The notes below the pieces were generated by a model, which did not search any database, was not told where the DNA came from, and was given only the letters and a program-made list of their open reading frames with translations. DNA of 64,000 nucleotides. Source: an uncultured Pelagibacteraceae bacterium. Its GTDB lineage: Bacteria; Pseudomonadota; Alphaproteobacteria; Pelagibacterales; Pelagibacteraceae. Shown here one piece after another: positions 1 to 64,000 of this stretch (within the stretch, counting starts at the first letter, position 1; the number at the start of each line of letters is the position of its first letter). The DNA lies in contig CABZHY010000001.1 of assembly GCA_902525565.1 (NCBI GenBank), forward strand, positions 62,001 through 126,000, in the 5' to 3' direction. The position numbers and the translations under genes are program-made.

Positions 1-30
1 AGTTTTTAAAATTTAAACTAAAGGGGAAAT

Positions 31-1011
31 ATGAAAAAAATAATAAATAAATTCTTCTTTTTAACGGTGTTTATTAGCTTGTTTTCTTTAGGTGGAATAG
101 CCAATTCTTTTCCAACAAAACCTATTGAATTAATTTGCTCTACTAAAGCAGGATCAGGTGCTGCTGCATGGTGTGAAATGATGGCTAATGAAATGTCTCA
201 AAAAGGAAGACTAGGAGTTCCTATAACTGTCTTATATAAACCTGGCGGAGCTAACCACGAGGGTGTTGTTTATACAGATGCTAAAAAAGCAGATGGTCAC
301 ACAATTTTACATATAAATGGCAGTCACTCTGGTTACTTTAACCTACCGCATTTCACAAAAACTTTTGATGATTTTTCAATGGTAGCTAAAGTAGAGCGTC
401 ACTTATATGCAATTGCAGTTAGATGTGATGATCCTGAAATCAAATCTTGGTCAGATTTGATAAAAATTGAAAAAGCTAATCCTGGAACACTTTCAATGGG
501 AAGCAATAAGCCTGGATCTCTTCATCATAGACAACATATTCTTATAAATAACGACCAAGGAATTAAGATGAGATTTGTCCCTTATAAAGGTACGGGTGGC
601 GTTGTTAAAGATATTGCGGGCGGTCATTTAAGAGTTGGATTTGCTCAACCAGGAAAATGGAATAAACACATTAAATCTGGTGTTGCATGTCCACTAGCTT
701 TATTAAATGAGACTAGACTTGACCATCCTTTATGGAAGGATGTACCAACTATTGGTGAGTTAGGTGCAAAATACACTATCCCGCATCAATTCCAAGGTTT
801 TATGGTTAAGAAAGGCACGTCTGATAAGATTATGGATGAAATAGCAAGAGCAGCAAAGGCTGTTATTGAATCTGAAGCTTATCAAGCTTACATAAAAAAA
901 CAACCACATGTTATACCAATGTTTGAAGATGATAGAAAATCTATCAGTAGTAATTTTCAACAAAGTTTGAAAGATGCTAAGGTTTTCATGAAAGCGAACG
1001 GTATAATCTAA
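31..1011 (+). CDS. TctC-family substrate-binding protein (first tripartite tricarboxylate transporter)
   Basis: Periplasmic solute-binding subunit of a tripartite tricarboxylate transporter; it captures an organic anion and hands it to the TctA/TctB membrane pair. Residues 1 to about 26 form a signal peptide (basic start, hydrophobic core, cleavage near Ala-Asn-Ser). The mature protein has the TctC plan: a beta strand plus ligand loop near residues 32-45, then the later 'KPGG' and 'VPYKGTGG' blocks. AAGGGG 5 to 10 bases before the ATG is a good ribosome site. A strong hairpin separates it from the downstream tctB. The ligand cannot be read from sequence; dicarboxylates, tricarboxylates and aromatic acids are known for the family. 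Only 30 bases of upstream DNA are visible, so the promoter is outside the window. Confidence 0.9.
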   Translation: MKKIINKFFFLTVFISLFSLGGIANSFPTKPIELICSTKAGSGAAAWCEMMANEMSQKGRLGVPITVLYKPGGANHEGVVYTDAKKADGHTILHINGSHSGYFNLPHFTKTFDDFSMVAKVERHLYAIAVRCDDPEIKSWSDLIKIEKANPGTLSMGSNKPGSLHHRQHILINNDQGIKMRFVPYKGTGGVVKDIAGGHLRVGFAQPGKWNKHIKSGVACPLALLNETRLDHPLWKDVPTIGELGAKYTIPHQFQGFMVKKGTSDKIMDEIARAAKAVIESEAYQAYIKKQPHVIPMFEDDRKSISSNFQQSLKDAKVFMKANGII

Positions 1012-1020
1012 AAATCTTTA

Positions 1021-1050
1021 AACCGGAGCTATAAATTAGCTCCGGTTTTC
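1021..1050 (+). terminator. Hairpin between tctC and tctB (first system)
   Basis: A 10-bp perfect stem (AACCGGAGCT at 1021-1030, AGCTCCGGTT at 1038-1047) with a 7-nt loop ATAAATT, followed by TTC. It is GC-rich for this genome and lies between tctC and the tctB start. It resembles an intrinsic terminator with a short U tract, and may act as a partial terminator or 3' stabiliser that keeps binding-protein mRNA above permease mRNA. Confidence 0.75.
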
Positions 1051-1053
1051 ATC

Positions 1054-1560
1054 ATGATTAAAATAAGTAGCAAAAAAATAGTTTTGTTAATTTCAATATT
1101 TTTTTTATTTTTTTTGGTTTTTCTATTTTATGAAACAACAAACATGTCTAAATCTATTTTACCTGGATACCCCGGTGACGCTTTTTTTCCAAGACTTATT
1201 TTAATTTTTTCACTTTTTTGGACTTTAATTTTGCTAATACAAAATTTAATTAAAAATTTATCATTATTTAAATCAAGCGATGACAAAGAAACAGATATTG
1301 AAATTTATTTTAAAGATATTATTTTTTTATTTTTAATTTCAATAATCTATATATTGTTTTTAGATCTAATAGGTTTTGAAATCTTAACATTTTTATTTTT
1401 GTTCGTTTTGCTAGTTAATAGACTTGATTTAAACTTAGGAAAATCAATATTTTATTCTTCTCTAATATCTTTTGTATCAATGATAATTTTTTGGTTTGTT
1501 TTTATAATTTTTTTAAAAATACCTTTTTCTCTAAAATTTTTACCATTTTTACTTTATTAA
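1054..1560 (+). CDS. TctB-family small membrane subunit (first TTT system)
   Basis: Small integral-membrane subunit of the tripartite tricarboxylate transporter. Its 168 residues carry four hydrophobic segments (roughly residues 9-26, 45-66, 88-107 and 110-160, the last divisible in two), with the family feature 'GYPGDAFFPR' after the first helix. The family is poorly conserved, so the call rests mainly on size, helix pattern and position between tctC and tctA. No clear Shine-Dalgarno precedes the ATG; the upstream hairpin ends 7 bases before it. One base separates its stop from tctA. Confidence 0.85.
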   Translation: MIKISSKKIVLLISIFFLFFLVFLFYETTNMSKSILPGYPGDAFFPRLILIFSLFWTLILLIQNLIKNLSLFKSSDDKETDIEIYFKDIIFLFLISIIYILFLDLIGFEILTFLFLFVLLVNRLDLNLGKSIFYSSLISFVSMIIFWFVFIIFLKIPFSLKFLPFLLY

Positions 1561-1561
1561 T

Positions 1562-3040
1562 ATGGAAATATTACTCAACTTGCCCAATTTTATTTTAAAT
1601 CTTTTTACATTTACAACAATATTAATAATACTCTCAGGTGTTTTTTTGGGAATTTTATTAGGTGCTTTGCCTGGATTTGGAAGCGCACAATCTCTTGCAA
1701 TATTATTTCCTCTCACTTTTGTAATGAGTACAAGTGACTCTCTCATATTTCTGTTGGCAGTTTATTCTGCTGCAGAATATGGTGGGTCAATTCCAGCTAT
1801 TTTAATTAAAACTCCTGGAACACCTGCTAATGCCATATCTATACTTGATGGTTATACAATGGCACAAAAAGGTGAACCTAAAAGGGCTTTACAAGTTTCA
1901 CTAATATCTGGTGTGTTTGGGGGACTTACTAGCACTTTAATTTTTATAGTATCTGGAACCACTCTCGCATATTTTGGTTTGAAGTTTGGACCAGGTGAAA
2001 TGTTTGCACTTGGGATTTTTGGTTTATCAATTATAGGAACTTTTTTTGGAAAAAATATTGCGAAAGGTTTTTTTGCCACTGGCTTAGGTTTACTTTTGGC
2101 TACTGTGGGAACCTCTGGTTTTGGAGGAATGAGATTTGTATTTGATCAAGCATATCTAATGGATGGAATTCCTTTAGTTGTGATAGTAATTGGTTTGTTA
2201 GCATGTCCTGAAGCTTTTAAGTTATTAGTTGACTCTAAAAATGAAAAAAACCTTGAAAAAAAAAATTTTTTTCAAAAATTAGATAAAGGTTTTAGGTTAT
2301 CTTTTGTTAAAAGACTTATCCCAACATGGATAAGATGCAGCATGTTAGGAACATTAATTGGTGCAATTCCTGGTGCTGGGGCTGCAATTGGATCAATGAT
2401 TGCTTATACACAAGAGAGAAAATGGTCAAAATTATCTGACAAGTTTGGAACTGGGATTGATGAAGGTATAGCTGCTCCAGAAACAGCAAATAATTCAGTG
2501 GTAGCCGGAACATTAATTCCTACTCTAGCGCTTGGTATTCCTGGATCTGGAGCTGCAGCTATATTAATTGGTTTAATGATAAGCAAGGGAGTAGTTCCTG
2601 GACCATTTTTATTTGTTGATGAAAAAAATTTAATCTCACTAATTTTTGGTGGATTAATTTTTACCAATATATTTTTATTGTGTATTGGTTTTTTTGCTAC
2701 AAATTTATTTGCTAAAGTTACAAGTATTTCCAAAAAAAGATTAGGCTGCTTCGTTATGATTTTGATAATTATAGGAACATACTCTTATAGTAATTATGGA
2801 GCGCATGTTTTAATGGCTCTTATATTAGGATTTCTTGGGTATATTTTCATTAAAGTTAATATTCCACCAATACCAATTGTTTTAGGTTTTGTAATGAGCC
2901 CAATTATTGAACAGAATCTAAATAGAGCATTAACAATACATAATGGAGATTTAACAAACGTTTTATTTAGACCAATCACTTTAACAATTTTATTTTTAGC
3001 TTTGATAACAATAATCTATGGTGTAACTACAAGGAGATAA
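1562..3040 (+). CDS. TctA-family large permease subunit (first TTT system)
   Basis: Twelve-helix permease that moves the bound anion across the inner membrane, probably with a cation gradient. The TctA signature occurs twice, as expected from its internal duplication: 'GALPGFGSAQ' near residue 32 and 'GAIPGAGAAIGSM' near residue 268. 'YGGSIPAILIKTPGTPANA' and 'LGIPGSGAAA' follow the two copies. At 492 residues it is normal length. It follows tctB by one base and precedes a bicupin gene by one base, so the four genes probably form one transcript. Confidence 0.93.
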   Translation: MEILLNLPNFILNLFTFTTILIILSGVFLGILLGALPGFGSAQSLAILFPLTFVMSTSDSLIFLLAVYSAAEYGGSIPAILIKTPGTPANAISILDGYTMAQKGEPKRALQVSLISGVFGGLTSTLIFIVSGTTLAYFGLKFGPGEMFALGIFGLSIIGTFFGKNIAKGFFATGLGLLLATVGTSGFGGMRFVFDQAYLMDGIPLVVIVIGLLACPEAFKLLVDSKNEKNLEKKNFFQKLDKGFRLSFVKRLIPTWIRCSMLGTLIGAIPGAGAAIGSMIAYTQERKWSKLSDKFGTGIDEGIAAPETANNSVVAGTLIPTLALGIPGSGAAAILIGLMISKGVVPGPFLFVDEKNLISLIFGGLIFTNIFLLCIGFFATNLFAKVTSISKKRLGCFVMILIIIGTYSYSNYGAHVLMALILGFLGYIFIKVNIPPIPIVLGFVMSPIIEQNLNRALTIHNGDLTNVLFRPITLTILFLALITIIYGVTTRR

Positions 3041-3041
3041 T

Positions 3042-3857
3042 ATGAGTGTATATAAATTTGAAGATTTGAAGTCAGTAAAACTAACTCCACATTTATCGTC
3101 AGGAACTTCTCCAATAATTCAGGGAAAATATGTTTATTACTGTTTAAACCAAAAAGAAGCAGGCACAGGGTCTGAATTACATTATCATCCAAATGAACTT
3201 TTAATTTTTGCGTTGAAAGGAAAAATTAATGCAGTGGTTGGCAAAGAAAGAAAAATAGTGTTCCCTGGGACTTTTATTTTAATACCTCCCAACGTAAGAC
3301 ATTCTATGAAAGCAACTGAAGATGAGTCATGTGCGTACTTATATATTAAGGATTGTACATGGACAGTAGTTGGAGTATCTGCTGATGAAGAACTTCCTGA
3401 TAAACCTATGAGTGTAGAAGAAGCAAATCAAAAATTTGAAAAAGGTGAGATACAAGATAGAAAGAATAAGGGTGCAAATAGTACAGCTGAGACTGGTAAT
3501 AAATCTATAATTATTGAGGGAGTACCAAATTGTTATTATAAAATTTTGGAAAATATTGAACAACCATATAGCGTAGGTAATAATATTACTTCTATTGAAG
3601 GTGAAAGAATGGGTTTCAAATTTTACGAATTAAGCAAAAAGTATAGCGAGGAACAATCAAAATCAGATCACGAATATTTCTTCTATATTTTAGATGGAAA
3701 TATTAAATTTACTATTCAGGATAATGAATATGATGTTGATAAAGGCTCGATAGTGAAAATCCAAAAAGGAGAAAGCTATAGGTTCGTTAATCTATCTCAA
3801 AATTCTAGAATTGTTGTAATTAACTCAAATAAATTTCTAGAAAGCAAAATATCATAA
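3042..3857 (+). CDS. Two-domain cupin protein
   Basis: Soluble bicupin of 271 residues. The N-terminal cupin has a likely metal site, His-x-His-x3-Glu in 'LHYHPNELL' (about residues 46-54) and a later His in 'VRHSM'. The C-terminal cupin (about residues 165-265) keeps the fold but is degenerate, with a lone 'DHEYFFYILDG'. The first half resembles the 147-residue cupin at 11589-12032 ('HPNE', 'HSM.AT'), so the two look like paralogues. It is last in the tctCBA operon, one base after tctA, which suggests it acts on the imported substrate as isomerase, dioxygenase or sensor. Substrate unknown. Confidence 0.7.
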   Translation: MSVYKFEDLKSVKLTPHLSSGTSPIIQGKYVYYCLNQKEAGTGSELHYHPNELLIFALKGKINAVVGKERKIVFPGTFILIPPNVRHSMKATEDESCAYLYIKDCTWTVVGVSADEELPDKPMSVEEANQKFEKGEIQDRKNKGANSTAETGNKSIIIEGVPNCYYKILENIEQPYSVGNNITSIEGERMGFKFYELSKKYSEEQSKSDHEYFFYILDGNIKFTIQDNEYDVDKGSIVKIQKGESYRFVNLSQNSRIVVINSNKFLESKIS

Positions 3858-3892
3858 ACTTCTTAAAAAAGTTAGGAGTTTCTTGGTTTTTT
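3856..3892 (+). terminator. Terminator after the first tct-cupin operon
   Basis: Stem AAACTTCT (3856-3863) pairs with AGGAGTTT (3874-3881) including one G-T pair. The loop is 10 nt and a T-rich run ending in TTTTTT at 3892 follows. It overlaps the cupin stop codon. It is a modest intrinsic terminator that separates the first operon from the operator region of the second. Confidence 0.5.
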
Positions 3893-3902
3893 AAATTATT
3901 TT

Positions 3903-3916
3903 GTTGACATGTTAAC
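3903..3916. promoter_or_regulatory. Palindromic operator, copy 1 (GTTGACATGTTAAC)
   Basis: Upstream member of a tandem pair before the second tctCBA operon. One mismatched pair separates it from perfect symmetry. It is identical in its 14-bp core to the copy starting 26 bp downstream. The same element occurs at 9923, 12089, 15519 and 21172, always intergenic. It is the likely binding site of a dimeric helix-turn-helix regulator; the protein is not identified. Confidence 0.7.
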
Positions 3917-3928
3917 TAATTATTTTTT

Positions 3929-3942
3929 GTTGACATGTTAAC
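3929..3942. promoter_or_regulatory. Palindromic operator, copy 2, overlapping a -35 box
   Basis: Second GTTGACATGTTAAC, 26 bp from the first (about two and a half helical turns). TTGACA at 3930-3935 matches the -35 consensus exactly, and TATAGG at 3951-3956 is a possible -10 with a short 15-bp spacer. A protein on this site would block RNA polymerase. The start of the second tctC lies about 45 bp downstream. Confidence 0.72.
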
Positions 3943-3985
3943 TACTAATTTATAGGCTTTGTTAATAATTTTAGGAAGGGAATTT

Positions 3986-4945
3986 ATGAATAATATAAAA
4001 AAAATACTTATAACTATATCAATATTTCTATTGAGTTTTGGTCAAGTTGCTAATGCAGGATGGGAACCCTCTCAAGAGGTTGAAATAGTTGCGCATGCGA
4101 AAGAAACTTCTTCAACTGTTGCGTTTGCTAGAGCAGTTATCAAGGTAATCGAGGAAGAAAATTTATTACCTAATGGGGTAAAATTAACCATTATAAGAGG
4201 TGCAAGAGGTGGAAAAGCTAGAAATTATGTTTTAAATAAAAACAAAGATCCACACGTAATGCAGGTTCTAACTCCATCGCAGATTAACAATGTTATCTTG
4301 ACTGGACAAGAAGTTGGATACCAAAATGCTAAAGGTATTTCTGCACTTGTAGTTTCACCTTTGCTTTTAACAGTTAATGCAGACTCAGAATACAAATCAT
4401 TAAAAGATATAATAAAAAAGGCAAAAGCAAATCCTGGTAAAGTTGTTCAAGGTGGAGGTGACTTTGGTCAAGTCGCATCTTTGGTGGGAAAAATGATGGC
4501 TGACGAAAAGGGAGTAGACATAACTTATACTCCTTTTGATGATGAAGGTGTTTTACAATTACTTGGTGGTCATATAGATTTTATTCTAGAAAACCCAGGC
4601 CAAGTATTTAAATTTGTAAAAGCAGGTAAAATGAGAATTCTTGCTTCATCAGTGAAGCTACCTTCAATGCCTGAAGTGCCTACTTTTAAACAAGCTGGAT
4701 ACAAAGGCACAATACTTGCTCAATATAGAGGCTTATGGTTTTCAAACGAAAACTCAAATGCTCAAGCTAATTTCTATAGCAAACTTATGAAGAAAGTTGC
4801 CAAAACGCAATCTTTCCAAGATTATGTTGCAAAAAACAACTTAGCCTCAATTTCAATTCATCAGTCTAAGTTGGATAAAATGTTAGCTGAAGAGCATGCT
4901 GCTTATTTCAAATTAAGTACTGAATTAAATTTAATTAAGAAATAA
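3986..4945 (+). CDS. TctC-family substrate-binding protein (second TTT system)
   Basis: Periplasmic binding subunit of the second tripartite transporter. I chose ATG 3986 rather than an in-frame TTG at 3959, because AGGAAGGG lies just upstream and the protein then opens with a normal signal peptide (residues 1-24, ending 'VANA'). The mature part starts 'GWEPSQEVEIVAHAKE'. It lacks the common 'PxxPGGxxD' loop, having 'HAKETSSTVAF' instead, so it is a divergent member that probably recognises a different ligand from the other two. Two copies of the shared operator precede it, and a 16-bp hairpin follows before tctB. Confidence 0.87.
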   Translation: MNNIKKILITISIFLLSFGQVANAGWEPSQEVEIVAHAKETSSTVAFARAVIKVIEEENLLPNGVKLTIIRGARGGKARNYVLNKNKDPHVMQVLTPSQINNVILTGQEVGYQNAKGISALVVSPLLLTVNADSEYKSLKDIIKKAKANPGKVVQGGGDFGQVASLVGKMMADEKGVDITYTPFDDEGVLQLLGGHIDFILENPGQVFKFVKAGKMRILASSVKLPSMPEVPTFKQAGYKGTILAQYRGLWFSNENSNAQANFYSKLMKKVAKTQSFQDYVAKNNLASISIHQSKLDKMLAEEHAAYFKLSTELNLIKK

Positions 4946-4954
4946 AAAATTATA

Positions 4955-4989
4955 ATATTACCGTAACTTTTAAAAAGTTACGGTAATAT
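4955..4989 (+). terminator. Long hairpin between tctC and tctB (second system)
   Basis: A 16-bp perfect stem (arms 4955-4970 and 4974-4989) closes on a 3-nt TAA loop and contains TTACCGTAAC / GTTACGGTAA. It falls between the binding-protein stop and the tctB start. No U tract follows beyond the stem, so mRNA stabilisation or processing seems likelier than full termination. This is one of four such hairpins in the window, each directly after a binding-protein gene. Confidence 0.65.
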
Positions 4990-4993
4990 ATTT

Positions 4994-5518
4994 ATGAAGT
5001 TTTTTTACAAATTATTTCTCTCAAAACAGAATTTATTAGCAACAATTTTTTTAATCACACTAATTTTATATTTTATTTCATCTTTTGATTTAGAAAAAAC
5101 TATTGGAGAGGATGTCGTTGGACCTTCAAGTTTTCCAATTCTTGTTGCAACTTTTGGATTTCTTTTATTAATAATATATTTTTTAAAGAGCTTGAAGACT
5201 TTTAATGAAAACAATCCTTTAACTTTTGAGGTTATCAAAAATAAATTTACAAAAATGGCTCCAATTTTTATAACAATAATTTTTGTAGTCTTGTTTGAGT
5301 TAATTGGTTTTATTTTCTCAAGTTTTCTTTACTCTTTCTTATTTATTTTATATTTAAAAAAAACAATAAAATATTCATTTGTTTTTAGTGTAGTTATAAC
5401 TTTGAGTATTTTTATAATTTTTTACTATGGATTAAATTTTCAAATGCCTATGGGTGAGTTAGTTGATACCGATAAACTTTTTCCTTTTTTAGAAGATTTA
5501 AAGAAAATGATTTACTAA
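4994..5518 (+). CDS. TctB-family small membrane subunit (second TTT system)
   Basis: Small membrane subunit of 174 residues with four hydrophobic helices (about residues 13-31, 45-64, 88-112 and 117-147). After the first helix comes 'GPSSFPILVA', the position where TctB proteins have a conserved 'GP..FP' turn. It lies between a tctC and a tctA; its stop directly abuts the tctA ATG. Sequence likeness to the other two TctB proteins here is low, as usual for this subunit, so the call leans on context. Confidence 0.85.
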   Translation: MKFFYKLFLSKQNLLATIFLITLILYFISSFDLEKTIGEDVVGPSSFPILVATFGFLLLIIYFLKSLKTFNENNPLTFEVIKNKFTKMAPIFITIIFVVLFELIGFIFSSFLYSFLFILYLKKTIKYSFVFSVVITLSIFIIFYYGLNFQMPMGELVDTDKLFPFLEDLKKMIY

Positions 5519-7018
5519 ATGTTTGATACAATATTTATAAATTTGATAGATGGTTTTAAAATCATTTTACAAGTTAAATATTTAATGTATGCATTATTTG
5601 GTTCTTTATTAGGCACTGTAGTTGGAGTTTTACCAGGTATTGGTTCTGCTGGCGCATTAGCAATGATGCTTCCAATAATATTGGTTCTTGATCCTTTAGG
5701 ATCTGTATTTATGTTAGCAGCAACTTATACAGGTGTTATGTATGGGGGTTCAACAGCATCTATTCTATTAAGAGTGCCAGGTGATACTTCAGCAGTAATT
5801 GCCTGTTTAGATGGCCATGAAATGGCAAAACAAGGTAATGCTGGAGCTGCATTATGTATAGCGGCAATCGGATCTTATATTGCTGGCACTATAGCGGTTG
5901 TTGGTTTAATGATTTTAGGACCGTTTGTTGCTGACTTAGCCCTAAAATTTAGTGCACCTGAGTATTTAGCTCTTTACATCTTTGCAGTTACCGCAGTGTG
6001 CAGTTTAGTTGGAAATTCAATGGTTAAGGCTCTTTTAGCAATGGTATTTGGTTTAATGATATCGACTATTGGTGAAGATTTTATGGGAGTAAAAAGATTT
6101 ACTTTAGGTATTACTGAACTTTGGGACGGTATTCAATTTCTATCAGTTACCTTAGGCCTTTTTGCTATTTCAGAAGTTATAATAAATTCTGAAAATATTT
6201 TATCAAATCAAAAAAGAGAAGTATTAAAACATAGGGTATTTATTAAATTAAAAGAGATAATATATAGCTTCTGGTCTATAATTAGAGGAGGTTTCATAGG
6301 TTTTGTAATAGGAGTACTTCCAGGTGCAGGAGCTGGAATAGCATCTTTTGTTTCCTATTCAACTGAAAGACAAATAAGTAAAAATCCAGAAAATTTCGGA
6401 AAGGGTGAGATAAAAGGAGTTGCTGGTCCAGAGTCTGCAAATAATGCCGCGAGCGCAGGAGCATTCGTACCTATGTTAGCTTTAGGGGTGCCTGGTTCAG
6501 CTACAACTGCTGTAATGTTAGGAGCATTCCTTATGTTAGATATTCAAGCTGGGCCAATGTTATTTATTGAAAGGCCGGATGTAGTTTGGGGACTTGTGGC
6601 AGCACTTTATGTTGGAAATATTTTTTTATTAATATTGAACCTTCCTCTCATAAGTTTATTTGTAAGAATTTTATATATCCCTATGGCTATATTACTGCCA
6701 ATAATAACAATAATTTGTATGTTAGGGATTTATTCTAGCGATCAACTTACATTAAGTTTGTATTTGATGTGTTTATTTGGGATAATTGGTTATTTTATGA
6801 GATCGTGCGATTACCCCTTAGCTCCAGTAATTTTAGGTGTGGTTCTTGGAACTAGGATGGAGGAGTCTTTTAGACAGACGATGATTATGAATCAAGGTAA
6901 TTTTTTTCAAATTTTTGATAGACCAATTGTTTTAATTTTCTTTGGTTTGGCGATAGTTTCTATATTAATACCTTTGATGTTTAATAAAATTAAATTAGAT
7001 GCATCAGATGTTGATTAA
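5519..7018 (+). CDS. TctA-family large permease subunit (second TTT system)
   Basis: Polytopic permease of 499 residues with the doubled TctA signature: 'GVLPGIGSAGALAMM' near residue 38 and 'GVLPGAGAGIASFVS' near residue 263. 'YGGSTASILLRVPGD' and 'LGVPGSATTAVMLG' follow. It starts immediately after the tctB stop. Its own stop directly abuts, tail to tail, the stop of the opposite-strand hydroxyacid dehydrogenase gene, leaving no room for a separate terminator. Partner of the TctC at 3986; substrate unknown. Confidence 0.93.
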   Translation: MFDTIFINLIDGFKIILQVKYLMYALFGSLLGTVVGVLPGIGSAGALAMMLPIILVLDPLGSVFMLAATYTGVMYGGSTASILLRVPGDTSAVIACLDGHEMAKQGNAGAALCIAAIGSYIAGTIAVVGLMILGPFVADLALKFSAPEYLALYIFAVTAVCSLVGNSMVKALLAMVFGLMISTIGEDFMGVKRFTLGITELWDGIQFLSVTLGLFAISEVIINSENILSNQKREVLKHRVFIKLKEIIYSFWSIIRGGFIGFVIGVLPGAGAGIASFVSYSTERQISKNPENFGKGEIKGVAGPESANNAASAGAFVPMLALGVPGSATTAVMLGAFLMLDIQAGPMLFIERPDVVWGLVAALYVGNIFLLILNLPLISLFVRILYIPMAILLPIITIICMLGIYSSDQLTLSLYLMCLFGIIGYFMRSCDYPLAPVILGVVLGTRMEESFRQTMIMNQGNFFQIFDRPIVLIFFGLAIVSILIPLMFNKIKLDASDVD

Positions 7019-7975
7019 TTAGGAGTAAATTTCTTTATTAATTAATCTAGATTGGTCAATATTTCCTTTAAAAAAATTTTCGATATTAATTGCGCAATGT
7101 AATGACATTTCTGAAAGACATTCTTCAGTGTAAGCAGCTGAGTGGGGTGTAAGAATTGTATTTTTTAATTTTAATAATTCATTTTTTGATTGAGGAGGCT
7201 CAGGATTAAATACGTCTAATCCTACATAAAAATTTTTGTTTTCTTTCAAATGAAGGATTAAATCATTTTCGTTGATTAAATCGCCTCGAGAAGTATTAAT
7301 TATAGCACAATCAGATTTTAATTTATTTAAAAAAGTTTTGTCAATGAGAGCTTTTTCAGAATTATTAAATGGTATATGTAAACTAATAAAATCATAAATA
7401 TTTAAGTTTTCATTAATATTATTAACAATCTTAGTATTTTTAGATAAGTTTTCTAATTTCAAAAATTTATCATATACAAAAACATTCATATTAAAAAAAT
7501 TGCAAATATCAGCTACTTTTTTTCCTATTCTCCCATATCCAAAAATTAAAATATTTTTTTTATTAAGGTCTCTACTACTAAAAGAATTTCTTATCTCAAA
7601 ATTATTGGACCTTACTTCGGAATCGTAAAAGTTAATTTTTTTAGCAATATTTATAATCAAACCAAATGTATGTTCAGCTACTGAGGTTGAGTTGACATCC
7701 CCAACAATAAAAAGAGGTATTTTTTTTTTATTTATTACATCAAGGTTAACATTATTATAACCAACCCCATGTCTAGAAATTATTTTAAGATTTTTAGATA
7801 AATTAATAAATTCCTCATCTACTTTTGTCATTTTTAAAATCAAAGCGTCGTAAAGATTTAAATTTTTTTTATAATCATCATTTTGATCACTAGCTTCGTC
7901 AACCTGATAAGAAATCTTTTTTAAATATTTAATGCCTGCTGTATGAATTTTACCTAAAACTAAAACTTTCTTCAT
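7019..7975 (-). CDS. D-isomer-specific 2-hydroxyacid dehydrogenase (SerA-like)
   Basis: NAD-dependent oxidoreductase that interconverts a D-2-hydroxy acid and a 2-oxo acid in the cytoplasm. Rossmann motif GYGRIG is at residues 146-151; the catalytic triad is Arg230 ('NTSRGDL'), Glu259 ('NPEPP') and His278 ('TPHSA'). At 318 residues it lacks the C-terminal regulatory ACT domain of biosynthetic SerA, so a catabolic role is more likely than serine synthesis. I start it at ATG 7975, which forms an ATGA overlap with the upstream gene's stop; an ATG five codons earlier (7990) is possible. Last gene of the operon that begins with the TauD-type dioxygenase. Confidence 0.88.
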   Translation of the reverse strand: MKKVLVLGKIHTAGIKYLKKISYQVDEASDQNDDYKKNLNLYDALILKMTKVDEEFINLSKNLKIISRHGVGYNNVNLDVINKKKIPLFIVGDVNSTSVAEHTFGLIINIAKKINFYDSEVRSNNFEIRNSFSSRDLNKKNILIFGYGRIGKKVADICNFFNMNVFVYDKFLKLENLSKNTKIVNNINENLNIYDFISLHIPFNNSEKALIDKTFLNKLKSDCAIINTSRGDLINENDLILHLKENKNFYVGLDVFNPEPPQSKNELLKLKNTILTPHSAAYTEECLSEMSLHCAINIENFFKGNIDQSRLINKEIYS

Positions 7976-8847
7976 ATATTGCTTGACCACATCTTGTAAA
8001 GTTTTAACTGATCTGAATTTTTTCCTAGTTTATTTTTTGATTTTTTTAATAATTTTAAAATATTTGATGATATTGGCGCCCTTCTAACATATTTTTTAAT
8101 TAAATTATTTGCAATCGATACATCTTTAGTAAGTAAATTAAGTGTAAATCCAGAATTGTATTTTTTAATTAATATTCCATCTTTAATTTTTTTAAAATAA
8201 GGATGATTTTTACCTGTAGTTGCTTGATCGATAGCATTAATTAAATAGTTTTTTTTTATTCCAAATTTTAAAGCTGTAGTTATTGCCTCTAGGTAGGTAT
8301 TTAGAACTGAGGCATTAATGAAGTTATTTAGTGCTTTAAGTGAATGTCCGCTACCTAGTTTGCCACACCAAATTATCTTTCCAAAACAGTTTAATAATCT
8401 AATAATTTCATTATTTTTCTTTGTTCCGCCAAAAAACAGAGTTAGTTCACCAGTTTTTGCAAATTTCACACCTCCAGCAACGGGACAATCATAAAATTTT
8501 ATTTTTTTATGTTTTAATTTTTTTCCTATATTAAGAGTTTCTGTTGGTATTGACGTGCTCATATCAATAATAATTGTGTTTTTTTTTAATTTTTGGAAAA
8601 TTTTATTCTTTTTAAAAATAATCTCATTTACTTCCTTGCTAGATGGCACCATTAAAATTACACAATCTACTTTTTCTATAGATTCTAAAAAATTAATTTC
8701 TTCAATTTTAGTATTATTGTAAAAACTTTTTAAATTATTTTTGTTAATATCATGCGGAAAAATAGTGTATTTGTTTTTAACTAAACGACTAGCCATATAA
8801 TAGCCCATATTACCCAAACCTATGAAAGCAATATTTTTTATTTTCAT
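7972..8847 (-). CDS. 3-hydroxyisobutyrate dehydrogenase-family oxidoreductase
   Basis: NAD(P)-dependent beta-hydroxyacid dehydrogenase of 291 residues. It has the dinucleotide motif GLGNMG (10-15), the substrate-loop block 'CPVAGGVKFAKTG' (from residue 121) and the catalytic Lys171 in 'SLKALNN'. The family includes 3-hydroxyisobutyrate dehydrogenase, tartronate semialdehyde reductase and sulfolactaldehyde reductase, which cannot be separated by eye. It sits 9 nt downstream of the dioxygenase gene and overlaps the following hydroxyacid dehydrogenase by 4 nt. The three probably act successively on one imported compound. Confidence 0.87.
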   Translation of the reverse strand: MKIKNIAFIGLGNMGYYMASRLVKNKYTIFPHDINKNNLKSFYNNTKIEEINFLESIEKVDCVILMVPSSKEVNEIIFKKNKIFQKLKKNTIIIDMSTSIPTETLNIGKKLKHKKIKFYDCPVAGGVKFAKTGELTLFFGGTKKNNEIIRLLNCFGKIIWCGKLGSGHSLKALNNFINASVLNTYLEAITTALKFGIKKNYLINAIDQATTGKNHPYFKKIKDGILIKKYNSGFTLNLLTKDVSIANNLIKKYVRRAPISSNILKLLKKSKNKLGKNSDQLKLYKMWSSNI

Positions 8848-8856
8848 TAAATTTTG

Positions 8857-9900
8857 TTAATTTGCTTCAAGAGGAATATTTAAATCTAAACCTTCTGCGT
8901 ATACTCCACCTCTTTCACCAATTTTAATACTTCCCCATCTATCTATGTATTTTTCTGATAATTCTCTATCTTCATAAGCTGATATCCATAATCTTAAAAG
9001 GTGTCTTTTCTTACTCTTATCTTCATAATCTTCATACGACATTCTATCATGAAATAAAGTATGGTTGTAAATTACTTGTATATCTCCAGGCTCAAACATC
9101 ATTTTCATGTATAGACTCTCATCGTTTGCATATTTATCAATTATATCTAAAGCCTCTCTTTGTTTATCAGAAATTGTTACACCTTCAAATCTTGTAGAAC
9201 TTTCTAAATATTGTCTTAAAAAATATGAGGATATCTTCCCATTCTTTTCATAGTAAACAGGTGTCATCGAATAACCTTTTTGATTGCCACCTTCTTCACC
9301 TCTTCTATCAAGAGGAAACGGCTCAAATAGAATTGGAAGATATTCTGGATTGTTTTCTAAAATTTTATTAAAAATTGTCATTGAGCTTACTAACAAGGAC
9401 TCACCACCTTTTTTTGCTTTATTTAAACACAGCAATGAAACTATATCGCTTCTGTCACTATGAAAAGTTTGTCTATATGTTGTTTCATATACTCTTGCAG
9501 TAAAATCTTTTGTTGTATCTTTGCCCAAGTCTTTAACATGTCCAAGTAAATGACCTTTTTTATTTTGAACTCTAAAATTGCCAAAATATGAGCATAATCC
9601 CATATATGCAGTTATTATTTTTTCTCTGCTCCATTCATTTACCGGCATCCCCCTAATTAAGGCAAAACCTCTGCCATTTTTTAATTCATCATCAATTTTT
9701 CTAAGGTACTTTTTTCCCAAATTTTCGAAATAAAAATCATCTTTATTTAATTTGGTGAGTTTTTTTTTGGAGGATATAAACTTTACAGTAAGATTTTCAA
9801 TTTCATTAATATCTTCTTTATCTAACCTATATATCCAGTCAGTTTTTTTTTCCTCTTCAGGACCATACCAAGCACTTTTATCTGTAATTTTGGAAAACAT
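8857..9900 (-). CDS. TauD/TfdA-family Fe(II)/2-oxoglutarate dioxygenase
   Basis: Oxygenase that would hydroxylate a small substrate using Fe(II), oxygen and 2-oxoglutarate, often releasing a sulfonate, amine or other leaving group. The facial triad is visible as His147-x-Asp149 ('FHSDR') and His284 ('LFHDR'); Arg299 or Arg303 is the likely 2-oxoglutarate anchor. At 347 residues it is longer than taurine dioxygenase (about 280), with an extra N-terminal 60-70 residues, as in clavaminate-synthase-like relatives. First gene of a three-gene operon; a copy of the shared operator lies 23 bp upstream. Substrate unknown: a taurine role should not be assumed from the family name. Confidence 0.82.
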   Translation of the reverse strand: MFSKITDKSAWYGPEEEKKTDWIYRLDKEDINEIENLTVKFISSKKKLTKLNKDDFYFENLGKKYLRKIDDELKNGRGFALIRGMPVNEWSREKIITAYMGLCSYFGNFRVQNKKGHLLGHVKDLGKDTTKDFTARVYETTYRQTFHSDRSDIVSLLCLNKAKKGGESLLVSSMTIFNKILENNPEYLPILFEPFPLDRRGEEGGNQKGYSMTPVYYEKNGKISSYFLRQYLESSTRFEGVTISDKQREALDIIDKYANDESLYMKMMFEPGDIQVIYNHTLFHDRMSYEDYEDKSKKRHLLRLWISAYEDRELSEKYIDRWGSIKIGERGGVYAEGLDLNIPLEAN

Positions 9901-9922
9901 AAAATATAAAATAATATATTTA

Positions 9923-9936
9923 GTTGATAAATCAAC
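9923..9936. promoter_or_regulatory. Palindromic operator (GTTGATAAATCAAC)
   Basis: Arms GTTGAT/ATCAAC are perfectly symmetric, and symmetry extends to TAGTTGAT...ATCAACTA at 9921-9938. It lies in the 42-bp gap between the dioxygenase start and the stop of the next minus-strand gene. On the minus strand TTGATT within it could serve as a -35 box. Central bases differ from the other copies, which have C/G beside the spacer. Confidence 0.6.
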
Positions 9937-9942
9937 TAAAAT

Positions 9943-11586
9943 TTATACTAATCCACTTGCAAATGAATTTCTTCTCACATCATAGCAATTCAAATAATTG
10001 CCAGATGAATTTTTTACAATACCTTCAACACCACCAACTATATCTGTCCATTCATCAAAAAATTTAATATTGATATTTTTATTTTTTAATATTGCATTTA
10101 ACCTTTCGTATCGATTTTCTAAATATACATCCTCAAAATTATTTGAGATTTTAAATCTTGGTAAATCAATAGCTGTTTGTAAATCAATTTTATAATTTAA
10201 AACGTGTGAAAGCACTTGAAAAAGGTACTGAATTATCCCAAATCCACCAGGACTTCCAAGAGTTAAATAAGGCTCATTATTTTTAAAAACAATTACAGGA
10301 GCATGACCTATATTACATCTTTTATTTGGTATTATTATATTCGGAGAATTTTTTAATGCCATCCACCAAGTTCTATCATTCATAAATAAACCTGTGTTAT
10401 CAGCAATTTCTCCGCAACCAAATTGATATCCTATTGATTGTGTTGCAGAAACAATGTTATTATTTTTATCCCAAACGCAAAAGTGTGTTGTTCCACCATC
10501 TTTTAGATTTAATTTAGTTTTTTTAATATTATTTAAAGATTTTCTTGCAATTGATTTTAAATATTTTCTACTTATCAATTCAGATTGACTAAATTTTATA
10601 AAATCAGGATCTGAACTATATTTTCTTCTGTCTCTTAATACTTTCTGTAAAATAGAAATTAGAATTTCTATATACTTATCTGACATAAATTTTATATTTT
10701 TCAAATTATAATTTTTTAATAAATTAAAGCATTGTAGTAAATTAATGCCACTTGTAGGCATTCCTGTAGTAACTAATTTAGAATTTTTGTAATCAGTTGA
10801 AAAAGGTTCTCTCTCTATTATTTTATAATTTTTAAAATCACTTTTAGAGAAAAAAGGATTTTTATTTTTACAATATTTTAATATTTCTTGTATTGTTTTG
10901 CCGTTTCTAAACTCTTTAGATTTATTTTTTGAAAATCTGTAAAGTGTTTTAGACAAATCTTTTTGAATAAAAGTTTCACCAGGTCTTATTTTTTTATTAT
11001 TTTTTAATATTTTATTTGTTGATTTAAATTTTGATAATTTTTTATGATAAGCATCGAATGCCTGAAAAAGATAATTGCTTATAGGAAATCCTTTTTTTGC
11101 TAAATTTATTGAAGGTTTAATAAGTTTTTCAAATTTTAAAGACCCATATTTTTGCCACGCATAATCTAACAAAAAGGGTGTCCCTGGTATCATAGAGGTT
11201 ATTATCCCCTCATTTCTAGTATTAAATGGTTCTTCTCTATCGATGAATGATTTATTTTTTAATTTAAGAATTTTTTTCAATTTATCGCTATCAATTTTAT
11301 TTGGACATACAGAATAACCATCAATGTGAGATGTTTTGTTTTTTTTATTATTATAATAAAGCCAAACACTATCACCTGCTAGACCTGACCAATTAGGACT
11401 AGTTACAGCTAATGTTGAAGCAATTGAAATTGATGCATCAATTGCATTTCCACCTTTATTTAAAATATCAATACCTATCGCTGTTGAAATAGGATCCATC
11501 GTACTTACTCCACCCTTAGATCCCCAAATTTCATGCGAAGGTCTATTGTTAAGAAATTTATTTCTGATTTTAGTATCTATTTTCAA
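9943..11586 (-). CDS. Gamma-glutamyltransferase-family (Ntn-hydrolase) amidohydrolase
   Basis: Member of the GGT family of self-cleaving N-terminal nucleophile hydrolases, which split gamma-glutamyl or related amide bonds. The nucleophile and cleavage site is Thr366 in 'GGTTHFCVWD'; 'GSPGGFG' (from residue 444) is the oxyanion/Gly-Gly block, and the start has the usual 'ILNKGGNAIDA'. The segment normally reading 'NNxMDDFS' is altered ('FMNDRTWWMA'), so true glutathione hydrolysis is doubtful. It has no signal peptide, unlike periplasmic GGT, so it is probably cytoplasmic. The start is TTG 11586, two bases after the cupin stop; the next in-frame ATG (residue 30) would cut into the conserved N-terminus. 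Confidence 0.85.
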   Translation of the reverse strand: MKIDTKIRNKFLNNRPSHEIWGSKGGVSTMDPISTAIGIDILNKGGNAIDASISIASTLAVTSPNWSGLAGDSVWLYYNNKKNKTSHIDGYSVCPNKIDSDKLKKILKLKNKSFIDREEPFNTRNEGIITSMIPGTPFLLDYAWQKYGSLKFEKLIKPSINLAKKGFPISNYLFQAFDAYHKKLSKFKSTNKILKNNKKIRPGETFIQKDLSKTLYRFSKNKSKEFRNGKTIQEILKYCKNKNPFFSKSDFKNYKIIEREPFSTDYKNSKLVTTGMPTSGINLLQCFNLLKNYNLKNIKFMSDKYIEILISILQKVLRDRRKYSSDPDFIKFSQSELISRKYLKSIARKSLNNIKKTKLNLKDGGTTHFCVWDKNNNIVSATQSIGYQFGCGEIADNTGLFMNDRTWWMALKNSPNIIIPNKRCNIGHAPVIVFKNNEPYLTLGSPGGFGIIQYLFQVLSHVLNYKIDLQTAIDLPRFKISNNFEDVYLENRYERLNAILKNKNINIKFFDEWTDIVGGVEGIVKNSSGNYLNCYDVRRNSFASGLV

Positions 11587-11588
11587 GT

Positions 11589-12032
11589 TTATTTTGGCTC
11601 AAACCCAGGCATATATCTTGGACCATCCATAGTTCCATCTGTTGCCTTGCCAATTATACCGTGAGAAAGATCTTTGATAGCAATAAATATCACATCCTCT
11701 TCAGGAGTTGCAACCATTGAATGTTCCATATTTGCTGGCACATAAACTACACTCCCTGCTTTAGCTAAAAATTTTTGTCCATCAATTTCAACATCAAGAG
11801 TTCCTTGTAAAATGTAATTAAATTGCTCATTGGGATGACTGTGTGGTCTTGAACCAGTGCCTTTTGCTTTATTTATGTAACCTACAAGCATTCTTTCGCC
11901 TTCAATCACACCACCTTTTGAAGTAGAGTATCCTGTTCCTGCAGGTACTACATCCAAAGATTTCATAGGAAAGCAATATTTACCTGAGCCTGCTTTAGTC
12001 GCGCCTTCAGTTTTTGTTTTTTTCTCACTCAT
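11589..12032 (-). CDS. Single-domain cupin protein
   Basis: Small beta-barrel protein of 147 residues with a complete cupin metal site: His-x-His-x3-Glu in 'PHSHPNEQ' and a second-motif His in 'MEHSMVAT'. It resembles the first domain of the bicupin at 3042-3857 in the same motifs. It is first in a two-gene operon with the GGT-family enzyme (2-nt spacing) and is divergent from the amidohydrolase gene. On the minus strand TTGACA at 12067-12062 followed by TAATCT at a 16-bp spacing is a plausible promoter, leaving a very short leader. Function unknown; metal-dependent isomerase or lyase are possibilities. Confidence 0.72.
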   Translation of the reverse strand: MSEKKTKTEGATKAGSGKYCFPMKSLDVVPAGTGYSTSKGGVIEGERMLVGYINKAKGTGSRPHSHPNEQFNYILQGTLDVEIDGQKFLAKAGSVVYVPANMEHSMVATPEEDVIFIAIKDLSHGIIGKATDGTMDGPRYMPGFEPK

Positions 12033-12088
12033 TATATTTAGATTAGATTATTACCTAATAATGTCAACAGATTAATGTAGCAAGTTTA

Positions 12089-12102
12089 GTTGACTAGTTA
12101 AC
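12089..12102. promoter_or_regulatory. Palindromic operator between divergent operons (GTTGACTAGTTAAC)
   Basis: It sits in the 142-bp divergent gap between the cupin/GGT genes (minus) and the amidohydrolase/CobW genes (plus), so it could control both. One pair deviates from symmetry. An extra half-site, TGTCAAC, at 12063-12069 overlaps the predicted -35 of the cupin promoter. Confidence 0.68.
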
Positions 12103-12174
12103 AAATTATTTACTTTTGATAAAAATTATAATAAATGTATAAATTCTTTAATACAAAAAAAAAACATACACTTT

Positions 12175-13497
12175 ATGAGCAATATAAAAATTATAAAAGT
12201 TGGAAAGTTAATTGATGGAAATGGGTCATCTGTAGATAATGGAGTTATCGTTGTAGAAAATAAAATCATCAAAAAAGTCGGAAGTGAAAAAGAAATTAAT
12301 TTAAAAGAATATAAAAACTTTAAGTTAATTGATTTAGGAAGTGATGTAAGTGCAATCCCAGGTATGATGGACTGCCATATTCATTTATGTATGTATAATA
12401 ATTTAACTTTTAAAAATTATAGAGTAGCTCAATGGGAAATAACACCAGAATTACAACAAATGTACATGTTATTCCATGCTCAACTTTGTCTGGATAGAGG
12501 TATAACTACCTTAAGAGATTTGGGTTTAATGTCAAATAGAGGACTCTTAACTGCTCAATCAACAGCAGTTAAAACATCAATTGAAAATGAAATACTAGCA
12601 GGACCCAGATTAAAAACTGGAGCTTTTACAGTTGGAACAGGTTCACATTTGGACTTAATAAATCCGAGAGGTTCATTAAGAAATCCAAAAGCAACTGCTG
12701 ATGGTCCTGATGAAATGAGGAAATTAGCAAGATTAAACTTATTAGAAGGAGCCGATTGGTTAAAAACCTGTGCGTCTGGAGGAGGAGGCACCGACAAAGA
12801 AGAGCCAGATGTAAGAAATCATACTCAAGAAGAATTAGATACAGTTTGTGATGAGGCACATGCTTTACATGCATATACTTCAATTCACTGTTTTACACCT
12901 GATGCGCATAGAATGGCACTTAAAGCAGGAGCAGATACTATTGAACATATGGTTTTTCATGATCAAGACTCGTTAGAAAAATTAGTAGAGTCCCAAGTAC
13001 CAGTTACACCAACTCTTTCTCATAGGACAGATCATGCTATTGAAATTAGAAGAGAGATAGGAACACCTTCATTTACATTAGAAAAAATGAAAAGAATTCA
13101 GCCTGACTGCTTTAAGACATTTCAAGCTTTTTATAAAGCAGGTGTAAAAATTGCTATGGGTACAGATATGGGGTTTGAACCTGATATAGGATCTAATGCA
13201 GATGAATTAAAAATTTATGTTGATTTAGGTATGAAGCCAATGGATGCAATCATAACAACAACAAAAACTGCTGCTGAAGCACTTCACATAGATGATGAGT
13301 TAGGTACACTAGATGAGGGTAAATTAGCTGATATTGTTTTAGTAAAAGGTAACCCTGCAGAGAATATTGAAGTTTTAGGGAAACGTGAAAATATCTTAAT
13401 GGTTTTAAAAGAAGGAAAAATTTGCGTAGATCGATCTGCAGGTAACGATGTAAAACCGTTCCCAACTGATTACAGGGAATGGAAAGTGATGGACTAA
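12175..13497 (+). CDS. Metal-dependent amidohydrolase (imidazolonepropionase-related)
   Basis: Amidohydrolase-superfamily TIM-barrel enzyme of 440 residues that hydrolyses a C-N bond with a binuclear metal centre. The ligand set is visible: His68 and His70 ('DCHIHL'), Lys197 as the candidate carboxylated lysine ('DWLKTCASGG'), His238 ('SIHCF'), His258 ('IEHMV') and Asp331 ('MGTDMG'). The C-terminal 'LADIVLVKGNP' strand is typical of the COG1228 branch, which includes Xaa-Pro and Xaa-Arg dipeptidases as well as imidazolonepropionase. It shares a divergent regulatory gap, with an operator copy, with the cupin/GGT operon and overlaps a metallochaperone-type GTPase gene. Exact substrate cannot be assigned. 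Confidence 0.87.
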   Translation: MSNIKIIKVGKLIDGNGSSVDNGVIVVENKIIKKVGSEKEINLKEYKNFKLIDLGSDVSAIPGMMDCHIHLCMYNNLTFKNYRVAQWEITPELQQMYMLFHAQLCLDRGITTLRDLGLMSNRGLLTAQSTAVKTSIENEILAGPRLKTGAFTVGTGSHLDLINPRGSLRNPKATADGPDEMRKLARLNLLEGADWLKTCASGGGGTDKEEPDVRNHTQEELDTVCDEAHALHAYTSIHCFTPDAHRMALKAGADTIEHMVFHDQDSLEKLVESQVPVTPTLSHRTDHAIEIRREIGTPSFTLEKMKRIQPDCFKTFQAFYKAGVKIAMGTDMGFEPDIGSNADELKIYVDLGMKPMDAIITTTKTAAEALHIDDELGTLDEGKLADIVLVKGNPAENIEVLGKRENILMVLKEGKICVDRSAGNDVKPFPTDYREWKVMD

Positions 13498-14585
13498 AAT
13501 TGTCAAAAAAAATTCCAACTTCAATTATAACCGGTTTTTTAGGTAGTGGTAAGACGACTATTCTAAACGATATAATAAATTATAAAGAATTTAAAAATAC
13601 TTTATTAATCATAAATGAATTTGGCAAAATAAGCATTGATCATCATTTAATAAAAAAAAAAAGTGATGATAAAATTGTGCTAAATAATGGATGTTTATGC
13701 TGCTCATTTTCAGGAGACTTAGTAAAGACTTTAGATGACACTTTAAAACTTAAGAAAAAATTTGATAGAATTATAATTGAAACTAGTGGATTAGCTGATC
13801 CAATACCTATTGTTCAGACTATAGTATCAGATCAAATAATCTCTGAAAAAATAAAATTTAAATCATTAATTACAGTTGTTGATACTGTGAATTTTCAAAA
13901 CGATTTACATAATCATTTAGAAAATTTTAAACAAATTACTTCAGCAGATATAATTTTTCTAAGTAAAACAGATATTAGTGAAAATAATAAAAAAAAAGAA
14001 GTCATTAAAGAATTAAAAAAATTAAATCTACACGCAGAAATTTTAGATAAAAACTTGCTTAAATTGCATGAAATTAAAAAAATATTTACAGATTTTAATA
14101 TTAAAAAGTTAACAATCCAAAAAATAGATAATACCTTAAAAACTAAATCGAATTTTTTACATAAAAAAAACTTTGTCAATGAAACAAAAAAAGTTAAGTC
14201 AATATCTATTAACATAAAACATAATATAACTAAAGATGGACTTAAATTATGGCTTAACGCGTTGGCGAGGTTTAAAAGCAACAACCTTTTAAGAATGAAA
14301 GGTATTATTAAAGTAGAAAAAAAAGTTCTCTTAATTAATGCTGTACAAAAAGTATTTCACGAACCAATCAAATTAGACAAGTGGCCATTTGATGACAAGC
14401 AGTCAAAAATTGTATTTATTACTAAAAATTTAGATAATGTAGATTTAAAAAAAACTATAAATGTTCTTAATTTTAAAAAAGAGAGAAAAAACAAAATAAA
14501 TAAACTTTCTTTTTCACAAAAAGATTATTCAAATTTTGTAAATGCAATGTCAAAATTTGATGCCCTTACCACACTAGATCGTTAA
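13479..14585 (+). CDS. CobW/G3E-family P-loop GTPase (putative metallochaperone)
   Basis: GTP-driven metal insertase of the COG0523 family. Walker A GFLGSGKT is at residues 19-26, the family metal-binding Cys-x-Cys-Cys at residues 72-75 ('GCLCC'), then 'ETSGLADP' and 'SKTD' as GTPase motifs. The C-terminal CobW domain is present ('LDKWPFDD'). The ATG at 13479 overlaps the amidohydrolase end by 19 nt; a TTG at 13500, just after that stop, is an alternative and neither has a well-placed ribosome site. The overlap with a binuclear-metal hydrolase suggests it metallates that enzyme. Its stop interlocks with that of the opposite-strand TauE gene in TTAA. Confidence 0.86.
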   Translation: MESDGLKLSKKIPTSIITGFLGSGKTTILNDIINYKEFKNTLLIINEFGKISIDHHLIKKKSDDKIVLNNGCLCCSFSGDLVKTLDDTLKLKKKFDRIIIETSGLADPIPIVQTIVSDQIISEKIKFKSLITVVDTVNFQNDLHNHLENFKQITSADIIFLSKTDISENNKKKEVIKELKKLNLHAEILDKNLLKLHEIKKIFTDFNIKKLTIQKIDNTLKTKSNFLHKKNFVNETKKVKSISINIKHNITKDGLKLWLNALARFKSNNLLRMKGIIKVEKKVLLINAVQKVFHEPIKLDKWPFDDKQSKIVFITKNLDNVDLKKTINVLNFKKERKNKINKLSFSQKDYSNFVNAMSKFDALTTLDR

Positions 14586-15403
14586 TTAGAAAAATTATAA
14601 ATTTCGTAAAAGGCTCTCAGAGAAATGATAATTAAAGTAATTCCATATATTTTATTCAACATTTCCTTTTTAATTTTAGATGTGGTGATCGCACCTATTC
14701 TTGCCATTAACAAAGTTGCTGGAACAAAAATTAAGAAACTTAATATATTTATGTAGCCTACGGTATATGGTTCGTCAACTTTTGCAATGTAATGCCCACT
14801 TATTAACATTGATAAAAAGCCGGTAAAAGAAATTATAATTCCAAAATGAGCAGATGTGCCGATGGCAATTTTTATCGAGTAATTATAAAATCTCATTATA
14901 GGAACCATAATCGATGCTCCTCCTATCCCTAGTGGCACTGACATAAATCCTGTAATTAAACTATAAATTATTTTGTATGGATTTGAAATCTCATTTTTAA
15001 ATTTGTTTAATTTATCTTTTTTAAATAAAAGAAACACACCAGAAATAAATGTGTAGCTAGCAAATATAAAAAGTAAATTTAATGTATTCACATTTGAAGT
15101 GAAAAATGTACCAAGAATAATACCCAAAAAAATAAATACTCCACAGAACTTAAAAAAATTTTTATCTAAATTTCCATTTTTATAATGAGTATAAGAAGAT
15201 ATAATTGATGTTGGAAAAATAATTGCTAATGAAGTACCAACCGCAATATGCATTAATAAGTCACTGCTATATCCATATAATTTAAGAGCAAAAAAAAGTG
15301 CCGGCACTGTTATCATGCCTCCCCCAGCACCTAATAATCCAGCAAAAAATCCAGAAAGGCATCCAAATAAAATCAAAATAAAAATTATATTTAAATCAAA
15401 CAT
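14582..15403 (-). CDS. TauE/SafE-family membrane permease (first copy)
   Basis: Integral membrane protein of 273 residues with about eight helices and the duplicated TauE/SafE pattern: 'GGGMITVPALF' near residue 26 and 'GIGGASIMVPIMRFY' near residue 158. Members export sulfite, sulfoacetate or other small anions, but many have unknown substrates. It is divergent from the third tctCBA operon, with the shared operator between them. Its stop overlaps that of the CobW gene by 4 nt, tail to tail. Confidence 0.85.
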   Translation of the reverse strand: MFDLNIIFILILFGCLSGFFAGLLGAGGGMITVPALFFALKLYGYSSDLLMHIAVGTSLAIIFPTSIISSYTHYKNGNLDKNFFKFCGVFIFLGIILGTFFTSNVNTLNLLFIFASYTFISGVFLLFKKDKLNKFKNEISNPYKIIYSLITGFMSVPLGIGGASIMVPIMRFYNYSIKIAIGTSAHFGIIISFTGFLSMLISGHYIAKVDEPYTVGYINILSFLIFVPATLLMARIGAITTSKIKKEMLNKIYGITLIIISLRAFYEIYNFSN

Positions 15404-15470
15404 AAAATGAACTTTATCTTAAATTTAAAGTTTTAATGAATTTATTTTTATATATGATTAGTTTTATCCC

Positions 15471-15485
15471 TGACACAGAGTGTCA
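15471..15485. promoter_or_regulatory. Second type of palindrome, TGACAC-aga-GTGTCA
   Basis: A perfect 6-bp inverted repeat with a 3-nt centre lies in the TauE/tctC divergent gap, 33 bp left of the shared operator. It is unlike the GTTRAY motif and is not followed by a U tract on either strand, so it is a candidate site for another regulator. Only one copy was noticed. Confidence 0.35.
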
Positions 15486-15518
15486 TTTAATATTGGTAAA
15501 TTTGAAAACTTTATCTTA

Positions 15519-15532
15519 GTTGACAAGTCAAC
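15519..15532. promoter_or_regulatory. Perfect palindromic operator on the third tctC promoter (GTTGACAAGTCAAC)
   Basis: The only copy with perfect GTTGAC/GTCAAC arms. TTGACA at 15520-15525 followed after 17 bp by TTTAAT (15543-15548) makes a near-consensus promoter for tctC, so the operator covers the -35 box exactly. It also lies upstream of the divergent TauE gene. This copy gives the clearest evidence for repression by occlusion. Confidence 0.75.
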
Positions 15533-15584
15533 GCAACATATATTTAATTTATTAATATAAATATTGAACAAAGGAGGGGTAATT

Positions 15585-16562
15585 ATGATTAAATTATTTA
15601 TTAAAAAAATAATTTTAATTTTATCTGCAGTCTCTTTTTTGATATCTTCAGCAATCGCTGCTGATTTCCCTAAAGGTCCTGTAGAATTAGTTGTTCCATG
15701 GAAAGCTGGAGGCGGAACAGATAGAAGTGCAAGAATATTTGCACCTTTTTTAGCAGAGGAGCTTGGTGTACCTGTAAATGTTGTGAACATTTCAGGTGGT
15801 GGAGGCTGGGTTGCTTGGGGGCAAATGGCTAAATGGGATCCAAAAAAAGATGATCATAAAATTGGATTAGTTAATTTACCACATGTATTTGCTTACTTGG
15901 ATCCTAAAATGAAAAGAACCGAAACTGTTGGAAATTTTAATTTTATTGGAGGCCAAACTTACGATCCTTGTCTATGGTTAGTAAGAGCTGACGATGAAAG
16001 ATTCACTGGTGGTTTAAAGGATGTATTAGCTTATACTGAAAAAAATCCTAATAAACTTATTGTAAGTACAACTGCTATAGGTTCAGATGACTATCAAGGT
16101 TTGGCTTTTGCTGAGAAGAAACTTAAAGGTTTTAAAGTAGCAAAAGTTTATGCAAATAATGATGCTAAAAAAATCCAAGAACTATTAGCTGGAACAAGTG
16201 ATATGGTTGCAGGAAATGTTTCTTTTTATGTAAATTACATTAGAGAAGGTAAAATGAGACCAGTTGCTGTTCTTGATACTGTAAGATCGGAGTATTTACC
16301 TTCAGTTCCTACGTTTGGAGAGGTGACTGGTGTTGAGAATCTTGGTTTTGCAGCAAGAACTTTAATAGCAGCCAATGGTTTACCACAGGATAAATACGAT
16401 GTGTTCAAAAATGCTATTAATAAAGCACAAGCTAACCCTGGTTATCAATTAGCTGAAATGTCTAAATCAAGTAGAATTTGGACTGCAGCAGGAGGTGACT
16501 TGAAAGACTTTATAGCTAACACAGAAAAAATGGTAAAAGTTGTTGAATATTGGAATCAATAA
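15585..16562 (+). CDS. TctC-family substrate-binding protein (third TTT system)
   Basis: Periplasmic binding subunit of 325 residues. ATG 15585 was chosen over ATG 15564 because AGGAGGGG at 15572-15579 is ideally placed for it, and the protein then begins with a clean signal peptide (1-25, ending 'AIA'). The mature start 'DFPKGPVELVVPWKAGGGTD' is the canonical TctC ligand loop, making this the most typical of the three binding proteins. The shared operator overlaps its promoter. A 12-bp hairpin follows the gene, before tctB. Confidence 0.92.
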   Translation: MIKLFIKKIILILSAVSFLISSAIAADFPKGPVELVVPWKAGGGTDRSARIFAPFLAEELGVPVNVVNISGGGGWVAWGQMAKWDPKKDDHKIGLVNLPHVFAYLDPKMKRTETVGNFNFIGGQTYDPCLWLVRADDERFTGGLKDVLAYTEKNPNKLIVSTTAIGSDDYQGLAFAEKKLKGFKVAKVYANNDAKKIQELLAGTSDMVAGNVSFYVNYIREGKMRPVAVLDTVRSEYLPSVPTFGEVTGVENLGFAARTLIAANGLPQDKYDVFKNAINKAQANPGYQLAEMSKSSRIWTAAGGDLKDFIANTEKMVKVVEYWNQ

Positions 16563-16578
16563 ACTTTAATTTCAAATT

Positions 16579-16609
16579 AAGAGGCTGACAATTAATATGT
16601 CGGCCTCTT
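16579..16609 (+). terminator. Hairpin between tctC and tctB (third system)
   Basis: A 12-bp stem (AAGAGGCTGACA at 16579-16590, TGTCGGCCTCTT at 16598-16609) with one U-G pair and a 7-nt loop, followed by TCTTTATATTT. It is terminator-like with an interrupted U tract. It lies directly after the binding-protein gene and 12 bases before tctB, like the hairpins at 1021, 4955 and 29713. Confidence 0.7.
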
Positions 16610-16621
16610 TCTTTATATTTG

Positions 16622-17041
16622 ATGATAAATATCCATTTAGTAAGAAATATTTTTATTTTTTTTATTTCATTAGCTGTAATTTTTATTTCAACAGAATATG
16701 CTAATTATGCAAATTTACTTCCAACTTTTTGTGCAATTTCAATCATTATATTTACTATATTAGATTATTTTCAAAATAAAGAAAATTATAAATTAAAAAA
16801 GAGTATTAATATAAATTTTAGGCCTTATATAATTTTAATAATTTCTTTCTTTTATGTTTTATCAATTTTAGTTTTAGGTTTTTTTGTTTCAACAATAATA
16901 TTTTTTATTTTATCAAGTTATTATTTAGGAGTAAAAAATTTTAAACATATTTTTTTAACGTTAATTATACTCATTCCATTCATGTATATTTTTTTCAGTC
17001 TTTTTCTAAAGACTAATTTGCCAAAGGGGTTTTTGATTTAA
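16622..17041 (+). CDS. TctB-family small membrane subunit (third TTT system)
   Basis: Membrane protein of 139 residues with four hydrophobic segments (about residues 6-22, 29-44, 66-100 in two passes, and 107-128). It lies between tctC and tctA, which identifies it; sequence conservation is low. I start at ATG 16622, although a TTG immediately before it (16619) is in frame. No Shine-Dalgarno is visible. Its stop shares one base with the tctA start (TAATG). Confidence 0.8.
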   Translation: MINIHLVRNIFIFFISLAVIFISTEYANYANLLPTFCAISIIIFTILDYFQNKENYKLKKSININFRPYIILIISFFYVLSILVLGFFVSTIIFFILSSYYLGVKNFKHIFLTLIILIPFMYIFFSLFLKTNLPKGFLI

Positions 17042-18549
17042 TGTATATTTTTGAAGCTTTAAGTTATTTTGGCAACCTGTTCACAGTGAGTGTTTTATTT
17101 TGTCTTATTTTGGGGGTTTTAATTGGATTAGTAATTGGTGCTATACCTGGTTTAAGTCCTCCAATGGCGATTGCTCTTTTAATACCTGTTTCTTTTAATT
17201 TTCCACCAACTGAAGCTCTAATTCTCATGGTATCTTGTTATGCTGCTGGTATGTATGGAGGATCTTTTTCAGCAATCTTAATAAGAGCACCTGGCACATC
17301 TGCATCTGCCGCAACAGCTATTGAGGGTTTTGAATTAACAAAAAAAGGAAATGCAATTCAGGCTATAAGAATCTCAACTTTTGCAAGTGTCTTAGGTGGG
17401 TTAATTAGTGGTTTGGTTTTACTTTTGTTAGCACCTCCTTTAGCTGAAGTAGCTCTATTATTTGGTCCTGCAGAATATTTTTTAATGGCAATTTTAGGTT
17501 TAACTGCAATAGCATCAATATCTTTTGGACATATTTTTAAAGGTTTAATTTCAGGTTTTTTTGGAATTTTTTTGTCGACAGTTGGTATTGATCTTTACTC
17601 TGGAATACCAAGATTTTCATTTGGTTCAGCTACTTTATCATCAGGCATAGGCATTATGCCAGCTATAGTTGGATTATTCGCTTTTGCACAAGGTTTGGAA
17701 TTATCATTATCAAAAGCACAAGACACAATTGGTGGTAATTCTAAACTTAGCTGGAATATTTGGCCAAAATTTAATGAAATAAAAAAAGTTAAAAATTCAT
17801 TATTTAGAGGTTGGGGGTGTGGTTTAGTTTTAGGAATAATACCAGCTGCAGGTGGTAGCATTGCTCAATGGATTGCTTATGCATGGGAAATTCAAAAAAG
17901 TAAAATAGGCGATCAATTCGGTAAAGGTGAAATAAAAGGATTAGCAGCCACAGAGGGATCTAATAATGGATCAACTGGCACCTCCTTAATACCGATGTTT
18001 ACACTTGGAATTCCAGGAGGTATTTCTGCAGCAGTTATTCTTGGAGCACTTGTTATTCATGGTTTGCAGCCTGGTCTTAGTTTATTTAAAAATAATCCAC
18101 AAATTGTTTACACAGTAATGTGGGGTTTTTTAGCTGCAAATATATTAATGGGTTTTATTGCAGCTATAATGGCTAGAGGTATGGCTCACTTAACAATTAT
18201 GCCAAAAGGTCTATTGGCACCTTTAATAATTATTTTTTCGATAGTTGGAACATATGTAAATACAAATAATATTGCTGATGTATGGATAATGATGGTTTTT
18301 GGAGTTTTAGGTTATTTGATGACTAAATATCATTTTTCTACAGGTGCAGCTTTGTTAGGCTTAATATTAGGTCCTATAGCAGAGAATGGTTTAAGGGACT
18401 TAATGGTTGTATCAAGAGGGGATCCAATTCTTTATACCTTACAAAGACCTTTGTCTATTAGTCTACTTATATTGACCTGTATAATCGTTTTTTATTCTGC
18501 AAAGCAATTTAAATGGGAAAAGAAAAATAAAAAAATTATAAACAAGTGA
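17041..18549 (+). CDS. TctA-family large permease subunit (third TTT system)
   Basis: Permease of 502 residues with both TctA repeats: 'GAIPGLSPPMAIALLIP' near residue 33 and 'GIIPAAGGSIAQWIAY' near residue 263, plus 'YGGSFSAILIRAPGTSASA' and 'LGIPGGISAAVILG'. The second repeat has PAA in place of PGA. It overlaps tctB by one base and the following flavin oxidoreductase by 4 nt (GTGA), so transporter and two enzymes appear translationally coupled. Confidence 0.93.
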   Translation: MYIFEALSYFGNLFTVSVLFCLILGVLIGLVIGAIPGLSPPMAIALLIPVSFNFPPTEALILMVSCYAAGMYGGSFSAILIRAPGTSASAATAIEGFELTKKGNAIQAIRISTFASVLGGLISGLVLLLLAPPLAEVALLFGPAEYFLMAILGLTAIASISFGHIFKGLISGFFGIFLSTVGIDLYSGIPRFSFGSATLSSGIGIMPAIVGLFAFAQGLELSLSKAQDTIGGNSKLSWNIWPKFNEIKKVKNSLFRGWGCGLVLGIIPAAGGSIAQWIAYAWEIQKSKIGDQFGKGEIKGLAATEGSNNGSTGTSLIPMFTLGIPGGISAAVILGALVIHGLQPGLSLFKNNPQIVYTVMWGFLAANILMGFIAAIMARGMAHLTIMPKGLLAPLIIIFSIVGTYVNTNNIADVWIMMVFGVLGYLMTKYHFSTGAALLGLILGPIAENGLRDLMVVSRGDPILYTLQRPLSISLLILTCIIVFYSAKQFKWEKKNKKIINK

Positions 18550-19619
18550 AAGAAAAGATCTTTAAAAAAATTAAAATTAATGGAGTTACACTTAAAAATA
18601 GATTTGTAGTTTCACCAATGTGTCAATATTCGTCTTCTAATGGTAGTCCGGTTAGTTGGCATTATAAACATTTAACAAGTCTTGGAAATTCTGGAGCAGG
18701 ATTGTTAATGATTGAAGCAACAGCCGTTGAAAAAAGAGGGAAGATCACTCATTCAGATATGTGTTTAGAAAATAATACTCAATATAAAAAATTAAAAAAA
18801 CTAGTTAAAAATATAAAAAAAAACTCAGATATTAAAATTGGATTACAAATATCGCATTCTGGTAGAAAAGGCTCAACCGAATTACCTTGGATTAAACCCA
18901 ATTCAACTCTGAAAAAGAAATCTTGGAAAACAATATCATCCTCATCAATTAAAAGGGAACTTGATTGGCCTCATCCAAAAGAGATGAATGATAACGACAT
19001 AAAAAATGTAAAACAGAAATTTATAAACTCCACAAGACTTGCAAAAAAATTGGATATACATTGTTTGGAATTACATATGGCCCATGGATATTTGTTACAT
19101 CAATTTTTTTCTCCAATTTCAAATAAAAGACAAGATAAATATGGCGGTAATTTAAAAAATAGATGCAGATTTTTATTAGAAGTAGCTCGATTAGTAAGAA
19201 AAAATTGGCCCAATAATAAAATCTTAGGCGCAAGAATTACAGGGAAAGATTGGATTAAAAATGGAATAAATTTAGAAGATTCCATTTATTTAAGTAAAGA
19301 ATTAAAAATAATTGGTTTTGATTATGTATGTGTTTCAAGCGGTGGATTAATTTCAAAAACCGATTTTAAACCAAGACCAAATTTTAATTTTAATTTAGCA
19401 AGATCTATAAGAAAAAACTGTAAGATAAAAGTAAGAGTTGGAGGTATGATTGATGACATAAATTTTGCAAAAAAAATAATAAATAATAATGATGTAGATT
19501 TAATTTCTAATGCAAGAAAATATATTTATGAACCAAACTTTATTTTAAAAGAATTATCTAAACTGAACCCTAAAAATAAAATTGTTCCAAATCAGTACAG
19601 AAGATGTTACAAAATATAA
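18546..19619 (+). CDS. Old Yellow Enzyme-family NADH:flavin oxidoreductase
   Basis: FMN-dependent TIM-barrel ene-reductase of 357 residues. It carries the family blocks 'SPMCQYSS' (substrate loop with the YqjM-type Cys), 'QISHSGRKG' (His pair for substrate anchoring), 'HMAHGYLLHQFFSP' and 'NKRQDKYGG', and the FMN phosphate site 'VRVGGM'. It most resembles the YqjM/XenA subclass that reduces activated C=C bonds. It starts with GTG inside the tctA stop (GTGA overlap) and is followed after 3 nt by an SDR. This suggests that an unsaturated acid or lactone is imported by the third TTT and then reduced. Confidence 0.87.
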   Translation: MKEKIFKKIKINGVTLKNRFVVSPMCQYSSSNGSPVSWHYKHLTSLGNSGAGLLMIEATAVEKRGKITHSDMCLENNTQYKKLKKLVKNIKKNSDIKIGLQISHSGRKGSTELPWIKPNSTLKKKSWKTISSSSIKRELDWPHPKEMNDNDIKNVKQKFINSTRLAKKLDIHCLELHMAHGYLLHQFFSPISNKRQDKYGGNLKNRCRFLLEVARLVRKNWPNNKILGARITGKDWIKNGINLEDSIYLSKELKIIGFDYVCVSSGGLISKTDFKPRPNFNFNLARSIRKNCKIKVRVGGMIDDINFAKKIINNNDVDLISNARKYIYEPNFILKELSKLNPKNKIVPNQYRRCYKI

Positions 19620-19622
19620 ATA

Positions 19623-20333
19623 ATGAAAACAGTGTTAATTACAGGTGCTAATAGAGGAATTGGACTTGCTACAAGCAAACTATTAAGACAAAAAAAATAT
19701 AATATTATTGGAGTTGCAAGATCTAAAGTTAAAAACTTTCCAGGTAAATTTTTTGAATGCGACTTATCAAATTCAAATGAGATTGAGCTATTGATAAAAA
19801 AATTAAAAAAACTTGATGTTACTTGTATTGTAAATAATGCTGGTGCATCATTTGGGCAATCTATTGAAAATTTAGATTTAAAAACATTCGATAAATCAAT
19901 TAAATTAAATTTAAGACCAGCTATTCAATTATCACTTGGCTTAGTAAATAATATGAAAAAAAGAAAATTTGGTAGAATTGTAAACGTTGCAAGTAGAGCA
20001 GCTTTAGGAAGAGAGCTAAGAACAAGTTATTCTTCAGCAAAAGCTGGTCTATATGGTTTTGCTAGAACTTGGGCTTTGGAGCTTGCAAAATACAACATTA
20101 CAATTAATACAGTTTCGCCAGGACCAATTTTAACAGAATTACAAATTAAAAATAATAGTCAAAATAAAACCTATCAAAAAAAATATATGGCTCAAAATCC
20201 TATGAGAAGATTTGGTAAACCTGAAGAAGTAGCAAGTGCAATTTCTTTTTTTGTTTCAGATGAAGCTTCTTTCATAACAGGTCAAACTTTATATGTTTGT
20301 GGAGGAATGAGTGTCGGTCATGCTCCTATCTAA
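19623..20333 (+). CDS. Short-chain dehydrogenase/reductase
   Basis: Classical SDR of 236 residues acting on a hydroxyl or keto group with NAD(P). Cofactor motif 'TGANRGIG' is at residues 7-14, then 'NNAG', and the active site Tyr-x3-Lys is in 'SYSSAKAG' with an upstream Ser in 'VASRAA'. The C-terminus 'SFITGQTLYVCGG' is normal. It is last in the tctCBA-OYE-SDR operon; its stop interlocks with the stop of the convergent TauE-type gene (CTAA). Confidence 0.88.
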   Translation: MKTVLITGANRGIGLATSKLLRQKKYNIIGVARSKVKNFPGKFFECDLSNSNEIELLIKKLKKLDVTCIVNNAGASFGQSIENLDLKTFDKSIKLNLRPAIQLSLGLVNNMKKRKFGRIVNVASRAALGRELRTSYSSAKAGLYGFARTWALELAKYNITINTVSPGPILTELQIKNNSQNKTYQKKYMAQNPMRRFGKPEEVASAISFFVSDEASFITGQTLYVCGGMSVGHAPI

Positions 20334-21109
20334 TCTAAAGTTAAAGCTCTAATAATCATTATAATACTCCCTGACAACATGAAAAACTCAATCAAAGTTT
20401 GATGCACTTTTTTTCCAATTTTATCGACTATTTTTTTTCCAATATATGTACCCAATAAACACATGATTCCTAAAAAACTACCTATTGTAAAAATTTCCAT
20501 ATCAATCACACCAAGCTTATAAAAATGAATTGATCTAACAATTATTGTAATTAAATCAGCAACAGAGCTTGAACCAACTAAATTAGAACCAACCAAACCA
20601 TTTGCAGATAATCCTGTCAGAATCATTAAACCTGGTCCCAAAATAACCCCTAAGGATAAACCTGTAAAAATTGCATAAAGCGCTAATAATTTATTATTTA
20701 AATAAATATTTAAATTAAGAAAAAATTTTCTTAAAACTACCAATGCAAAAATAGAAAAACCGACAATCAATGTTAGAGTTTTTGTTGAGGCAACTGAAAA
20801 AAAATAAGTACTAAAATATAAGCCAGGTGCTGCAAAAATTGAAAAGTAAATAGATTTTTTCCAATTAATGTGTTCCCAATATAAAATTATTCTCCAAAAA
20901 TTTATATAAAAAGTAAGAATTGTTACTATTGGGACAATTTTTTTTACACCAACCATGGGCATCAAAACAACACCAATTAGTATACCAGCACCATATCCCG
21001 ACATTCCAGCCACGATTGACCCTATTAATGTTAAAGCTATAATTAAAATCAATCCAACAGTGTCAAAAGATGCTATAAACGAACCTAGTATAGTTATTAT
21101 TTCATGCAT
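20330..21109 (-). CDS. TauE/SafE-family membrane permease (second copy)
   Basis: Integral membrane protein of 259 residues with about eight helices and the repeated glycine-rich TauE pattern ('GMSGYGAGILIGVVLMP' near residue 33; 'GLSANGLVGSNLVGSSSVADL' region near residue 168). It is only distantly similar to the copy at 14582-15403. The substrate is probably a small anion and is not determinable here. It is divergent from the GlcD-type flavoprotein operon with an operator copy between them, so it probably belongs to the same regulon. Confidence 0.82.
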   Translation of the reverse strand: MHEIITILGSFIASFDTVGLILIIALTLIGSIVAGMSGYGAGILIGVVLMPMVGVKKIVPIVTILTFYINFWRIILYWEHINWKKSIYFSIFAAPGLYFSTYFFSVASTKTLTLIVGFSIFALVVLRKFFLNLNIYLNNKLLALYAIFTGLSLGVILGPGLMILTGLSANGLVGSNLVGSSSVADLITIIVRSIHFYKLGVIDMEIFTIGSFLGIMCLLGTYIGKKIVDKIGKKVHQTLIEFFMLSGSIIMIIRALTLD

Positions 21110-21171
21110 AAAATAAAAGATGCTGTTATTTTACAGTTAATTTAATTAAATAATGAAATCAATTAAATATT

Positions 21172-21185
21172 GTTAACTAGTCAAC
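21172..21185. promoter_or_regulatory. Palindromic operator (GTTAACTAGTCAAC)
   Basis: Copy of the shared motif in the 106-bp divergent gap between the second TauE-type gene and the GlcD-type flavoprotein operon. TTGTTA (21170-21175) and TATAAA (21192-21197) with a 16-bp spacer form a possible rightward promoter, so the operator would cover the -35 side. One pair deviates from symmetry. Confidence 0.65.
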
Positions 21186-21215
21186 TTATTATATAAAATT
21201 AAATTGATAATTACT

Positions 21216-22622
21216 ATGGAAAACAAAATTTTTGAAAACTTATCCAAAATTTGTAAAACAATAAATTGTATAAATGATGAGCTAGATATAATTAAATATA
21301 GCAAAGATTGGCGTGGACGAATTAATGAAAAAGCTTTGTGTGTAGTATTTCCAAAAAATGAGGATGAGGTTTCTAAAATACTAAAATTTAGTTATGATAA
21401 TGATATTAAAGTTATACCTCAAGGTGGAAATACAAATCTTGTAGCAAGTGCTTCTCCTACTAAAGAAAAAAAAGAAATAATAATTAACATGGAAAAAATT
21501 AACCAAATCCATCATGTTGATATTCTAAATAAGTGTGTTGAGGTTGATGCAGGAGTAAAAATTGATGATTTGAACACAAGACTTGAAAAGGATGGTTTTT
21601 TGTTTCCTTTAGAAATGGCTTCTACAGGATCTAGCCAAGTTGGAGGAGTAATATCAACTAATGCAGGTGGTATAAATGTTTTACATTATGGTTCTGTAAG
21701 AAATAATTTACTTGGTCTTGAAGTAATTTTATCAAATGGCAAAATATTGAGACTTGGCTCAAAAGTCGTCAAAGATAATACTGGATATAATTTAAAAGAT
21801 TTATTTTGTGGATCTGAAGGCACACTAGGAATTATAACTCGAGCAACATTAAAAATTTATCCTAGAGCCCAAAATTATTTTACATTTATAGCTTCTTTTG
21901 AAAATTTAAAAAATGTAATTGATTTTTATAAACATATTTCTAAAGAATTAAGATTTCCTATAACAGGATTTGAATTGATACCTCAAATTTCATTTGATTT
22001 ATGTATTAAACATAATTTTATGAAAAAAAGTTTTTTTGAAAATTTAAAAAATTATTATGCTTTAGTTAAAATACAAATAGATAATTTAGATGATCAAATA
22101 ATAAATTTATTGCAGGAAAAATTATATGAATGTTCAAATCTTTATAGTGAAATAATTATTGCTCAAAATGAAAAGCAAAATAAAGAATTTTGGAAATTTA
22201 GGGAAGATTTAACAGAGGCACAAAAGTTAGAGGGTAAATTAATTGGATTCGATATATCAGTTCCATTAGACAAATTAGATCAATTTTTTATAAAAGGAAA
22301 AAATGAAATAGATAATATTTTAAAAGGAATTAAATTTCATACATTTGGACATTTAGGTGACTGCAATATTCACTACAATTTAATTGAGCCTGATAATTTA
22401 AAGTCTAATTTTTATGAGTATGAAATGGATCTTAAAAAAATAGTTAATAATCTTATAAATGAACTTTCTGGATCAATTAGCGCTGAACATGGTATAGGTT
22501 TATTAAAAAGAGATGATTTTTTAGAAACAAAGAGTCAATTAGAGATTGAACTAATGAAGAACATTAAAAAAACTTTTGATCCAAAAAATATTCTAAACCA
22601 AAATAAAATTTTTAAACTGTAA
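21216..22622 (+). CDS. GlcD/D-2-hydroxyglutarate dehydrogenase-family FAD enzyme
   Basis: FAD-linked oxidase of 468 residues that would oxidise a D-2-hydroxy acid to the 2-oxo acid and pass electrons to a quinone or carrier. The PCMH-type FAD domain is N-terminal ('PQGGNTNLVAS', 'TGSSQVGGVISTNAGG'). The C-terminal cap has the metal/substrate histidines in 'HTFGHLGDCNIHYN' and the closing 'SAEHGIGLLKR'. I prefer ATG 21216 to the TTG at 21204. No separate GlcE/GlcF partners are seen, so it is more like single-subunit D-lactate or D-2-hydroxyglutarate dehydrogenases. First gene of a three-gene operon. Confidence 0.86.
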   Translation: MENKIFENLSKICKTINCINDELDIIKYSKDWRGRINEKALCVVFPKNEDEVSKILKFSYDNDIKVIPQGGNTNLVASASPTKEKKEIIINMEKINQIHHVDILNKCVEVDAGVKIDDLNTRLEKDGFLFPLEMASTGSSQVGGVISTNAGGINVLHYGSVRNNLLGLEVILSNGKILRLGSKVVKDNTGYNLKDLFCGSEGTLGIITRATLKIYPRAQNYFTFIASFENLKNVIDFYKHISKELRFPITGFELIPQISFDLCIKHNFMKKSFFENLKNYYALVKIQIDNLDDQIINLLQEKLYECSNLYSEIIIAQNEKQNKEFWKFREDLTEAQKLEGKLIGFDISVPLDKLDQFFIKGKNEIDNILKGIKFHTFGHLGDCNIHYNLIEPDNLKSNFYEYEMDLKKIVNNLINELSGSISAEHGIGLLKRDDFLETKSQLEIELMKNIKKTFDPKNILNQNKIFKL

Positions 22623-22629
22623 AACTAAA

Positions 22630-23388
22630 ATGGAAAATATATTTAAAAAAAATTTATTAGAAAAAAAACAACAGATTGGTTTATGGTCTAATTTATGCAG
22701 TGAAATAACTGCTGATATAATTGCTGGAGCTGGTTTTGATTGGATTTTGTTAGATATGGAACACTCTGCAAATGATGTAAGAGGTGTGTTATCTCAAGCT
22801 CAAGCAATCCAAGCTAAAAACAAATCAGAAGTATTGGTAAGACCTCCATGGAATGATCCAATTAAAATAAAACCATTATTAGATTATGGTTTCAACTCTC
22901 TTATAATTCCTATGGTTAATAATGAGGAGGACGCAAAAAAGGCTGTCATGGCTTGTCATTACCCACCAAAGGGGATCAGGGGAGTTGCTATGTCACAAAG
23001 AGGAAACGATTACACTAGAGATAAAAATTATTTTAAGTATATAGATGATAATATTTGTCTTATTCCACAATTAGAAACAGTAAATTCAATTACTAACATT
23101 TCAAGCATAGCTAATGTTGATGGAATTTCAGCATTATTTGTAGGTCCTGCTGACTTGTCAGCTGATATGGGTATACTCGGTCAATTTGATGATAAAGAGT
23201 TATGGTTATTAATTGAAAAAGCAGTGTCTGAAATAAAAAAAAACAATAAATCGGTTGGAACTTTAATTGGCAGAAAAGACCTAGTTCAAAGATCAATTGA
23301 TATAGGTTTTGATTTTGTAGCTTGTGGTACTGACTCAAATTTACTTGCTAAGGGATCGGATGATTTATTAAATTTTTTTAAAAAATAA
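22630..23388 (+). CDS. HpcH/HpaI-family class II aldolase
   Basis: Divalent-metal pyruvate aldolase of 252 residues that cleaves 4-hydroxy-2-oxoacids to pyruvate plus an aldehyde. Family blocks are present: 'DWILLDMEHSANDVR' near residue 37, 'VRPPWNDP' with the catalytic Arg, 'KGIRGVAMSQR', and 'ALFVGPADLSADMG'. It starts 7 nt after the GlcD-type gene and precedes a DadA-like oxidase. The preceding enzyme could supply its 2-oxoacid substrate, but this link is inference. Confidence 0.89.
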   Translation: MENIFKKNLLEKKQQIGLWSNLCSEITADIIAGAGFDWILLDMEHSANDVRGVLSQAQAIQAKNKSEVLVRPPWNDPIKIKPLLDYGFNSLIIPMVNNEEDAKKAVMACHYPPKGIRGVAMSQRGNDYTRDKNYFKYIDDNICLIPQLETVNSITNISSIANVDGISALFVGPADLSADMGILGQFDDKELWLLIEKAVSEIKKNNKSVGTLIGRKDLVQRSIDIGFDFVACGTDSNLLAKGSDDLLNFFKK

Positions 23389-23421
23389 TTTTTTATATAT
23401 TACAAATAAATTTTCTTGACC

Positions 23422-24726
23422 ATGCAAATAATTAACGACACTTCATGTAGTTGGATTAATGATTTAACACCGAGATCAGAAATTAAAACTATTTCTAATG
23501 ACATAAATTGTGAGTGGTTAATAATTGGGGCTGGTTATACAGGGTTATCAGCAGCAAGAAAACTTGGAGAATTGAATCCAAATCAAAAAATTGTTTTAGT
23601 TGATGCACAATTAGCAGGTGACGGTGCTAGTGGAAGAAATTCTGGTTACTTAGTTGATACAACTTTAAATGATGGTTTTATATCAAACAAAAAATTAGAA
23701 AATTATAAAAAAAAAGTAGACATATATGCATTAGGAATTGATGTAGTAAAAAAATTTATCAAAGAACATCAAGTTGATTGTGATTGGAATGAAAGTGGTA
23801 AATATTTTGCTTCCTCAAAAATTAGAGACAAAAAAATTTTAGATAATTTTTCAAATACATTAGCTAAATTAGGATTTGAACATAGCATATTAGGAAATAA
23901 GGAATTATCTGTAAGACTAGGTACTACTTTTTATAATATTGCACTTTATACAAAGGGTGGAATTTTGCTTCATCCAGGAAAATTAGTCAGAGCAATGATT
24001 GATACTCTTCCTTCAAATGTTATTTTGTATGAAAATTCATGTTTATTAAATTGGGAAAAAAATAAACACTTTGTTTCATGTAATTTTAAGAATGGAATAA
24101 TTAAATCAAATAAAATTATTTTTACTACAAATGGTTTCTTGAGGTCATTAGGAATAAAATCAAATTATAATTTTCCTATTACTTTGACCGCCAGTATGAC
24201 AAGAAGACTCTCTGATGAAGAGTTTAAATCTATTGGAGAACCAAAAGAATGGGGTATACTACCAGTAAGACCGATGGGTGCAACCGTTAGAATGACGAAC
24301 GATAGAAGAATTTTGATAAGAAATACAGCTGAGGTTCACAGCCCATTCAATATGTCTAAGTCAAATCTTAAAAAAAGATCGATAAATCAAAAAATTGGAT
24401 TACAAAAAAGATTTCCACAATTACCCATTGATATTATTGAGTCATCTTGGTCTGGTATTGTATCAAGAACAAGAAATAGTTCTCAAATTTTTGAAAAAAT
24501 AGATGAGAATATATTTGTTGCAGGTTGTTATAATGGCTCTGGTATTGGAGTTGGTACTTTATTTGGAGAACAAATAGCAATCAAAGCAAGCAATGAAAAT
24601 ACAAAAGAGATAGAAGTTATTGAAGCAAGAAATAAACCCACTCGGCTTCCTCCTAATCCAATTTTAAATTTAGGAGTTAGAGCCAGATTGATTTATGAAC
24701 GCTTCAGAGCAAAATCTGAGATTTAG
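23422..24726 (+). CDS. FAD-dependent amine/amino-acid oxidase (DAO superfamily, PuuB-like)
   Basis: Flavoprotein of 434 residues with the N-terminal dinucleotide site GAGYTG (residues 36-41) and the DAO-superfamily 'GDGASGRNSGY' block typical of gamma-glutamylputrescine oxidase and related deaminating oxidases. The C-terminal 'VAGCYNGSGIGVGTLFG' is the second FAD contact. I use ATG 23422 rather than TTG 23416. It lies 33 nt after the aldolase gene. Substrate is likely an amine or N-methylated amino acid. Its stop interlocks with that of the convergent peptidase gene (TTAG). Confidence 0.84.
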   Translation: MQIINDTSCSWINDLTPRSEIKTISNDINCEWLIIGAGYTGLSAARKLGELNPNQKIVLVDAQLAGDGASGRNSGYLVDTTLNDGFISNKKLENYKKKVDIYALGIDVVKKFIKEHQVDCDWNESGKYFASSKIRDKKILDNFSNTLAKLGFEHSILGNKELSVRLGTTFYNIALYTKGGILLHPGKLVRAMIDTLPSNVILYENSCLLNWEKNKHFVSCNFKNGIIKSNKIIFTTNGFLRSLGIKSNYNFPITLTASMTRRLSDEEFKSIGEPKEWGILPVRPMGATVRMTNDRRILIRNTAEVHSPFNMSKSNLKKRSINQKIGLQKRFPQLPIDIIESSWSGIVSRTRNSSQIFEKIDENIFVAGCYNGSGIGVGTLFGEQIAIKASNENTKEIEVIEARNKPTRLPPNPILNLGVRARLIYERFRAKSEI

Positions 24727-25523
24727 TCTAAAACAGACATTGGATCTAGTCGTGTTTGAAACCAATTAACTCTGAAGTCTAAGTGAGGTCCAGTTGATCT
24801 CCCAGTAGAACCTACAGTTCCAATTATGTCTCCTTGATTTATATGATCACCAACTGAGACCAAAACATTTTCTAAATGAGAATATATTGTAGATATCCCA
24901 TGACCATGATCCATTATAACTGTGCCACCAGTATAGTATAAATCATCTTCAGCCATAGTAACGACACCCGAACCAGATGATTTAATCATCGTTCCTTGTT
25001 TAGCCGCAATATCTATTCCATAGTGAGGCCATCTTGGTTTACCATTTAAAATTCTTTGACTTCCATAAACACCGCTAATTATACCTTTAACTGGCATGAT
25101 GAATGTTTCTTTAAAAAATTGTAGATCAGAATTTATTGCTCTTGCTTCTCCAATTGCATTATTTTCTTTTTTAATTCTTTTATAAACAGATTCTGGTGGA
25201 GTAACTTTACTCTCAGCCAAACCATCAATTCTTTGTATATTATATTTTCTCTTTAAAACTTTTTTTGTGGTTATTGATTTTTTTCCATCAATAATTTTTG
25301 TAAATATTAAATCATATTTTTGATCACGATCTATACCAAAGACAAAAAAACCTTCTTTTGAAACTTTTACTTCTTTCTTTCCAACTAAAATTTTAGCTTT
25401 AGGATCAGTTTTACCTAATATAAAATGACCTTGTAGAAATTTACCCTGGAATTCAATAGCTTTAACCGGTGATATAAAAATTAAAAAAACAAAAAAAAGC
25501 TTATAAATTATTGAGCTGTCCAT
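24723..25523 (-). CDS. Secreted M23-family metallopeptidase (murein endopeptidase)
   Basis: Zinc peptidase that cuts peptidoglycan cross-links in the periplasm. I start at ATG 25523 because the protein then begins with a signal peptide ('FFVFLIFISPVKA'), giving 266 residues. The LytM domain is C-terminal: first ligands His and Asp in 'PHYGIDIAA', then 'HGHGISTIYSHL' and 'GPHLDFRVNW'. The N-terminal half is a beta-rich region without a recognised domain. The start lies 16 nt inside the end of the upstream SDR gene, an unusual partner for a cell-wall enzyme. Confidence 0.87.
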   Translation of the reverse strand: MDSSIIYKLFFVFLIFISPVKAIEFQGKFLQGHFILGKTDPKAKILVGKKEVKVSKEGFFVFGIDRDQKYDLIFTKIIDGKKSITTKKVLKRKYNIQRIDGLAESKVTPPESVYKRIKKENNAIGEARAINSDLQFFKETFIMPVKGIISGVYGSQRILNGKPRWPHYGIDIAAKQGTMIKSSGSGVVTMAEDDLYYTGGTVIMDHGHGISTIYSHLENVLVSVGDHINQGDIIGTVGSTGRSTGPHLDFRVNWFQTRLDPMSVLD

Positions 25524-26266
25524 CCACCATCTATAATTATTGATGTTCCAGTTATCATTGAAGAAGCTGATGAAGCTAAAAAGCATACTGATGTAGCTAT
25601 ATCACTCTCAGTAGCTGCCTTTCCCATAGGAATATTTCCCAGGGCTAATTTTTTAAATTTTTTGTTTTTAAAAAAATTTTTAACCATCGGCGTTTCAACG
25701 AAAGTTGGAGCCACTGTATTAACTCTGATATTTTTTTTAGCTAATTCGACACCCATCCCTTTGGTTAATCCCTCAATTCCAAATTTAGTCATATTATATA
25801 CGTTTCTACCACCCATACCAACATGACCTAGTTGAGATGACATATTAATAATTGATCCTGGTCTTTTTTTATTTTTAAGCATTTTTTTTACAACAAGTTG
25901 CGCTACGTTAAATGCCGCCTTTAGATTTAAATCCACAAGGTAATTCATACTTTTTTGTTTTATTTTTTCAAAGGGCTCTGGAATATTAGTTCCCGCATTA
26001 TTTACTAATACATCAATAATTTTAATTTTATCTATTTTTTGTTTTAAATCTTCATAATTCATTACATCACATGTAATCTTAATAATTTTTCCTTTAACCT
26101 TTTTAATATCTTTTTCTAATTTATTAAGATCTGAAGATGTTCTGCTTAAAGCTATAACAGTTGCACCTGCCTCAGCTAATGCGATTGAGCATGCTCTTCC
26201 AAGTCCTTTTCCCGCACCAGTAACTAATGCATATTTGTTTTTCAAATTTATTTTTTGAAGATACAT
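25508..26266 (-). CDS. Short-chain dehydrogenase/reductase (gluconate 5-dehydrogenase-like)
   Basis: Classical SDR of 252 residues: 'TGAGKGLG' cofactor motif at 17-24, 'NNAGTN', catalytic Ser in 'NMSSQLG', and Tyr-x3-Lys in 'VYNMTKFG'; it ends 'IIDGGWTAQ'. It probably oxidises a sugar acid or polyol, but the family is too broad to assign. It is the third gene of a minus-strand run (GMC oxidoreductase, TerC, SDR, peptidase) in which neighbours abut or overlap. This fits an oxidative route fed by the GMC enzyme. Confidence 0.87.
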   Translation of the reverse strand: MYLQKINLKNKYALVTGAGKGLGRACSIALAEAGATVIALSRTSSDLNKLEKDIKKVKGKIIKITCDVMNYEDLKQKIDKIKIIDVLVNNAGTNIPEPFEKIKQKSMNYLVDLNLKAAFNVAQLVVKKMLKNKKRPGSIINMSSQLGHVGMGGRNVYNMTKFGIEGLTKGMGVELAKKNIRVNTVAPTFVETPMVKNFFKNKKFKKLALGNIPMGKAATESDIATSVCFLASSASSMITGTSIIIDGGWTAQ

Positions 26267-26859
26267 TAAAAGAATAATATTTTAATATCTGTGTAAATCA
26301 ACTCAACAGCCACTATTAAAATAGCAAATAACCCAAGCCAGGCTATCCATCTATATTTTTTAATCCATCCAGAAATTAAAGTTGCTGCAGTTGCCATTAA
26401 AACAATTGATAAAACTAACCCAAAAACAAGAAGCCCGTAGTGATCACCAGCTGCACCAGCAACACCCAAAACATTATCTAAACTCATTGTAAAATCTGCT
26501 AGTAAAACAGTCCAAATAGCTTTTAGAAAACTTGAACTATCTACTTTTACATCTTCTTCTGCATCTGAACCTTTGATTACGTCTACATAAAGTTTATAAA
26601 CAATATAAAGTAACAGTAACCCACCAAGTAATCTTAAACCGGTGATTTGTAGTAGATAGGCTGTAAGTAAAGTAAGTATAATTCTTAAAATTACAGCACC
26701 ACCAATTCCCCAAAAAATAACTTTTCTTCTTTGTTCTACTGGAAATTTAGATGCAACCATTCCAATTATTATTGCATTGTCACCTGCTAAAACTAAATCA
26801 ATAAGAATTATTTGAGTTACTATCGCTATTTGCTCTGGTGTAAAAAATTCTGCAAACAT
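26266..26859 (-). CDS. TerC/YjbE-family integral membrane protein
   Basis: Membrane protein of 197 residues with about six to seven helices and the TerC hallmark 'IDLVLAGDNAIIIG' in helix 1, repeated in form by 'DFTMSLDNVLGVAG' near residue 115. Acidic residues inside helices suggest metal-ion transport; relatives export Mn(II) or support metalation of secreted proteins. Its start overlaps the GMC gene stop by one base, and its stop overlaps the SDR start by one base. Confidence 0.85.
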   Translation of the reverse strand: MFAEFFTPEQIAIVTQIILIDLVLAGDNAIIIGMVASKFPVEQRRKVIFWGIGGAVILRIILTLLTAYLLQITGLRLLGGLLLLYIVYKLYVDVIKGSDAEEDVKVDSSSFLKAIWTVLLADFTMSLDNVLGVAGAAGDHYGLLVFGLVLSIVLMATAATLISGWIKKYRWIAWLGLFAILIVAVELIYTDIKILFF

Positions 26860-28454
26860 TACTGCTGTAGTATCATGTCTGCACCTTTTTCTGCAATCAT
26901 TATTGTTGGAGCATTAGTATTTCCCGAGGTGATATAAGGCATTACTGATGCATCAATCACTCTTAAGTTTTTGACTCCATGAACCTTTAACTGATCAGAT
27001 ACTACTGCATTTTCATCTTTACCCATTCTGCAAGTACTAACAGGATGGAAAATTGTATTAGCATATTTTCCCGCTTCAACTGCTAACTGCTCATTGTCAG
27101 TAATATTTATACCTGGTCTTAATTCTTCTGGTCTATAATCTTTATAGGCTTTGGACTCCATAACTATTTTTCTTACTATTTTAAGAGACTTACCTGCTAT
27201 TTCTCTATCTTCATCCGTAGATAGATAATTCATTTTAATCTTTGGAGGAATTCTTGTATCGGAGGATTTAAGTTCAATAGATCCTCTGCTAGTAGGTCTT
27301 ACATTAGTAATGGTTGGTGTGAAAGCAGGAAATTTGTGTAAAGATGATTTTCCTAAGAAATCTGTACTAGCAGGAGAAACATGAAATTGTAAGTTAGGAG
27401 TTTCTAAATGTGGATCACTTTTTACGAAACCACACAAATAACTAGCGCCAACTGTAAGAGGACCAGTTCGTGTTAAAAAAAACTTTAATCCAGTAAATAT
27501 TTTTTTAGTAAAGCTATAATAAATATCATTTAATGTTTCTAAATTTTTTATCTTATATACAGGTCTTAACATTAGATGGTCAGTTAAGTTTTGGCCTATA
27601 TTTTTATTATCCATTAATACTTCAATACCGTTATCTTTTAATAATTTAGATGGCCCCAAACCTGAGGCTTGGAGAATATGCGGAGATCCAATAGTACCAG
27701 CACTTAAAATGATTTCACCATTTGCTTCAACAGTATTTAACTTATCGCCAGTCCAAAAATTTACTTTTTTGGCAATTTTGTTTTCAAATTCAATATTTTT
27801 GATATGAGCCTTGGTTATAATTTTTAAATTACTTCTACTTTTTACAGGATTTAAATATCCAACTGCTGTGCTACATCTAAAACCATTTTTTACTGTTAAA
27901 GGAAAATATCCCATTCCCTCATTATCACCGTTGTTAAAATCATCAGTTTTTTTATATCCAAATTCTTCTGCAGCTTCTAAAAACAAGTCTAAAACTTTGA
28001 ATGTAGATCTAATTTTTTCTACCTTTAAAGGTCCGCCAGAACCATGAAATTCATTTTTTCCAAATTGGAAATCTTCAGATTTTTTAAAATAAGGAAGCAC
28101 ATCATCCCATGACCAGCCTACATTTCCTAATTGTCTCCAATAATTATAATCATTTGATTGCCCTCGAATATAAAGCATTCCATTAATAGAAGAACTTCCT
28201 CCAAGTGTTTTTCCTCTTGGGTAAGTCATCTTTCTATTATCACAGTAAGGCTCTTCTTCTGTGTTAAAACACCAATCAGTCTCAGGATTATGCATTGTTT
28301 TAAAATACCCTCCAGGGATATGTATCCATGGATTAGTATCTTTACCACCTGCCTCTAAAAGTAATACTTTATACTTTGGATTAGATGAAATTCTATTAGC
28401 AAGAACACATCCAGCTGATCCAGCGCCAATTATAATATAATCAAAATTATCCAT
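26859..28454 (-). CDS. GMC-family FAD oxidoreductase (choline/alcohol dehydrogenase-like)
   Basis: Flavoprotein of 531 residues that oxidises a primary alcohol to an aldehyde. FAD site 'IIIGAGSAGCVLANR' begins at residue 7; GMC signature 1 'GGSSSINGMLYIRG' begins at residue 85; the active-site His is in 'TIFHPVSTCRMG' and the C-terminal Asn in 'SGNTNAPT'. It is similar in layout to choline dehydrogenase (BetA), but no betaine aldehyde dehydrogenase is adjacent, so choline is not assured. It is first in a four-gene minus-strand operon, divergent from the TRAP transporter. Confidence 0.88.
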   Translation of the reverse strand: MDNFDYIIIGAGSAGCVLANRISSNPKYKVLLLEAGGKDTNPWIHIPGGYFKTMHNPETDWCFNTEEEPYCDNRKMTYPRGKTLGGSSSINGMLYIRGQSNDYNYWRQLGNVGWSWDDVLPYFKKSEDFQFGKNEFHGSGGPLKVEKIRSTFKVLDLFLEAAEEFGYKKTDDFNNGDNEGMGYFPLTVKNGFRCSTAVGYLNPVKSRSNLKIITKAHIKNIEFENKIAKKVNFWTGDKLNTVEANGEIILSAGTIGSPHILQASGLGPSKLLKDNGIEVLMDNKNIGQNLTDHLMLRPVYKIKNLETLNDIYYSFTKKIFTGLKFFLTRTGPLTVGASYLCGFVKSDPHLETPNLQFHVSPASTDFLGKSSLHKFPAFTPTITNVRPTSRGSIELKSSDTRIPPKIKMNYLSTDEDREIAGKSLKIVRKIVMESKAYKDYRPEELRPGINITDNEQLAVEAGKYANTIFHPVSTCRMGKDENAVVSDQLKVHGVKNLRVIDASVMPYITSGNTNAPTIMIAEKGADMILQQ

Positions 28455-28598
28455 TACTTAGAACTCTTATAAATTAAAATTTTTTAATTATAACATTTCT
28501 GTACACAAAAAAATTAAAATAATCCAATATTAACACTTGTTTTAGATTTCATTCTTTGACAAGATTTTGTTTTTAAAAATAAAGAGAGGGAAAACGAT

Positions 28599-29693
28599 AT
28601 GAAAAAAATCATTTCAATGTTATTTGCAGTTGCTATGGTATTTGGATTTATTTCAAATGCTAATGCTGCAAAAACACTAAAATGTCAGACAGTTCTTAAT
28701 ACTAAAGCTGATGAAGTTAAGATGTTAAAGGACTTTACTGATACAGTAACTGAATTAACTGGTGGATCTTTAAAATTCGAAATCTTACCTGCAGGAGCGG
28801 TTGTTGGAGTTAAAGAGACTCTAGATGCTGTTGACAAAGGTTTGATTGACTGTGGATTTGCATGGACTCACTATTGGTCAGGTGAACACCCTGCTGCAAT
28901 GCTATTTGGTTCTCCAGTAGCTGGTGGTGGAATAGGTATAGATAATTTAGCGTTTTTATCATGGTTCCAATATGGTGGTGGAAAAGCGCTTTATGATCAA
29001 TTATGGAAAGAGATGAACAGAGACATTAAAGGATTTATGCTTCAACCTGTTGGACCAGAGGCTTTAGGTTGGTTTCCAAAACCAATTAAAGATATGGCTG
29101 ATTTTAGAAAATATAAATTCAGAACTCCTCCAGGAATTCCAGGACAAACTTATAAAGACATTGGTATAGCATCTGTTGCTATGGGCGGTGGAGACATTCT
29201 ACCAGCTTTAGAAGCAGGAACTATTGATGCTGCTGAATGGTGTTGTCCAAAGCCAGACTTAACTTTTGGTTTCCAAAAAGTTTTAAAGCACTATTATTTA
29301 CAAGGTTTACACCAAGTAGTGGTAAATGCTGACTTTTATATTACTGGAAAAACATATAATGCTATGACTGCACACGAGAAGAAGTCTCTTGAAGTTGCAG
29401 CTGATGCGTCTTTGATAAAATCTTTAAGTTATAGAATTTTATCAAATGGTGAAGCTTTACAAGAACTTACAACAAAACATGGAGTGATTTTAGAAGATAC
29501 TCCATCTGACTACTTCACTGAGTATATGGCAGCTGCTAAAGCAACTTTGAACAAAAACGCTGAAAAAAATGCATTTTTCAAAGAAGTTTATGACTCTATG
29601 AAAGTATTTGCTGATAAAGCAGTTCCTTTCTGGAGTGGTGCTCAAATGTCTAATGCGAAGCTAGGAATGGCTCACGCAGCGACATTAAAGTAA
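28599..29693 (+). CDS. TRAP transporter substrate-binding protein (DctP, TakP-like)
   Basis: Periplasmic binding protein of 364 residues with a signal peptide (1-23, ending 'ANA'). The body follows the DctP plan: 'FRTPPGIPGQTY' carries the conserved Arg that grips the ligand carboxylate, and 'GTIDAAEWCCPKPDL' resembles the TakP/FcbT1 branch (2-oxo acid, mannitol or chlorobenzoate TRAP systems). GAGAGGG 8-15 bases before ATG is a good ribosome site. A strong terminator hairpin separates it from dctQ. None of the shared operators is upstream. Confidence 0.92.
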   Translation: MKKIISMLFAVAMVFGFISNANAAKTLKCQTVLNTKADEVKMLKDFTDTVTELTGGSLKFEILPAGAVVGVKETLDAVDKGLIDCGFAWTHYWSGEHPAAMLFGSPVAGGGIGIDNLAFLSWFQYGGGKALYDQLWKEMNRDIKGFMLQPVGPEALGWFPKPIKDMADFRKYKFRTPPGIPGQTYKDIGIASVAMGGGDILPALEAGTIDAAEWCCPKPDLTFGFQKVLKHYYLQGLHQVVVNADFYITGKTYNAMTAHEKKSLEVAADASLIKSLSYRILSNGEALQELTTKHGVILEDTPSDYFTEYMAAAKATLNKNAEKNAFFKEVYDSMKVFADKAVPFWSGAQMSNAKLGMAHAATLK

Positions 29694-29712
29694 TCATCAA
29701 ATAATTAGAATA

Positions 29713-29748
29713 TTAGAGCGGACTTATTAGTCCGCTCTAATTTTTTTT
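29713..29748 (+). terminator. Strong hairpin with U tract between dctP and dctQ
   Basis: A 12-bp perfect stem (TTAGAGCGGACT at 29713-29724, AGTCCGCTCTAA at 29729-29740) with a TATT loop and eight Ts. It is the best intrinsic terminator in the window, yet it lies inside an evident operon, 13 bases before dctQ. Partial termination would make binding protein outnumber permease. Confidence 0.88.
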
Positions 29749-29761
29749 AATAAAAATTTAT

Positions 29762-30376
29762 ATGGCTGAAGAACCAAGTAAATTAGATATTTCAGATGAA
29801 ATGATTGCCGAAAGGCGAGGTGGTTCGGGAAAAATGCCAGAAGATATGCCATCTTGGATGGCAAAGTCCATAATTAACATAGATAAATTTAGTAAGTGGA
29901 TTGGTAGTGTGGTTTGTTGGATATTAATGCCACTTATTTTTGCTATGACGTATGAGGTACTAGCAAGAAAATTATTTTTAGCACCAACAATATGGGCTTA
30001 TGATATAAGCAGATTTTTATATGGAGCTCTTTTTATGCTGGGTGCAGGTTATGCACTTTCAAGAGGAGTTCATATTAGAGCAGATTTCTTATACAGAAAT
30101 TTTAAAACCAAAAATCAAGGATTAATTGATTTTTGGCTGTATCTATTATTTTATTTCCCTGGTCTTATTGTCTTTTTATATATGACTTTTGGATTTGTTT
30201 TAGAGTCTATCCAAAGAGGTGAAAGAGGAATGGATACTACCTGGATGCCATATATGTGGCCAATTAAAACATGTTTGTTAATTGGAATTATATTTTTACT
30301 TATCCAAGGATTTTCAGAATTACTTAAAAGCTATTGGGCAGCTAAAAAGGGTGAGTGGCCAGGAGAAGATAAATGA
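29762..30376 (+). CDS. TRAP transporter small permease (DctQ)
   Basis: Four-helix small membrane subunit of 204 residues. A long hydrophilic N-terminus (about 40 residues) precedes helices near residues 49-69, 80-100, 124-145 and 169-185. The DctQ blocks 'EVLARKLF' and 'GYALSRGVHIRADF' are clear. It overlaps dctM by 4 nt (ATGA). Confidence 0.9.
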   Translation: MAEEPSKLDISDEMIAERRGGSGKMPEDMPSWMAKSIINIDKFSKWIGSVVCWILMPLIFAMTYEVLARKLFLAPTIWAYDISRFLYGALFMLGAGYALSRGVHIRADFLYRNFKTKNQGLIDFWLYLLFYFPGLIVFLYMTFGFVLESIQRGERGMDTTWMPYMWPIKTCLLIGIIFLLIQGFSELLKSYWAAKKGEWPGEDK

Positions 30377-31707
30377 TTGCAGAATTAATTGATCCAGCTA
30401 TTTTAGGTTTTATTTTAGTTGGAGTAATGCTGTTTGCAATTTTTGTTGGATTTCCAATTTCTTTCACTTTAATTTTTTTAGGTTTTGTATTTGGTTATTT
30501 AGGATTTGGAAAATTAGTCTTTTATTTAATGACGCTCCAATTTTCGATGGTGATGACAGAACAAACCCTTGCCGCCGTTCCACTCTTTGTGTTTATGGGA
30601 ATTATGATGGAGCAAGCAGGTTTAATGGAAAGGTTATTTTCAGCCTTTCAGATGATGTTAGCAAAAGTAAAGGGCTCATTATATTACGCCGTATTGTTTG
30701 TTTCTGTTATTTTTGCAGCTGCAACTGGAATAGTTGGTGCTTCAGTTACTATTTTGGGAATTATGGCTGCAAAATCAATGAACAGATCAAATTACGATGT
30801 AAAACTTGCTGCAGGTACAATTACAGCTGGTGGAACTTTGGGAATTTTAATTCCACCCAGTATAATGCTTGTTGTAATGGGACCGATAATGGAAATTCCT
30901 GTTATTGATTTGTTTGCTGCAGCAATTATTCCAGGAATACTTCTTGCAAGTTTATACGCAGGCTACACAACAATTAGATGCATGATTAACCCAAAACTTG
31001 GACCTGTGCTACCTGAGGAAATGCGTGCAGCTAGTATGAAAGAAGTTTGGATTGAATTTTTCTTAGGTCTAGTTCCACCCGCAGCATTAGTTTTTGCAGC
31101 ATTAGGAAGTATTTTATTTGGTTTTGCTACACCGACGGAGGCTGCAGGGTGTGGTGCAATGGGTGCATTGCTACTTTCATTAGCTTATAAAAAATTAACT
31201 TTATCAAAACTTCAAGAAGCTTTAGTTAAAACTTTAGAAATCACAGCTTTGATTATGGTTTTAGTTGCTGCCTCAAATTTTTTTGGAGCAGTATTTGCTA
31301 GATTGGGAACACCAACTTTATTAACAGAATTTTTATTAGGTTTAGAAATGAACAAATATCTAATCTTAGGAATGATTATGGTCATGATATTTTTGCTGGG
31401 TTGGCCATTAGAGTGGGTACCGATAGTTATGATTATTGTCCCAATAATTTTGCCACTAGTAGAAGCATTAGGATTTAATTTAACTTGGTTTGCAATTCTG
31501 GTTGCTGTCAATCTCCAGACCGCCTGGCTATCCCCACCTGTAGCGCTCTCAGCATATTTTTTAAAAGGCGTAGTTCCAGAATGGGATTTGAAAGATATTT
31601 ATTATGGAATGATGCAATTTATGGTTCTACAAGTTATAGGCTTAATTTTAATAATCATATTTCCTAAAATTGCATTATGGCTACCAACTCTCTTATATGG
31701 ACAGTAG
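30373..31707 (+). CDS. TRAP transporter large permease (DctM)
   Basis: Large permease of 444 residues with about twelve helices, which uses the sodium gradient to import the DctP-bound acid. DctM features include 'AAVPLFVFMGIMMEQAG', 'ATGIVGASVTILGIMAA', 'GTLGILIPPSIMLVV' and 'GFATPTEAAGCGAMGAL'. It is translationally coupled to dctQ (ATGA). An NCS1 permease gene follows after 25 nt and may be in the same transcript. Confidence 0.93.
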   Translation: MIAELIDPAILGFILVGVMLFAIFVGFPISFTLIFLGFVFGYLGFGKLVFYLMTLQFSMVMTEQTLAAVPLFVFMGIMMEQAGLMERLFSAFQMMLAKVKGSLYYAVLFVSVIFAAATGIVGASVTILGIMAAKSMNRSNYDVKLAAGTITAGGTLGILIPPSIMLVVMGPIMEIPVIDLFAAAIIPGILLASLYAGYTTIRCMINPKLGPVLPEEMRAASMKEVWIEFFLGLVPPAALVFAALGSILFGFATPTEAAGCGAMGALLLSLAYKKLTLSKLQEALVKTLEITALIMVLVAASNFFGAVFARLGTPTLLTEFLLGLEMNKYLILGMIMVMIFLLGWPLEWVPIVMIIVPIILPLVEALGFNLTWFAILVAVNLQTAWLSPPVALSAYFLKGVVPEWDLKDIYYGMMQFMVLQVIGLILIIIFPKIALWLPTLLYGQ

Positions 31708-31732
31708 AATTTATTAGTTTAAAATAAATTTA

Positions 31733-33190
31733 GTGAATCAGCCAAAAGTAAAATACTCACTCTCTAATTGGGACTTAGTCACAGTTAATCCAAATTATAA
31801 AACTTGGAATTGGAAAGATTTATTTTGTTTTTGGGGAGCAAACGTACAAAGTGTAATTGGTTTTTCATTAATATCCTCTTTATACTTAATGTATAGTTTA
31901 AATATTTTTGTAGTTTTTTTTGGGACAATATTAGGATCTTTTTTTGTTTATTTATTTTCAAATATTATTGGAAAACCTTCTCAAAAATTTGGTTTACCAT
32001 TTGCAGTATTGTTAAGATCATCTTTAGGATTTAATGGTGCTAAATTATTTGGATTAATTAGAAGTTTAGTAGGAATTTTTTTATTTGGTATCCAAACTTA
32101 TTTTATATCTAAAATAATAGTTTACTTAATAAGGATAGCAATTTTTTCAATTGATAATTCCTTATTGGAGCAAGAAATTTTCATTACCTTTTATTTTGGT
32201 TTAAATATTATTGACTGGTTTGCAATAGTAATAACAATAGTTCTACAGACTTTGTTTTTTACTGTTGGAATGCAGTATAATAAAAAAATAATTAATTTTT
32301 CAGCAATCACAGTCTATGCTGGTTTGCTTATTTTTTTCTTTGTTGTTTTATTAAGTGATGTAAAAATAACTACCGAGGTTTTTTCAAATATATTTAATCT
32401 TAATAATTTTATAAATATAAATAATTTAGCTCCTCTGATTACTGTTGCCGGAACAATATTTGCCTATTTTTCAATTTTAATAATTAGTTTTGGTGATTTT
32501 TCTAGGTATGTAAAAAATGAGAAAGAATTAAAAAAAGGAAACTTAAGTTTAATTTTGAATTTAATTATTTTTTCTTTTTTTTCAGTATTCATAGTTATAG
32601 GTTCTGATGTTTTTCTTAATCAAAAATTTTCAGATATAGAAAGAATTTTTACTAATCCATTAGATATAGTCGGGAAATTTGATAATATACAAATAACAAT
32701 AGTTGTTCTATTTTTTATCATAATTGCTTCAGCCTCTACAAATTTAGTTGCCAATTTCATCCCATCTCAATATTCTCTAATAAATTTTGCCCCTTCAAAA
32801 TTAAGATTAAAAAGTGCTAGTTATTTAATTGCTTTTTTTGGTTTGTTGGTTGCAATATTCTGGCTAACTATATTGAGTCAAATAGGGATTTTATCCTTTG
32901 TTGATACCTTTGGTGCTTTTTTTGGACCTTTGTTTGGAGTGATGGCAGCTGATTATTATTTAATTAAAAATCAAGAATTAAGCAATAAAGATCTTTATTC
33001 TATAGACAAAGAAAGTGCTTATTATTATTCAGGTGGTTGGCATATAAAAGGTGTTTACTCTTTAATATTAGGATTTATTTTTTCAGCTTCTACAATTTGG
33101 AACACTAATTTAATGTTTTTACAGTCCTACGCTTGGATAATGGGTGCATTTGTTGCTTGGATAACATATTACTTATTAGCAAAAAAGTAA
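31733..33190 (+). CDS. NCS1-family nucleobase/cation symporter
   Basis: Twelve-helix transporter of 485 residues in the nucleobase:cation symporter-1 family (cytosine, uracil, hydantoin, allantoin, thiamine precursors). Recognised from the N-terminal 'LSNWDLVTVNPNYKTWNWKD' region, the 'GKPSQKFGLPFAVLLRSSLG' segment and 'SFGDFSRYVKNEKEL' mid-protein. The start is GTG 31733. It lies between the TRAP genes and a zinc alcohol dehydrogenase (1 nt away), so it may import a nitrogen heterocycle or a related compound. Substrate uncertain. Confidence 0.83.
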   Translation: MNQPKVKYSLSNWDLVTVNPNYKTWNWKDLFCFWGANVQSVIGFSLISSLYLMYSLNIFVVFFGTILGSFFVYLFSNIIGKPSQKFGLPFAVLLRSSLGFNGAKLFGLIRSLVGIFLFGIQTYFISKIIVYLIRIAIFSIDNSLLEQEIFITFYFGLNIIDWFAIVITIVLQTLFFTVGMQYNKKIINFSAITVYAGLLIFFFVVLLSDVKITTEVFSNIFNLNNFININNLAPLITVAGTIFAYFSILIISFGDFSRYVKNEKELKKGNLSLILNLIIFSFFSVFIVIGSDVFLNQKFSDIERIFTNPLDIVGKFDNIQITIVVLFFIIIASASTNLVANFIPSQYSLINFAPSKLRLKSASYLIAFFGLLVAIFWLTILSQIGILSFVDTFGAFFGPLFGVMAADYYLIKNQELSNKDLYSIDKESAYYYSGGWHIKGVYSLILGFIFSASTIWNTNLMFLQSYAWIMGAFVAWITYYLLAKK

Positions 33191-33191
33191 T

Positions 33192-34196
33192 ATGAAAGCT
33201 CTAGTATACACAGGTACTCAAGAATTAGTTTATAGAGACGAACCAAATCCAATTGAGGTTTCAGGAGAAAGTATTTTAAAGATACATGCTTCAGGAATTT
33301 GTGGTTCGGATATGCATGCCTATCATGGACATGATGAAAGAAGAGTGCCTCCATTAATATTGGGACATGAGGTAAGTGGAGAGGTTCAGAATGGAAAATT
33401 CAAAGGAAAAGATGTTGTTTTAAATCCTTTAATTACTTGTGGTAAATGTGAATATTGCACAAGTGGAAGAGAGCATCTTTGTCCAAAAAGAATTATTTTG
33501 GGCATGAATAAACCTATTGAAAGGCAAGGTGTTTTTGCAGAATTTGTATCAACACCCGATCAAAACATTTATGAAATTCCAGATGGTCTAGATAAAAATG
33601 AGGCTCCAGTAGCAGAGCCAACCGCTGTTTCTTTGCATGCGGTATTAATGGGCGAACAAGCACTAAGCAAACCTTTGTCTGAATGTAAAACTTTAATTCA
33701 AGGAGGTGGAGCGATTGGTTTGTTATGTGGTCTAATATTATCCAAAATTAAAGGTAACAAGAATATAATTCTATCTGATCCAAATAAATTGAGACTTAAA
33801 GAATGTTCTAAATATTTAGAAGCCAAATATGTAGCTCCAAATGACAAAGAAATAACTAGTAATAACTTTGATATAGTTTTTGATACTGTTGGACTAGAAA
33901 TCACAAGACAACAAGCAATCGAAGTAGTAAAACCAGGTGGAACTATTATTCACATAGGTTTAACCCAGCCTGCTGGAACTTTTAATTTTAGAAAAATGAC
34001 TTTACAAGAAGTTACAGTAATAGGCACTTATTGCTATACGAATAAAGATTTTGAGCAAACTTTAAAGATTTTAGTAAACAAAGATATTGGATCGTTGGAT
34101 TGGATTGAATATAGAGAATTAAAAAGTGGTGGAGATGCTTTTAAGCAAATCCATGACGGCACATGTGTTGCTCCAAAAATTATCCTTTTACCTTAG
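33192..34196 (+). CDS. Zinc-dependent alcohol dehydrogenase (MDR family)
   Basis: Medium-chain dehydrogenase of 334 residues, closest in motif layout to sorbitol/threonine/idonate dehydrogenases. Catalytic zinc ligands Cys37 and His59-Glu60 ('GHEVSG') and the structural zinc cysteines 83, 86, 89 and 97 are all present. The Rossmann segment 'IQGGGAIGLLCG' binds NAD(P). It is one base after the NCS1 gene and probably co-transcribed; it oxidises a secondary alcohol or polyol. Its end overlaps, tail to tail, a 49-codon reading frame on the other strand. Confidence 0.88.
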   Translation: MKALVYTGTQELVYRDEPNPIEVSGESILKIHASGICGSDMHAYHGHDERRVPPLILGHEVSGEVQNGKFKGKDVVLNPLITCGKCEYCTSGREHLCPKRIILGMNKPIERQGVFAEFVSTPDQNIYEIPDGLDKNEAPVAEPTAVSLHAVLMGEQALSKPLSECKTLIQGGGAIGLLCGLILSKIKGNKNIILSDPNKLRLKECSKYLEAKYVAPNDKEITSNNFDIVFDTVGLEITRQQAIEVVKPGGTIIHIGLTQPAGTFNFRKMTLQEVTVIGTYCYTNKDFEQTLKILVNKDIGSLDWIEYRELKSGGDAFKQIHDGTCVAPKIILLP

Positions 34197-34329
34197 ATAT
34201 TAAGTCTATTTTTGAGTTAATAGCTCTTGATCCACCTGTTTTAAGCTCTTCAGATACTACCGGTGCAGATATCATAAACGACCAATAAATCAAAAGCAAA
34301 AAAACAAATATAATTTTCATATTATTCAT
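34180..34329 (-). CDS. Short putative exported peptide, 49 aa
   Basis: A 49-codon frame from ATG 34329 (in-frame ATG also at 34320) to TAA, reading MNNMKIIFVFLLLIYWSFMI then a polar tail. The N-terminus has signal-peptide or single-helix character. It fills the otherwise empty gap between the alcohol dehydrogenase and the DUF3047 gene, overlapping the former by 17 nt. No ribosome site is evident and no family was recognised. Confidence 0.38.
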   Translation of the reverse strand: MNNMKIIFVFLLLIYWSFMISAPVVSEELKTGGSRAINSKIDLISKVKG

Positions 34330-34409
34330 TTAGCAATCAATCTTGAATTTAGAATGTTTAAATTGTGACTGAATATTGAATTTATAAATAATTTATCTAT
34401 AAGAAGATT

Positions 34410-35060
34410 ATGTTTAAATTCTTTTATATTTTTATTATATCATTAATTTTTCTTAACTCTGCGCTGGCTGAAAATATGAATATTTTTAAATTTACAGAGC
34501 AAGAGCTGTCAGAACTCGATGTTCGTAAGGTTAGAGGAGCAGATAACAAAACAGTTTATACCGTTGGATCAAATGAGAATGGTAATTTTTTAAAAGCAGT
34601 AGCTGATAACGCAGCTTCTGGCCTTGGAAAAGAGGTTAAAATTGATCTAAATAAAACACCTTTTATTAATATTACCTGGAAAATAGAGAGAGATTTGCAA
34701 GGCATTAATGAGAATTCAAAAAAAGGTCATGATTTTGCAGCTAGAGTATTTGCTGTGAAAAAAACAGGAGCAACACCACTTTCAAATAGAGCAATTAATT
34801 ACGTTTTTTCAAGCAATAGTGCAGTTGGTCAGAACTGGCCGAGTCCTTACACAAAAAAATCAATAGACAATGTGTTATCAACTACAAAAGATAATCTGAA
34901 TGTTTGGGTAACAGTAAAAGCCAATGTTAAAGAAGATTTTAAAAAATTTCATGATCTAGATGTGAATGAACTAGATGGTCTGGCTATAATGGCTGACACT
35001 GATAATTCTAAAATGAAATCAATTTCTTATTTTCAGAATATTTATTTTTCAGCAGATTAA
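34410..35060 (+). CDS. DUF3047 family exported protein
   Basis: Protein of 216 residues with a signal peptide (1-20, ending 'ALA'). The family blocks are 'ITWKIERDLQG', 'KKGHDFAARVFAV', 'AINYVFSSNSAVGQNWPSPYT' and 'LDGLAIMADTDNS'. DUF3047 proteins have no established function; the fold looks like a carbohydrate-binding-type beta sandwich, by inference only. A single gene, with a short convergent frame following it. Confidence 0.82.
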   Translation: MFKFFYIFIISLIFLNSALAENMNIFKFTEQELSELDVRKVRGADNKTVYTVGSNENGNFLKAVADNAASGLGKEVKIDLNKTPFINITWKIERDLQGINENSKKGHDFAARVFAVKKTGATPLSNRAINYVFSSNSAVGQNWPSPYTKKSIDNVLSTTKDNLNVWVTVKANVKEDFKKFHDLDVNELDGLAIMADTDNSKMKSISYFQNIYFSAD

Positions 35061-35063
35061 TTA

Positions 35064-35201
35064 TCATTTTGCATACTTTTTTAATCCAATACTTAAAAAT
35101 GATAATAAAATAGCTGCGATAACATCAGCCATTGGAATTGCATTTGGAAATCCAAAGTTCCATAAAATTACTCCGATTAACCAAATTATATAAATTTTCA
35201 T
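35064..35201 (-). CDS. Small membrane protein, 45 aa
   Basis: A 45-codon frame from ATG 35199-35201 (reverse) to TGA, beginning MKIYIIWLIGVILWNF. Two hydrophobic stretches (residues 3-16 and 27-40) separated by a Pro/Asn turn suggest a helical hairpin. It occupies the whole gap between the DUF3047 and thioesterase genes on the opposite strand, and its amino-acid use looks protein-like. No homologue recognised. Confidence 0.5.
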   Translation of the reverse strand: MKIYIIWLIGVILWNFGFPNAIPMADVIAAILLSFLSIGLKKYAK

Positions 35202-35258
35202 ATAAGATATTATATCTTAGTTTCTATTAAATTTTTATTTATTTGATATTATGAATTT

Positions 35259-35672
35259 ATGCATAAAAACTTTACTCATAAAGTTAAAGTGTATTATGAG
35301 GACACAGACGCTGGTGGAGTCGTGTACTATGCTAATTATTTAAAATATTTAGAAAGAGCCAGAACGGAAGCGTTATCAACTATTGGATTAAGCAATACAA
35401 AAATAAAAAATGATTTTAGTGCTCTTATAATTGTTAAATCGTGCAATATTGAATATAAAAAATCTGCATATTTAGAAGATTATTTACAAATTAAATCTTT
35501 TGTAGACTCTACTTCAAAAACTTCTTTTTTAATGAATCAATCAATATTTAAAGATGAGGAATTGATCGTAAAAGCTAAAATTCATCTAGTTTTTATAAAT
35601 GAAAAATTTAAGCCAGTTAAAATTCCAGAAAAAATCTTATCAGAATTTAAACCTTATACTTCTAGTTCATAG
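35259..35672 (+). CDS. ybgC: YbgC/FadM-type acyl-CoA thioesterase
   Basis: Hotdog-fold thioesterase of 137 residues that hydrolyses short or medium acyl-CoA in the cytoplasm. The catalytic motif 'YYEDTDAGGVVYYANYLKY' near the N-terminus, with its Asp, and 'FLERARTE'-type continuation identify the 4-hydroxybenzoyl-CoA thioesterase/YbgC family. In many proteobacteria ybgC precedes tolQRAB; here tol genes are not adjacent. It overlaps the convergent uracil-DNA glycosylase gene by 11 nt. Confidence 0.87.
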   Translation: MHKNFTHKVKVYYEDTDAGGVVYYANYLKYLERARTEALSTIGLSNTKIKNDFSALIIVKSCNIEYKKSAYLEDYLQIKSFVDSTSKTSFLMNQSIFKDEELIVKAKIHLVFINEKFKPVKIPEKILSEFKPYTSSS

Positions 35673-36342
35673 ATATTTTTCTAGCTTTTTTAAATAATTC
35701 TACAATCATTTTTTCAGATACTAGCCTAGTATTTACATTTCTGGGGCTAGGGTGATAACAGGCAATTAATTTTATATTTCCTGGTAGTAAGTAGGATTTT
35801 CCGTGAATAAATTTTATCTTTTCTTTTAAATTGTATTTTTTTTTATAAAATTTAACACAATTATCAAATGCTACTTTTCCTAATGTGATAATAGTTTTTA
35901 ATTTTTTTAAATTATAAATCTCACTATCAAAGTATTTTGAACAATTATTAAGCTCTTCTATTTTAGGTTTGTCTCCTGGAGGAACACATTTTAAAATATT
36001 AGTTATATATGTTGATTTTAATTTAAGACCATCATTTAGATTTTCTGAATTTGGTTGGTTTGATATTTTAGCTTTAAATAAACATTTAAATAAAAAATCT
36101 CCGGATTTATCACCTGTGAACGCTCTTCCTGTTCTTGTGCCACCATGTGCTGCTGGGGCCAATCCAATTATCAAAATTTTTGCATCAATTGCACCAAAAC
36201 CTGTAACTGGTTTTCCCCAATAAGTCTCATTTTTATTTTGCTTTCTTTTCTCTGTTGAAATTTTTTTTATAAAATTAACAAGTCTTGGACATTTTTTACA
36301 TTTAAGAATTGTTTTATTTAAACTATCTATTTTAATATTCAT
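35662..36342 (-). CDS. Type-5 uracil-DNA glycosylase (UdgB-like)
   Basis: DNA repair enzyme of 226 residues that removes uracil and some deaminated purines. The family-5 active-site block 'GLAPAAHGGTRTGRAFTGD' is clear; it lacks the polar catalytic Asp/Asn of families 1 and 4, as expected for family 5. [4Fe-4S] ligands begin with Cys15 and Cys18 ('CKKCP'), with later cysteines in 'LKCVPPGD' and 'NNCSKY'. 'YHPSPRN' is the second motif. Its ATG is two bases from the ATG of the divergent phosphatase gene, so the promoters must overlap coding sequence. Confidence 0.92.
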   Translation of the reverse strand: MNIKIDSLNKTILKCKKCPRLVNFIKKISTEKRKQNKNETYWGKPVTGFGAIDAKILIIGLAPAAHGGTRTGRAFTGDKSGDFLFKCLFKAKISNQPNSENLNDGLKLKSTYITNILKCVPPGDKPKIEELNNCSKYFDSEIYNLKKLKTIITLGKVAFDNCVKFYKKKYNLKEKIKFIHGKSYLLPGNIKLIACYHPSPRNVNTRLVSEKMIVELFKKARKISMN

Positions 36343-36344
36343 AA

Positions 36345-36902
36345 ATGAAAATTTTAAATTATCTAATTATAATATTTATATGCATTAATCCTACAGTTAA
36401 AGCAGATTCAAAAAAAAATTTAATTTATGAATTGCAAAAGGGTGGAAAATTAATTTTCATAAGACATGCTTATGCCCCTGGTGGTGGCGATCCAGATAAT
36501 TTTGATATTAATGATTGCAACACTCAAAGAAACTTAAGTGATAGGGGAAGAATTCAATCACAAAAAATTGGTAATTTTTTTGACAAAAATAAAATCTCAA
36601 TTGGAAAAGTTTATTCTAGTGAATGGTGTCGATGCAAAGAAACAGCATCTATCGCTTTCAAAAAATACGAAACTAAAAAATTTTTAAACTCTTTTTTTAG
36701 TTCAAAATTTGCTAACAATAGAAAAAAGCAAATAATTGATTTTAATAAATTTCTAAGCACTTGGAATGAAGATCAAAATTTAATTTTCGTCACACATTAT
36801 GTTGTAATTTCTGAAATTTTAAATTATGCACCCTCATCCGGTGAAATTGTCATATCAGATAAGAGCTTTAAAGTTATTGATACTTTAGAAATTGAATATT
36901 AA
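36345..36902 (+). CDS. Exported histidine-phosphatase-family protein
   Basis: Protein of 185 residues with a signal peptide (1-20, ending 'VKA') and a phosphoglycerate-mutase-like phosphatase domain. The phospho-accepting His is in 'FIRHAYAPGGGDPDN' (RHA rather than the usual RHG), with 'LSDRGRIQSQKIG', a conserved Arg/Cys block 'SSEWCRCKETA', and the second His in 'VTHYVVI'. It is probably a periplasmic phosphatase; substrate unknown. Divergent from udgB with a 2-bp gap. Confidence 0.85.
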   Translation: MKILNYLIIIFICINPTVKADSKKNLIYELQKGGKLIFIRHAYAPGGGDPDNFDINDCNTQRNLSDRGRIQSQKIGNFFDKNKISIGKVYSSEWCRCKETASIAFKKYETKKFLNSFFSSKFANNRKKQIIDFNKFLSTWNEDQNLIFVTHYVVISEILNYAPSSGEIVISDKSFKVIDTLEIEY

Positions 36903-36913
36903 ATTAAATAATT

Positions 36914-37051
36914 ATGTCATCAAAAAGAGCTATGAGACAAGCACAAAAACAAGCTTACGCAAAGCATCGTTCAAACATTACAAATAGTAGATTTGAACTC
37001 AAAAAAAAGTTTCAAACAAAAAATAAAGAGGCAAAAAAAAATAAAAATTAA
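36914..37051 (+). CDS. Small highly basic protein, 45 aa
   Basis: A 45-codon frame beginning MSSKRAMRQAQKQAYAKHRS, with about a third Lys/Arg and no hydrophobic core, so it is probably cytoplasmic and may bind nucleic acid. It lies 11 nt after the phosphatase gene on the same strand and ends with its stop interlocked with the convergent hypothetical gene (TTAA). No family was recognised and no ribosome site is clear, but the exact fit between neighbours favours a real gene. Confidence 0.5.
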   Translation: MSSKRAMRQAQKQAYAKHRSNITNSRFELKKKFQTKNKEAKKNKN

Positions 37052-37470
37052 CTTTGTTGATCAAATTTTTCTATTTTTTTACAAGTTGACATTTTTGATA
37101 AACTTTCAACGTCGTTTAAAACAGCTTTGATATAAATATCTGGTTTATCTTTTTCAAATAATATTTGGGTGTAAAATTGAGGATATCCATGTTTTAGAGT
37201 CAGTATTTTCCCCTCCTCCTCATAAATATTTCTAACGTAAGTGTTAGATTTTTTTACACTTAAATCTGTTATTCTGTATTTTTGATATGTTTTTTCGTTA
37301 TAAACATAATTTCTTGTCATAATTAATTCATTAAGATTCAAAACATATTCATTTTTTAAAAAACCGTCCTCTTTATGATCACATTTGCTCAACACAATTA
37401 TTTCTGAGTGAGAATTAAAGGATATAAAAAAAAATGATAAAAAAAATATTAAAAACTTATTTTCTCTCAT
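37048..37470 (-). CDS. Hypothetical exported protein
   Basis: Protein of 140 residues with a signal peptide (1-22, 'FLIFFLSFFFISFNSHS'). The remainder is polar, with cysteines in 'LSKCDHKEDG' and 'MSTCKK' that could form a disulfide. No domain was recognised. Its start overlaps the end of the small two-helix membrane protein gene upstream by 14 nt, so the two may be co-expressed. Confidence 0.68.
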   Translation of the reverse strand: MRENKFLIFFLSFFFISFNSHSEIIVLSKCDHKEDGFLKNEYVLNLNELIMTRNYVYNEKTYQKYRITDLSVKKSNTYVRNIYEEEGKILTLKHGYPQFYTQILFEKDKPDIYIKAVLNDVESLSKMSTCKKIEKFDQQS

Positions 37471-37630
37471 TTTTATCTACAAAAAATAAAGCTATAATAA
37501 ATATTACAGTCCATGCAAATACAGATAATGTTTTTAAAGGAGTGGTATCTGCTCCCCAAACATCAAAGAGTAAAGCACCAATAATTATACCTATAGCGTA
37601 GATAATACTTACAATTTTAACTTTACTCAT
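37457..37630 (-). CDS. Small membrane protein, 57 aa
   Basis: A 57-codon frame from ATG 37630 to TAA, beginning MSKVKIVSIIYAIGIIIGAL. It has two predicted helices (about residues 5-22 and 35-52) joined by an acidic loop 'FDVWGADTTPLK' and ends in a charged tail 'DKNERK'. It lies 8 nt after the DUF1289 gene and overlaps the next gene by 14 nt, which supports it as a genuine operon member. Function unknown. Confidence 0.6.
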   Translation of the reverse strand: MSKVKIVSIIYAIGIIIGALLFDVWGADTTPLKTLSVFAWTVIFIIALFFVDKNERK

Positions 37631-37638
37631 ATTTTATA

Positions 37639-37890
37639 CTACTCTTTGATTAAGTTTTTCTTGAAAAGAGACATACCATTCTTGACTTTATAAGAGTACG
37701 ATTCTTTAAAACTTTCAAGTTGCCAACCAGTCAGCCTTTTTTCAATTTGAATTATATTTTCTTTTTTCCAATCATCTGTTGTTTCTTCGAGTTTCCAAAG
37801 TCTTTTTTCCTCATTGCTTCTTCCACAACCATAACAATAGCCAGTTGATGGATCAGTTTTACAAATACTTATACAAGGTGAAATAATCAT
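37639..37890 (-). CDS. DUF1289 domain protein
   Basis: Protein of 83 residues with the DUF1289 cysteine block at its start, 'SPCISICKTDPSTGYCYGCG', which holds four cysteines spaced like a small metal site, followed by 'RSNEEKRLWK'. Relatives are common small proteins in proteobacteria; a metal or Fe-S role is plausible but unproven. First gene of a small minus-strand operon with the 57-aa and 140-aa proteins. Confidence 0.85.
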   Translation of the reverse strand: MIISPCISICKTDPSTGYCYGCGRSNEEKRLWKLEETTDDWKKENIIQIEKRLTGWQLESFKESYSYKVKNGMSLFKKNLIKE

Positions 37891-37991
37891 TTTTTATAAA
37901 TTAGTATAAATTTTATTAGATAAATAGATAATTTTTTAACAATTGTCATTGGACAAATAGTTTCAATAATATATAAAACCTCGTAATTTGT

Positions 37992-38076
37992 GGGGCGATG
38001 GCGGAATTGGTAGACGCGTTGGTCTTAGGAACCAATATGGCAACATGTGAAGGTTCGAGTCCTTTTCGCCCTACCA
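37992..38076 (+). tRNA. tRNA-Leu (anticodon UAG)
   Basis: An 85-nt gene with a 7-bp acceptor stem (GGGGCGA / TCGCCCT, with a terminal G-U), a D arm, anticodon loop CTTAGGA giving UAG, a long variable arm typical of class II tRNA, T loop GGTTCGAGTCC, and an encoded CCA at 38074-38076. The trigger factor ATG is 10 bases beyond the CCA. Confidence 0.96.
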
Positions 38077-38086
38077 TTAAGATTTT

Positions 38087-39523
38087 ATGAAAGTTACAGT
38101 AGAAAATAAAAAAGGTTTAAACAAAGATCTTAAAATTTTTATCGATAAAGAGACAATGAACTCTTATATGGATGAAAAATATGAAGAGATTAAAGGTAGT
38201 GTAAATCTTAAAGGATTTAGACCAGGCAAAGTTCCTAAAGAAATATTAAAAAGACAATTTGGTAAAGCAGTTTTTGGAGAAGTCCTAGATAAAGTTTTAA
38301 AAGAAACATCAACTAAAGCACTAGAAGAAAAAAAGATTAAACCAGCTGGTCAACCAAAACTTGACTTAAAGACATACGGTGAAGATAAAGATTTAGAATA
38401 TGTTTTGTCAGTTACAGAGCTACCAAAAGTAGAAATTAAATCTTTAGAAAATATTAAATTTGACGAATACACTGTAAAAATTGACGAGAGTGAGACTGAT
38501 AAAAGAATAAAAGAAATAGCAAAAAACCAACCCAATTTTAAGGAAGCAAGCCCTGATACAAAAGCCAAAAAAGGTGATTTAGTTTCTTTAGATTATAAAG
38601 CAACAGTTGATGGCAAGAATTTTAAAGGTAGTGAAGGAAAGAATACACAGCTAACTCTAGGTAAAGATTTATTTTTAAAAGGATTTGATGATCAATTGAT
38701 AGGAGTAAAGAAAGACGATGAAAAAATTGTAGAGGCAACTTTGCCAGAAAACTTCCCTGAAAAAGAATTAGTAAATAAAAAAGCTAAATTTAATTGTAAA
38801 ATTTTAAACGTTAAACAATCAGAGGAAGTAAAAATTAATGACGAATTTGCAAAGAATTTAGGAGCAAAAGATTTAAAAGATTTAAAAATATTAATTTCAA
38901 AACAAATTAATGATGAATATAAAAATTCACTAGATCGATTATCTAAAAATCAAATTTTAAAAGAAATAGAAAAAATTAAAGTAGACGAAGTTCCAGAAAA
39001 TTTAGTTGAGGAAGAGGTTAAGGTTCTTTCGCAAGGAATGTCAGAAGAAGAAGCTAAGAAAAATAAAAAAAACTTTGAAGAAAAAGCAAAAACAAGAATT
39101 AAAACTGGATTGATTTTAAATGAATTTGGAGAAAAAAATCTAATAAAAGTAACAGAACAAGAAGTTCAAGCAGAAGTGCAAAAACAGCTAAGGATGATGC
39201 CTGGTCAAGAAAAAATGGTAATGGACTTTTATCAAAAGAATCCATCTGCATTAGCAAGTTTAAGAGGGACAGTATATGAAGAAAAAATTTTAAATTTAAT
39301 CAAAGAAAAAGGTAAATCAAATAAAAAAGAAATTTCAAAAGAAGATGCCGAAAAAATTTTAAAAGAAGCTCATAAGTCTGACCATGACCATAGTCATGGA
39401 GAAGAAAAAAAAGAAACGAAGAAAAAATCCTCAACAATATCTGCGAAAGAAAAAAAACCAGCAACTAAAAAGGCAAAATCAAAGCCAGTAGCGAAAAAGA
39501 CAAAAAAAGTTAGCAAAAAGTAA
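38087..39523 (+). CDS. tig: Trigger factor, ribosome-associated chaperone and prolyl isomerase
   Basis: Binds the ribosome exit tunnel and shields nascent chains. The N-terminal ribosome-binding domain has the signature '[10 protein letters not shown]' near residue 44; the FKBP-type isomerase domain spans about 150-235; the helical C-terminal chaperone region follows. At 478 residues it is longer than usual (about 430), because of a low-complexity tail from about 429 with a His/Asp cluster ('[12 protein letters not shown]') and then a Lys-rich stretch. Only 10 bases separate it from tRNA-Leu, without an obvious ribosome site. It heads the tig-clpP-clpX-lon proteostasis run. Confidence 0.96.
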
Positions 39524-39555
39524 TCTCAAGTTGTATAAGTAGATCGAATCAATTT

Positions 39556-40167
39556 ATGACAACAAAATTATTAGAACATATGAGCAATCTTGTACCAATG
39601 GTTGTTGAACAATCTAGCAAAGGTGAAAGAGCTTATGATATTTATTCGAGACTACTTAAAGAAAGAATTATTTTTTTAACAGGTCAAATTAATGATAATG
39701 TTGCATCTTTAGTTACAGCTCAATTACTATTTTTAGAGGCAGATGATCCAAAAAAAGAAATTTATTTATACATAAATAGTCCAGGAGGTTTAGTTACAGC
39801 TGGTCTTGGTATTTATGATACCATGCAATATGTTAAACCAGACATTTCAACTTTATGTATCGGTCAAGCAGCATCAATGGGATCATTTTTGCTTGCAGCT
39901 GGCACAAAAGGAAAAAGATTTTCATTACCAAATTCAAGAATAATGGTTCATCAACCATCTGCAGGTTTTCAAGGTCAAGCAACTGATATTGAGATTCATG
40001 CAAACGAGGTTTTATCCTTAAAGAAAAGACTTAATGAAATTTATTCAAAGCATACTGGAAAAAGTGTTGAAGAAATAAAATCTGCTCTTGAGAGAGATAA
40101 TTTTATGACAGCAGATGTCGCAAAATCTTTTGGTCTTATTGACGAAGTAGTAGAAAAAAGATCTTAA
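39556..40167 (+). CDS. clpP: ATP-dependent Clp protease proteolytic subunit
   Basis: Serine protease of 203 residues that forms the tetradecameric barrel fed by ClpX. Catalytic Ser107 ('GQAASMGSF') and His132 ('MVHQPSAG') are in the standard blocks, with the oxyanion 'INSPGG'. It lies 32 nt after trigger factor and upstream of clpX, the conserved bacterial order. Confidence 0.98.
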
Positions 40168-40260
40168 TACACAATATGTTGAGTCATCAATAATCGAAAC
40201 TTGATTAGTGTGAGTCTTATATAATAAGATAATTTAATTGATTCGTTATAAAAAATTAAA

Positions 40261-41529
40261 ATGACAACAAATAATAAAAATATTCTTTACTGTTCTTTCT
40301 GTGGTAAGAGCCAACATGAGGTAAGAAAGTTAATTGCTGGTCCAACTGTTTTCATCTGTGATGAATGTGTTGAGCTATGTATGGACATTATAAAAGAAGA
40401 AAATAAAGAAACTTTTGTAAAACATCAAGATGGTCTTCCATCTCCAAAAGAAATTTGTTCAGTATTAGATGATTATGTAATTGGTCAAGCTCATGCTAAG
40501 AAAGTATTATCTGTTGCAGTGCACAATCACTACAAAAGATTAGATTATGAAAGCAAAACAAGTAAAAATGTTGAACTATCAAAATCTAATATACTTTTAG
40601 TGGGTCCTACAGGTTGTGGAAAAACATTGCTTGCACAAACTCTTGCTAGAATTCTAGATGTTCCATTTACAATGGCTGACGCTACCACTCTAACAGAAGC
40701 AGGTTATGTTGGAGAGGATGTTGAAAATATTATTTTAAAATTGTTACAAGCATCTGACTATAATGTTGAAAAAGCTCAAAGAGGTATAGTTTATATTGAT
40801 GAGGTAGATAAAATCAGTAGAAAATCTGAAAACCCATCAATTACTAGAGACGTATCTGGAGAAGGAGTTCAGCAAGCTCTTCTTAAAATAATGGAAGGAA
40901 CAGTTGCAAGTGTTCCTCCTCAGGGAGGCAGAAAACATCCTCAGCAAGAATTTTTACAAGTAGACACAACAAATATTTTATTTATTTGTGGAGGAGCGTT
41001 TGCAGGACTTGATAAAATTATTTCTCAAAGAGACAAAGGTACTTCAATTGGTTTTGGTGCAGATGTAAAAAATACACAAGATAAGAAAACTGGTGAATGG
41101 ATGAAAGGATTAGAACCAGAAGACTTATTAAAATTTGGATTGATACCAGAATTTATTGGAAGACTTCCAATGATAGCAACACTTGAAGATTTAGATGAAA
41201 AATCTTTAATAAAAATATTACAAGAACCAAAAAATTCATTAACAAAGCAATACCAAGAGCTATTTAAACTGGATGGTGCCAAACTAACATTTAAAGAAAA
41301 TGCTCTAAAAGAAATAGCGCAAAAGGCAATTAGCAAAAAAACTGGAGCAAGAGGTTTGAGATCAATTTTAGAAAATATTTTGTTGAAAACAATGTACGAT
41401 CTTCCGAGTCAAGATAATATTGGAGAGGTTATAGTTGATGCAGGTGCAGCAAAAGGTCAATCACAACCCATCTTAGTTCATACTAAAGATGACAATAAAC
41501 CTAAGTCAAATAAGACTACAGCGGCTTAA
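40261..41529 (+). CDS. clpX: ATP-dependent Clp protease ATP-binding subunit ClpX
   Basis: AAA+ unfoldase of 422 residues. The N-terminal zinc domain has Cys11, Cys14, Cys33 and Cys36. Walker A is GPTGCGKT at 115-122, with Cys where Ser is more usual; Walker B is 'VYIDEVDKI', and the pore and ssrA loops ('[10 protein letters not shown]'-type region) follow. It is separated from clpP by 93 bp with no clear terminator; a weak AT-rich promoter could lie there. Confidence 0.98.
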
Positions 41530-41589
41530 TATCCTTAATAAGTAACAAATACCTATTGCATTATAAAATTTAATATCCATATTGTTCGT

Positions 41590-43968
41590 ATGGACGTCAA
41601 AATTTCACTTCCCTTACTTCCTTTGAGAGACATTGTAGTCTTTCCAAGCATGGTAATACCTTTATTTGTAGGAAGAGATAAATCTATTTCAGCACTTAAT
41701 GAAGTGATGAAAAAAGAAAAAAAAATTATTTTAGTAACACAGAAAAATTCAGAAATTGATGACCCGAAGAAAACTGACGTTTTCATGTATGGTTGTGAAG
41801 GAAGTATTTTACAGTTGCTAAAATTACCAGATGGTACAGTTAAAGTTTTAGTAGAAGGTAATAAAAGAGTAAAAATTTTAGATTTTAAAGATAATGAAAA
41901 GTTTATAACATGTGATTACACTCACTATAACGATGTTTCACCGAAGGATGAGGATTTATTTCCATTAGCTGCTACAGCTTTAAGAAGATTAGAAAAATTA
42001 ACATCTATAAATAAAAAAATTTCTGGTGAAACTATAAATACAATTAAACAACTAAAAGACCCATCACAAATTGCAGATAATATTGCGTCCCATATAACAG
42101 CCACTATTTCTGAAAAACAGCAAATATTTGAAACTATAGATGTAAAGAAAAGATTAAACGCCATAATTAAAATAATGGAAAACGAAACAAGTATTATTGG
42201 TGTTGAAAAAAGAATTAGGGGTAGAGTTAAAACTCAAATGGAAAAAACGCAAAGAGAGTATTATTTAAATGAGCAACTTAAAGCTATTCAAAAAGAACTT
42301 GGTGAAATTGAAGATGGTAAAGATGAAACTTCCAGTCTGAATAAAGCAATTACAAAAGCGAAGATGCCAAAAGAAGTAGAGAAGAAATGCTTACAAGAAT
42401 TAAAAAAATTAAAAAATATGAGCCCAATGTCAGCAGAGGCAACAGTAGTAAGAAATTACTTAGACTGGATGACAGAGCTTCCTTGGCACAAAAAAAGTGA
42501 GGTAGATATAGATTTAAAAAAAGCTTTAGATATTCTTGATAAAGATCATTTTGGATTAGAAAAAGTAAAAGAAAGAATTGTAGAATTTTTAGCTGTTCAA
42601 AAAAGAATGGAAAAAATTAAAGGTCCAATTTTATGTTTAGTAGGACCCCCTGGTGTTGGAAAAACCTCCTTAGGAAAATCAATTGCAAAAGCTACAAATA
42701 GAGAGTTTGTAAGAATGTCAGTTGGTGGAATGAGAGATGAAGCAGAAATACGTGGTCATAGAAGAACCTATATTGGATCTCTGCCAGGAAAAATTATTCA
42801 GATGATGAAAAAAGCTGGAACAAAAAATCCATTAATTTTATTAGATGAAATCGATAAAATTGGAAATGACTATAGAGGTGACCCGTCTTCAGCATTGTTA
42901 GAAGCTTTAGATCCTGAACAGAACACATCATTTAATGATCATTATTTAGAAGTTGATTATGATTTATCTGATGTGATGTTCGTGACAACTGCAAATACAT
43001 TAAATATTTTACCTCCGTTATTGGACAGAATGGAAGTAATCAGATTGGCTGGGTATACTGAGGATGAAAAAATAAGTATTGCTAACAAATATTTATTACC
43101 AAAACAAATCAAAGATAACGGTGTCAAAGAACAAGAAATGAAGCTGGATGATGATATTATAAAAGAGGTAATTAGGGGATACACAAAAGAGTCAGGTGTA
43201 AGAAACCTCGAAAGAGAAATTTCTAAACTTGCAAGAAAAGTAGTTAAAAAAATTGTAGCTGGTGAAGAAAAAGAAGTTGGAATAAATAATAAAAATTTAT
43301 CAGATTTTTTAGGTGTTCCTAAATTTAAATTTGGAGAATTAGAAGCTGAGAATAGAGTAGGAATAGTAACAGGACTTGCTTGGACAGAATACGGTGGTGA
43401 AATTTTAAAAATAGAGACTGTCACAATGCCTGGTAAAGGAAGAATGCAAATCACTGGTAAATTAGGTGATGTAATGCAAGAGTCTGTAAAGGCTGCGAAA
43501 TCGTTTGTTCGATCGAAGTGTTTAGAATATGGGATCATACCTCCTATTTTTGAAAAAAAGGATTTCCATATTCACGTTCCAGAAGGAGCAACGCCAAAAG
43601 ATGGGCCCTCAGCTGGTATTGGCATGGTAACATCAATTGTTTCTTCAATAACTAATATTCCTGTAAGAAGAGACTTAGCTATGACGGGAGAAGTGACATT
43701 AACAGGACAAGTCCTACCAATTGGTGGCTTGAAAGAAAAACTATTAGCAGCTCATAGAGCAGGTATTAAAGAAGTTTTAATTCCAAAAGAAAATGAAAAA
43801 GATCTAGTGGATATGCCTAAAAAAATTATTGATGATATAAAGATCACACCAGTTGAATATGCTGATCAAGTTATAAAAATAGCACTTACAAAAGAACTTA
43901 AAGCAACTGAGTGGGTTGAGGTGGATATATCAAAAAAAGACGACAAATCTCAAGCTAGTATTCAATAA
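41590..43968 (+). CDS. lon: ATP-dependent protease La
   Basis: Homohexameric protease of 792 residues that degrades misfolded and regulatory proteins. The N-terminal substrate domain ('LPLLPLRDIVVFPSMVIPL') is followed by the AAA+ module with Walker A 'GPPGVGKTSLGKS' and the C-terminal protease domain. The catalytic dyad is Ser674 ('KDGPSAGIG') and Lys717 ('GGLKEKLLA'). It follows clpX by 60 bp. Confidence 0.98.
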   Translation: MDVKISLPLLPLRDIVVFPSMVIPLFVGRDKSISALNEVMKKEKKIILVTQKNSEIDDPKKTDVFMYGCEGSILQLLKLPDGTVKVLVEGNKRVKILDFKDNEKFITCDYTHYNDVSPKDEDLFPLAATALRRLEKLTSINKKISGETINTIKQLKDPSQIADNIASHITATISEKQQIFETIDVKKRLNAIIKIMENETSIIGVEKRIRGRVKTQMEKTQREYYLNEQLKAIQKELGEIEDGKDETSSLNKAITKAKMPKEVEKKCLQELKKLKNMSPMSAEATVVRNYLDWMTELPWHKKSEVDIDLKKALDILDKDHFGLEKVKERIVEFLAVQKRMEKIKGPILCLVGPPGVGKTSLGKSIAKATNREFVRMSVGGMRDEAEIRGHRRTYIGSLPGKIIQMMKKAGTKNPLILLDEIDKIGNDYRGDPSSALLEALDPEQNTSFNDHYLEVDYDLSDVMFVTTANTLNILPPLLDRMEVIRLAGYTEDEKISIANKYLLPKQIKDNGVKEQEMKLDDDIIKEVIRGYTKESGVRNLEREISKLARKVVKKIVAGEEKEVGINNKNLSDFLGVPKFKFGELEAENRVGIVTGLAWTEYGGEILKIETVTMPGKGRMQITGKLGDVMQESVKAAKSFVRSKCLEYGIIPPIFEKKDFHIHVPEGATPKDGPSAGIGMVTSIVSSITNIPVRRDLAMTGEVTLTGQVLPIGGLKEKLLAAHRAGIKEVLIPKENEKDLVDMPKKIIDDIKITPVEYADQVIKIALTKELKATEWVEVDISKKDDKSQASIQ

Positions 43969-44017
43969 TAAGTAATTTACATTATTTAAGTGTTGATGTA
44001 ATAAATATCCTTGTTTT

Positions 44018-44093
44018 GGGCGGTTAGCTCAGTTGGTAGAGCATCTCGTTTACACCGAGGGGGTCAAAGGTTCGAGTCCTTTACTGCCCACCA
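44018..44093 (+). tRNA. tRNA-Val (anticodon UAC)
   Basis: A 76-nt gene with acceptor stem GGGCGGT / ACTGCCC, D loop AGCTCAGTTGGTAGAGC, anticodon loop TTTACAC (UAC), T arm AAAGGTTCGAGTCCTTT and encoded CCA at 44091-44093. Flanking TTGTTTT and AAAACAA can pair, extending the stem in the precursor. Confidence 0.96.
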
Positions 44094-44105
44094 AAACAAC
44101 AAAGT

Positions 44106-44182
44106 GGGGGTGTAGCTCAGTTGGTTAGAGCGATCGCCTGTCACGCGATAGGTCGAGGGTTCGAGTCCCTTCACTCCCGCCA
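44106..44182 (+). tRNA. tRNA-Asp (anticodon GUC)
   Basis: A 77-nt gene with acceptor stem GGGGGTG / CACTCCC, D arm AGCTCAGTTGGTTAGAGC, anticodon loop CTGTCAC (GUC), T loop GGGTTCGAGTCCC and encoded CCA at 44180-44182. It lies 12 bases after tRNA-Val, so the two are probably one transcript. CTTTTT directly after the CCA could end it. Confidence 0.96.
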
Positions 44183-44269
44183 CTTTTTCGCATTTTTCGA
44201 TGATAATATTAATAAAAATGTGACGTATCAGCCCTTCAACAACAGATAAAAACTGATATATAGATTTCC

Positions 44270-44638
44270 ATGTTATCTGATTTTTTAAAAGATTACTTAC
44301 CAATAATAATTTTTTTAGTATTAGCTCTCGGGTTAAGTTGTGCTTTTGTAGTTGTAAACTTTATTTTATCACCAAAAAAACCTGATCCCGAAAAACTTTC
44401 AGCTTACGAGTGTGGTTTTGAACCTTTCGAAGATTCAAGAATGGAATTTGATGTAAGGTTTTATTTGGTTGCAATTCTGTTTATTATTTTTGATTTAGAG
44501 ATAGCATTTCTATTTCCTTGGGCAATATCTCTTGGAAATATTGGATTATTAGGTTTTTCATCAATGATGATATTTTTGTTCATACTTACAATAGGTTTTG
44601 TTTATGAATGGAAAAAAGGTGCTTTAGACTGGGAATAA
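44270..44638 (+). CDS. nuoA: NADH-quinone oxidoreductase subunit A
   Basis: Three-helix membrane subunit of complex I, 122 residues, with the conserved '[23 protein letters not shown]' region between helices 1 and 2 (including the Cys of the quinone-site loop). First gene of the 14-gene nuo operon. The 87 bp between tRNA-Asp and its ATG hold a possible promoter (TTCAAC at 44235, TATATA at 44257, 16-bp spacer), which is weak evidence. Confidence 0.97.
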
Positions 44639-44653
44639 AAATTATAAACCAAA

Positions 44654-45169
44654 ATGAATAATAAAATAGATCAAGTTCCTGAGGAATTTAAACAACTTGC
44701 AGAAGATTTTAGCAAGAATGGTTTTATAACAACCTCACTTGATAATTTAGTTAACTGGTCAAGATCAGGTTCACTTCACTGGATGACTTTTGGATTAGCT
44801 TGTTGTGCTGTTGAAATGATGCAAACAGCTATGCCAAGATATGATTTAGAAAGATTTGGAGCAGCTCCACGAGGCTCTCCAAGACAATCAGATGTTATGA
44901 TAGTTGCAGGAACTTTAACAAATAAAATGGCGCCTGCTTTAAGGAAAGTTTATGACCAAATGCCTGAACCGAGATATGTTATTTCTATGGGTAGTTGCGC
45001 AAATGGAGGTGGATATTACCATTATTCATATTCAGTTGTTAGAGGTTGTGATCGTATTGTTCCAGTTGATGTTTACGTACCAGGATGTCCCCCATCAGCA
45101 GAGGCATTGTTGTACGGAATCCTTCAATTGCAAAAAAAAATTAGAAATAAAGGATCTTTTATTAGATAG
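44654..45169 (+). CDS. nuoB: NADH-quinone oxidoreductase subunit B
   Basis: Carries cluster N2, the last Fe-S centre before quinone. The 171-residue protein has the ligands 'LACCAVEMM' (adjacent Cys pair), 'MGSCANGGG' and 'VPGCPPSAE'. It is soluble and docks on NuoD at the quinone cavity. It starts 15 nt after nuoA. Confidence 0.98.
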
Positions 45170-45171
45170 AT

Positions 45172-45777
45172 ATGAAAAGTTTAGAAGATTTAGAAAAAAA
45201 AATTAATTCTGAGTTAAATACAAAAATTAACAATACAGAGATAAAACATAATCAAATTTATATAGAAATAGATAAAGATGATATAATTGATGTCACATTG
45301 TTTCTAAAAACAAATCAAGACACAAAATTCAGACAATTAATAGATATTACCGTAGTAGATTATCCTGAAAACAACTTAAGATTTGAGGTTGTATACTTAT
45401 TTTTAAGCCATGAATTTAATCAAAGATTGATTGTAAAATACTCAATTGCAGAAAATGAAGTTATCCCATCTTTAACAAGTATTTTTCCATCAGCAAATTG
45501 GATGGAGAGAGAAGTTTTTGACATGTATGGAGTATCTTTTAAGGACCACCCAGATTTAAGAAGAATACTAACCGATTATGGGTTTGAGGGTCATCCATTA
45601 AGAAAAGATTTTCCACTAACTGGTCATTCTGAAGTCAGATATAGCGAAGATCAAAAAAAGGTAATTAGTGAACCAGTAAAGCTCGAACAAAATTATAGAA
45701 ATTTTGATTATGAAAGTCCTTGGAAAGGAACAAAATATATTAAAGAGGAAATTGAAAATAATGACAAAAAAAATTAA
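45172..45777 (+). CDS. nuoC: NADH-quinone oxidoreductase subunit C
   Basis: 30-kDa-type peripheral subunit, 201 residues, with the signature '[37 protein letters not shown]' region near residues 120-157. It is separate from NuoD, unlike the fused form of E. coli. It overlaps the start of nuoD by 17 nt. Confidence 0.97.
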
Positions 45778-46936
45778 AAATTTAAATTTAAATTTTGGGC
45801 CTCAGCACCCAGCAGCTCATGGTGTACTTAGGTTAATTCTAGAGCTTGACGGTGAGGTAGTTGAGAAGGCAGACCCACATATTGGTTTACTTCATAGAGG
45901 AACAGAAAAGCTTATTGAGAATAAAACTTATATGCAGGCAGTTCCTTATTTTGATCGTTTAGATTATGTAGCACCCATGAATCAAGAACATGCTTTTGCA
46001 TTAGCAATTGAAAAAATACTTAAAATAAATGTACCAATTAGAGCACAATACATAAGAGTTATATTTTGTGAAATTGGAAGAATCCTAAGTCATATTTTAA
46101 ATGTAACAACGCAAGCACTTGATGTTGGTGCTCTAACACCGTCACTTTGGGGTTTTGAGGAAAGAGAAACGTTAATGACATTTTATGAAAGAGCTTCAGG
46201 ATCTAGACTCCATGCTAATTATTTTAGAGCGGGTGGTGTTCATCAAGACTTACCAAAAGGTTTAGAAGAAGATATTGCAAAATTTTGTGAAACTTTTCCA
46301 AAAATAATTAACGATTTAGAAAGTTTGTTAACAGATAATAGAATATTTAAACAAAGAAATGTTGATATCGGAGTAGTTACAAAGGAAGACGCTTTAGATT
46401 ACTCTTTTTCAGGAGTTATGATTAGAGGCTCGGGAGTTCCGTGGGATTTAAGAAAATCTCAACCTTATGATTGTTATGGAAGTTTAGATTTTAAAATTCC
46501 TGTTGGAAAAAACGGAGATTGTTACGACAGATATTTATGTAGAATTGAAGAAATGAAAGAAAGTGTATCAATTATTAAACAGTGTCTTGCTAAAATGGAA
46601 AAAGGTCCAATTAAATCATTAGATGGAAAGATTAGTCCACCAGCTAAGTCAGAAATCAAACAATCAATGGAAGCTTTAATTCATCATTTCAAACTTTTCA
46701 CGGAGGGATACAGAGTTCCAAAAGATGAAATTTATACAGCTGTTGAGGCACCAAAAGGAGAATTTGGTGTTTACTTAATATCTGATGGATCAAGTAAACC
46801 TTATAAATGTAAAATAAGAGCTCCAGGATTTTCACATTTACAATCAATGGATTATCTTATTAAAGGCCATATGTTAGCTGATGTTCCGGCGGTATTAGGT
46901 TCTTTAGATATTGTTTTCGGTGAGGTAGACAGATGA
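45761..46936 (+). CDS. nuoD: NADH-quinone oxidoreductase subunit D
   Basis: 49-kDa subunit forming much of the quinone-binding site; 391 residues. I chose ATG 45761 because the conserved '[12 protein letters not shown]' follows about ten residues later; an earlier ATG (45704) would add an unconserved stretch within nuoC. '[10 protein letters not shown]' and the C-terminal '[13 protein letters not shown]' are typical. Overlaps nuoC by 17 nt and nuoE by 4 nt. Confidence 0.97.
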
Positions 46937-47541
46937 GCTTAAGAAGACCTGCTAAAGATCAACCAGACAGTTTTAAGTTTAATGCGTCATCTTTAGAGGC
47001 AGCAAATAGTATTGTTGCAAAATACCCTGAAGGAAAACAACACAGTGCAGTAATGGCTTTATTATATATTGCTCAAAGACAAAATAATAATTGGATACCA
47101 TTAGCTGCAATGAAGTATATCGCTAATTTTTTAGATATGCCTTACATTAAAGTTTACGAGGTAGCTACTTTTTATACAATGTACAATTTATCTCCTGTAG
47201 GCAAATACTTTGTTCAAGTATGTACTACAACACCCTGTATGATAAGAGGCGCAAATCAATTAGTTGAGGCCTGTAAGGAAAAAATTTCTGAGAACGAATG
47301 TGAATTATCAAATGATAAAAGCTGTTCTTGGATGGAAGTTGAATGCTTGGGAGCATGTGTCAATGCACCAATGATGCAAATTAATGATGACTATTATGAG
47401 GATTTAGATAAACAAAAAACTTTAGATATTTTAGATAAAATATTAAATGGAGAAACTCCAAAACCTGGTTCATACAGGGGAAGAGTAAATAATGAACCAG
47501 AAAATAATAGAAAAACCTTAATGGATTTAAAAAATGCTTAA
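46933..47541 (+). CDS. nuoE: NADH-quinone oxidoreductase subunit E
   Basis: 24-kDa subunit with a [2Fe-2S] cluster bound by Cys in '[10 protein letters not shown]' and '[12 protein letters not shown]'. At 202 residues it has a C-terminal extension after the Fe-S domain, ending '[10 protein letters not shown]', as is common in alphaproteobacteria. It overlaps nuoD (ATGA) and nuoF (8 nt). Confidence 0.97.
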
Positions 47542-48865
47542 AGATCAAGATAGAATTTTTCAAAATTTATATAACGATAAAGGTTCAGATTTATCTTCAT
47601 CACAACAGAGAGGTGATTGGATAAATACAAAAGAAATTACTGATAAAGGAAGAGACTGGATAATTAATGAAATTAAAGAATCTCAGCTAAGAGGTCGAGG
47701 TGGGGCAGGTTTTCCTACAGGTTTAAAATGGTCATTTGCGCCAAAAGAAGTTGGATCTAGACCACACTACTTAGTTATTAACGGAGATGAGTCCGAACCA
47801 GGAACTTGCAAAGATAGAGATATTCTAAGATTTGAGCCTCATAAGTTAATAGAAGGTTGTTTAATTGCATCTTATGCAGTGCAAGCGCATGTTTGTTATA
47901 TTTACATAAGGGGAGAATATTTTGTTGATGGTCAAAAACTTCAGGCTGCAATAGATGAGGCTTATGAGAAAAAATTCTTAGGTAAAAATGCAGCAGGCAC
48001 TGGTTGGGATTTAGATATTTATATTCATTATGGTGCCGGTGCATACATTTGTGGAGAGGAAACAGCTTTATTAGAAAGTATCGAAGGTAAAAAAGGCCAA
48101 CCTAGATTAAAACCACCATTCCCTGCTCTAATTGGTCTTTATGGATGTCCAACAATTATTAACAACGTCGAAACTATAGCCGTAGTCCCAACAATTCTTA
48201 GAAGAGGTGGAAAATGGTTTGCTTCTCTTGGAAGAGAAAAGAACACAGGTACAAAAATATTTTGTATATCTGGAAATGTAAATACACCTTGCAATGTTGA
48301 GGAAGAAATGAACATTCCTTTAAAAGAATTAATTGAAGTTCATGCAGGTGGTGTTATTGGAGGTTGGGATAATCTTCAAGCAGTAATTCCTGGTGGTTCA
48401 TCAATGCCACTAATTCCGAAAGAGAAATGTGAAACATTAACTATGGATTTTGATTCACTTATGGCTGAGAAAAGTGGTTTAGGAACAGCAGGCATAGTTG
48501 TCATTAATAAAGATCAAGACATAATTAAATGCATGGCAAGAATAGCAAGATTTTATAAACATGAAAGTTGTGGTCAATGTACACCTTGTAGAGAGGGTTC
48601 AGGTTGGATGTGGAGAATGCTTGAGAGAATGGCAAAAGGTGATGCAACCAAGGATGAGGTGGATATGCTAGGAGATGTTACAAATCAAATAGCAGGACAC
48701 ACTATTTGTGCATTTGGGGAAGGTTCATCCTGGCCGGTTCAAGGATTACTTAGACATTTTAAAAAAGAAATCGAGAAAAGAAATAATTTGGATCCTATTG
48801 TTCAAAAGAAAAACAATATTCCATATTTAGTTGATCAACATTTACTAGACAAAAAAAATGCTTAA
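47534..48865 (+). CDS. nuoF: NADH-quinone oxidoreductase subunit F
   Basis: 51-kDa subunit, site of NADH oxidation, 443 residues. The NADH/FMN region has '[15 protein letters not shown]' near residue 52 and '[15 protein letters not shown]'. The [4Fe-4S] N3 ligands are in '[12 protein letters not shown]' with the fourth Cys in 'HTICAFGE'. Overlaps nuoE and nuoG by 8 nt each. Confidence 0.98.
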
Positions 48866-50885
48866 ATTGAAAGTTAATGAAATCGAAGTTGAAGTTGAAG
48901 AAGGTTTAACTGTTCTTCAAGCTTGTGAAAAAGCTGGGGTTGAAATCCCAAGATTTTGTTATCATGAAAAATTATCGATAGCAGGTAATTGTAGAATGTG
49001 TTTAGTTGAAATGGAAAAATCTCCTAAACCAATTGCTTCATGTGCTATGCCTGCTGCTGAGGGTATGAATATTAAAACAAATACTGCTCTTGTTGAAAAA
49101 GCTCGTAAGGGTGTAATGGAATTTTTGTTAGCTAACCATCCCTTAGATTGCCCAGTGTGTGATCAAGGAGGTGAATGTGATCTCCAAGATCAATCAATGT
49201 ACTATGGGGTAGACAAATCAAGATTTAAAGAAAACAAAAGGGCAGTCCCTGAAAAAAATATGGGACCATTGATTAAAACTCAAATGACCAGATGTATTCA
49301 TTGTACGAGGTGTGTAAGATTTGCAACAGAAGTAGCAGGGGTTCCAGAACTAGGTGCTATAGGTAGAGGGGAAGATATGCAAATTACCACTTATTTAGAA
49401 CAATCAATGCAATCTGAATTGTCTGCTAACGTTGTAGATTTATGTCCAGTAGGAGCCCTTACCTCAAAACCTTATGTTTTTGAAGCTAGACCATGGGAAC
49501 TAAAGAAAACAGAAACAATTGATGTAATGGATGCAATTGGATCAAATATAAGAGTAGACACATACGATTGGGAAGTCAAAAGAGTACTTCCAATTATAAA
49601 TGAAGACATTAATGAGGAGTGGATCTCTGACAAAACGAGATATGCATGTGATGGACTTCTTCATCAAAGATTAGACACACCATTAATTAAATACAACGGT
49701 AAGTTTGAGAAAGCCTCATGGGATGAAGTTTACAAAATAATTAAATCTAAATTTGAAAATACATCAAAAGAAAAAATATGTGGTTTTGTTGGTGATTTAA
49801 GTAATATGGAGACTGGTTATATTTTTAAAGAGTTTTTTGATAGAACAATTGATAATAAAAATTACGATTCAAGATCTGATAACAGATTTATAAATACTTC
49901 AAAAAGAGAAAATTATTTATTTAATTCTTCAATTAATGGAATTGAAGAAGCAGATTTAATTTTGTTAGTAGGCGCAAACCCAAGATACGAAGCAACTATT
50001 TTAAATGCCAGAATTAGAAAAGCTTATTTAAACAATAATACAAAAATAATTTCACTTAATGATGTTGGTGATTTAACTTATCCTTATCAAAGTTTAGATG
50101 GTCAAACTCAAACTTTAAACAATATTCTTGAAGGAAATCATGACATATCTAAAGAAATTGTTAATTCAAAAAAACCAATAATTATTATTGGTGAGTCTCT
50201 ACTTAGATTGAAATCTTCAGAATTTTTATTCAATAAAACAAAAGAATTTTTATCGGTAAATAATAAAATTTCAGATGAATGGAACTCTTTAAATATTTTA
50301 TCAACAGATGCAGCAACAGTAGGGAATATTGATCTTGGAATAGTTAATAATGAAAATAATTTAATAAGTGAGTTAAAAGAACATAAATTTGATACTGTTT
50401 ATCTTGTAGGTCAAGATAATTTAGAATTTGAAAAAAAAGATGAATTCATAATTTATCAAGGTAGCCATGGTGATAAGGGTGCAGAGTCCGCTGATATTAT
50501 TTTACCAGGAGCTGCCTATACTGAACAAGATGGATACTTTACTAATCTAGAGGGAAAAATTCAAAAAGCTTATAAAGCATCATATCCACCAGGTGAAGCA
50601 AAAGAAGATTGGCAAATAATTAATGAACTTGCTGAATTTATGAATAATAGAAAATTATTTAATGACAAAAATGAATTAGAAAGCAGCATGTTTAATTATT
50701 TAAATTTACAAAAGGGAAAAGAAGTAAATGACACAAATAATTCTACTAATGAGTTTCAAAATGAAACTTTAAGAATAAAGGTAAAAGATTATTATTTTTC
50801 AAATGTTATTGCTAGATCATCAAAAACGATGGTTGAATGTAATAACTCTAAATTAAATCTAAAATCAACAGGTACAGAAGGTTAA
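48858..50885 (+). CDS. nuoG: NADH-quinone oxidoreductase subunit G
   Basis: 75-kDa Fe-S subunit, 675 residues, the size seen in mitochondria and alphaproteobacteria rather than the longer enteric form. The N-terminal [2Fe-2S] ferredoxin domain ('[15 protein letters not shown]') is followed by the His/Cys cluster domain ('[18 protein letters not shown]') and N4 ligands ('[11 protein letters not shown]'). A molybdopterin-oxidoreductase-like domain fills the rest and is less conserved at the C-terminus. Confidence 0.97.
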
Positions 50886-50886
50886 T

Positions 50887-51885
50887 ATGGAATACTTGAG
50901 TACAGTTTTTCAAGAGGTTTATAAAATTTTATTTTTGCTAGTTCCTGTTCTAGTTTCAGTGGCAATGATAGTTTGGCTTGATAGAAGGGTTTGGGCTTTT
51001 GTTCAAAAAAGACAAGGACCTAATGTTGTTGGTCCTTTTGGCTTATTACAATCTATAGCTGATGCTTTAAAATATATATTTAAAGAAATCATTATTCCAT
51101 CCAGCTCAAACAAAGTAATTTTTATATTGGCTCCAATAGTCACAATGACTTTAGCTTTAATATCTTGGGCTGTAATCCCATTTAGTGCAACTCAAGTTTT
51201 GGCTGATATCAATGTAGGAATTCTTTACTTATTTGCTGTTTCTTCATTAGGTGTTTACGGAATAATAATGGGTGGATGGGCATCAAATTCCAAGTATCCA
51301 TTTCTTGGAGCAATTCGTTCTGCTGCTCAAATGGTATCTTATGAAGTTTCAATTGGAGTAATAATTATTAATGTTTTACTTTGTGTTGGTTCATTAAACT
51401 TAAACGACATCGTTATTGCTCAACAAAATATGTGGTTTGTTATTCCTTTATTTCCAATGTTTGTAATATTCTTTATTTCCGCTTTGGCTGAAACCAACAG
51501 GCCCCCTTTTGATTTACCCGAAGCAGAGGCAGAGTTGGTTGCAGGTTATCAAACAGAATATTCAGGAATGATGTATGCAATGTTTTGGTTAGGGGAGTAT
51601 GCAAATATTTTATTAATGTGTGCAATGGGAGCAATATTATTTTTAGGTGGATGGATGTCTCCAATTGATTTTTATCCATTTACTTTAGTGCCAGGTGCAA
51701 TATGGTTAATATTAAAAATTCTACTTTTATTTATCCTTTTTGCTTTAGTTAAAGCGATAGTGCCTAGATACAGATATGACCAGTTAATGAGACTTGGATG
51801 GAAAGTGTTTCTTCCTCTTTCTCTAATTTGGGTAGTATTAACAGCTAGCTATTTATTTTATTTTAACCTTTTACCAGTGAATTAA
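50887..51885 (+). CDS. nuoH: NADH-quinone oxidoreductase subunit H
   Basis: Membrane subunit of 332 residues with eight helices that links the quinone cavity to the proton pumps. Signatures '[20 protein letters not shown]' and '[20 protein letters not shown]' are intact. One base after nuoG. Confidence 0.98.
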
Positions 51886-51887
51886 TT

Positions 51888-52373
51888 ATGAATATTTCCA
51901 GATTTTTTAAAACAATATTTATGACTGACTTCATCGGTGGTTTATTTATTGCTATTAAAGAATTATTTAAATCAAAAAAAACAATTAATTACCCTTTTGA
52001 AAAAGGTAAAATAAGTCCTCGTTTTAGAGGTGAGCATGCTTTAAGAAGATATCCAAATGGAGAAGAAAGATGTATTGCTTGTAAATTATGTGAAGCAGTA
52101 TGTCCTGCACAAGCAATAACAATAGAATCTACTGAAAGAGAAGACGGAAGTAGAAAAACAACACGTTACGATATTGATATGATGAAATGTATTTATTGTG
52201 GATTATGTGAAGAGTCTTGTCCAGTAGATGCAATAGTACAAGGTCCAAATTTTGAATTTTCTACAGAAACACGAGAAGAACTGTATTATACAAAAGAAAA
52301 GTTATTAGATAATGGTGATAGATGGGAGAATGTTTTGGAGGCTAATATTAAAGCTGACAATATCCATAGATAA
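51888..52373 (+). CDS. nuoI: NADH-quinone oxidoreductase subunit I
   Basis: Ferredoxin-like subunit of 161 residues carrying two [4Fe-4S] clusters, with the two Cys-x2-Cys-x2-Cys-x3-Cys motifs in '[12 protein letters not shown]' and '[12 protein letters not shown]'. An N-terminal amphipathic stretch contacts NuoH. Two bases after nuoH. Confidence 0.98.
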
Positions 52374-52375
52374 AA

Positions 52376-53008
52376 ATGATTGCACACGCTATTTTCTTTT
52401 ATACATTTTCTATAATTGCTGTTGTTTCTGCCATAATGGTTACTGCTTCTAAAAATACTGTTCACTCAGTATTTTTCTTAATTTTAGATTTCATAAGTAT
52501 TTCTTGTCTTTTTATAATGATTGGCGCTGAATTTTTGGGAATGATAATGCTAATTGTTTATGTTGGAGCTGTTGCAGTTCTGTTTTTATTTGTTGTTATG
52601 ATGTTAAACGTAGCCCAACAAAAAAATCAATGGTTTGCAGGTCAACAAAGCTCCAAACATATTCCAGTAGGACTAATTATCAGTACCCTTATATTCGTTG
52701 AAGTAATAATTGTAATTGGTGGTTGGAAATATAAACCAGAAATTTTTGATATTAATAATTCAATTGCTCAAACAAGCATTAGCAACACTCACTCATTAGG
52801 ACAGATTTTATATACAGATTATATTCATGTGTTTCAAATAAGTGGAATGATCCTATTAGTAGCTATGGTTGGGGCTATTGTATTAACATTTAGACAAAGA
52901 TCAGGTGTAAAAAGACAAAGTTATATCAAGCAAATATCTAGAGAAAGAGCTGAAGGTGTAGAGGTGCTAGAAGTTCAGAGTAATAAAGGGGTTAAAATAG
53001 ATGATTGA
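52376..53008 (+). CDS. nuoJ: NADH-quinone oxidoreductase subunit J
   Basis: Membrane subunit of 210 residues with five helices. The conserved pi-bulge helix region '[25 protein letters not shown]' lies near residue 57. Overlaps nuoK by 8 nt. Confidence 0.96.
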
Positions 53009-53312
53009 TATAGGTTTAGGACATTATTTAACCTTAGGAGCAGTGATATTTTCAATTGGAGTAATTGGTATTTTTCTTAATAGGAAGAACATTATTGTCA
53101 TATTAATGAGTATTGAACTGATATTACTTGCAGTAAATATTAATTTAGTTGCTTTTTCTATTTATTTAGGAGATTTGGCAGGACAAGTCTTTACTTTATT
53201 TATTCTTACAGTTGCAGCAGCAGAAGCAGCTATAGGATTAGCAATTATAGTAGTATATTTTAGAAATTCTGGAACAATACGAGTTGAAGAAATTGATAAG
53301 TTGAAAGGATAA
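53001..53312 (+). CDS. nuoK: NADH-quinone oxidoreductase subunit K
   Basis: Three-helix membrane subunit of 103 residues with the buried glutamates of helices 2 and 3 ('[18 protein letters not shown]' and '[13 protein letters not shown]') needed for proton pumping. Two bases before nuoL. Confidence 0.97.
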
Positions 53313-53314
53313 TC

Positions 53315-55225
53315 ATGGAACTATCAATTATATTTCTTCCACTTATTGCATCAATTATTTCTGGTTTTTTTGGAAAATATATCGGTGATAGAAATTCTGA
53401 AATAGTAACTAGCGTACTTGTTTCAATTTCTGCTCTTTTATCAATTTTTGTTCTTTATCAAGTAATCGTAAATCAGTACGAAGAAAATATTGTTATAGCT
53501 ACCTGGATAAGCTCAGGGTCACTTGATGTAAATTGGTCAATGTTAATTGATCCATTATCAGCTGTGATGTTAGTAGTTGTAACTTTTGTATCTGCTTTAG
53601 TGCATATCTATTCAATTGGTTACATGTCACATGATCCTCATAAACCAAGATTTATGGCTTATTTATCATTATTCACATTTGCAATGTTGATGCTTGTGAC
53701 TTCAGATAATTTTATACAATTATTTTTTGGTTGGGAAGGTGTTGGTTTATGTTCCTACTTCTTAATCGGATTCTGGTTCAAAAAGGATAGTGCAAATGCT
53801 GCAGCAATAAAAGCATTTGTTGTAAATAGAGTAGGTGATTTTGGTTTTGCTTTAGGAATTTTCTTAATATTTTATTTGTTTGGAACTGTTAATTATTCAG
53901 AAGTTTTTCAACAAATTCCAACAGTTGTAGATAAAAATTTATCATTTTTAGGTTTTGAATTTAAAGCAATAGATTTAATTTGTTTACTTTTGTTTATTGG
54001 AGCAATGGGTAAATCTGCACAGATATTGCTACATACTTGGCTACCAGATGCGATGGAGGGTCCAACTCCAGTTTCTGCATTAATTCATGCAGCAACAATG
54101 GTCACAGCTGGTGTTTTCTTAGTGGTAAGGTGTTCCCCAATTTATGAATATTCACCGTTAATACTAAATTTTATAACTATTGTTGGAATGACTACCGCAT
54201 TCTTTGCAGCAACTGTTGCTCTTGTTCAAACAGATATAAAAAAAATCATTGCTTACTCTACATGTAGTCAACTTGGTTATATGTTTTTTGCAGCTGGAGT
54301 AGGTGCATACAACGTTGCTATGTTTCACTTATTTACACATGCATTTTTCAAAGCTTTATTATTTTTAGGATCTGGATCAGTAATCCACGCATTTAAAGAT
54401 GAGCAAAATATAGATAATATGGGTGGTGTATGGAAAAAGTTACCATACACCTATACTTTAATGATTATAGGAACACTTGCTTTAACAGGTTTTCCATTTT
54501 TATCAGGATTTTATTCTAAAGATGCAATTATAGAATTTGCGTATTTAAAAGGTAATACCACAGGTTATTATGCAGCTGGGATTGGAATAATAACGGCATT
54601 TTTAACATCTATTTATTCATGGAGATTAATCTTTAAAACTTTCCATGGAGATTATAAAAATAAAGAGGTCAAGATAGAAGAAACACATGAGTCTCCATTA
54701 GTAATGCTTGTTCCTTTATTTATCCTCTCAATAGGAGCGGTATTTGCTGGTTTTCTATTTAAAGGACTATTTATTGGTCACGGTGATAATTTATTCTGGG
54801 CAGAGTCTATTAAGTTTTTAGAGCCTTTAAGCACTGAACATCCACCTTTATGGTTTTTACTTTTAACACCATGTTTAGTTTTAGTATCTATTCCAATTGC
54901 TTATTACTTATTTGTAAAAAACAAAGAGTTACCTAATTCAATAGTTTCTATGAACAAACCTTTGTATAATTTTTTAGTCAATAAATGGTATTTCGACGAG
55001 TTATACGATGTGTTGTTTATTAAAACCTCAAAAAAACTAGGTCTATTTTTGTGGAAATTTTGTGATGGAACTATAATAGATGGTTTTGGTCCTGATGGAA
55101 TTTCTTCTTTTATAAAAAAATGTTCAAATAAAGCGAATAAATTTCAAAGTGGTTTTATCTATCAATATGCATTTGTAATGTTGTTAGGTTTTTCCGCTTT
55201 ACTAACTTTTTTAATAGTTAAATAA
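53315..55225 (+). CDS. nuoL: NADH-quinone oxidoreductase subunit L
   Basis: Distal antiporter-like proton-pumping subunit, 636 residues, with about 16 helices including the long lateral helix near the C-terminus. 'FFGWEGVGLCSYFLIGFW' and 'LHTWLPDAMEGPTPVSALIHAATMVTAG' regions are characteristic. Its stop overlaps the nuoM start by one base. Confidence 0.98.
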   Translation: MELSIIFLPLIASIISGFFGKYIGDRNSEIVTSVLVSISALLSIFVLYQVIVNQYEENIVIATWISSGSLDVNWSMLIDPLSAVMLVVVTFVSALVHIYSIGYMSHDPHKPRFMAYLSLFTFAMLMLVTSDNFIQLFFGWEGVGLCSYFLIGFWFKKDSANAAAIKAFVVNRVGDFGFALGIFLIFYLFGTVNYSEVFQQIPTVVDKNLSFLGFEFKAIDLICLLLFIGAMGKSAQILLHTWLPDAMEGPTPVSALIHAATMVTAGVFLVVRCSPIYEYSPLILNFITIVGMTTAFFAATVALVQTDIKKIIAYSTCSQLGYMFFAAGVGAYNVAMFHLFTHAFFKALLFLGSGSVIHAFKDEQNIDNMGGVWKKLPYTYTLMIIGTLALTGFPFLSGFYSKDAIIEFAYLKGNTTGYYAAGIGIITAFLTSIYSWRLIFKTFHGDYKNKEVKIEETHESPLVMLVPLFILSIGAVFAGFLFKGLFIGHGDNLFWAESIKFLEPLSTEHPPLWFLLLTPCLVLVSIPIAYYLFVKNKELPNSIVSMNKPLYNFLVNKWYFDELYDVLFIKTSKKLGLFLWKFCDGTIIDGFGPDGISSFIKKCSNKANKFQSGFIYQYAFVMLLGFSALLTFLIVK

Positions 55226-56706
55226 TGAATTTTCCTATTCTCTCATCTTTAATATTATTACCAATAGTTGGTGCTTTATTTTTATTTTTTACCAAAGATA
55301 AAGAAGGAAATAACTTAACTGCTAAATATGTTGCTTTATTTACAACGGTAGTTAATTTTTTAATTTCGATTTATCTTTGGATTTCTTTTGACCAATCAAC
55401 GTCAAGTTTTCAGTTTGTAGAGGATAGAACATGGATTGAAGGATTTATAAATTATAAAGTTGGAGTTGATGGTATTTCAATTTTATTTATTATATTAACA
55501 ACATTTATAACTCCCCTTTGTATAATATCTGTAAATAATTCTGTTAAAAATAGATTAAGAGATTTTTTAATTGCAATTCTAATTATGGAAAGTTTTATGA
55601 TTGGTGTTTTCTGTGCACTTGATTTAGTTGTATTCTATTTATTTTTTGAAGCTGGATTAATACCAATGTTTTTAATTATTGGTATTTGGGGAGGTTCAAG
55701 AAGAGTTTATTCTGCATTCAAATTCTTTTTATACACATTGTTAGGTTCTGTTTTGATGTTAGTTGCAATAATTTCAATTTATTGGATTACAGGAACAACG
55801 GACGTGGTTCAACTATATGAAATTGGCATTGATGTTAAATATCAAAATTTATTATGGTTAGCATTTTTTAGTTCATTCGCTGTTAAAACACCTATGTGGC
55901 CAGTTCATACATGGTTACCAGATGCTCACGTTGAGGCTCCTACAGCAGGATCTGTATTACTAGCTGCAATTTTGTTAAAGATGGCTGGATATGGTTTTAT
56001 AAGATTTTCTTTAGGTCTATTCCCGGTTGCATCAGAGGTATTTACACCATTAATTTACACCTTGAGTGTTATAGCAATCATATTTACTTCACTGATAGCT
56101 TTAATGCAGGAAGATATGAAAAAGTTAATTGCTTATTCATCAGTTGCGCATATGGGCTTTGTAACTTTGGGTATATTCACTTTGCAACAACAAGGAATTG
56201 AAGGAAGTATAATTCAAATGATAAGCCATGGCTTAGTTTCAGCAGCATTATTTTTAACTGTTGGTGTAGTTTATGACAGAATGCATTCTAGATTGATAAG
56301 TACGTATGGCGGACTAGTTTCTGTAATTCCAAAATATTCAATATTGTTCATGTTATTTGCTTTAGCATCACTTGGTTTACCTGGAACTAGTGGATTTATT
56401 GGTGAGTTTTTAATATTAATGGGAGCTTTCAAAGATAACTTTTTAGTAGCTGTTATAGCTAGTATTGGGGTGATTTTAGGAGCTGCATACATTTTATGGC
56501 TCTATAAAAGAGTAGTATTTGGAAAATTAATTAATGAAGATCTTAAAAAAATGTTAGATTTAAATAGATCTGAATATTTTATTTTATCTAGTTTAGCTGC
56601 ACCAATCTTATTTTTTGGTTTTTATCCCGATCCATTAATCAATACTATTGAAGTTTCTGTCACTGATTTAATTAATACACACAACACAAATATAGCTAGT
56701 AAATAA
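55225..56706 (+). CDS. nuoM: NADH-quinone oxidoreductase subunit M
   Basis: Antiporter-like proton-pumping subunit of 493 residues and about 14 helices, with 'FFEAGLIPMFLIIGIWGG', 'KTPMWPVHTWLPDAHVEAPTAGS' region and the broken-helix lysines conserved. Overlaps nuoL by one base; one base before nuoN. Confidence 0.98.
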   Translation: MNFPILSSLILLPIVGALFLFFTKDKEGNNLTAKYVALFTTVVNFLISIYLWISFDQSTSSFQFVEDRTWIEGFINYKVGVDGISILFIILTTFITPLCIISVNNSVKNRLRDFLIAILIMESFMIGVFCALDLVVFYLFFEAGLIPMFLIIGIWGGSRRVYSAFKFFLYTLLGSVLMLVAIISIYWITGTTDVVQLYEIGIDVKYQNLLWLAFFSSFAVKTPMWPVHTWLPDAHVEAPTAGSVLLAAILLKMAGYGFIRFSLGLFPVASEVFTPLIYTLSVIAIIFTSLIALMQEDMKKLIAYSSVAHMGFVTLGIFTLQQQGIEGSIIQMISHGLVSAALFLTVGVVYDRMHSRLISTYGGLVSVIPKYSILFMLFALASLGLPGTSGFIGEFLILMGAFKDNFLVAVIASIGVILGAAYILWLYKRVVFGKLINEDLKKMLDLNRSEYFILSSLAAPILFFGFYPDPLINTIEVSVTDLINTHNTNIASK

Positions 56707-56707
56707 T

Positions 56708-58126
56708 ATGGAAAATTTAAATTTAATATTACCTGAAATTTTTATTTCTCTATCAATTATGTTTTTACTTATTTTGGGTGTTTTTAAAAATGACAGTTCT
56801 AAAATTACTTTCAATTTATCGTTGTTTGCAATTTTAATTACAACAATAATAACAATAAATGAAACTTACGCTGCAACTAGAGAAACTTTGTTTAATGAAA
56901 GTGTCGTGATAGACAATATGTCTTCGCTAATGAAAATTATAACTTTAATTGGAGGTTTTTTAGTTTTAGTTATCTCATCAACTTATTTAAAAACATTTAA
57001 AATATATAATATAGAATACCCAGTTCTTATTTTGAGTTCTATTCTTGGCATGATGGTGATGATTAGCTCAAATGATTTAATTGTTTTTTATATGGGCTTA
57101 GAATTACAGTCATTAGCTCTTTATGTTTTAGCGACATATAACAGGGATGAATTGAAATCATCAGAAGCTGGTTTGAAATATTTTGTTTTAAGTGCATTAT
57201 CATCAGGACTATTATTATATGGATGTTCTTTGGTTTATGGTTTTTCAGGTTCAACCAATTTTGATATAATATCAAATCAACTAAATTCTGAGGAATATTT
57301 TTTAACTTTTGGTATTGTGTTCATATTAGTTGGATTAGCATTCAAAATTTCAGCAGTTCCATTTCATATGTGGGCACCCGATGTCTACGAGGGATCTCCA
57401 ACAACTGTAACTTTGTTTTTTACAATAGTACCAAAGGTAGCTGCTTTGACTGTATTTATTAGATTTTTATATGTTCCTTTTTTAAATTTAATTGATCAAT
57501 GGCAAATGATAATAGTTTTTTTATCTATAGCTTCTATGGTTTTTGGAGCAGTTGCTGCTATAGGGCAAACTAATATTAAAAGGCTGGTAGCCTACAGTTC
57601 TATTGGGCACATAGGATATACATTAGCTGGATTAGCAACAGCATCAAATGAAGGAATTCAAAGTTCAATAATATACATATCAATATATGTTCTCATGAAC
57701 TTAGCTCTTTTTTCTTGTCTATTAATGTTAAGAAGAAAAGATCAATATTATGAGGATATTGATGATCTTTCCGGTTTATCAAAAAATCATCCGTTATTAT
57801 CTTTATGTTTGTTGTTAATACTATTTTCTTTGGCAGGTATACCTCCTCTAGCTGGTTTCTTTGCAAAATTTTATGTTTTTAAAGCAGTGTTGGAACAATC
57901 AATGTATTTCTTAGCTATAGTAGGGCTATTATCAACCGTGATTGCAGCTTTTTATTATCTAAGAATAATAAAAATAATGTATTTTGACAAAGAAAAAGAC
58001 AAATACGATACAGATCATAGCTTATGGCTAAAATTTTCACTGTCATTTTCGACCATATTAATTCTTTTTTACTTCATATTTCCAAGTCAGTTAATAGAAG
58101 TTGTTTCAAGAATTAATATTATTTAA
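56708..58126 (+). CDS. nuoN: NADH-quinone oxidoreductase subunit N
   Basis: Third antiporter-like pump subunit, 472 residues, about 14 helices, with 'YMGLELQSLALYVLA' and 'PFHMWAPDVYEGSPTTVTLFF' region. Last of the 14 nuo genes; the operon continues into birA through a one-base stop/start overlap (TAATG). Confidence 0.98.
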   Translation: MENLNLILPEIFISLSIMFLLILGVFKNDSSKITFNLSLFAILITTIITINETYAATRETLFNESVVIDNMSSLMKIITLIGGFLVLVISSTYLKTFKIYNIEYPVLILSSILGMMVMISSNDLIVFYMGLELQSLALYVLATYNRDELKSSEAGLKYFVLSALSSGLLLYGCSLVYGFSGSTNFDIISNQLNSEEYFLTFGIVFILVGLAFKISAVPFHMWAPDVYEGSPTTVTLFFTIVPKVAALTVFIRFLYVPFLNLIDQWQMIIVFLSIASMVFGAVAAIGQTNIKRLVAYSSIGHIGYTLAGLATASNEGIQSSIIYISIYVLMNLALFSCLLMLRRKDQYYEDIDDLSGLSKNHPLLSLCLLLILFSLAGIPPLAGFFAKFYVFKAVLEQSMYFLAIVGLLSTVIAAFYYLRIIKIMYFDKEKDKYDTDHSLWLKFSLSFSTILILFYFIFPSQLIEVVSRINII

Positions 58127-58662
58127 TGAAGTTTAAAAAATTTAAATTTAAAAAGGTTAAAAGCACAAACAATACCGCAATAAGAATTATCAGAGAAAAT
58201 AAACATAAACTAGGCATGGTTGTTGCTGAAAAGCAAGTAAATGGTAGAGGACAGTATGGAAGAAAATGGATATCATCAAAAGGAAATTTATTTATCTCTT
58301 TTTTCAACGAACTAAATAAAACGAAACTATCCATTAACACTATAACAAAAATTAATTGTCTTTTGGTCAAAAAATCACTCTCGTCATTTACAAGTAAGAA
58401 AATTTTATTTAAAAAACCGAACGACTTATTAATTGATAAAAAAAAAATTAGTGGCATTTTACAAGAAGTCATATTTCTAAGAGATAAAAAATTTTTAATT
58501 ACTGGTATAGGTATAAATATTAAAAAAAATCCAATTATTAGGAATTATCCTGCTACAAACTTGCAAGAGGTAACTAAAAAAAGTATTAGTAAATTGACTG
58601 TAGAAAATAAACTAAAACAACTTTTTGAAAAAAACTTATCAAAACTGTATAAAAATAAATAA
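58126..58662 (+). CDS. birA: Biotin--[acetyl-CoA-carboxylase] ligase, short form
   Basis: Attaches biotin to carboxyl-carrier protein. The ATP/biotin loop 'NGRGQYGRKW' (GRGRxGR-like, with Gln at the third position) is near residue 41; 'KKPNDLLIDKKKISGIL' supplies the KWPND-type block and the biotin-contact Lys. At 178 residues it lacks the N-terminal helix-turn-helix of E. coli BirA, so it cannot repress bio genes, and its C-terminal SH3-like domain is missing or greatly shortened. One-base overlaps with both neighbours. Confidence 0.88.
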   Translation: MKFKKFKFKKVKSTNNTAIRIIRENKHKLGMVVAEKQVNGRGQYGRKWISSKGNLFISFFNELNKTKLSINTITKINCLLVKKSLSSFTSKKILFKKPNDLLIDKKKISGILQEVIFLRDKKFLITGIGINIKKNPIIRNYPATNLQEVTKKSISKLTVENKLKQLFEKNLSKLYKNK

Positions 58663-59408
58663 TGTACATTCTAGGTGATATTGGCAATACAGAAACAAAA
58701 TTATGGATTGTTTCTAAAAAAAATAAAATTTCAAAAAAAATTACTTTTTTATCTAAATCTGTAAATAAGAAGCAGCTTAATATTTTATTTAAAAAAAATA
58801 AAATTCAATTAAATAAAGTTGAAAAAATTTTATTTTGCAGTGTTGTACCTAAAACATTTTCTATTATTAAAAAATTTTTATCGAAAGAAATTAAAACAAA
58901 ATGTTTTGAAGTTAAAAAATTAAACTTAAAATCACTTATAAAAATCAAAGTAGATTACAACCAAGTAGGCTCCGATAGAATTACTAATGCTTTAAGTTTA
59001 ATGAATAACAAAAATAATTTTATAATTTTAGATTTTGGAACAGCAACAACTTTTGATGTTCTAATTAAAAATACCTACTACGGAGGTATTATTGCCCCAG
59101 GCGTGAGATTATCTCTTAATACGTTGTCTGACAAAGCAACTTTGATTCCAAAAATAGATTTAAAAAAGATTGATAAAGTCATTGGTAACAACACAATCTC
59201 AGCTGTTAGATCGGGCTTTTTTTGGGGTTATGCAGGTTTAATTGACAATATTATTAATTTAATTAAGAAAGAGACAAGAAAATCTTTTAAAGTAATTATT
59301 ACTGGTGGATTTTCAAATTTGTTTAAAAACTCAATAAAAACGAAAGCAAGTCACAACCAAAATATTACAATTAAAGGCTTAATAAGAATTTCAAAACTAA
59401 TTAAATAA
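58662..59408 (+). CDS. coaX: Type III pantothenate kinase
   Basis: First enzyme of coenzyme A synthesis; phosphorylates pantothenate. The ASKHA fold shows 'DIGNTETKLWI' (phosphate 1), 'GSDRITNAL', 'DFGTATTFDV' (phosphate 2) and 'GGIIAPGVRLSLNTL'. 248 residues. Starts in the birA stop codon (TAATG), the order commonly seen after nuoN in alphaproteobacteria. Confidence 0.94.
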   Translation: MYILGDIGNTETKLWIVSKKNKISKKITFLSKSVNKKQLNILFKKNKIQLNKVEKILFCSVVPKTFSIIKKFLSKEIKTKCFEVKKLNLKSLIKIKVDYNQVGSDRITNALSLMNNKNNFIILDFGTATTFDVLIKNTYYGGIIAPGVRLSLNTLSDKATLIPKIDLKKIDKVIGNNTISAVRSGFFWGYAGLIDNIINLIKKETRKSFKVIITGGFSNLFKNSIKTKASHNQNITIKGLIRISKLIK

Positions 59409-59409
59409 T

Positions 59410-61068
59410 ATGAAAGACGAACTATTATTTTGTCCCTTAGGTGGATCAGGTGAAATAGGCATGAACATGAATTTGTTCGGTTATGGTCTACCTAGTGATC
59501 ACAAATGGATTATGGTCGACATAGGAGTAACATTTGCAGATGATACTATTCCAGGTGTTGATTTAATTTATCCAGATCCCGGGTTTATAGTTGAGAGAAA
59601 AGATAATTTATTAGGAATAGTTTTAACACATGCTCACGAGGATCATATTGGTGCTATTGCTCATTTATGGCCAAAATTAAAATGTAAAATTTTTGCAACT
59701 CCTTTTACAGCTGTATTAATCCGAGAAAAATTTAGAGAAAAACAAATTGATATAACAAATGATTTACAGATTGTTGAATTGAATGGAAAGATTGCCTTGG
59801 ATCCATTTGAAATTGAATATATTACATTAACACATTCTATATTGGAACCAAACGGACTTAGAATAAAAACACCAGCTGGAGTAATTTTGCATACTGGAGA
59901 TTGGAAAGTAGATCCAAACCCATTAATTGGAGACAATATAAATGAAAAAAGATTGAAGGAAATCGGAGAAGAAGGTGTGCTAGCAATGATTTGTGACTCA
60001 ACGAATGTTTTTAGCTCTGGTAGATCAGGTTCAGAATTAGATGTAAGAAAAAATATGTTGAACATTATGTCCCGATTAAAAAAAAGAATTATCATAACCT
60101 CTTTTGCTTCAAACGTAGCTAGAATGGAGACAGCATTTTATTGTGCAGAACAAACTGGAAGACAAATCTCACTAGTTGGTAGATCAATGCATCGTATTTA
60201 TAAAGCTGCACGTCAATGCGGATATTTAAAAAATATGATTGAACCAATTGATCCAAGAGAAGCTAAAAATTTCTCAAGAGAAAAAATTATATATTTATGT
60301 ACTGGAAGCCAAGGCGAACCAATGGGCGCAATGATGAGAATTTCTAGTTATGTTCATCCAGATGTTTTTATTGAAAAAGGTGATGCTGTAATTTTTTCTT
60401 CAAAAATTATACCTGGCAATGAAAAAAAACTTTACAAACTTCACAATCAACTTGTTAAAGATGGAATTGAAGTAATATCTGAGGAAACTGAATTTGTACA
60501 TGTTTCTGGACATCCAAATAGAGAAGACCTTAAAGAGATGTATCAATGGGTAAAACCTAGGTGTGTGATACCTGTGCACGGTGAACATAGACATATGATA
60601 GAGCACATTAATTTTGCAAAAGAAATGCAAGTACCACATCCAGTTCAAGTAGAAAATGGTGATATTGTTAAGTTATATCCAGGTGAAAAACCTGAAGTAT
60701 ATGATAAGGCTCCAAGTGGCAGACTCTACTTAGATGGTAGTGTTAGTGTTGATCCAGATTCACAATCGATAAAAGATAGGAAAAATTTAAGTGCAAATGG
60801 ATATCTCGAGGTGACAATTATGATTACACCTAAAGGTAATATTCACAACAACCCTATTCTTTCATTTCGTGGTTTACCTGTAGATGATCGAGATGATTTT
60901 GTTTATGGATTAGAGGAGGAAATAGAGAAAACCTCTAGAACTTTTAAAATTGGAAGCAAGCAACAAGAACACAATCTTATTGATGCATTAAAAATTGCCT
61001 GTAGAAAATTTTCTAAAGAGAGAACAGGAAAAAAACCTTTTACCAATATCAATTTAGTAAGAATTTAA
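59410..61068 (+). CDS. rnj: Ribonuclease J
   Basis: Metallo-beta-lactamase/beta-CASP ribonuclease of 552 residues with 5'-exo and endonuclease activity, used in rRNA and mRNA processing. Zinc motif His74-x-His76-x-Asp78-His79 in 'LTHAHEDHIG', then 'HTGDWKVDP', the beta-CASP block 'CDSTNVFSSGRSGSE' and 'HVSGHPNREDL'. One base after coaX; overlaps the DUF1467 gene by one base. Confidence 0.95.
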   Translation: MKDELLFCPLGGSGEIGMNMNLFGYGLPSDHKWIMVDIGVTFADDTIPGVDLIYPDPGFIVERKDNLLGIVLTHAHEDHIGAIAHLWPKLKCKIFATPFTAVLIREKFREKQIDITNDLQIVELNGKIALDPFEIEYITLTHSILEPNGLRIKTPAGVILHTGDWKVDPNPLIGDNINEKRLKEIGEEGVLAMICDSTNVFSSGRSGSELDVRKNMLNIMSRLKKRIIITSFASNVARMETAFYCAEQTGRQISLVGRSMHRIYKAARQCGYLKNMIEPIDPREAKNFSREKIIYLCTGSQGEPMGAMMRISSYVHPDVFIEKGDAVIFSSKIIPGNEKKLYKLHNQLVKDGIEVISEETEFVHVSGHPNREDLKEMYQWVKPRCVIPVHGEHRHMIEHINFAKEMQVPHPVQVENGDIVKLYPGEKPEVYDKAPSGRLYLDGSVSVDPDSQSIKDRKNLSANGYLEVTIMITPKGNIHNNPILSFRGLPVDDRDDFVYGLEEEIEKTSRTFKIGSKQQEHNLIDALKIACRKFSKERTGKKPFTNINLVRI

Positions 61069-61313
61069 TGAGCGCAACAGGCCTAGCTATTATCTATATA
61101 ATTATATGGTGGATAGTTTTTTTTGCTATCCTACCTATTGATGTGAATCGAACAAAGACTGTAAAAATTGACGGTGAGGATCCTGGCTCACCTGAAAATC
61201 CAAAAATGCTGAAAAAATTCCTTTATTGCACTGGAATTACTACTGTCATTTTCATAATAATTTACTTATTAATTAAATTTGAATATTTAAATTTAAGAAA
61301 TATGATTAATTAA
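61068..61313 (+). CDS. DUF1467 family membrane protein
   Basis: Protein of 81 residues with two helices (about 6-25 and 49-68) flanking a polar segment containing 'DGEDPGSPENPKML', the DUF1467 hallmark. It is a small alphaproteobacterial protein of unknown function, regularly found between the RNase J and proS genes. It starts in the RNase J stop codon and is followed by proS after one base. Confidence 0.88.
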   Translation: MSATGLAIIYIIIWWIVFFAILPIDVNRTKTVKIDGEDPGSPENPKMLKKFLYCTGITTVIFIIIYLLIKFEYLNLRNMIN

Positions 61314-61314
61314 G

Positions 61315-62649
61315 ATGCTGTTATCAAATTCATTTATACCAATATTAAAAAATAATCCTTCAGAAGCAAAAATTAAATCTCATCAATTGATGTTGAGAGT
61401 AGGCATGATTAAGCAAGCCTCAGCAGGAATTTATTCATGGTTACCTTTAGGTTTTAAAGTAATGAAAAAAATAGAAGACATTGTCAGACAAGAACAAAAT
61501 AAAATTGGAGCTCAAGAAATATTAATGCCAACAATTCAATCCAGTGAAATTTGGAAAGAAAGCGGTCGTTATGACGATTATGGTGAAGAGATGTTAAGAA
61601 TAACCGACCGTCAAAATAGAGAAATGTTATATGGACCAACCAATGAAGAGCAAGTTACTGAAATTTTTAGATCTTCAATAAAATCTTATAAATCACTCCC
61701 ACAACTTATGTATCATATTCAATGGAAGTTCAGAGATGAAATTAGACCTAGATTTGGAATTATGCGTGGTAGAGAGTTTTATATGAAAGATGCCTATTCA
61801 TTTGATGTATCAGATGATGAAGCTTTTTATTCATATAATAAATTCTTTCTTTCTTATTTAAGAACATTTAAAAGATTATCTTTAATAGCAATTCCCATGG
61901 CTGCTGATACAGGACCTATAGGTGGAAATTTATCTCATGAATTTATTATTCTTGCTGATACTGGAGAAAGTAAAATTTTCACAGATAAAAGAATATTCGA
62001 TCTCGATAGCGATGATACCGAACTAGAAAAAACATCATTAGAGAGTATGAGAAAAAAATATGAACAATTCTATGCTGTAACTGATGAAAAGTTTAATAAA
62101 GAAGAATTTGAAAAAATTGTTTCCAAAGAAAATCAATTGATAACAAAAGGTATCGAAGTAGGTCATATATTTTATTTTGGTGACAAGTACTCAAAACCAA
62201 TGGGTGCATCAGTTGATTTACCAGGAGGAAAGAAAGATTTTGTTAAAATGGGTTCTTATGGAATTGGTGTATCAAGGTTAGTAGGGGCTATAATTGAGGC
62301 AAAATATGATGACAAAAATGAAATCATGAAATGGCCATTGTCTGTTGCTCCTTATGATATTGCTATTATACCTATGATAAATAAAAATGACACCTCAGCT
62401 TTAGATAAAGCAAATAATATTAATAAAGAATTACTCAAAAATAATATTGATGCAATCATTGATGATACAGATGAAAACTTTTCATCTAAAATTAAAAAAA
62501 TGAACTTAATTGGAGCCCCGTATCAAATTATCATTGGTAAGAAAAGCGAAGGTGATTTATTAGAGTTTAAAGAAACTAGTGGAGAAACTCAAATTTTACC
62601 ATTAGGTACAATTATAGAAATTATAACTAAACAAAAAAATTCAATTTGA
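61315..62649 (+). CDS. proS: Prolyl-tRNA synthetase, short form
   Basis: Class II synthetase of 444 residues. Motif 2 is around 'QWKFRDEIRPRFGIMRGREF', with TNEE binding loop 'GPTNEEQVTEIFR' and motif 3 'GSYGIGVSRLVGA'. It lacks the large cis-editing insertion of the E. coli enzyme (about 570 residues), the form usual in alphaproteobacteria, so Ala-tRNA(Pro) clearance needs a separate protein. Its stop overlaps the TTG start of lolC. Confidence 0.97.
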   Translation: MLLSNSFIPILKNNPSEAKIKSHQLMLRVGMIKQASAGIYSWLPLGFKVMKKIEDIVRQEQNKIGAQEILMPTIQSSEIWKESGRYDDYGEEMLRITDRQNREMLYGPTNEEQVTEIFRSSIKSYKSLPQLMYHIQWKFRDEIRPRFGIMRGREFYMKDAYSFDVSDDEAFYSYNKFFLSYLRTFKRLSLIAIPMAADTGPIGGNLSHEFIILADTGESKIFTDKRIFDLDSDDTELEKTSLESMRKKYEQFYAVTDEKFNKEEFEKIVSKENQLITKGIEVGHIFYFGDKYSKPMGASVDLPGGKKDFVKMGSYGIGVSRLVGAIIEAKYDDKNEIMKWPLSVAPYDIAIIPMINKNDTSALDKANNINKELLKNNIDAIIDDTDENFSSKIKKMNLIGAPYQIIIGKKSEGDLLEFKETSGETQILPLGTIIEIITKQKNSI

Positions 62650-63878
62650 TTTCTACTTTAGAAAAAGAAATTACTTTTAGATTTTTAAAAGCCAGAAAAA
62701 AAGATGGTTTTTTAAATGTTATATCTATTTTTTCTTTTATAGGAATAAGTCTTGGAGTTGCAGTTCTTATTATTGTGATGTCAGTTATGAATGGATTTAG
62801 GACTGAGCTGATTAATAAAATAGTAGGCTTTAACTCACACATAACAGTAAAAACTTATGGAAATCCAATTGATGAAAAAAAAATAAATAAAAAAAATTTA
62901 AAATTAATTTCAGAAAATATTATTTTAAGTAATTCTGGTGAAGCTATTATACTTAAAAACGATACATCAAAAGGTATAGTATTACGTGGATATAAAACAA
63001 ATGACTTTCCAAGCTTAGAAATTGTAAAAAATAAAAATTTTAAAGGGAACAAAAGTCAATTAAATAGAAACTATATTTCTATAGGCAATGAATTAAGTTT
63101 TTCTTTAGATCTAAAAATAGGTGATGAATTAACTTTACTTTCACCATCAGGGTTAGAAACAATTATTGGTAGTATGCCAAAACAAAAAACTTTTTTGGTA
63201 GCATCGATTTACAACAGTGGTTTGGCTGAGTTTGATAATAATATCGCATTTATTAACTTAAGTACTCTTGAGGATTTTTTTGACTATAAGTCAGAGGATA
63301 GAAATTTAGAAATTTATTTAAAAAATCCAAATAAAATTGAGCAGCAAAAATTTATTGTCCAACAAATTTTTGATGAAGAATTTGTTATTAGCTGGGCTGA
63401 TATGAATAGTTCATTATTTTCTGCCTTAAAAGTAGAAAGAAATGTAATGTTTATTATCCTATCTTTAATAATTATTGTAGCAGCCTTTAATATAATTTCT
63501 GGGTTAACAATTTTAGTTAAAAATAAAACAAGAGATATCGCAATTTTAAAGTCAATTGGAGTATTAAATAAATCAATTGTAAAAATATTTTTTTTAGTAG
63601 GTGTAATAATAGGAACATCAGCCACTATTTTTGGAATTTTTTTAGGTGTAATGTTTTCTCTTTACATAGAGAATTTTAGACAATTTATTAGCTCAACATT
63701 TAATATAAGCTTATTCCCAGAAGAGATTTATTTTTTAAGCAAGATGCCTTCAGAAATAGATCCAACATCAATTTTTTTAATATCAATTTGTTCAATAATT
63801 ATAACAATAATAGTTTCAATTTTTCCTGCTTTTAAAGCAGCCAAACTGGACCCAATTAAATCTTTAAAATATGAATAA
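62646..63878 (+). CDS. lolC: Lipoprotein-releasing ABC transporter permease LolC/LolE
   Basis: Inner-membrane permease of 410 residues that extracts lipoproteins for transfer to LolA. One helix near residues 21-46, a periplasmic domain, then three C-terminal FtsX-type helices. 'GVAVLIIVMSVMNGF' and 'KTRDIAILKSIGVL' are typical. The start is TTG 62646 in a 4-nt TTGA overlap with proS, and it overlaps lolD by 8 nt. A single LolC/E-type gene suggests a LolFD-like homodimer. Confidence 0.93.
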   Translation: MISTLEKEITFRFLKARKKDGFLNVISIFSFIGISLGVAVLIIVMSVMNGFRTELINKIVGFNSHITVKTYGNPIDEKKINKKNLKLISENIILSNSGEAIILKNDTSKGIVLRGYKTNDFPSLEIVKNKNFKGNKSQLNRNYISIGNELSFSLDLKIGDELTLLSPSGLETIIGSMPKQKTFLVASIYNSGLAEFDNNIAFINLSTLEDFFDYKSEDRNLEIYLKNPNKIEQQKFIVQQIFDEEFVISWADMNSSLFSALKVERNVMFIILSLIIIVAAFNIISGLTILVKNKTRDIAILKSIGVLNKSIVKIFFLVGVIIGTSATIFGIFLGVMFSLYIENFRQFISSTFNISLFPEEIYFLSKMPSEIDPTSIFLISICSIIITIIVSIFPAFKAAKLDPIKSLKYE

Positions 63879-64000
63879 TTTTCTTGAATTAAAAAAAATA
63901 TTTAAAACTTTTAAAACTGAAAACACAGTTAAAGTATTAAAAAATCTTTCCCAAAAATTTGATAAAGGTAAAAGCTATTCTATAATGGGGCCATCTGGGT
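63871..64000 (+). CDS. lolD: Lipoprotein-releasing ABC transporter ATPase LolD (5' part only)
   Basis: The first 43 codons, from ATG 63871 to the window edge. The frame ends in 'YSIMGPSG', the beginning of the Walker A motif, preceded by the LolD-type opening 'LELKKIFKTFKTEN'. It overlaps the permease gene by 8 nt. Truncated only by the window boundary. Confidence 0.9.
   Translation, partial: MNNFLELKKIFKTFKTENTVKVLKNLSQKFDKGKSYSIMGPSG

Follow-up and report, generated by a model that had tools for sequence, protein, structure and literature searches.

Comparison of promoter gaps within and between genomes gives good support to the conclusion that one palindromic operator serves the whole of a 25-kb uptake and breakdown block in the Pelagibacteraceae genome G000, the source of the 64-kb stretch of DNA analysed here (the window). 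We further propose, with a probability of roughly 0.8, that these operators are bound by a MarR-family protein, assigned by Pfam, whose gene lies on the minus strand at window coordinates −5065 to −4562 (C1:56935–57438; L001:10935–11438), 4.6 kb before the window begins. SAR11 bacteria rank among the most numerous cells in the ocean and are noted for having few regulators. If a repressor is indeed dedicated to these 24 clustered genes, which include those for three transporters of the tricarboxylate type, some SAR11 lineages would switch entire uptake programmes on and off, and the compound that induces the MarR protein would be a pointer to what the block takes up and degrades. Among the papers listed on SAR11 or Pelagibacter MarR proteins, regulons or tripartite tricarboxylate transport, no title or abstract opening describes such a regulon. 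The identity of the regulator and a seventh operator site are additions to an earlier note on this DNA.

A palindrome repeated in the promoter gaps of one block

Six copies of the palindrome had been noted before, and all six occur in the window as exact matches to GTTRAYNNRTYAAC; 0.10 copies are expected by chance, and none of 100 shuffles reached six. Two plus-strand copies form a tandem pair upstream of the second tctCBA operon, the distal one at 3903–3916 (GTTGACATGTTAAC) and the proximal one at 3929–3942, where TTGACA is followed 17 bp on by TAGGCT; one of these copies belongs to a 26-bp tandem duplication. A minus-strand copy (GTTGATAAATCAAC, 9923–9936) lies upstream of the TauD-HIBDH-PGDH operon. 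The other three, assigned to neither strand, are in divergent gaps, as had been claimed: between cupin-GGT and amidohydrolase-CobW (12089–12102; GTTGACTAGTTAAC), between TauE1 and the third tctCBA operon (15519–15532; GTTGACAAGTCAAC), and between TauE2 and GlcD-HpaI-DAO (21172–21185; GTTAACTAGTCAAC). All six are intergenic provided that a 108-residue antisense ORF at 15464–15790, which overlaps the 15519 site, is spurious, as we take it to be. The seventh site, likewise in a divergent gap, is found at C1:61974 (L001:15974; window coordinate −26) and fronts the first tctCBA-cupin operon; it was absent from the earlier note because it lies just before the window. The seven sites span 21.2 kb.

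Exact matches to the palindrome number eight in the genome (1,014,547 bases, in an assembly 71% complete), the eighth being GTTAATATATTAAC at C8:1076, within an ORF. Leave-one-out matrices recovered each of the seven sites, with no better non-site window in 804,438 bases; matches of the same quality in unrelated coding regions, which the earlier note had envisaged as counter-evidence, did not appear. With up to one mismatch allowed, the window contains 10 matches, the six exact ones included, versus 3.68 expected. Four one-mismatch matches (44750, 55387, 56969 and 63120), and not a single one as previously stated, fall in the core half, a count about as high as chance would give. A chance origin of the sites is ruled out by the shuffles, the whole-genome count and the leave-one-out recovery.

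Among 397 genomes of the order, GTTRACNNGTYAAC is absent from 348, and at least three copies are present in only two, G000 (six) and the SAR11 cell AG-899-N21 (G246; three). Ten of the 11 matches examined from 11 other genomes sit within ORFs, and the matches in these genomes look like chance; both matches in the relative G218 are intergenic. No occurrence of five literal spellings of the operator was found in the literature. The variation of the island between relatives, and the copy within the 26-bp duplication, could be taken to mean that the repeats are remnants of mobile elements or a structural repeat. We consider such an origin extremely improbable, since the positions of the copies follow the promoter gaps and their flanking sequences differ from copy to copy; the leave-one-out recovery and the conservation of the gaps in AG-899-N21 (see below) also disfavour it.

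Transcription units fronted by the sites

Together, the sites front nine transcription units comprising 24 genes, assigned by Pfam with the additions given. Those on the plus strand are the first tctC-tctB-tctA operon, ending in a double cupin gene (31–3857); the second tctC-tctB-tctA operon (3986–7018; ATG start picked by eye); the operon of an amidohydrolase (Xaa-Pro dipeptidase-like, by PDB sequence search) and a CobW GTPase (12175–14585); the tctC-tctB-tctA-OYE-SDR operon (15585–20333; ATG start also picked by eye); and the operon of a GlcD-like FAD dehydrogenase, an HpaI-like aldolase and a DAO oxidase (21216–24726). On the minus strand are the operon of a TauD-family oxygenase, a HIBADH-like protein and a 2-hydroxyacid dehydrogenase (7019–9900; also NCBIfam), the cupin–gamma-glutamyltranspeptidase operon (9943–12032), and the genes of two TauE-family exporters, TauE1 (14582–15403) and TauE2 (20330–21109). 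The operons listed in the earlier note do have sites, but the list omitted the first tctCBA-cupin operon. It also had both TauE genes fronted by sites, which the divergent layout bears out; however, HbpS, TauE1 and TauE2 lacked a visible −10-like element in the site/unit gaps read, and control of the two exporters, for which the layout is the sole ground, is uncertain.

The genes of the block may handle one substrate family, and the substrate may be some carboxylate taken up by the TctC-type receptors. In PDB sequence searches, TctC-1 and TctC-2 matched terephthalate-binding and other Bug-type receptors, the TauD protein matched FrbJ and a predicted hydroxylase, and the amidohydrolase matched Xaa-Pro dipeptidase or arginine carboxypeptidase; these matches disagree on one compound, and the DAO protein gave none at an E value of 1e-15.

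Promoter elements and proposed mode of action

In 7 of the 11 site/unit pairs (a raw count with no chance baseline), an arm of the site is readable as a −35 element, TTGACA, TTAACA or similar, with a −10-like hexamer, TAnnnT or TTTAAT, 15–17 bp on. Such an arrangement could suggest that the motif is nothing but a −35 architecture (TTGACA) common to these promoters and that it serves no regulator of its own. This is very improbable, because promoters have no need of the inverted second arm and yet both arms are conserved, and because all of the 397 genomes have promoters, although GTTRACNNGTYAAC is distributed among them as described above.

In the mechanism that we propose, a MarR dimer would sit on GTTRACNNGTYAAC, each half-site taking one recognition helix, and the bound protein would block RNA polymerase at the −35 regions. 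A ligand would then release the protein, and the transporters and catabolic enzymes of the block would be switched on. The same MarR protein might instead act as an activator, or as activator and repressor both, which is compatible with its binding to the operators but which we regard as rather unlikely. In PMC8070244, MarR-type sites on the −35 or −10 element are proposed to stimulate transcription as well (PA3458). However, a site on the −35 element or spacer would more naturally exclude RNA polymerase, and the arms that resemble a −35 element, TTRACA/T, differ little from the consensus as they stand.

A MarR-family protein as the candidate regulator

The protein encoded in G000 scored 38.9 bits against HTH_27 (cut-off 22.2) and 23.9 bits against the MarR model PF01047, just below the cut-off of 24.6. 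A relative in G355 exceeded the latter cut-off (30.8 bits), and an ortholog in G824 had a sub-cut-off SarA/Rot match alone (26.0 of 27). BilQ and HpaR were among the best NCBIfam matches of the G000 regulator, with 53.6 of 125 and 38.1 of 121.2 bits, respectively, which leaves it outside both equivalogs by the curated cut-offs. The AlphaFold model of the AG-899-N21 protein, which is 81–83% identical to that of G000, has a mean pLDDT of 76.9 and a MarR-type topology consisting of a long N-terminal helix, the HTH, a beta wing and two C-terminal helices. The 50 Foldseek matches listed for this model were all MarR-type by name, some of them with DNA. A D-x-R signature in the wing is typical of the MarR family, and D103 and R105 are invariant across an alignment of 14 relatives. 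A Pfam scan of 60 proteins encoded in and around the block revealed no other regulator. A GntR regulator was also considered; none was found in G000, at its 71% completeness, and one was present in AG-899-N21 (contig C2).

Autoregulation through a site in the own promoter is common, though not universal, in the MarR family. No site with up to two mismatches lies near the G000 MarR gene, and the gap in front of it is poorly conserved in AG-899-N21; autoregulation is therefore not visible.

MepR and E. coli MarR are drug-resistance regulators, and CosR is linked with compatible-solute control. In Foldseek, the operator-bound structures of MepR and E. coli MarR (4lln, 5h3r) matched the AG-899-N21 model with E values of 2e-6 to 5e-7 and 20–23% identity; their ligands and regulons are not comparable to those of the SAR11 protein. 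For SlyA, which shares the winged HTH family, PMC8070244 gives the operator TTAGCAAGCTAA, a palindrome that resembles ours in its 5-base arms and 2-base centre but has the half-site TTAGC instead of TTRAC. The same article gives the consensus TTTGA-NN-TCTAA for CosR, a MarR-type regulator of Vibrio parahaemolyticus; its 5+2+5 geometry is that of our palindrome, and its half-site is similar. SlyA of E. coli counters H-NS silencing, whereas the palindromes here front a local catabolic block.

Block, operator and regulator in related genomes

AG-899-N21 shares five of the gaps, in which 69 of 70 site bases are identical, versus 306 of 506 flank bases; the conservation covers both arms of the palindrome. 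The third tct cassette (tctCBA-3-OYE) and its 15519 site are jointly absent from this genome, and its tctCBA-2 gap holds a single copy where G000 has the tandem pair. In G218, a search via the pattern or the amidohydrolase, covering two orthologous gaps, found sites in both: L090:1263 is the same site as 12089, and the L091 site differs from the 21172 site by one base. These results, taken together with the leave-one-out recovery, strengthen the earlier suggestion that one regulator acts over the block. The conservation upstream of orthologous operons that the earlier note had looked to is thus seen in AG-899-N21 and G218, but not in G082 (97% complete), which has 19 of the 27 island proteins tested and no site at up to one mismatch. 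As G082 also lacks the MarR gene, the absence of sites fits a regulon. In one gap of G082, TATAACAAGTTAAC persists as a remnant with two mismatches, and a relaxed core lies within tctC2.

MarR proteins of at least 80% identity were found only in G000 and AG-899-N21 among the 397 genomes, and a search of 385 genomes of the class at an E value of 1e-12 matched G000 only. The overlap of sites and MarR in G000 and AG-899-N21 is not independent, because both share one island. The protein is tied to the sites by three contrasts, namely G082, the pair G824 and G917, and G355. G824 and G917 have MarR orthologs of 56–57% identity; the 44.1 and 43.1 kb read there encode not one of the other 26 island proteins. 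In both, tandem GTTGACTTGTCTAC-like sites precede an SBP/ABC operon, the last gene of which is next to the MarR gene. These sites are imperfect palindromes, and both G917 copies carry a change. In G355, TTTGACATGTCAAA lies at the start of the MarR relative (37% identity). The association between the sites and this MarR subfamily recurs where the neighbouring genes differ. Three of the eight MarR loci, in G871 (an 11.7-kb contig), G180 and G056 (15 kb each), had no site over the length read. The relaxed core TTGACNNGTCWA/TWGACNNGTCAA, which was defined after G824 had been seen, occurred in none of 42 control loci around other MarR relatives (714,097 bases), and the wider core TTRACNNGTYAA in two.

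Some other transcription factor, with its gene in the 29% of the G000 genome that the assembly lacks or among unscanned genes, might bind the sites, with the MarR gene as an island bystander. The incompleteness of the assembly leaves room for such a factor, as does a genome-wide regulator search that covered GntR only, and the MarR gene is without a site of its own. Moreover, G218 has sites and no detected MarR gene; this genome is 89% complete, the two contigs that carry its block measure 3.1 and 14.9 kb, and its match to the 7-kb MarR region amounts to 39 bases. We nevertheless judge another factor to be improbable, because MarR orthologs or relatives stand beside similar sites in the other gene neighbourhoods of G824, G917 and G355, MarR and sites are missing together in G082, and the geometry of the sites is MarR-like, as judged from PMC8070244.

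If the MarR protein is indeed the regulator, it may form with its operator a portable control layer in SAR11, with operators gained or lost in concert across the promoter gaps of an island; we hold this tentatively, at somewhat less than even odds. A similar catabolic block occurs with the layer in G000 and AG-899-N21 and without it in G082. In G824 and G917, a locus of another kind altogether, for ABC transport, appears to be under the control of the same MarR subfamily. The operator matrix is usable on any SAR11 genome. In G180 and G056, the MarR relatives adjoin an ABC-type operon whose palindrome, GTTAATTAAC, is shorter and was not counted as a site.

Distribution of the operator in the host genome

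An earlier note claimed six copies of the 14-bp palindrome GTTRAYNNRTYAAC in the window (3903-21185), and all six were present, each at its claimed position; 0.10 copies were expected by chance, and none of 100 shuffles reached six. The whole host genome (1,014,547 bases in 53 contigs, 71% complete; the window is C1:62001-126000) contains eight matches, the additional two being at C1:61974 and C8:1076. The former, at window coordinate -26, is a seventh site, in the gap that separates an HbpS-like gene from tctC of the first of the three tctCBA operons (tct-1 to tct-3); the latter lies inside an ORF and was taken as a chance match. With one mismatch allowed, the window had ten matches versus 3.68 expected, and those beyond the six exact ones are at chance level.

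A symmetrised 22-bp matrix built from the seven sites was scanned over 804,438 loaded bases. The sites scored 21.4-27.2 bits, and the next best score was 17.2 bits, within an ORF. Because the matrix had been built from the sites themselves, we also carried out a leave-one-out run, in which the tandem twin was left out as well. Each site was recovered (18.4-26.4 bits) and no non-site window scored as high, the best ones reaching 16.5-17.8 bits; the margin was only about 1 bit for the sites at 9923, 15519 and 21172. Equally good copies in unrelated coding sequence, for which the earlier note had proposed a matrix scan, were thus absent from these bases.

Genome-wide counts of the 12-bp core show no enrichment (12 matches versus 15 for reversed controls in the host genome, and 7 versus 18 in G355, another Pelagibacterales genome); its special feature is its location. 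The 11 matches fetched from 11 further genomes of the order look like chance, ten of them being inside ORFs and one intergenic, whereas both matches in the genome G218 are intergenic. Several chance matches in other SAR11 genomes (L092, L094-L096, L100, L101 and L106) fall within ORFs of ~690-701 residues, perhaps representing one conserved gene.

Sites in front of the transcription units

Between -26 and 24726, a site is present in every non-convergent gap between units, defined as co-directed genes as we grouped them. By Pfam annotation, the sites front nine units with 24 genes: tctCBA-1+cupin, tctCBA-2, TauD-HIBDH-PGDH, cupin-GGT, amidohydrolase-CobW, TauE1, tctCBA-3-OYE-SDR, TauE2 and GlcD-HpaI-DAO. 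The proposal that the operator fronts a multi-operon block is thereby borne out, with tctCBA-1+cupin now included. The site is absent from the gap at 28454-28599 and from that of the MarR-family gene described below. The segment 24723-31707, encoding M23 peptidase-SDR-TerC-GMC oxidoreductase and then a TRAP transporter operon, is an accessory neighbour set without the operator.

When a site arm is read as a -35 element, TAnnnT follows 15-17 bp on for tct-1, the proximal tct-2 site, TauD, cupin-GGT, amidohydrolase and GlcD, and TTTAAT follows at 17 bp for tct-3. This reading fits seven of the 11 site/unit pairs examined, and it is suggestive only, because the count comes without a chance control and this analysis does not establish promoter rules for SAR11. 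Among these pairs, a -10-like element was not seen for HbpS, TauE1, TauE2 or the distal tct-2 site.

Conservation of the sites in related genomes

The nearest named relative found for the host genome is AG-899-N21, a Pelagibacteraceae (SAR11) single cell, whose contig C7 aligns in pieces with window positions -15972 to 35460 at 75-88% identity. In the five common gaps, the palindrome was identical at 69 of 70 bases, versus 306 of 506 aligned bases elsewhere in the gaps (Fisher p = 4e-13, with alignment columns that are not independent). The tandem pair at 3903/3929, a 26-bp duplication spanning 3903-3942, is a single copy in AG-899-N21, and the last site is spelled GTTAACTAATCAAC. The tctCBA-3-OYE cassette (15520-19575) is missing together with its site, a difference of cassette plus operator, and the DAO gene (window 23395-24721) has no counterpart. 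In G218 (89% complete), the cupin/amidohydrolase gap carries the site, and the TauE2/GlcD gap a copy that differs by one base. Conservation before orthologous operons, as anticipated in the earlier note, therefore holds for these five and two gaps, but not for the genome G082, whose block has no sites.

A MarR-family protein as the candidate regulator

The sole transcription regulator recognised by Pfam near the block is the MarR-family gene at C1:56935-57438 (hereafter MarR), 4.6 kb left of the window; the scan covered 60 proteins, a subset of ORFs from about C1:34000 to 103500, three of them without a family. Three or more sites occur in two of 397 order genomes, the host and AG-899-N21 (entered as G246 and, with identical coordinates, as G041), and MarR at 80% or more in the same two only, a co-occurrence that alone supports MarR weakly, because both genomes share one island. 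It counts against MarR that its own gap in the host genome has no site and differs from that of AG-899-N21. Just beyond MarR, L001:8498-10869 (C1:54498-56869) encodes an SxtJ-family small protein and then a carbamoyltransferase, and has no operator.

In the 89%-complete G218, which has sites, MarR was not found by protein and DNA searches; perhaps this reflects its fragmentary block contigs (3.1 and 14.9 kb), or perhaps the MarR reading is wrong. G082 (97% complete) has 19 of 27 tested island proteins on one contig, rearranged and at 60-97% identity: HbpS, MocA, tctC/B/A-1, cupin-1, tctC/A-2, PGDH, HIBDH, TauD, GGT, cupin-2, amidohydrolase, CobW, TauE1, SDR, TauE2 and GlcD. This block (C6:22834-53014; L114-L117) has much of the same catabolic genes without MarR or operators: MarR was not found by protein search at E 1e-20 or by DNA search, and there was no site at up to one mismatch on the 80-kb block contig stretch and no exact site genome-wide. 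The tct-1/amidohydrolase gap retains a two-mismatch remnant, and the contig has one copy of the relaxed core, a looser spelling of the site core, inside tctC2.

MarR orthologs at 56-57% were found in three of 364 other genus genomes drawn. Of the 26 other island proteins, none was encoded in the DNA read from G824 (44.1 kb) or G917 (43.1 kb). The divergent gap upstream of the SBP_bac_1 gene of G824 has two direct copies of AATAGTTGACTTGTCTAC, 20 bp apart; G917 has the same tandem arrangement and spacing, with one change in each AATAGTTGACTTGTCTAC-like copy. The gene order in both is SBP_bac_1 gene, ABC ATPase, a 456-aa gene and then MarR on the opposite strand. By eye, the 456-aa gene product resembles the Lyase_1 protein of G871, where MarR adjoins a different transporter and its 11.7-kb contig has no site. 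In G355 (L105:4340-12517), a 37% MarR relative is flanked by an altronate-dehydratase/2-hydroxyacid dehydrogenase operon on one side and by tctC-tctA-tctB plus an MR_MLE enzyme on the other, and its chosen start codon is covered by TTTGACATGTCAAA, a perfect 14-bp palindrome. G180 and G056 each have a relative at 39-42%, and no site was found in the 15 kb read from either genome.

Taking the eight loci with MarR or a relative at 37% or more, a matching or similar site lies within 5 kb in five, and none was found in the DNA read for the other three. The relaxed core, defined only after the G824 sites had been seen, occurred 0 times in 714,097 bases of control DNA, drawn from 42 loci with other MarR relatives, and TTRACNNGTYAA occurred in two of the 42.

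In the site core, TTRAC-NN-GTYAA, two 5-base arms enclose a 2-base centre, a geometry like that of the SlyA (TTAGCAAGCTAA) and CosR (TTTGA-NN-TCTAA) operators given in PMC8070244. The predicted structure of the AG-899-N21 MarR has MarR topology (mean pLDDT 76.9), and its Foldseek matches include the DNA-bound MarR-type proteins 8zde, 5h3r, 3gfi and 4lln.

The sites are clustered, conserved and associated with MarR, and the comparisons point to MarR as the protein that probably binds them. A MarR dimer would most likely keep the block promoters shut, and a pathway metabolite would free them. A local regulon under MarR control is of a known kind; literature searches, at the level of titles and abstract starts, found no description of the present operator, regulator subfamily or SAR11 block. 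The other gene products, among them TauD, both TauE proteins, GGT, the dipeptidase-like amidohydrolase and several dehydrogenases, fix no single compound. The TctC-type receptors, judged by their family, suggest carboxylates.
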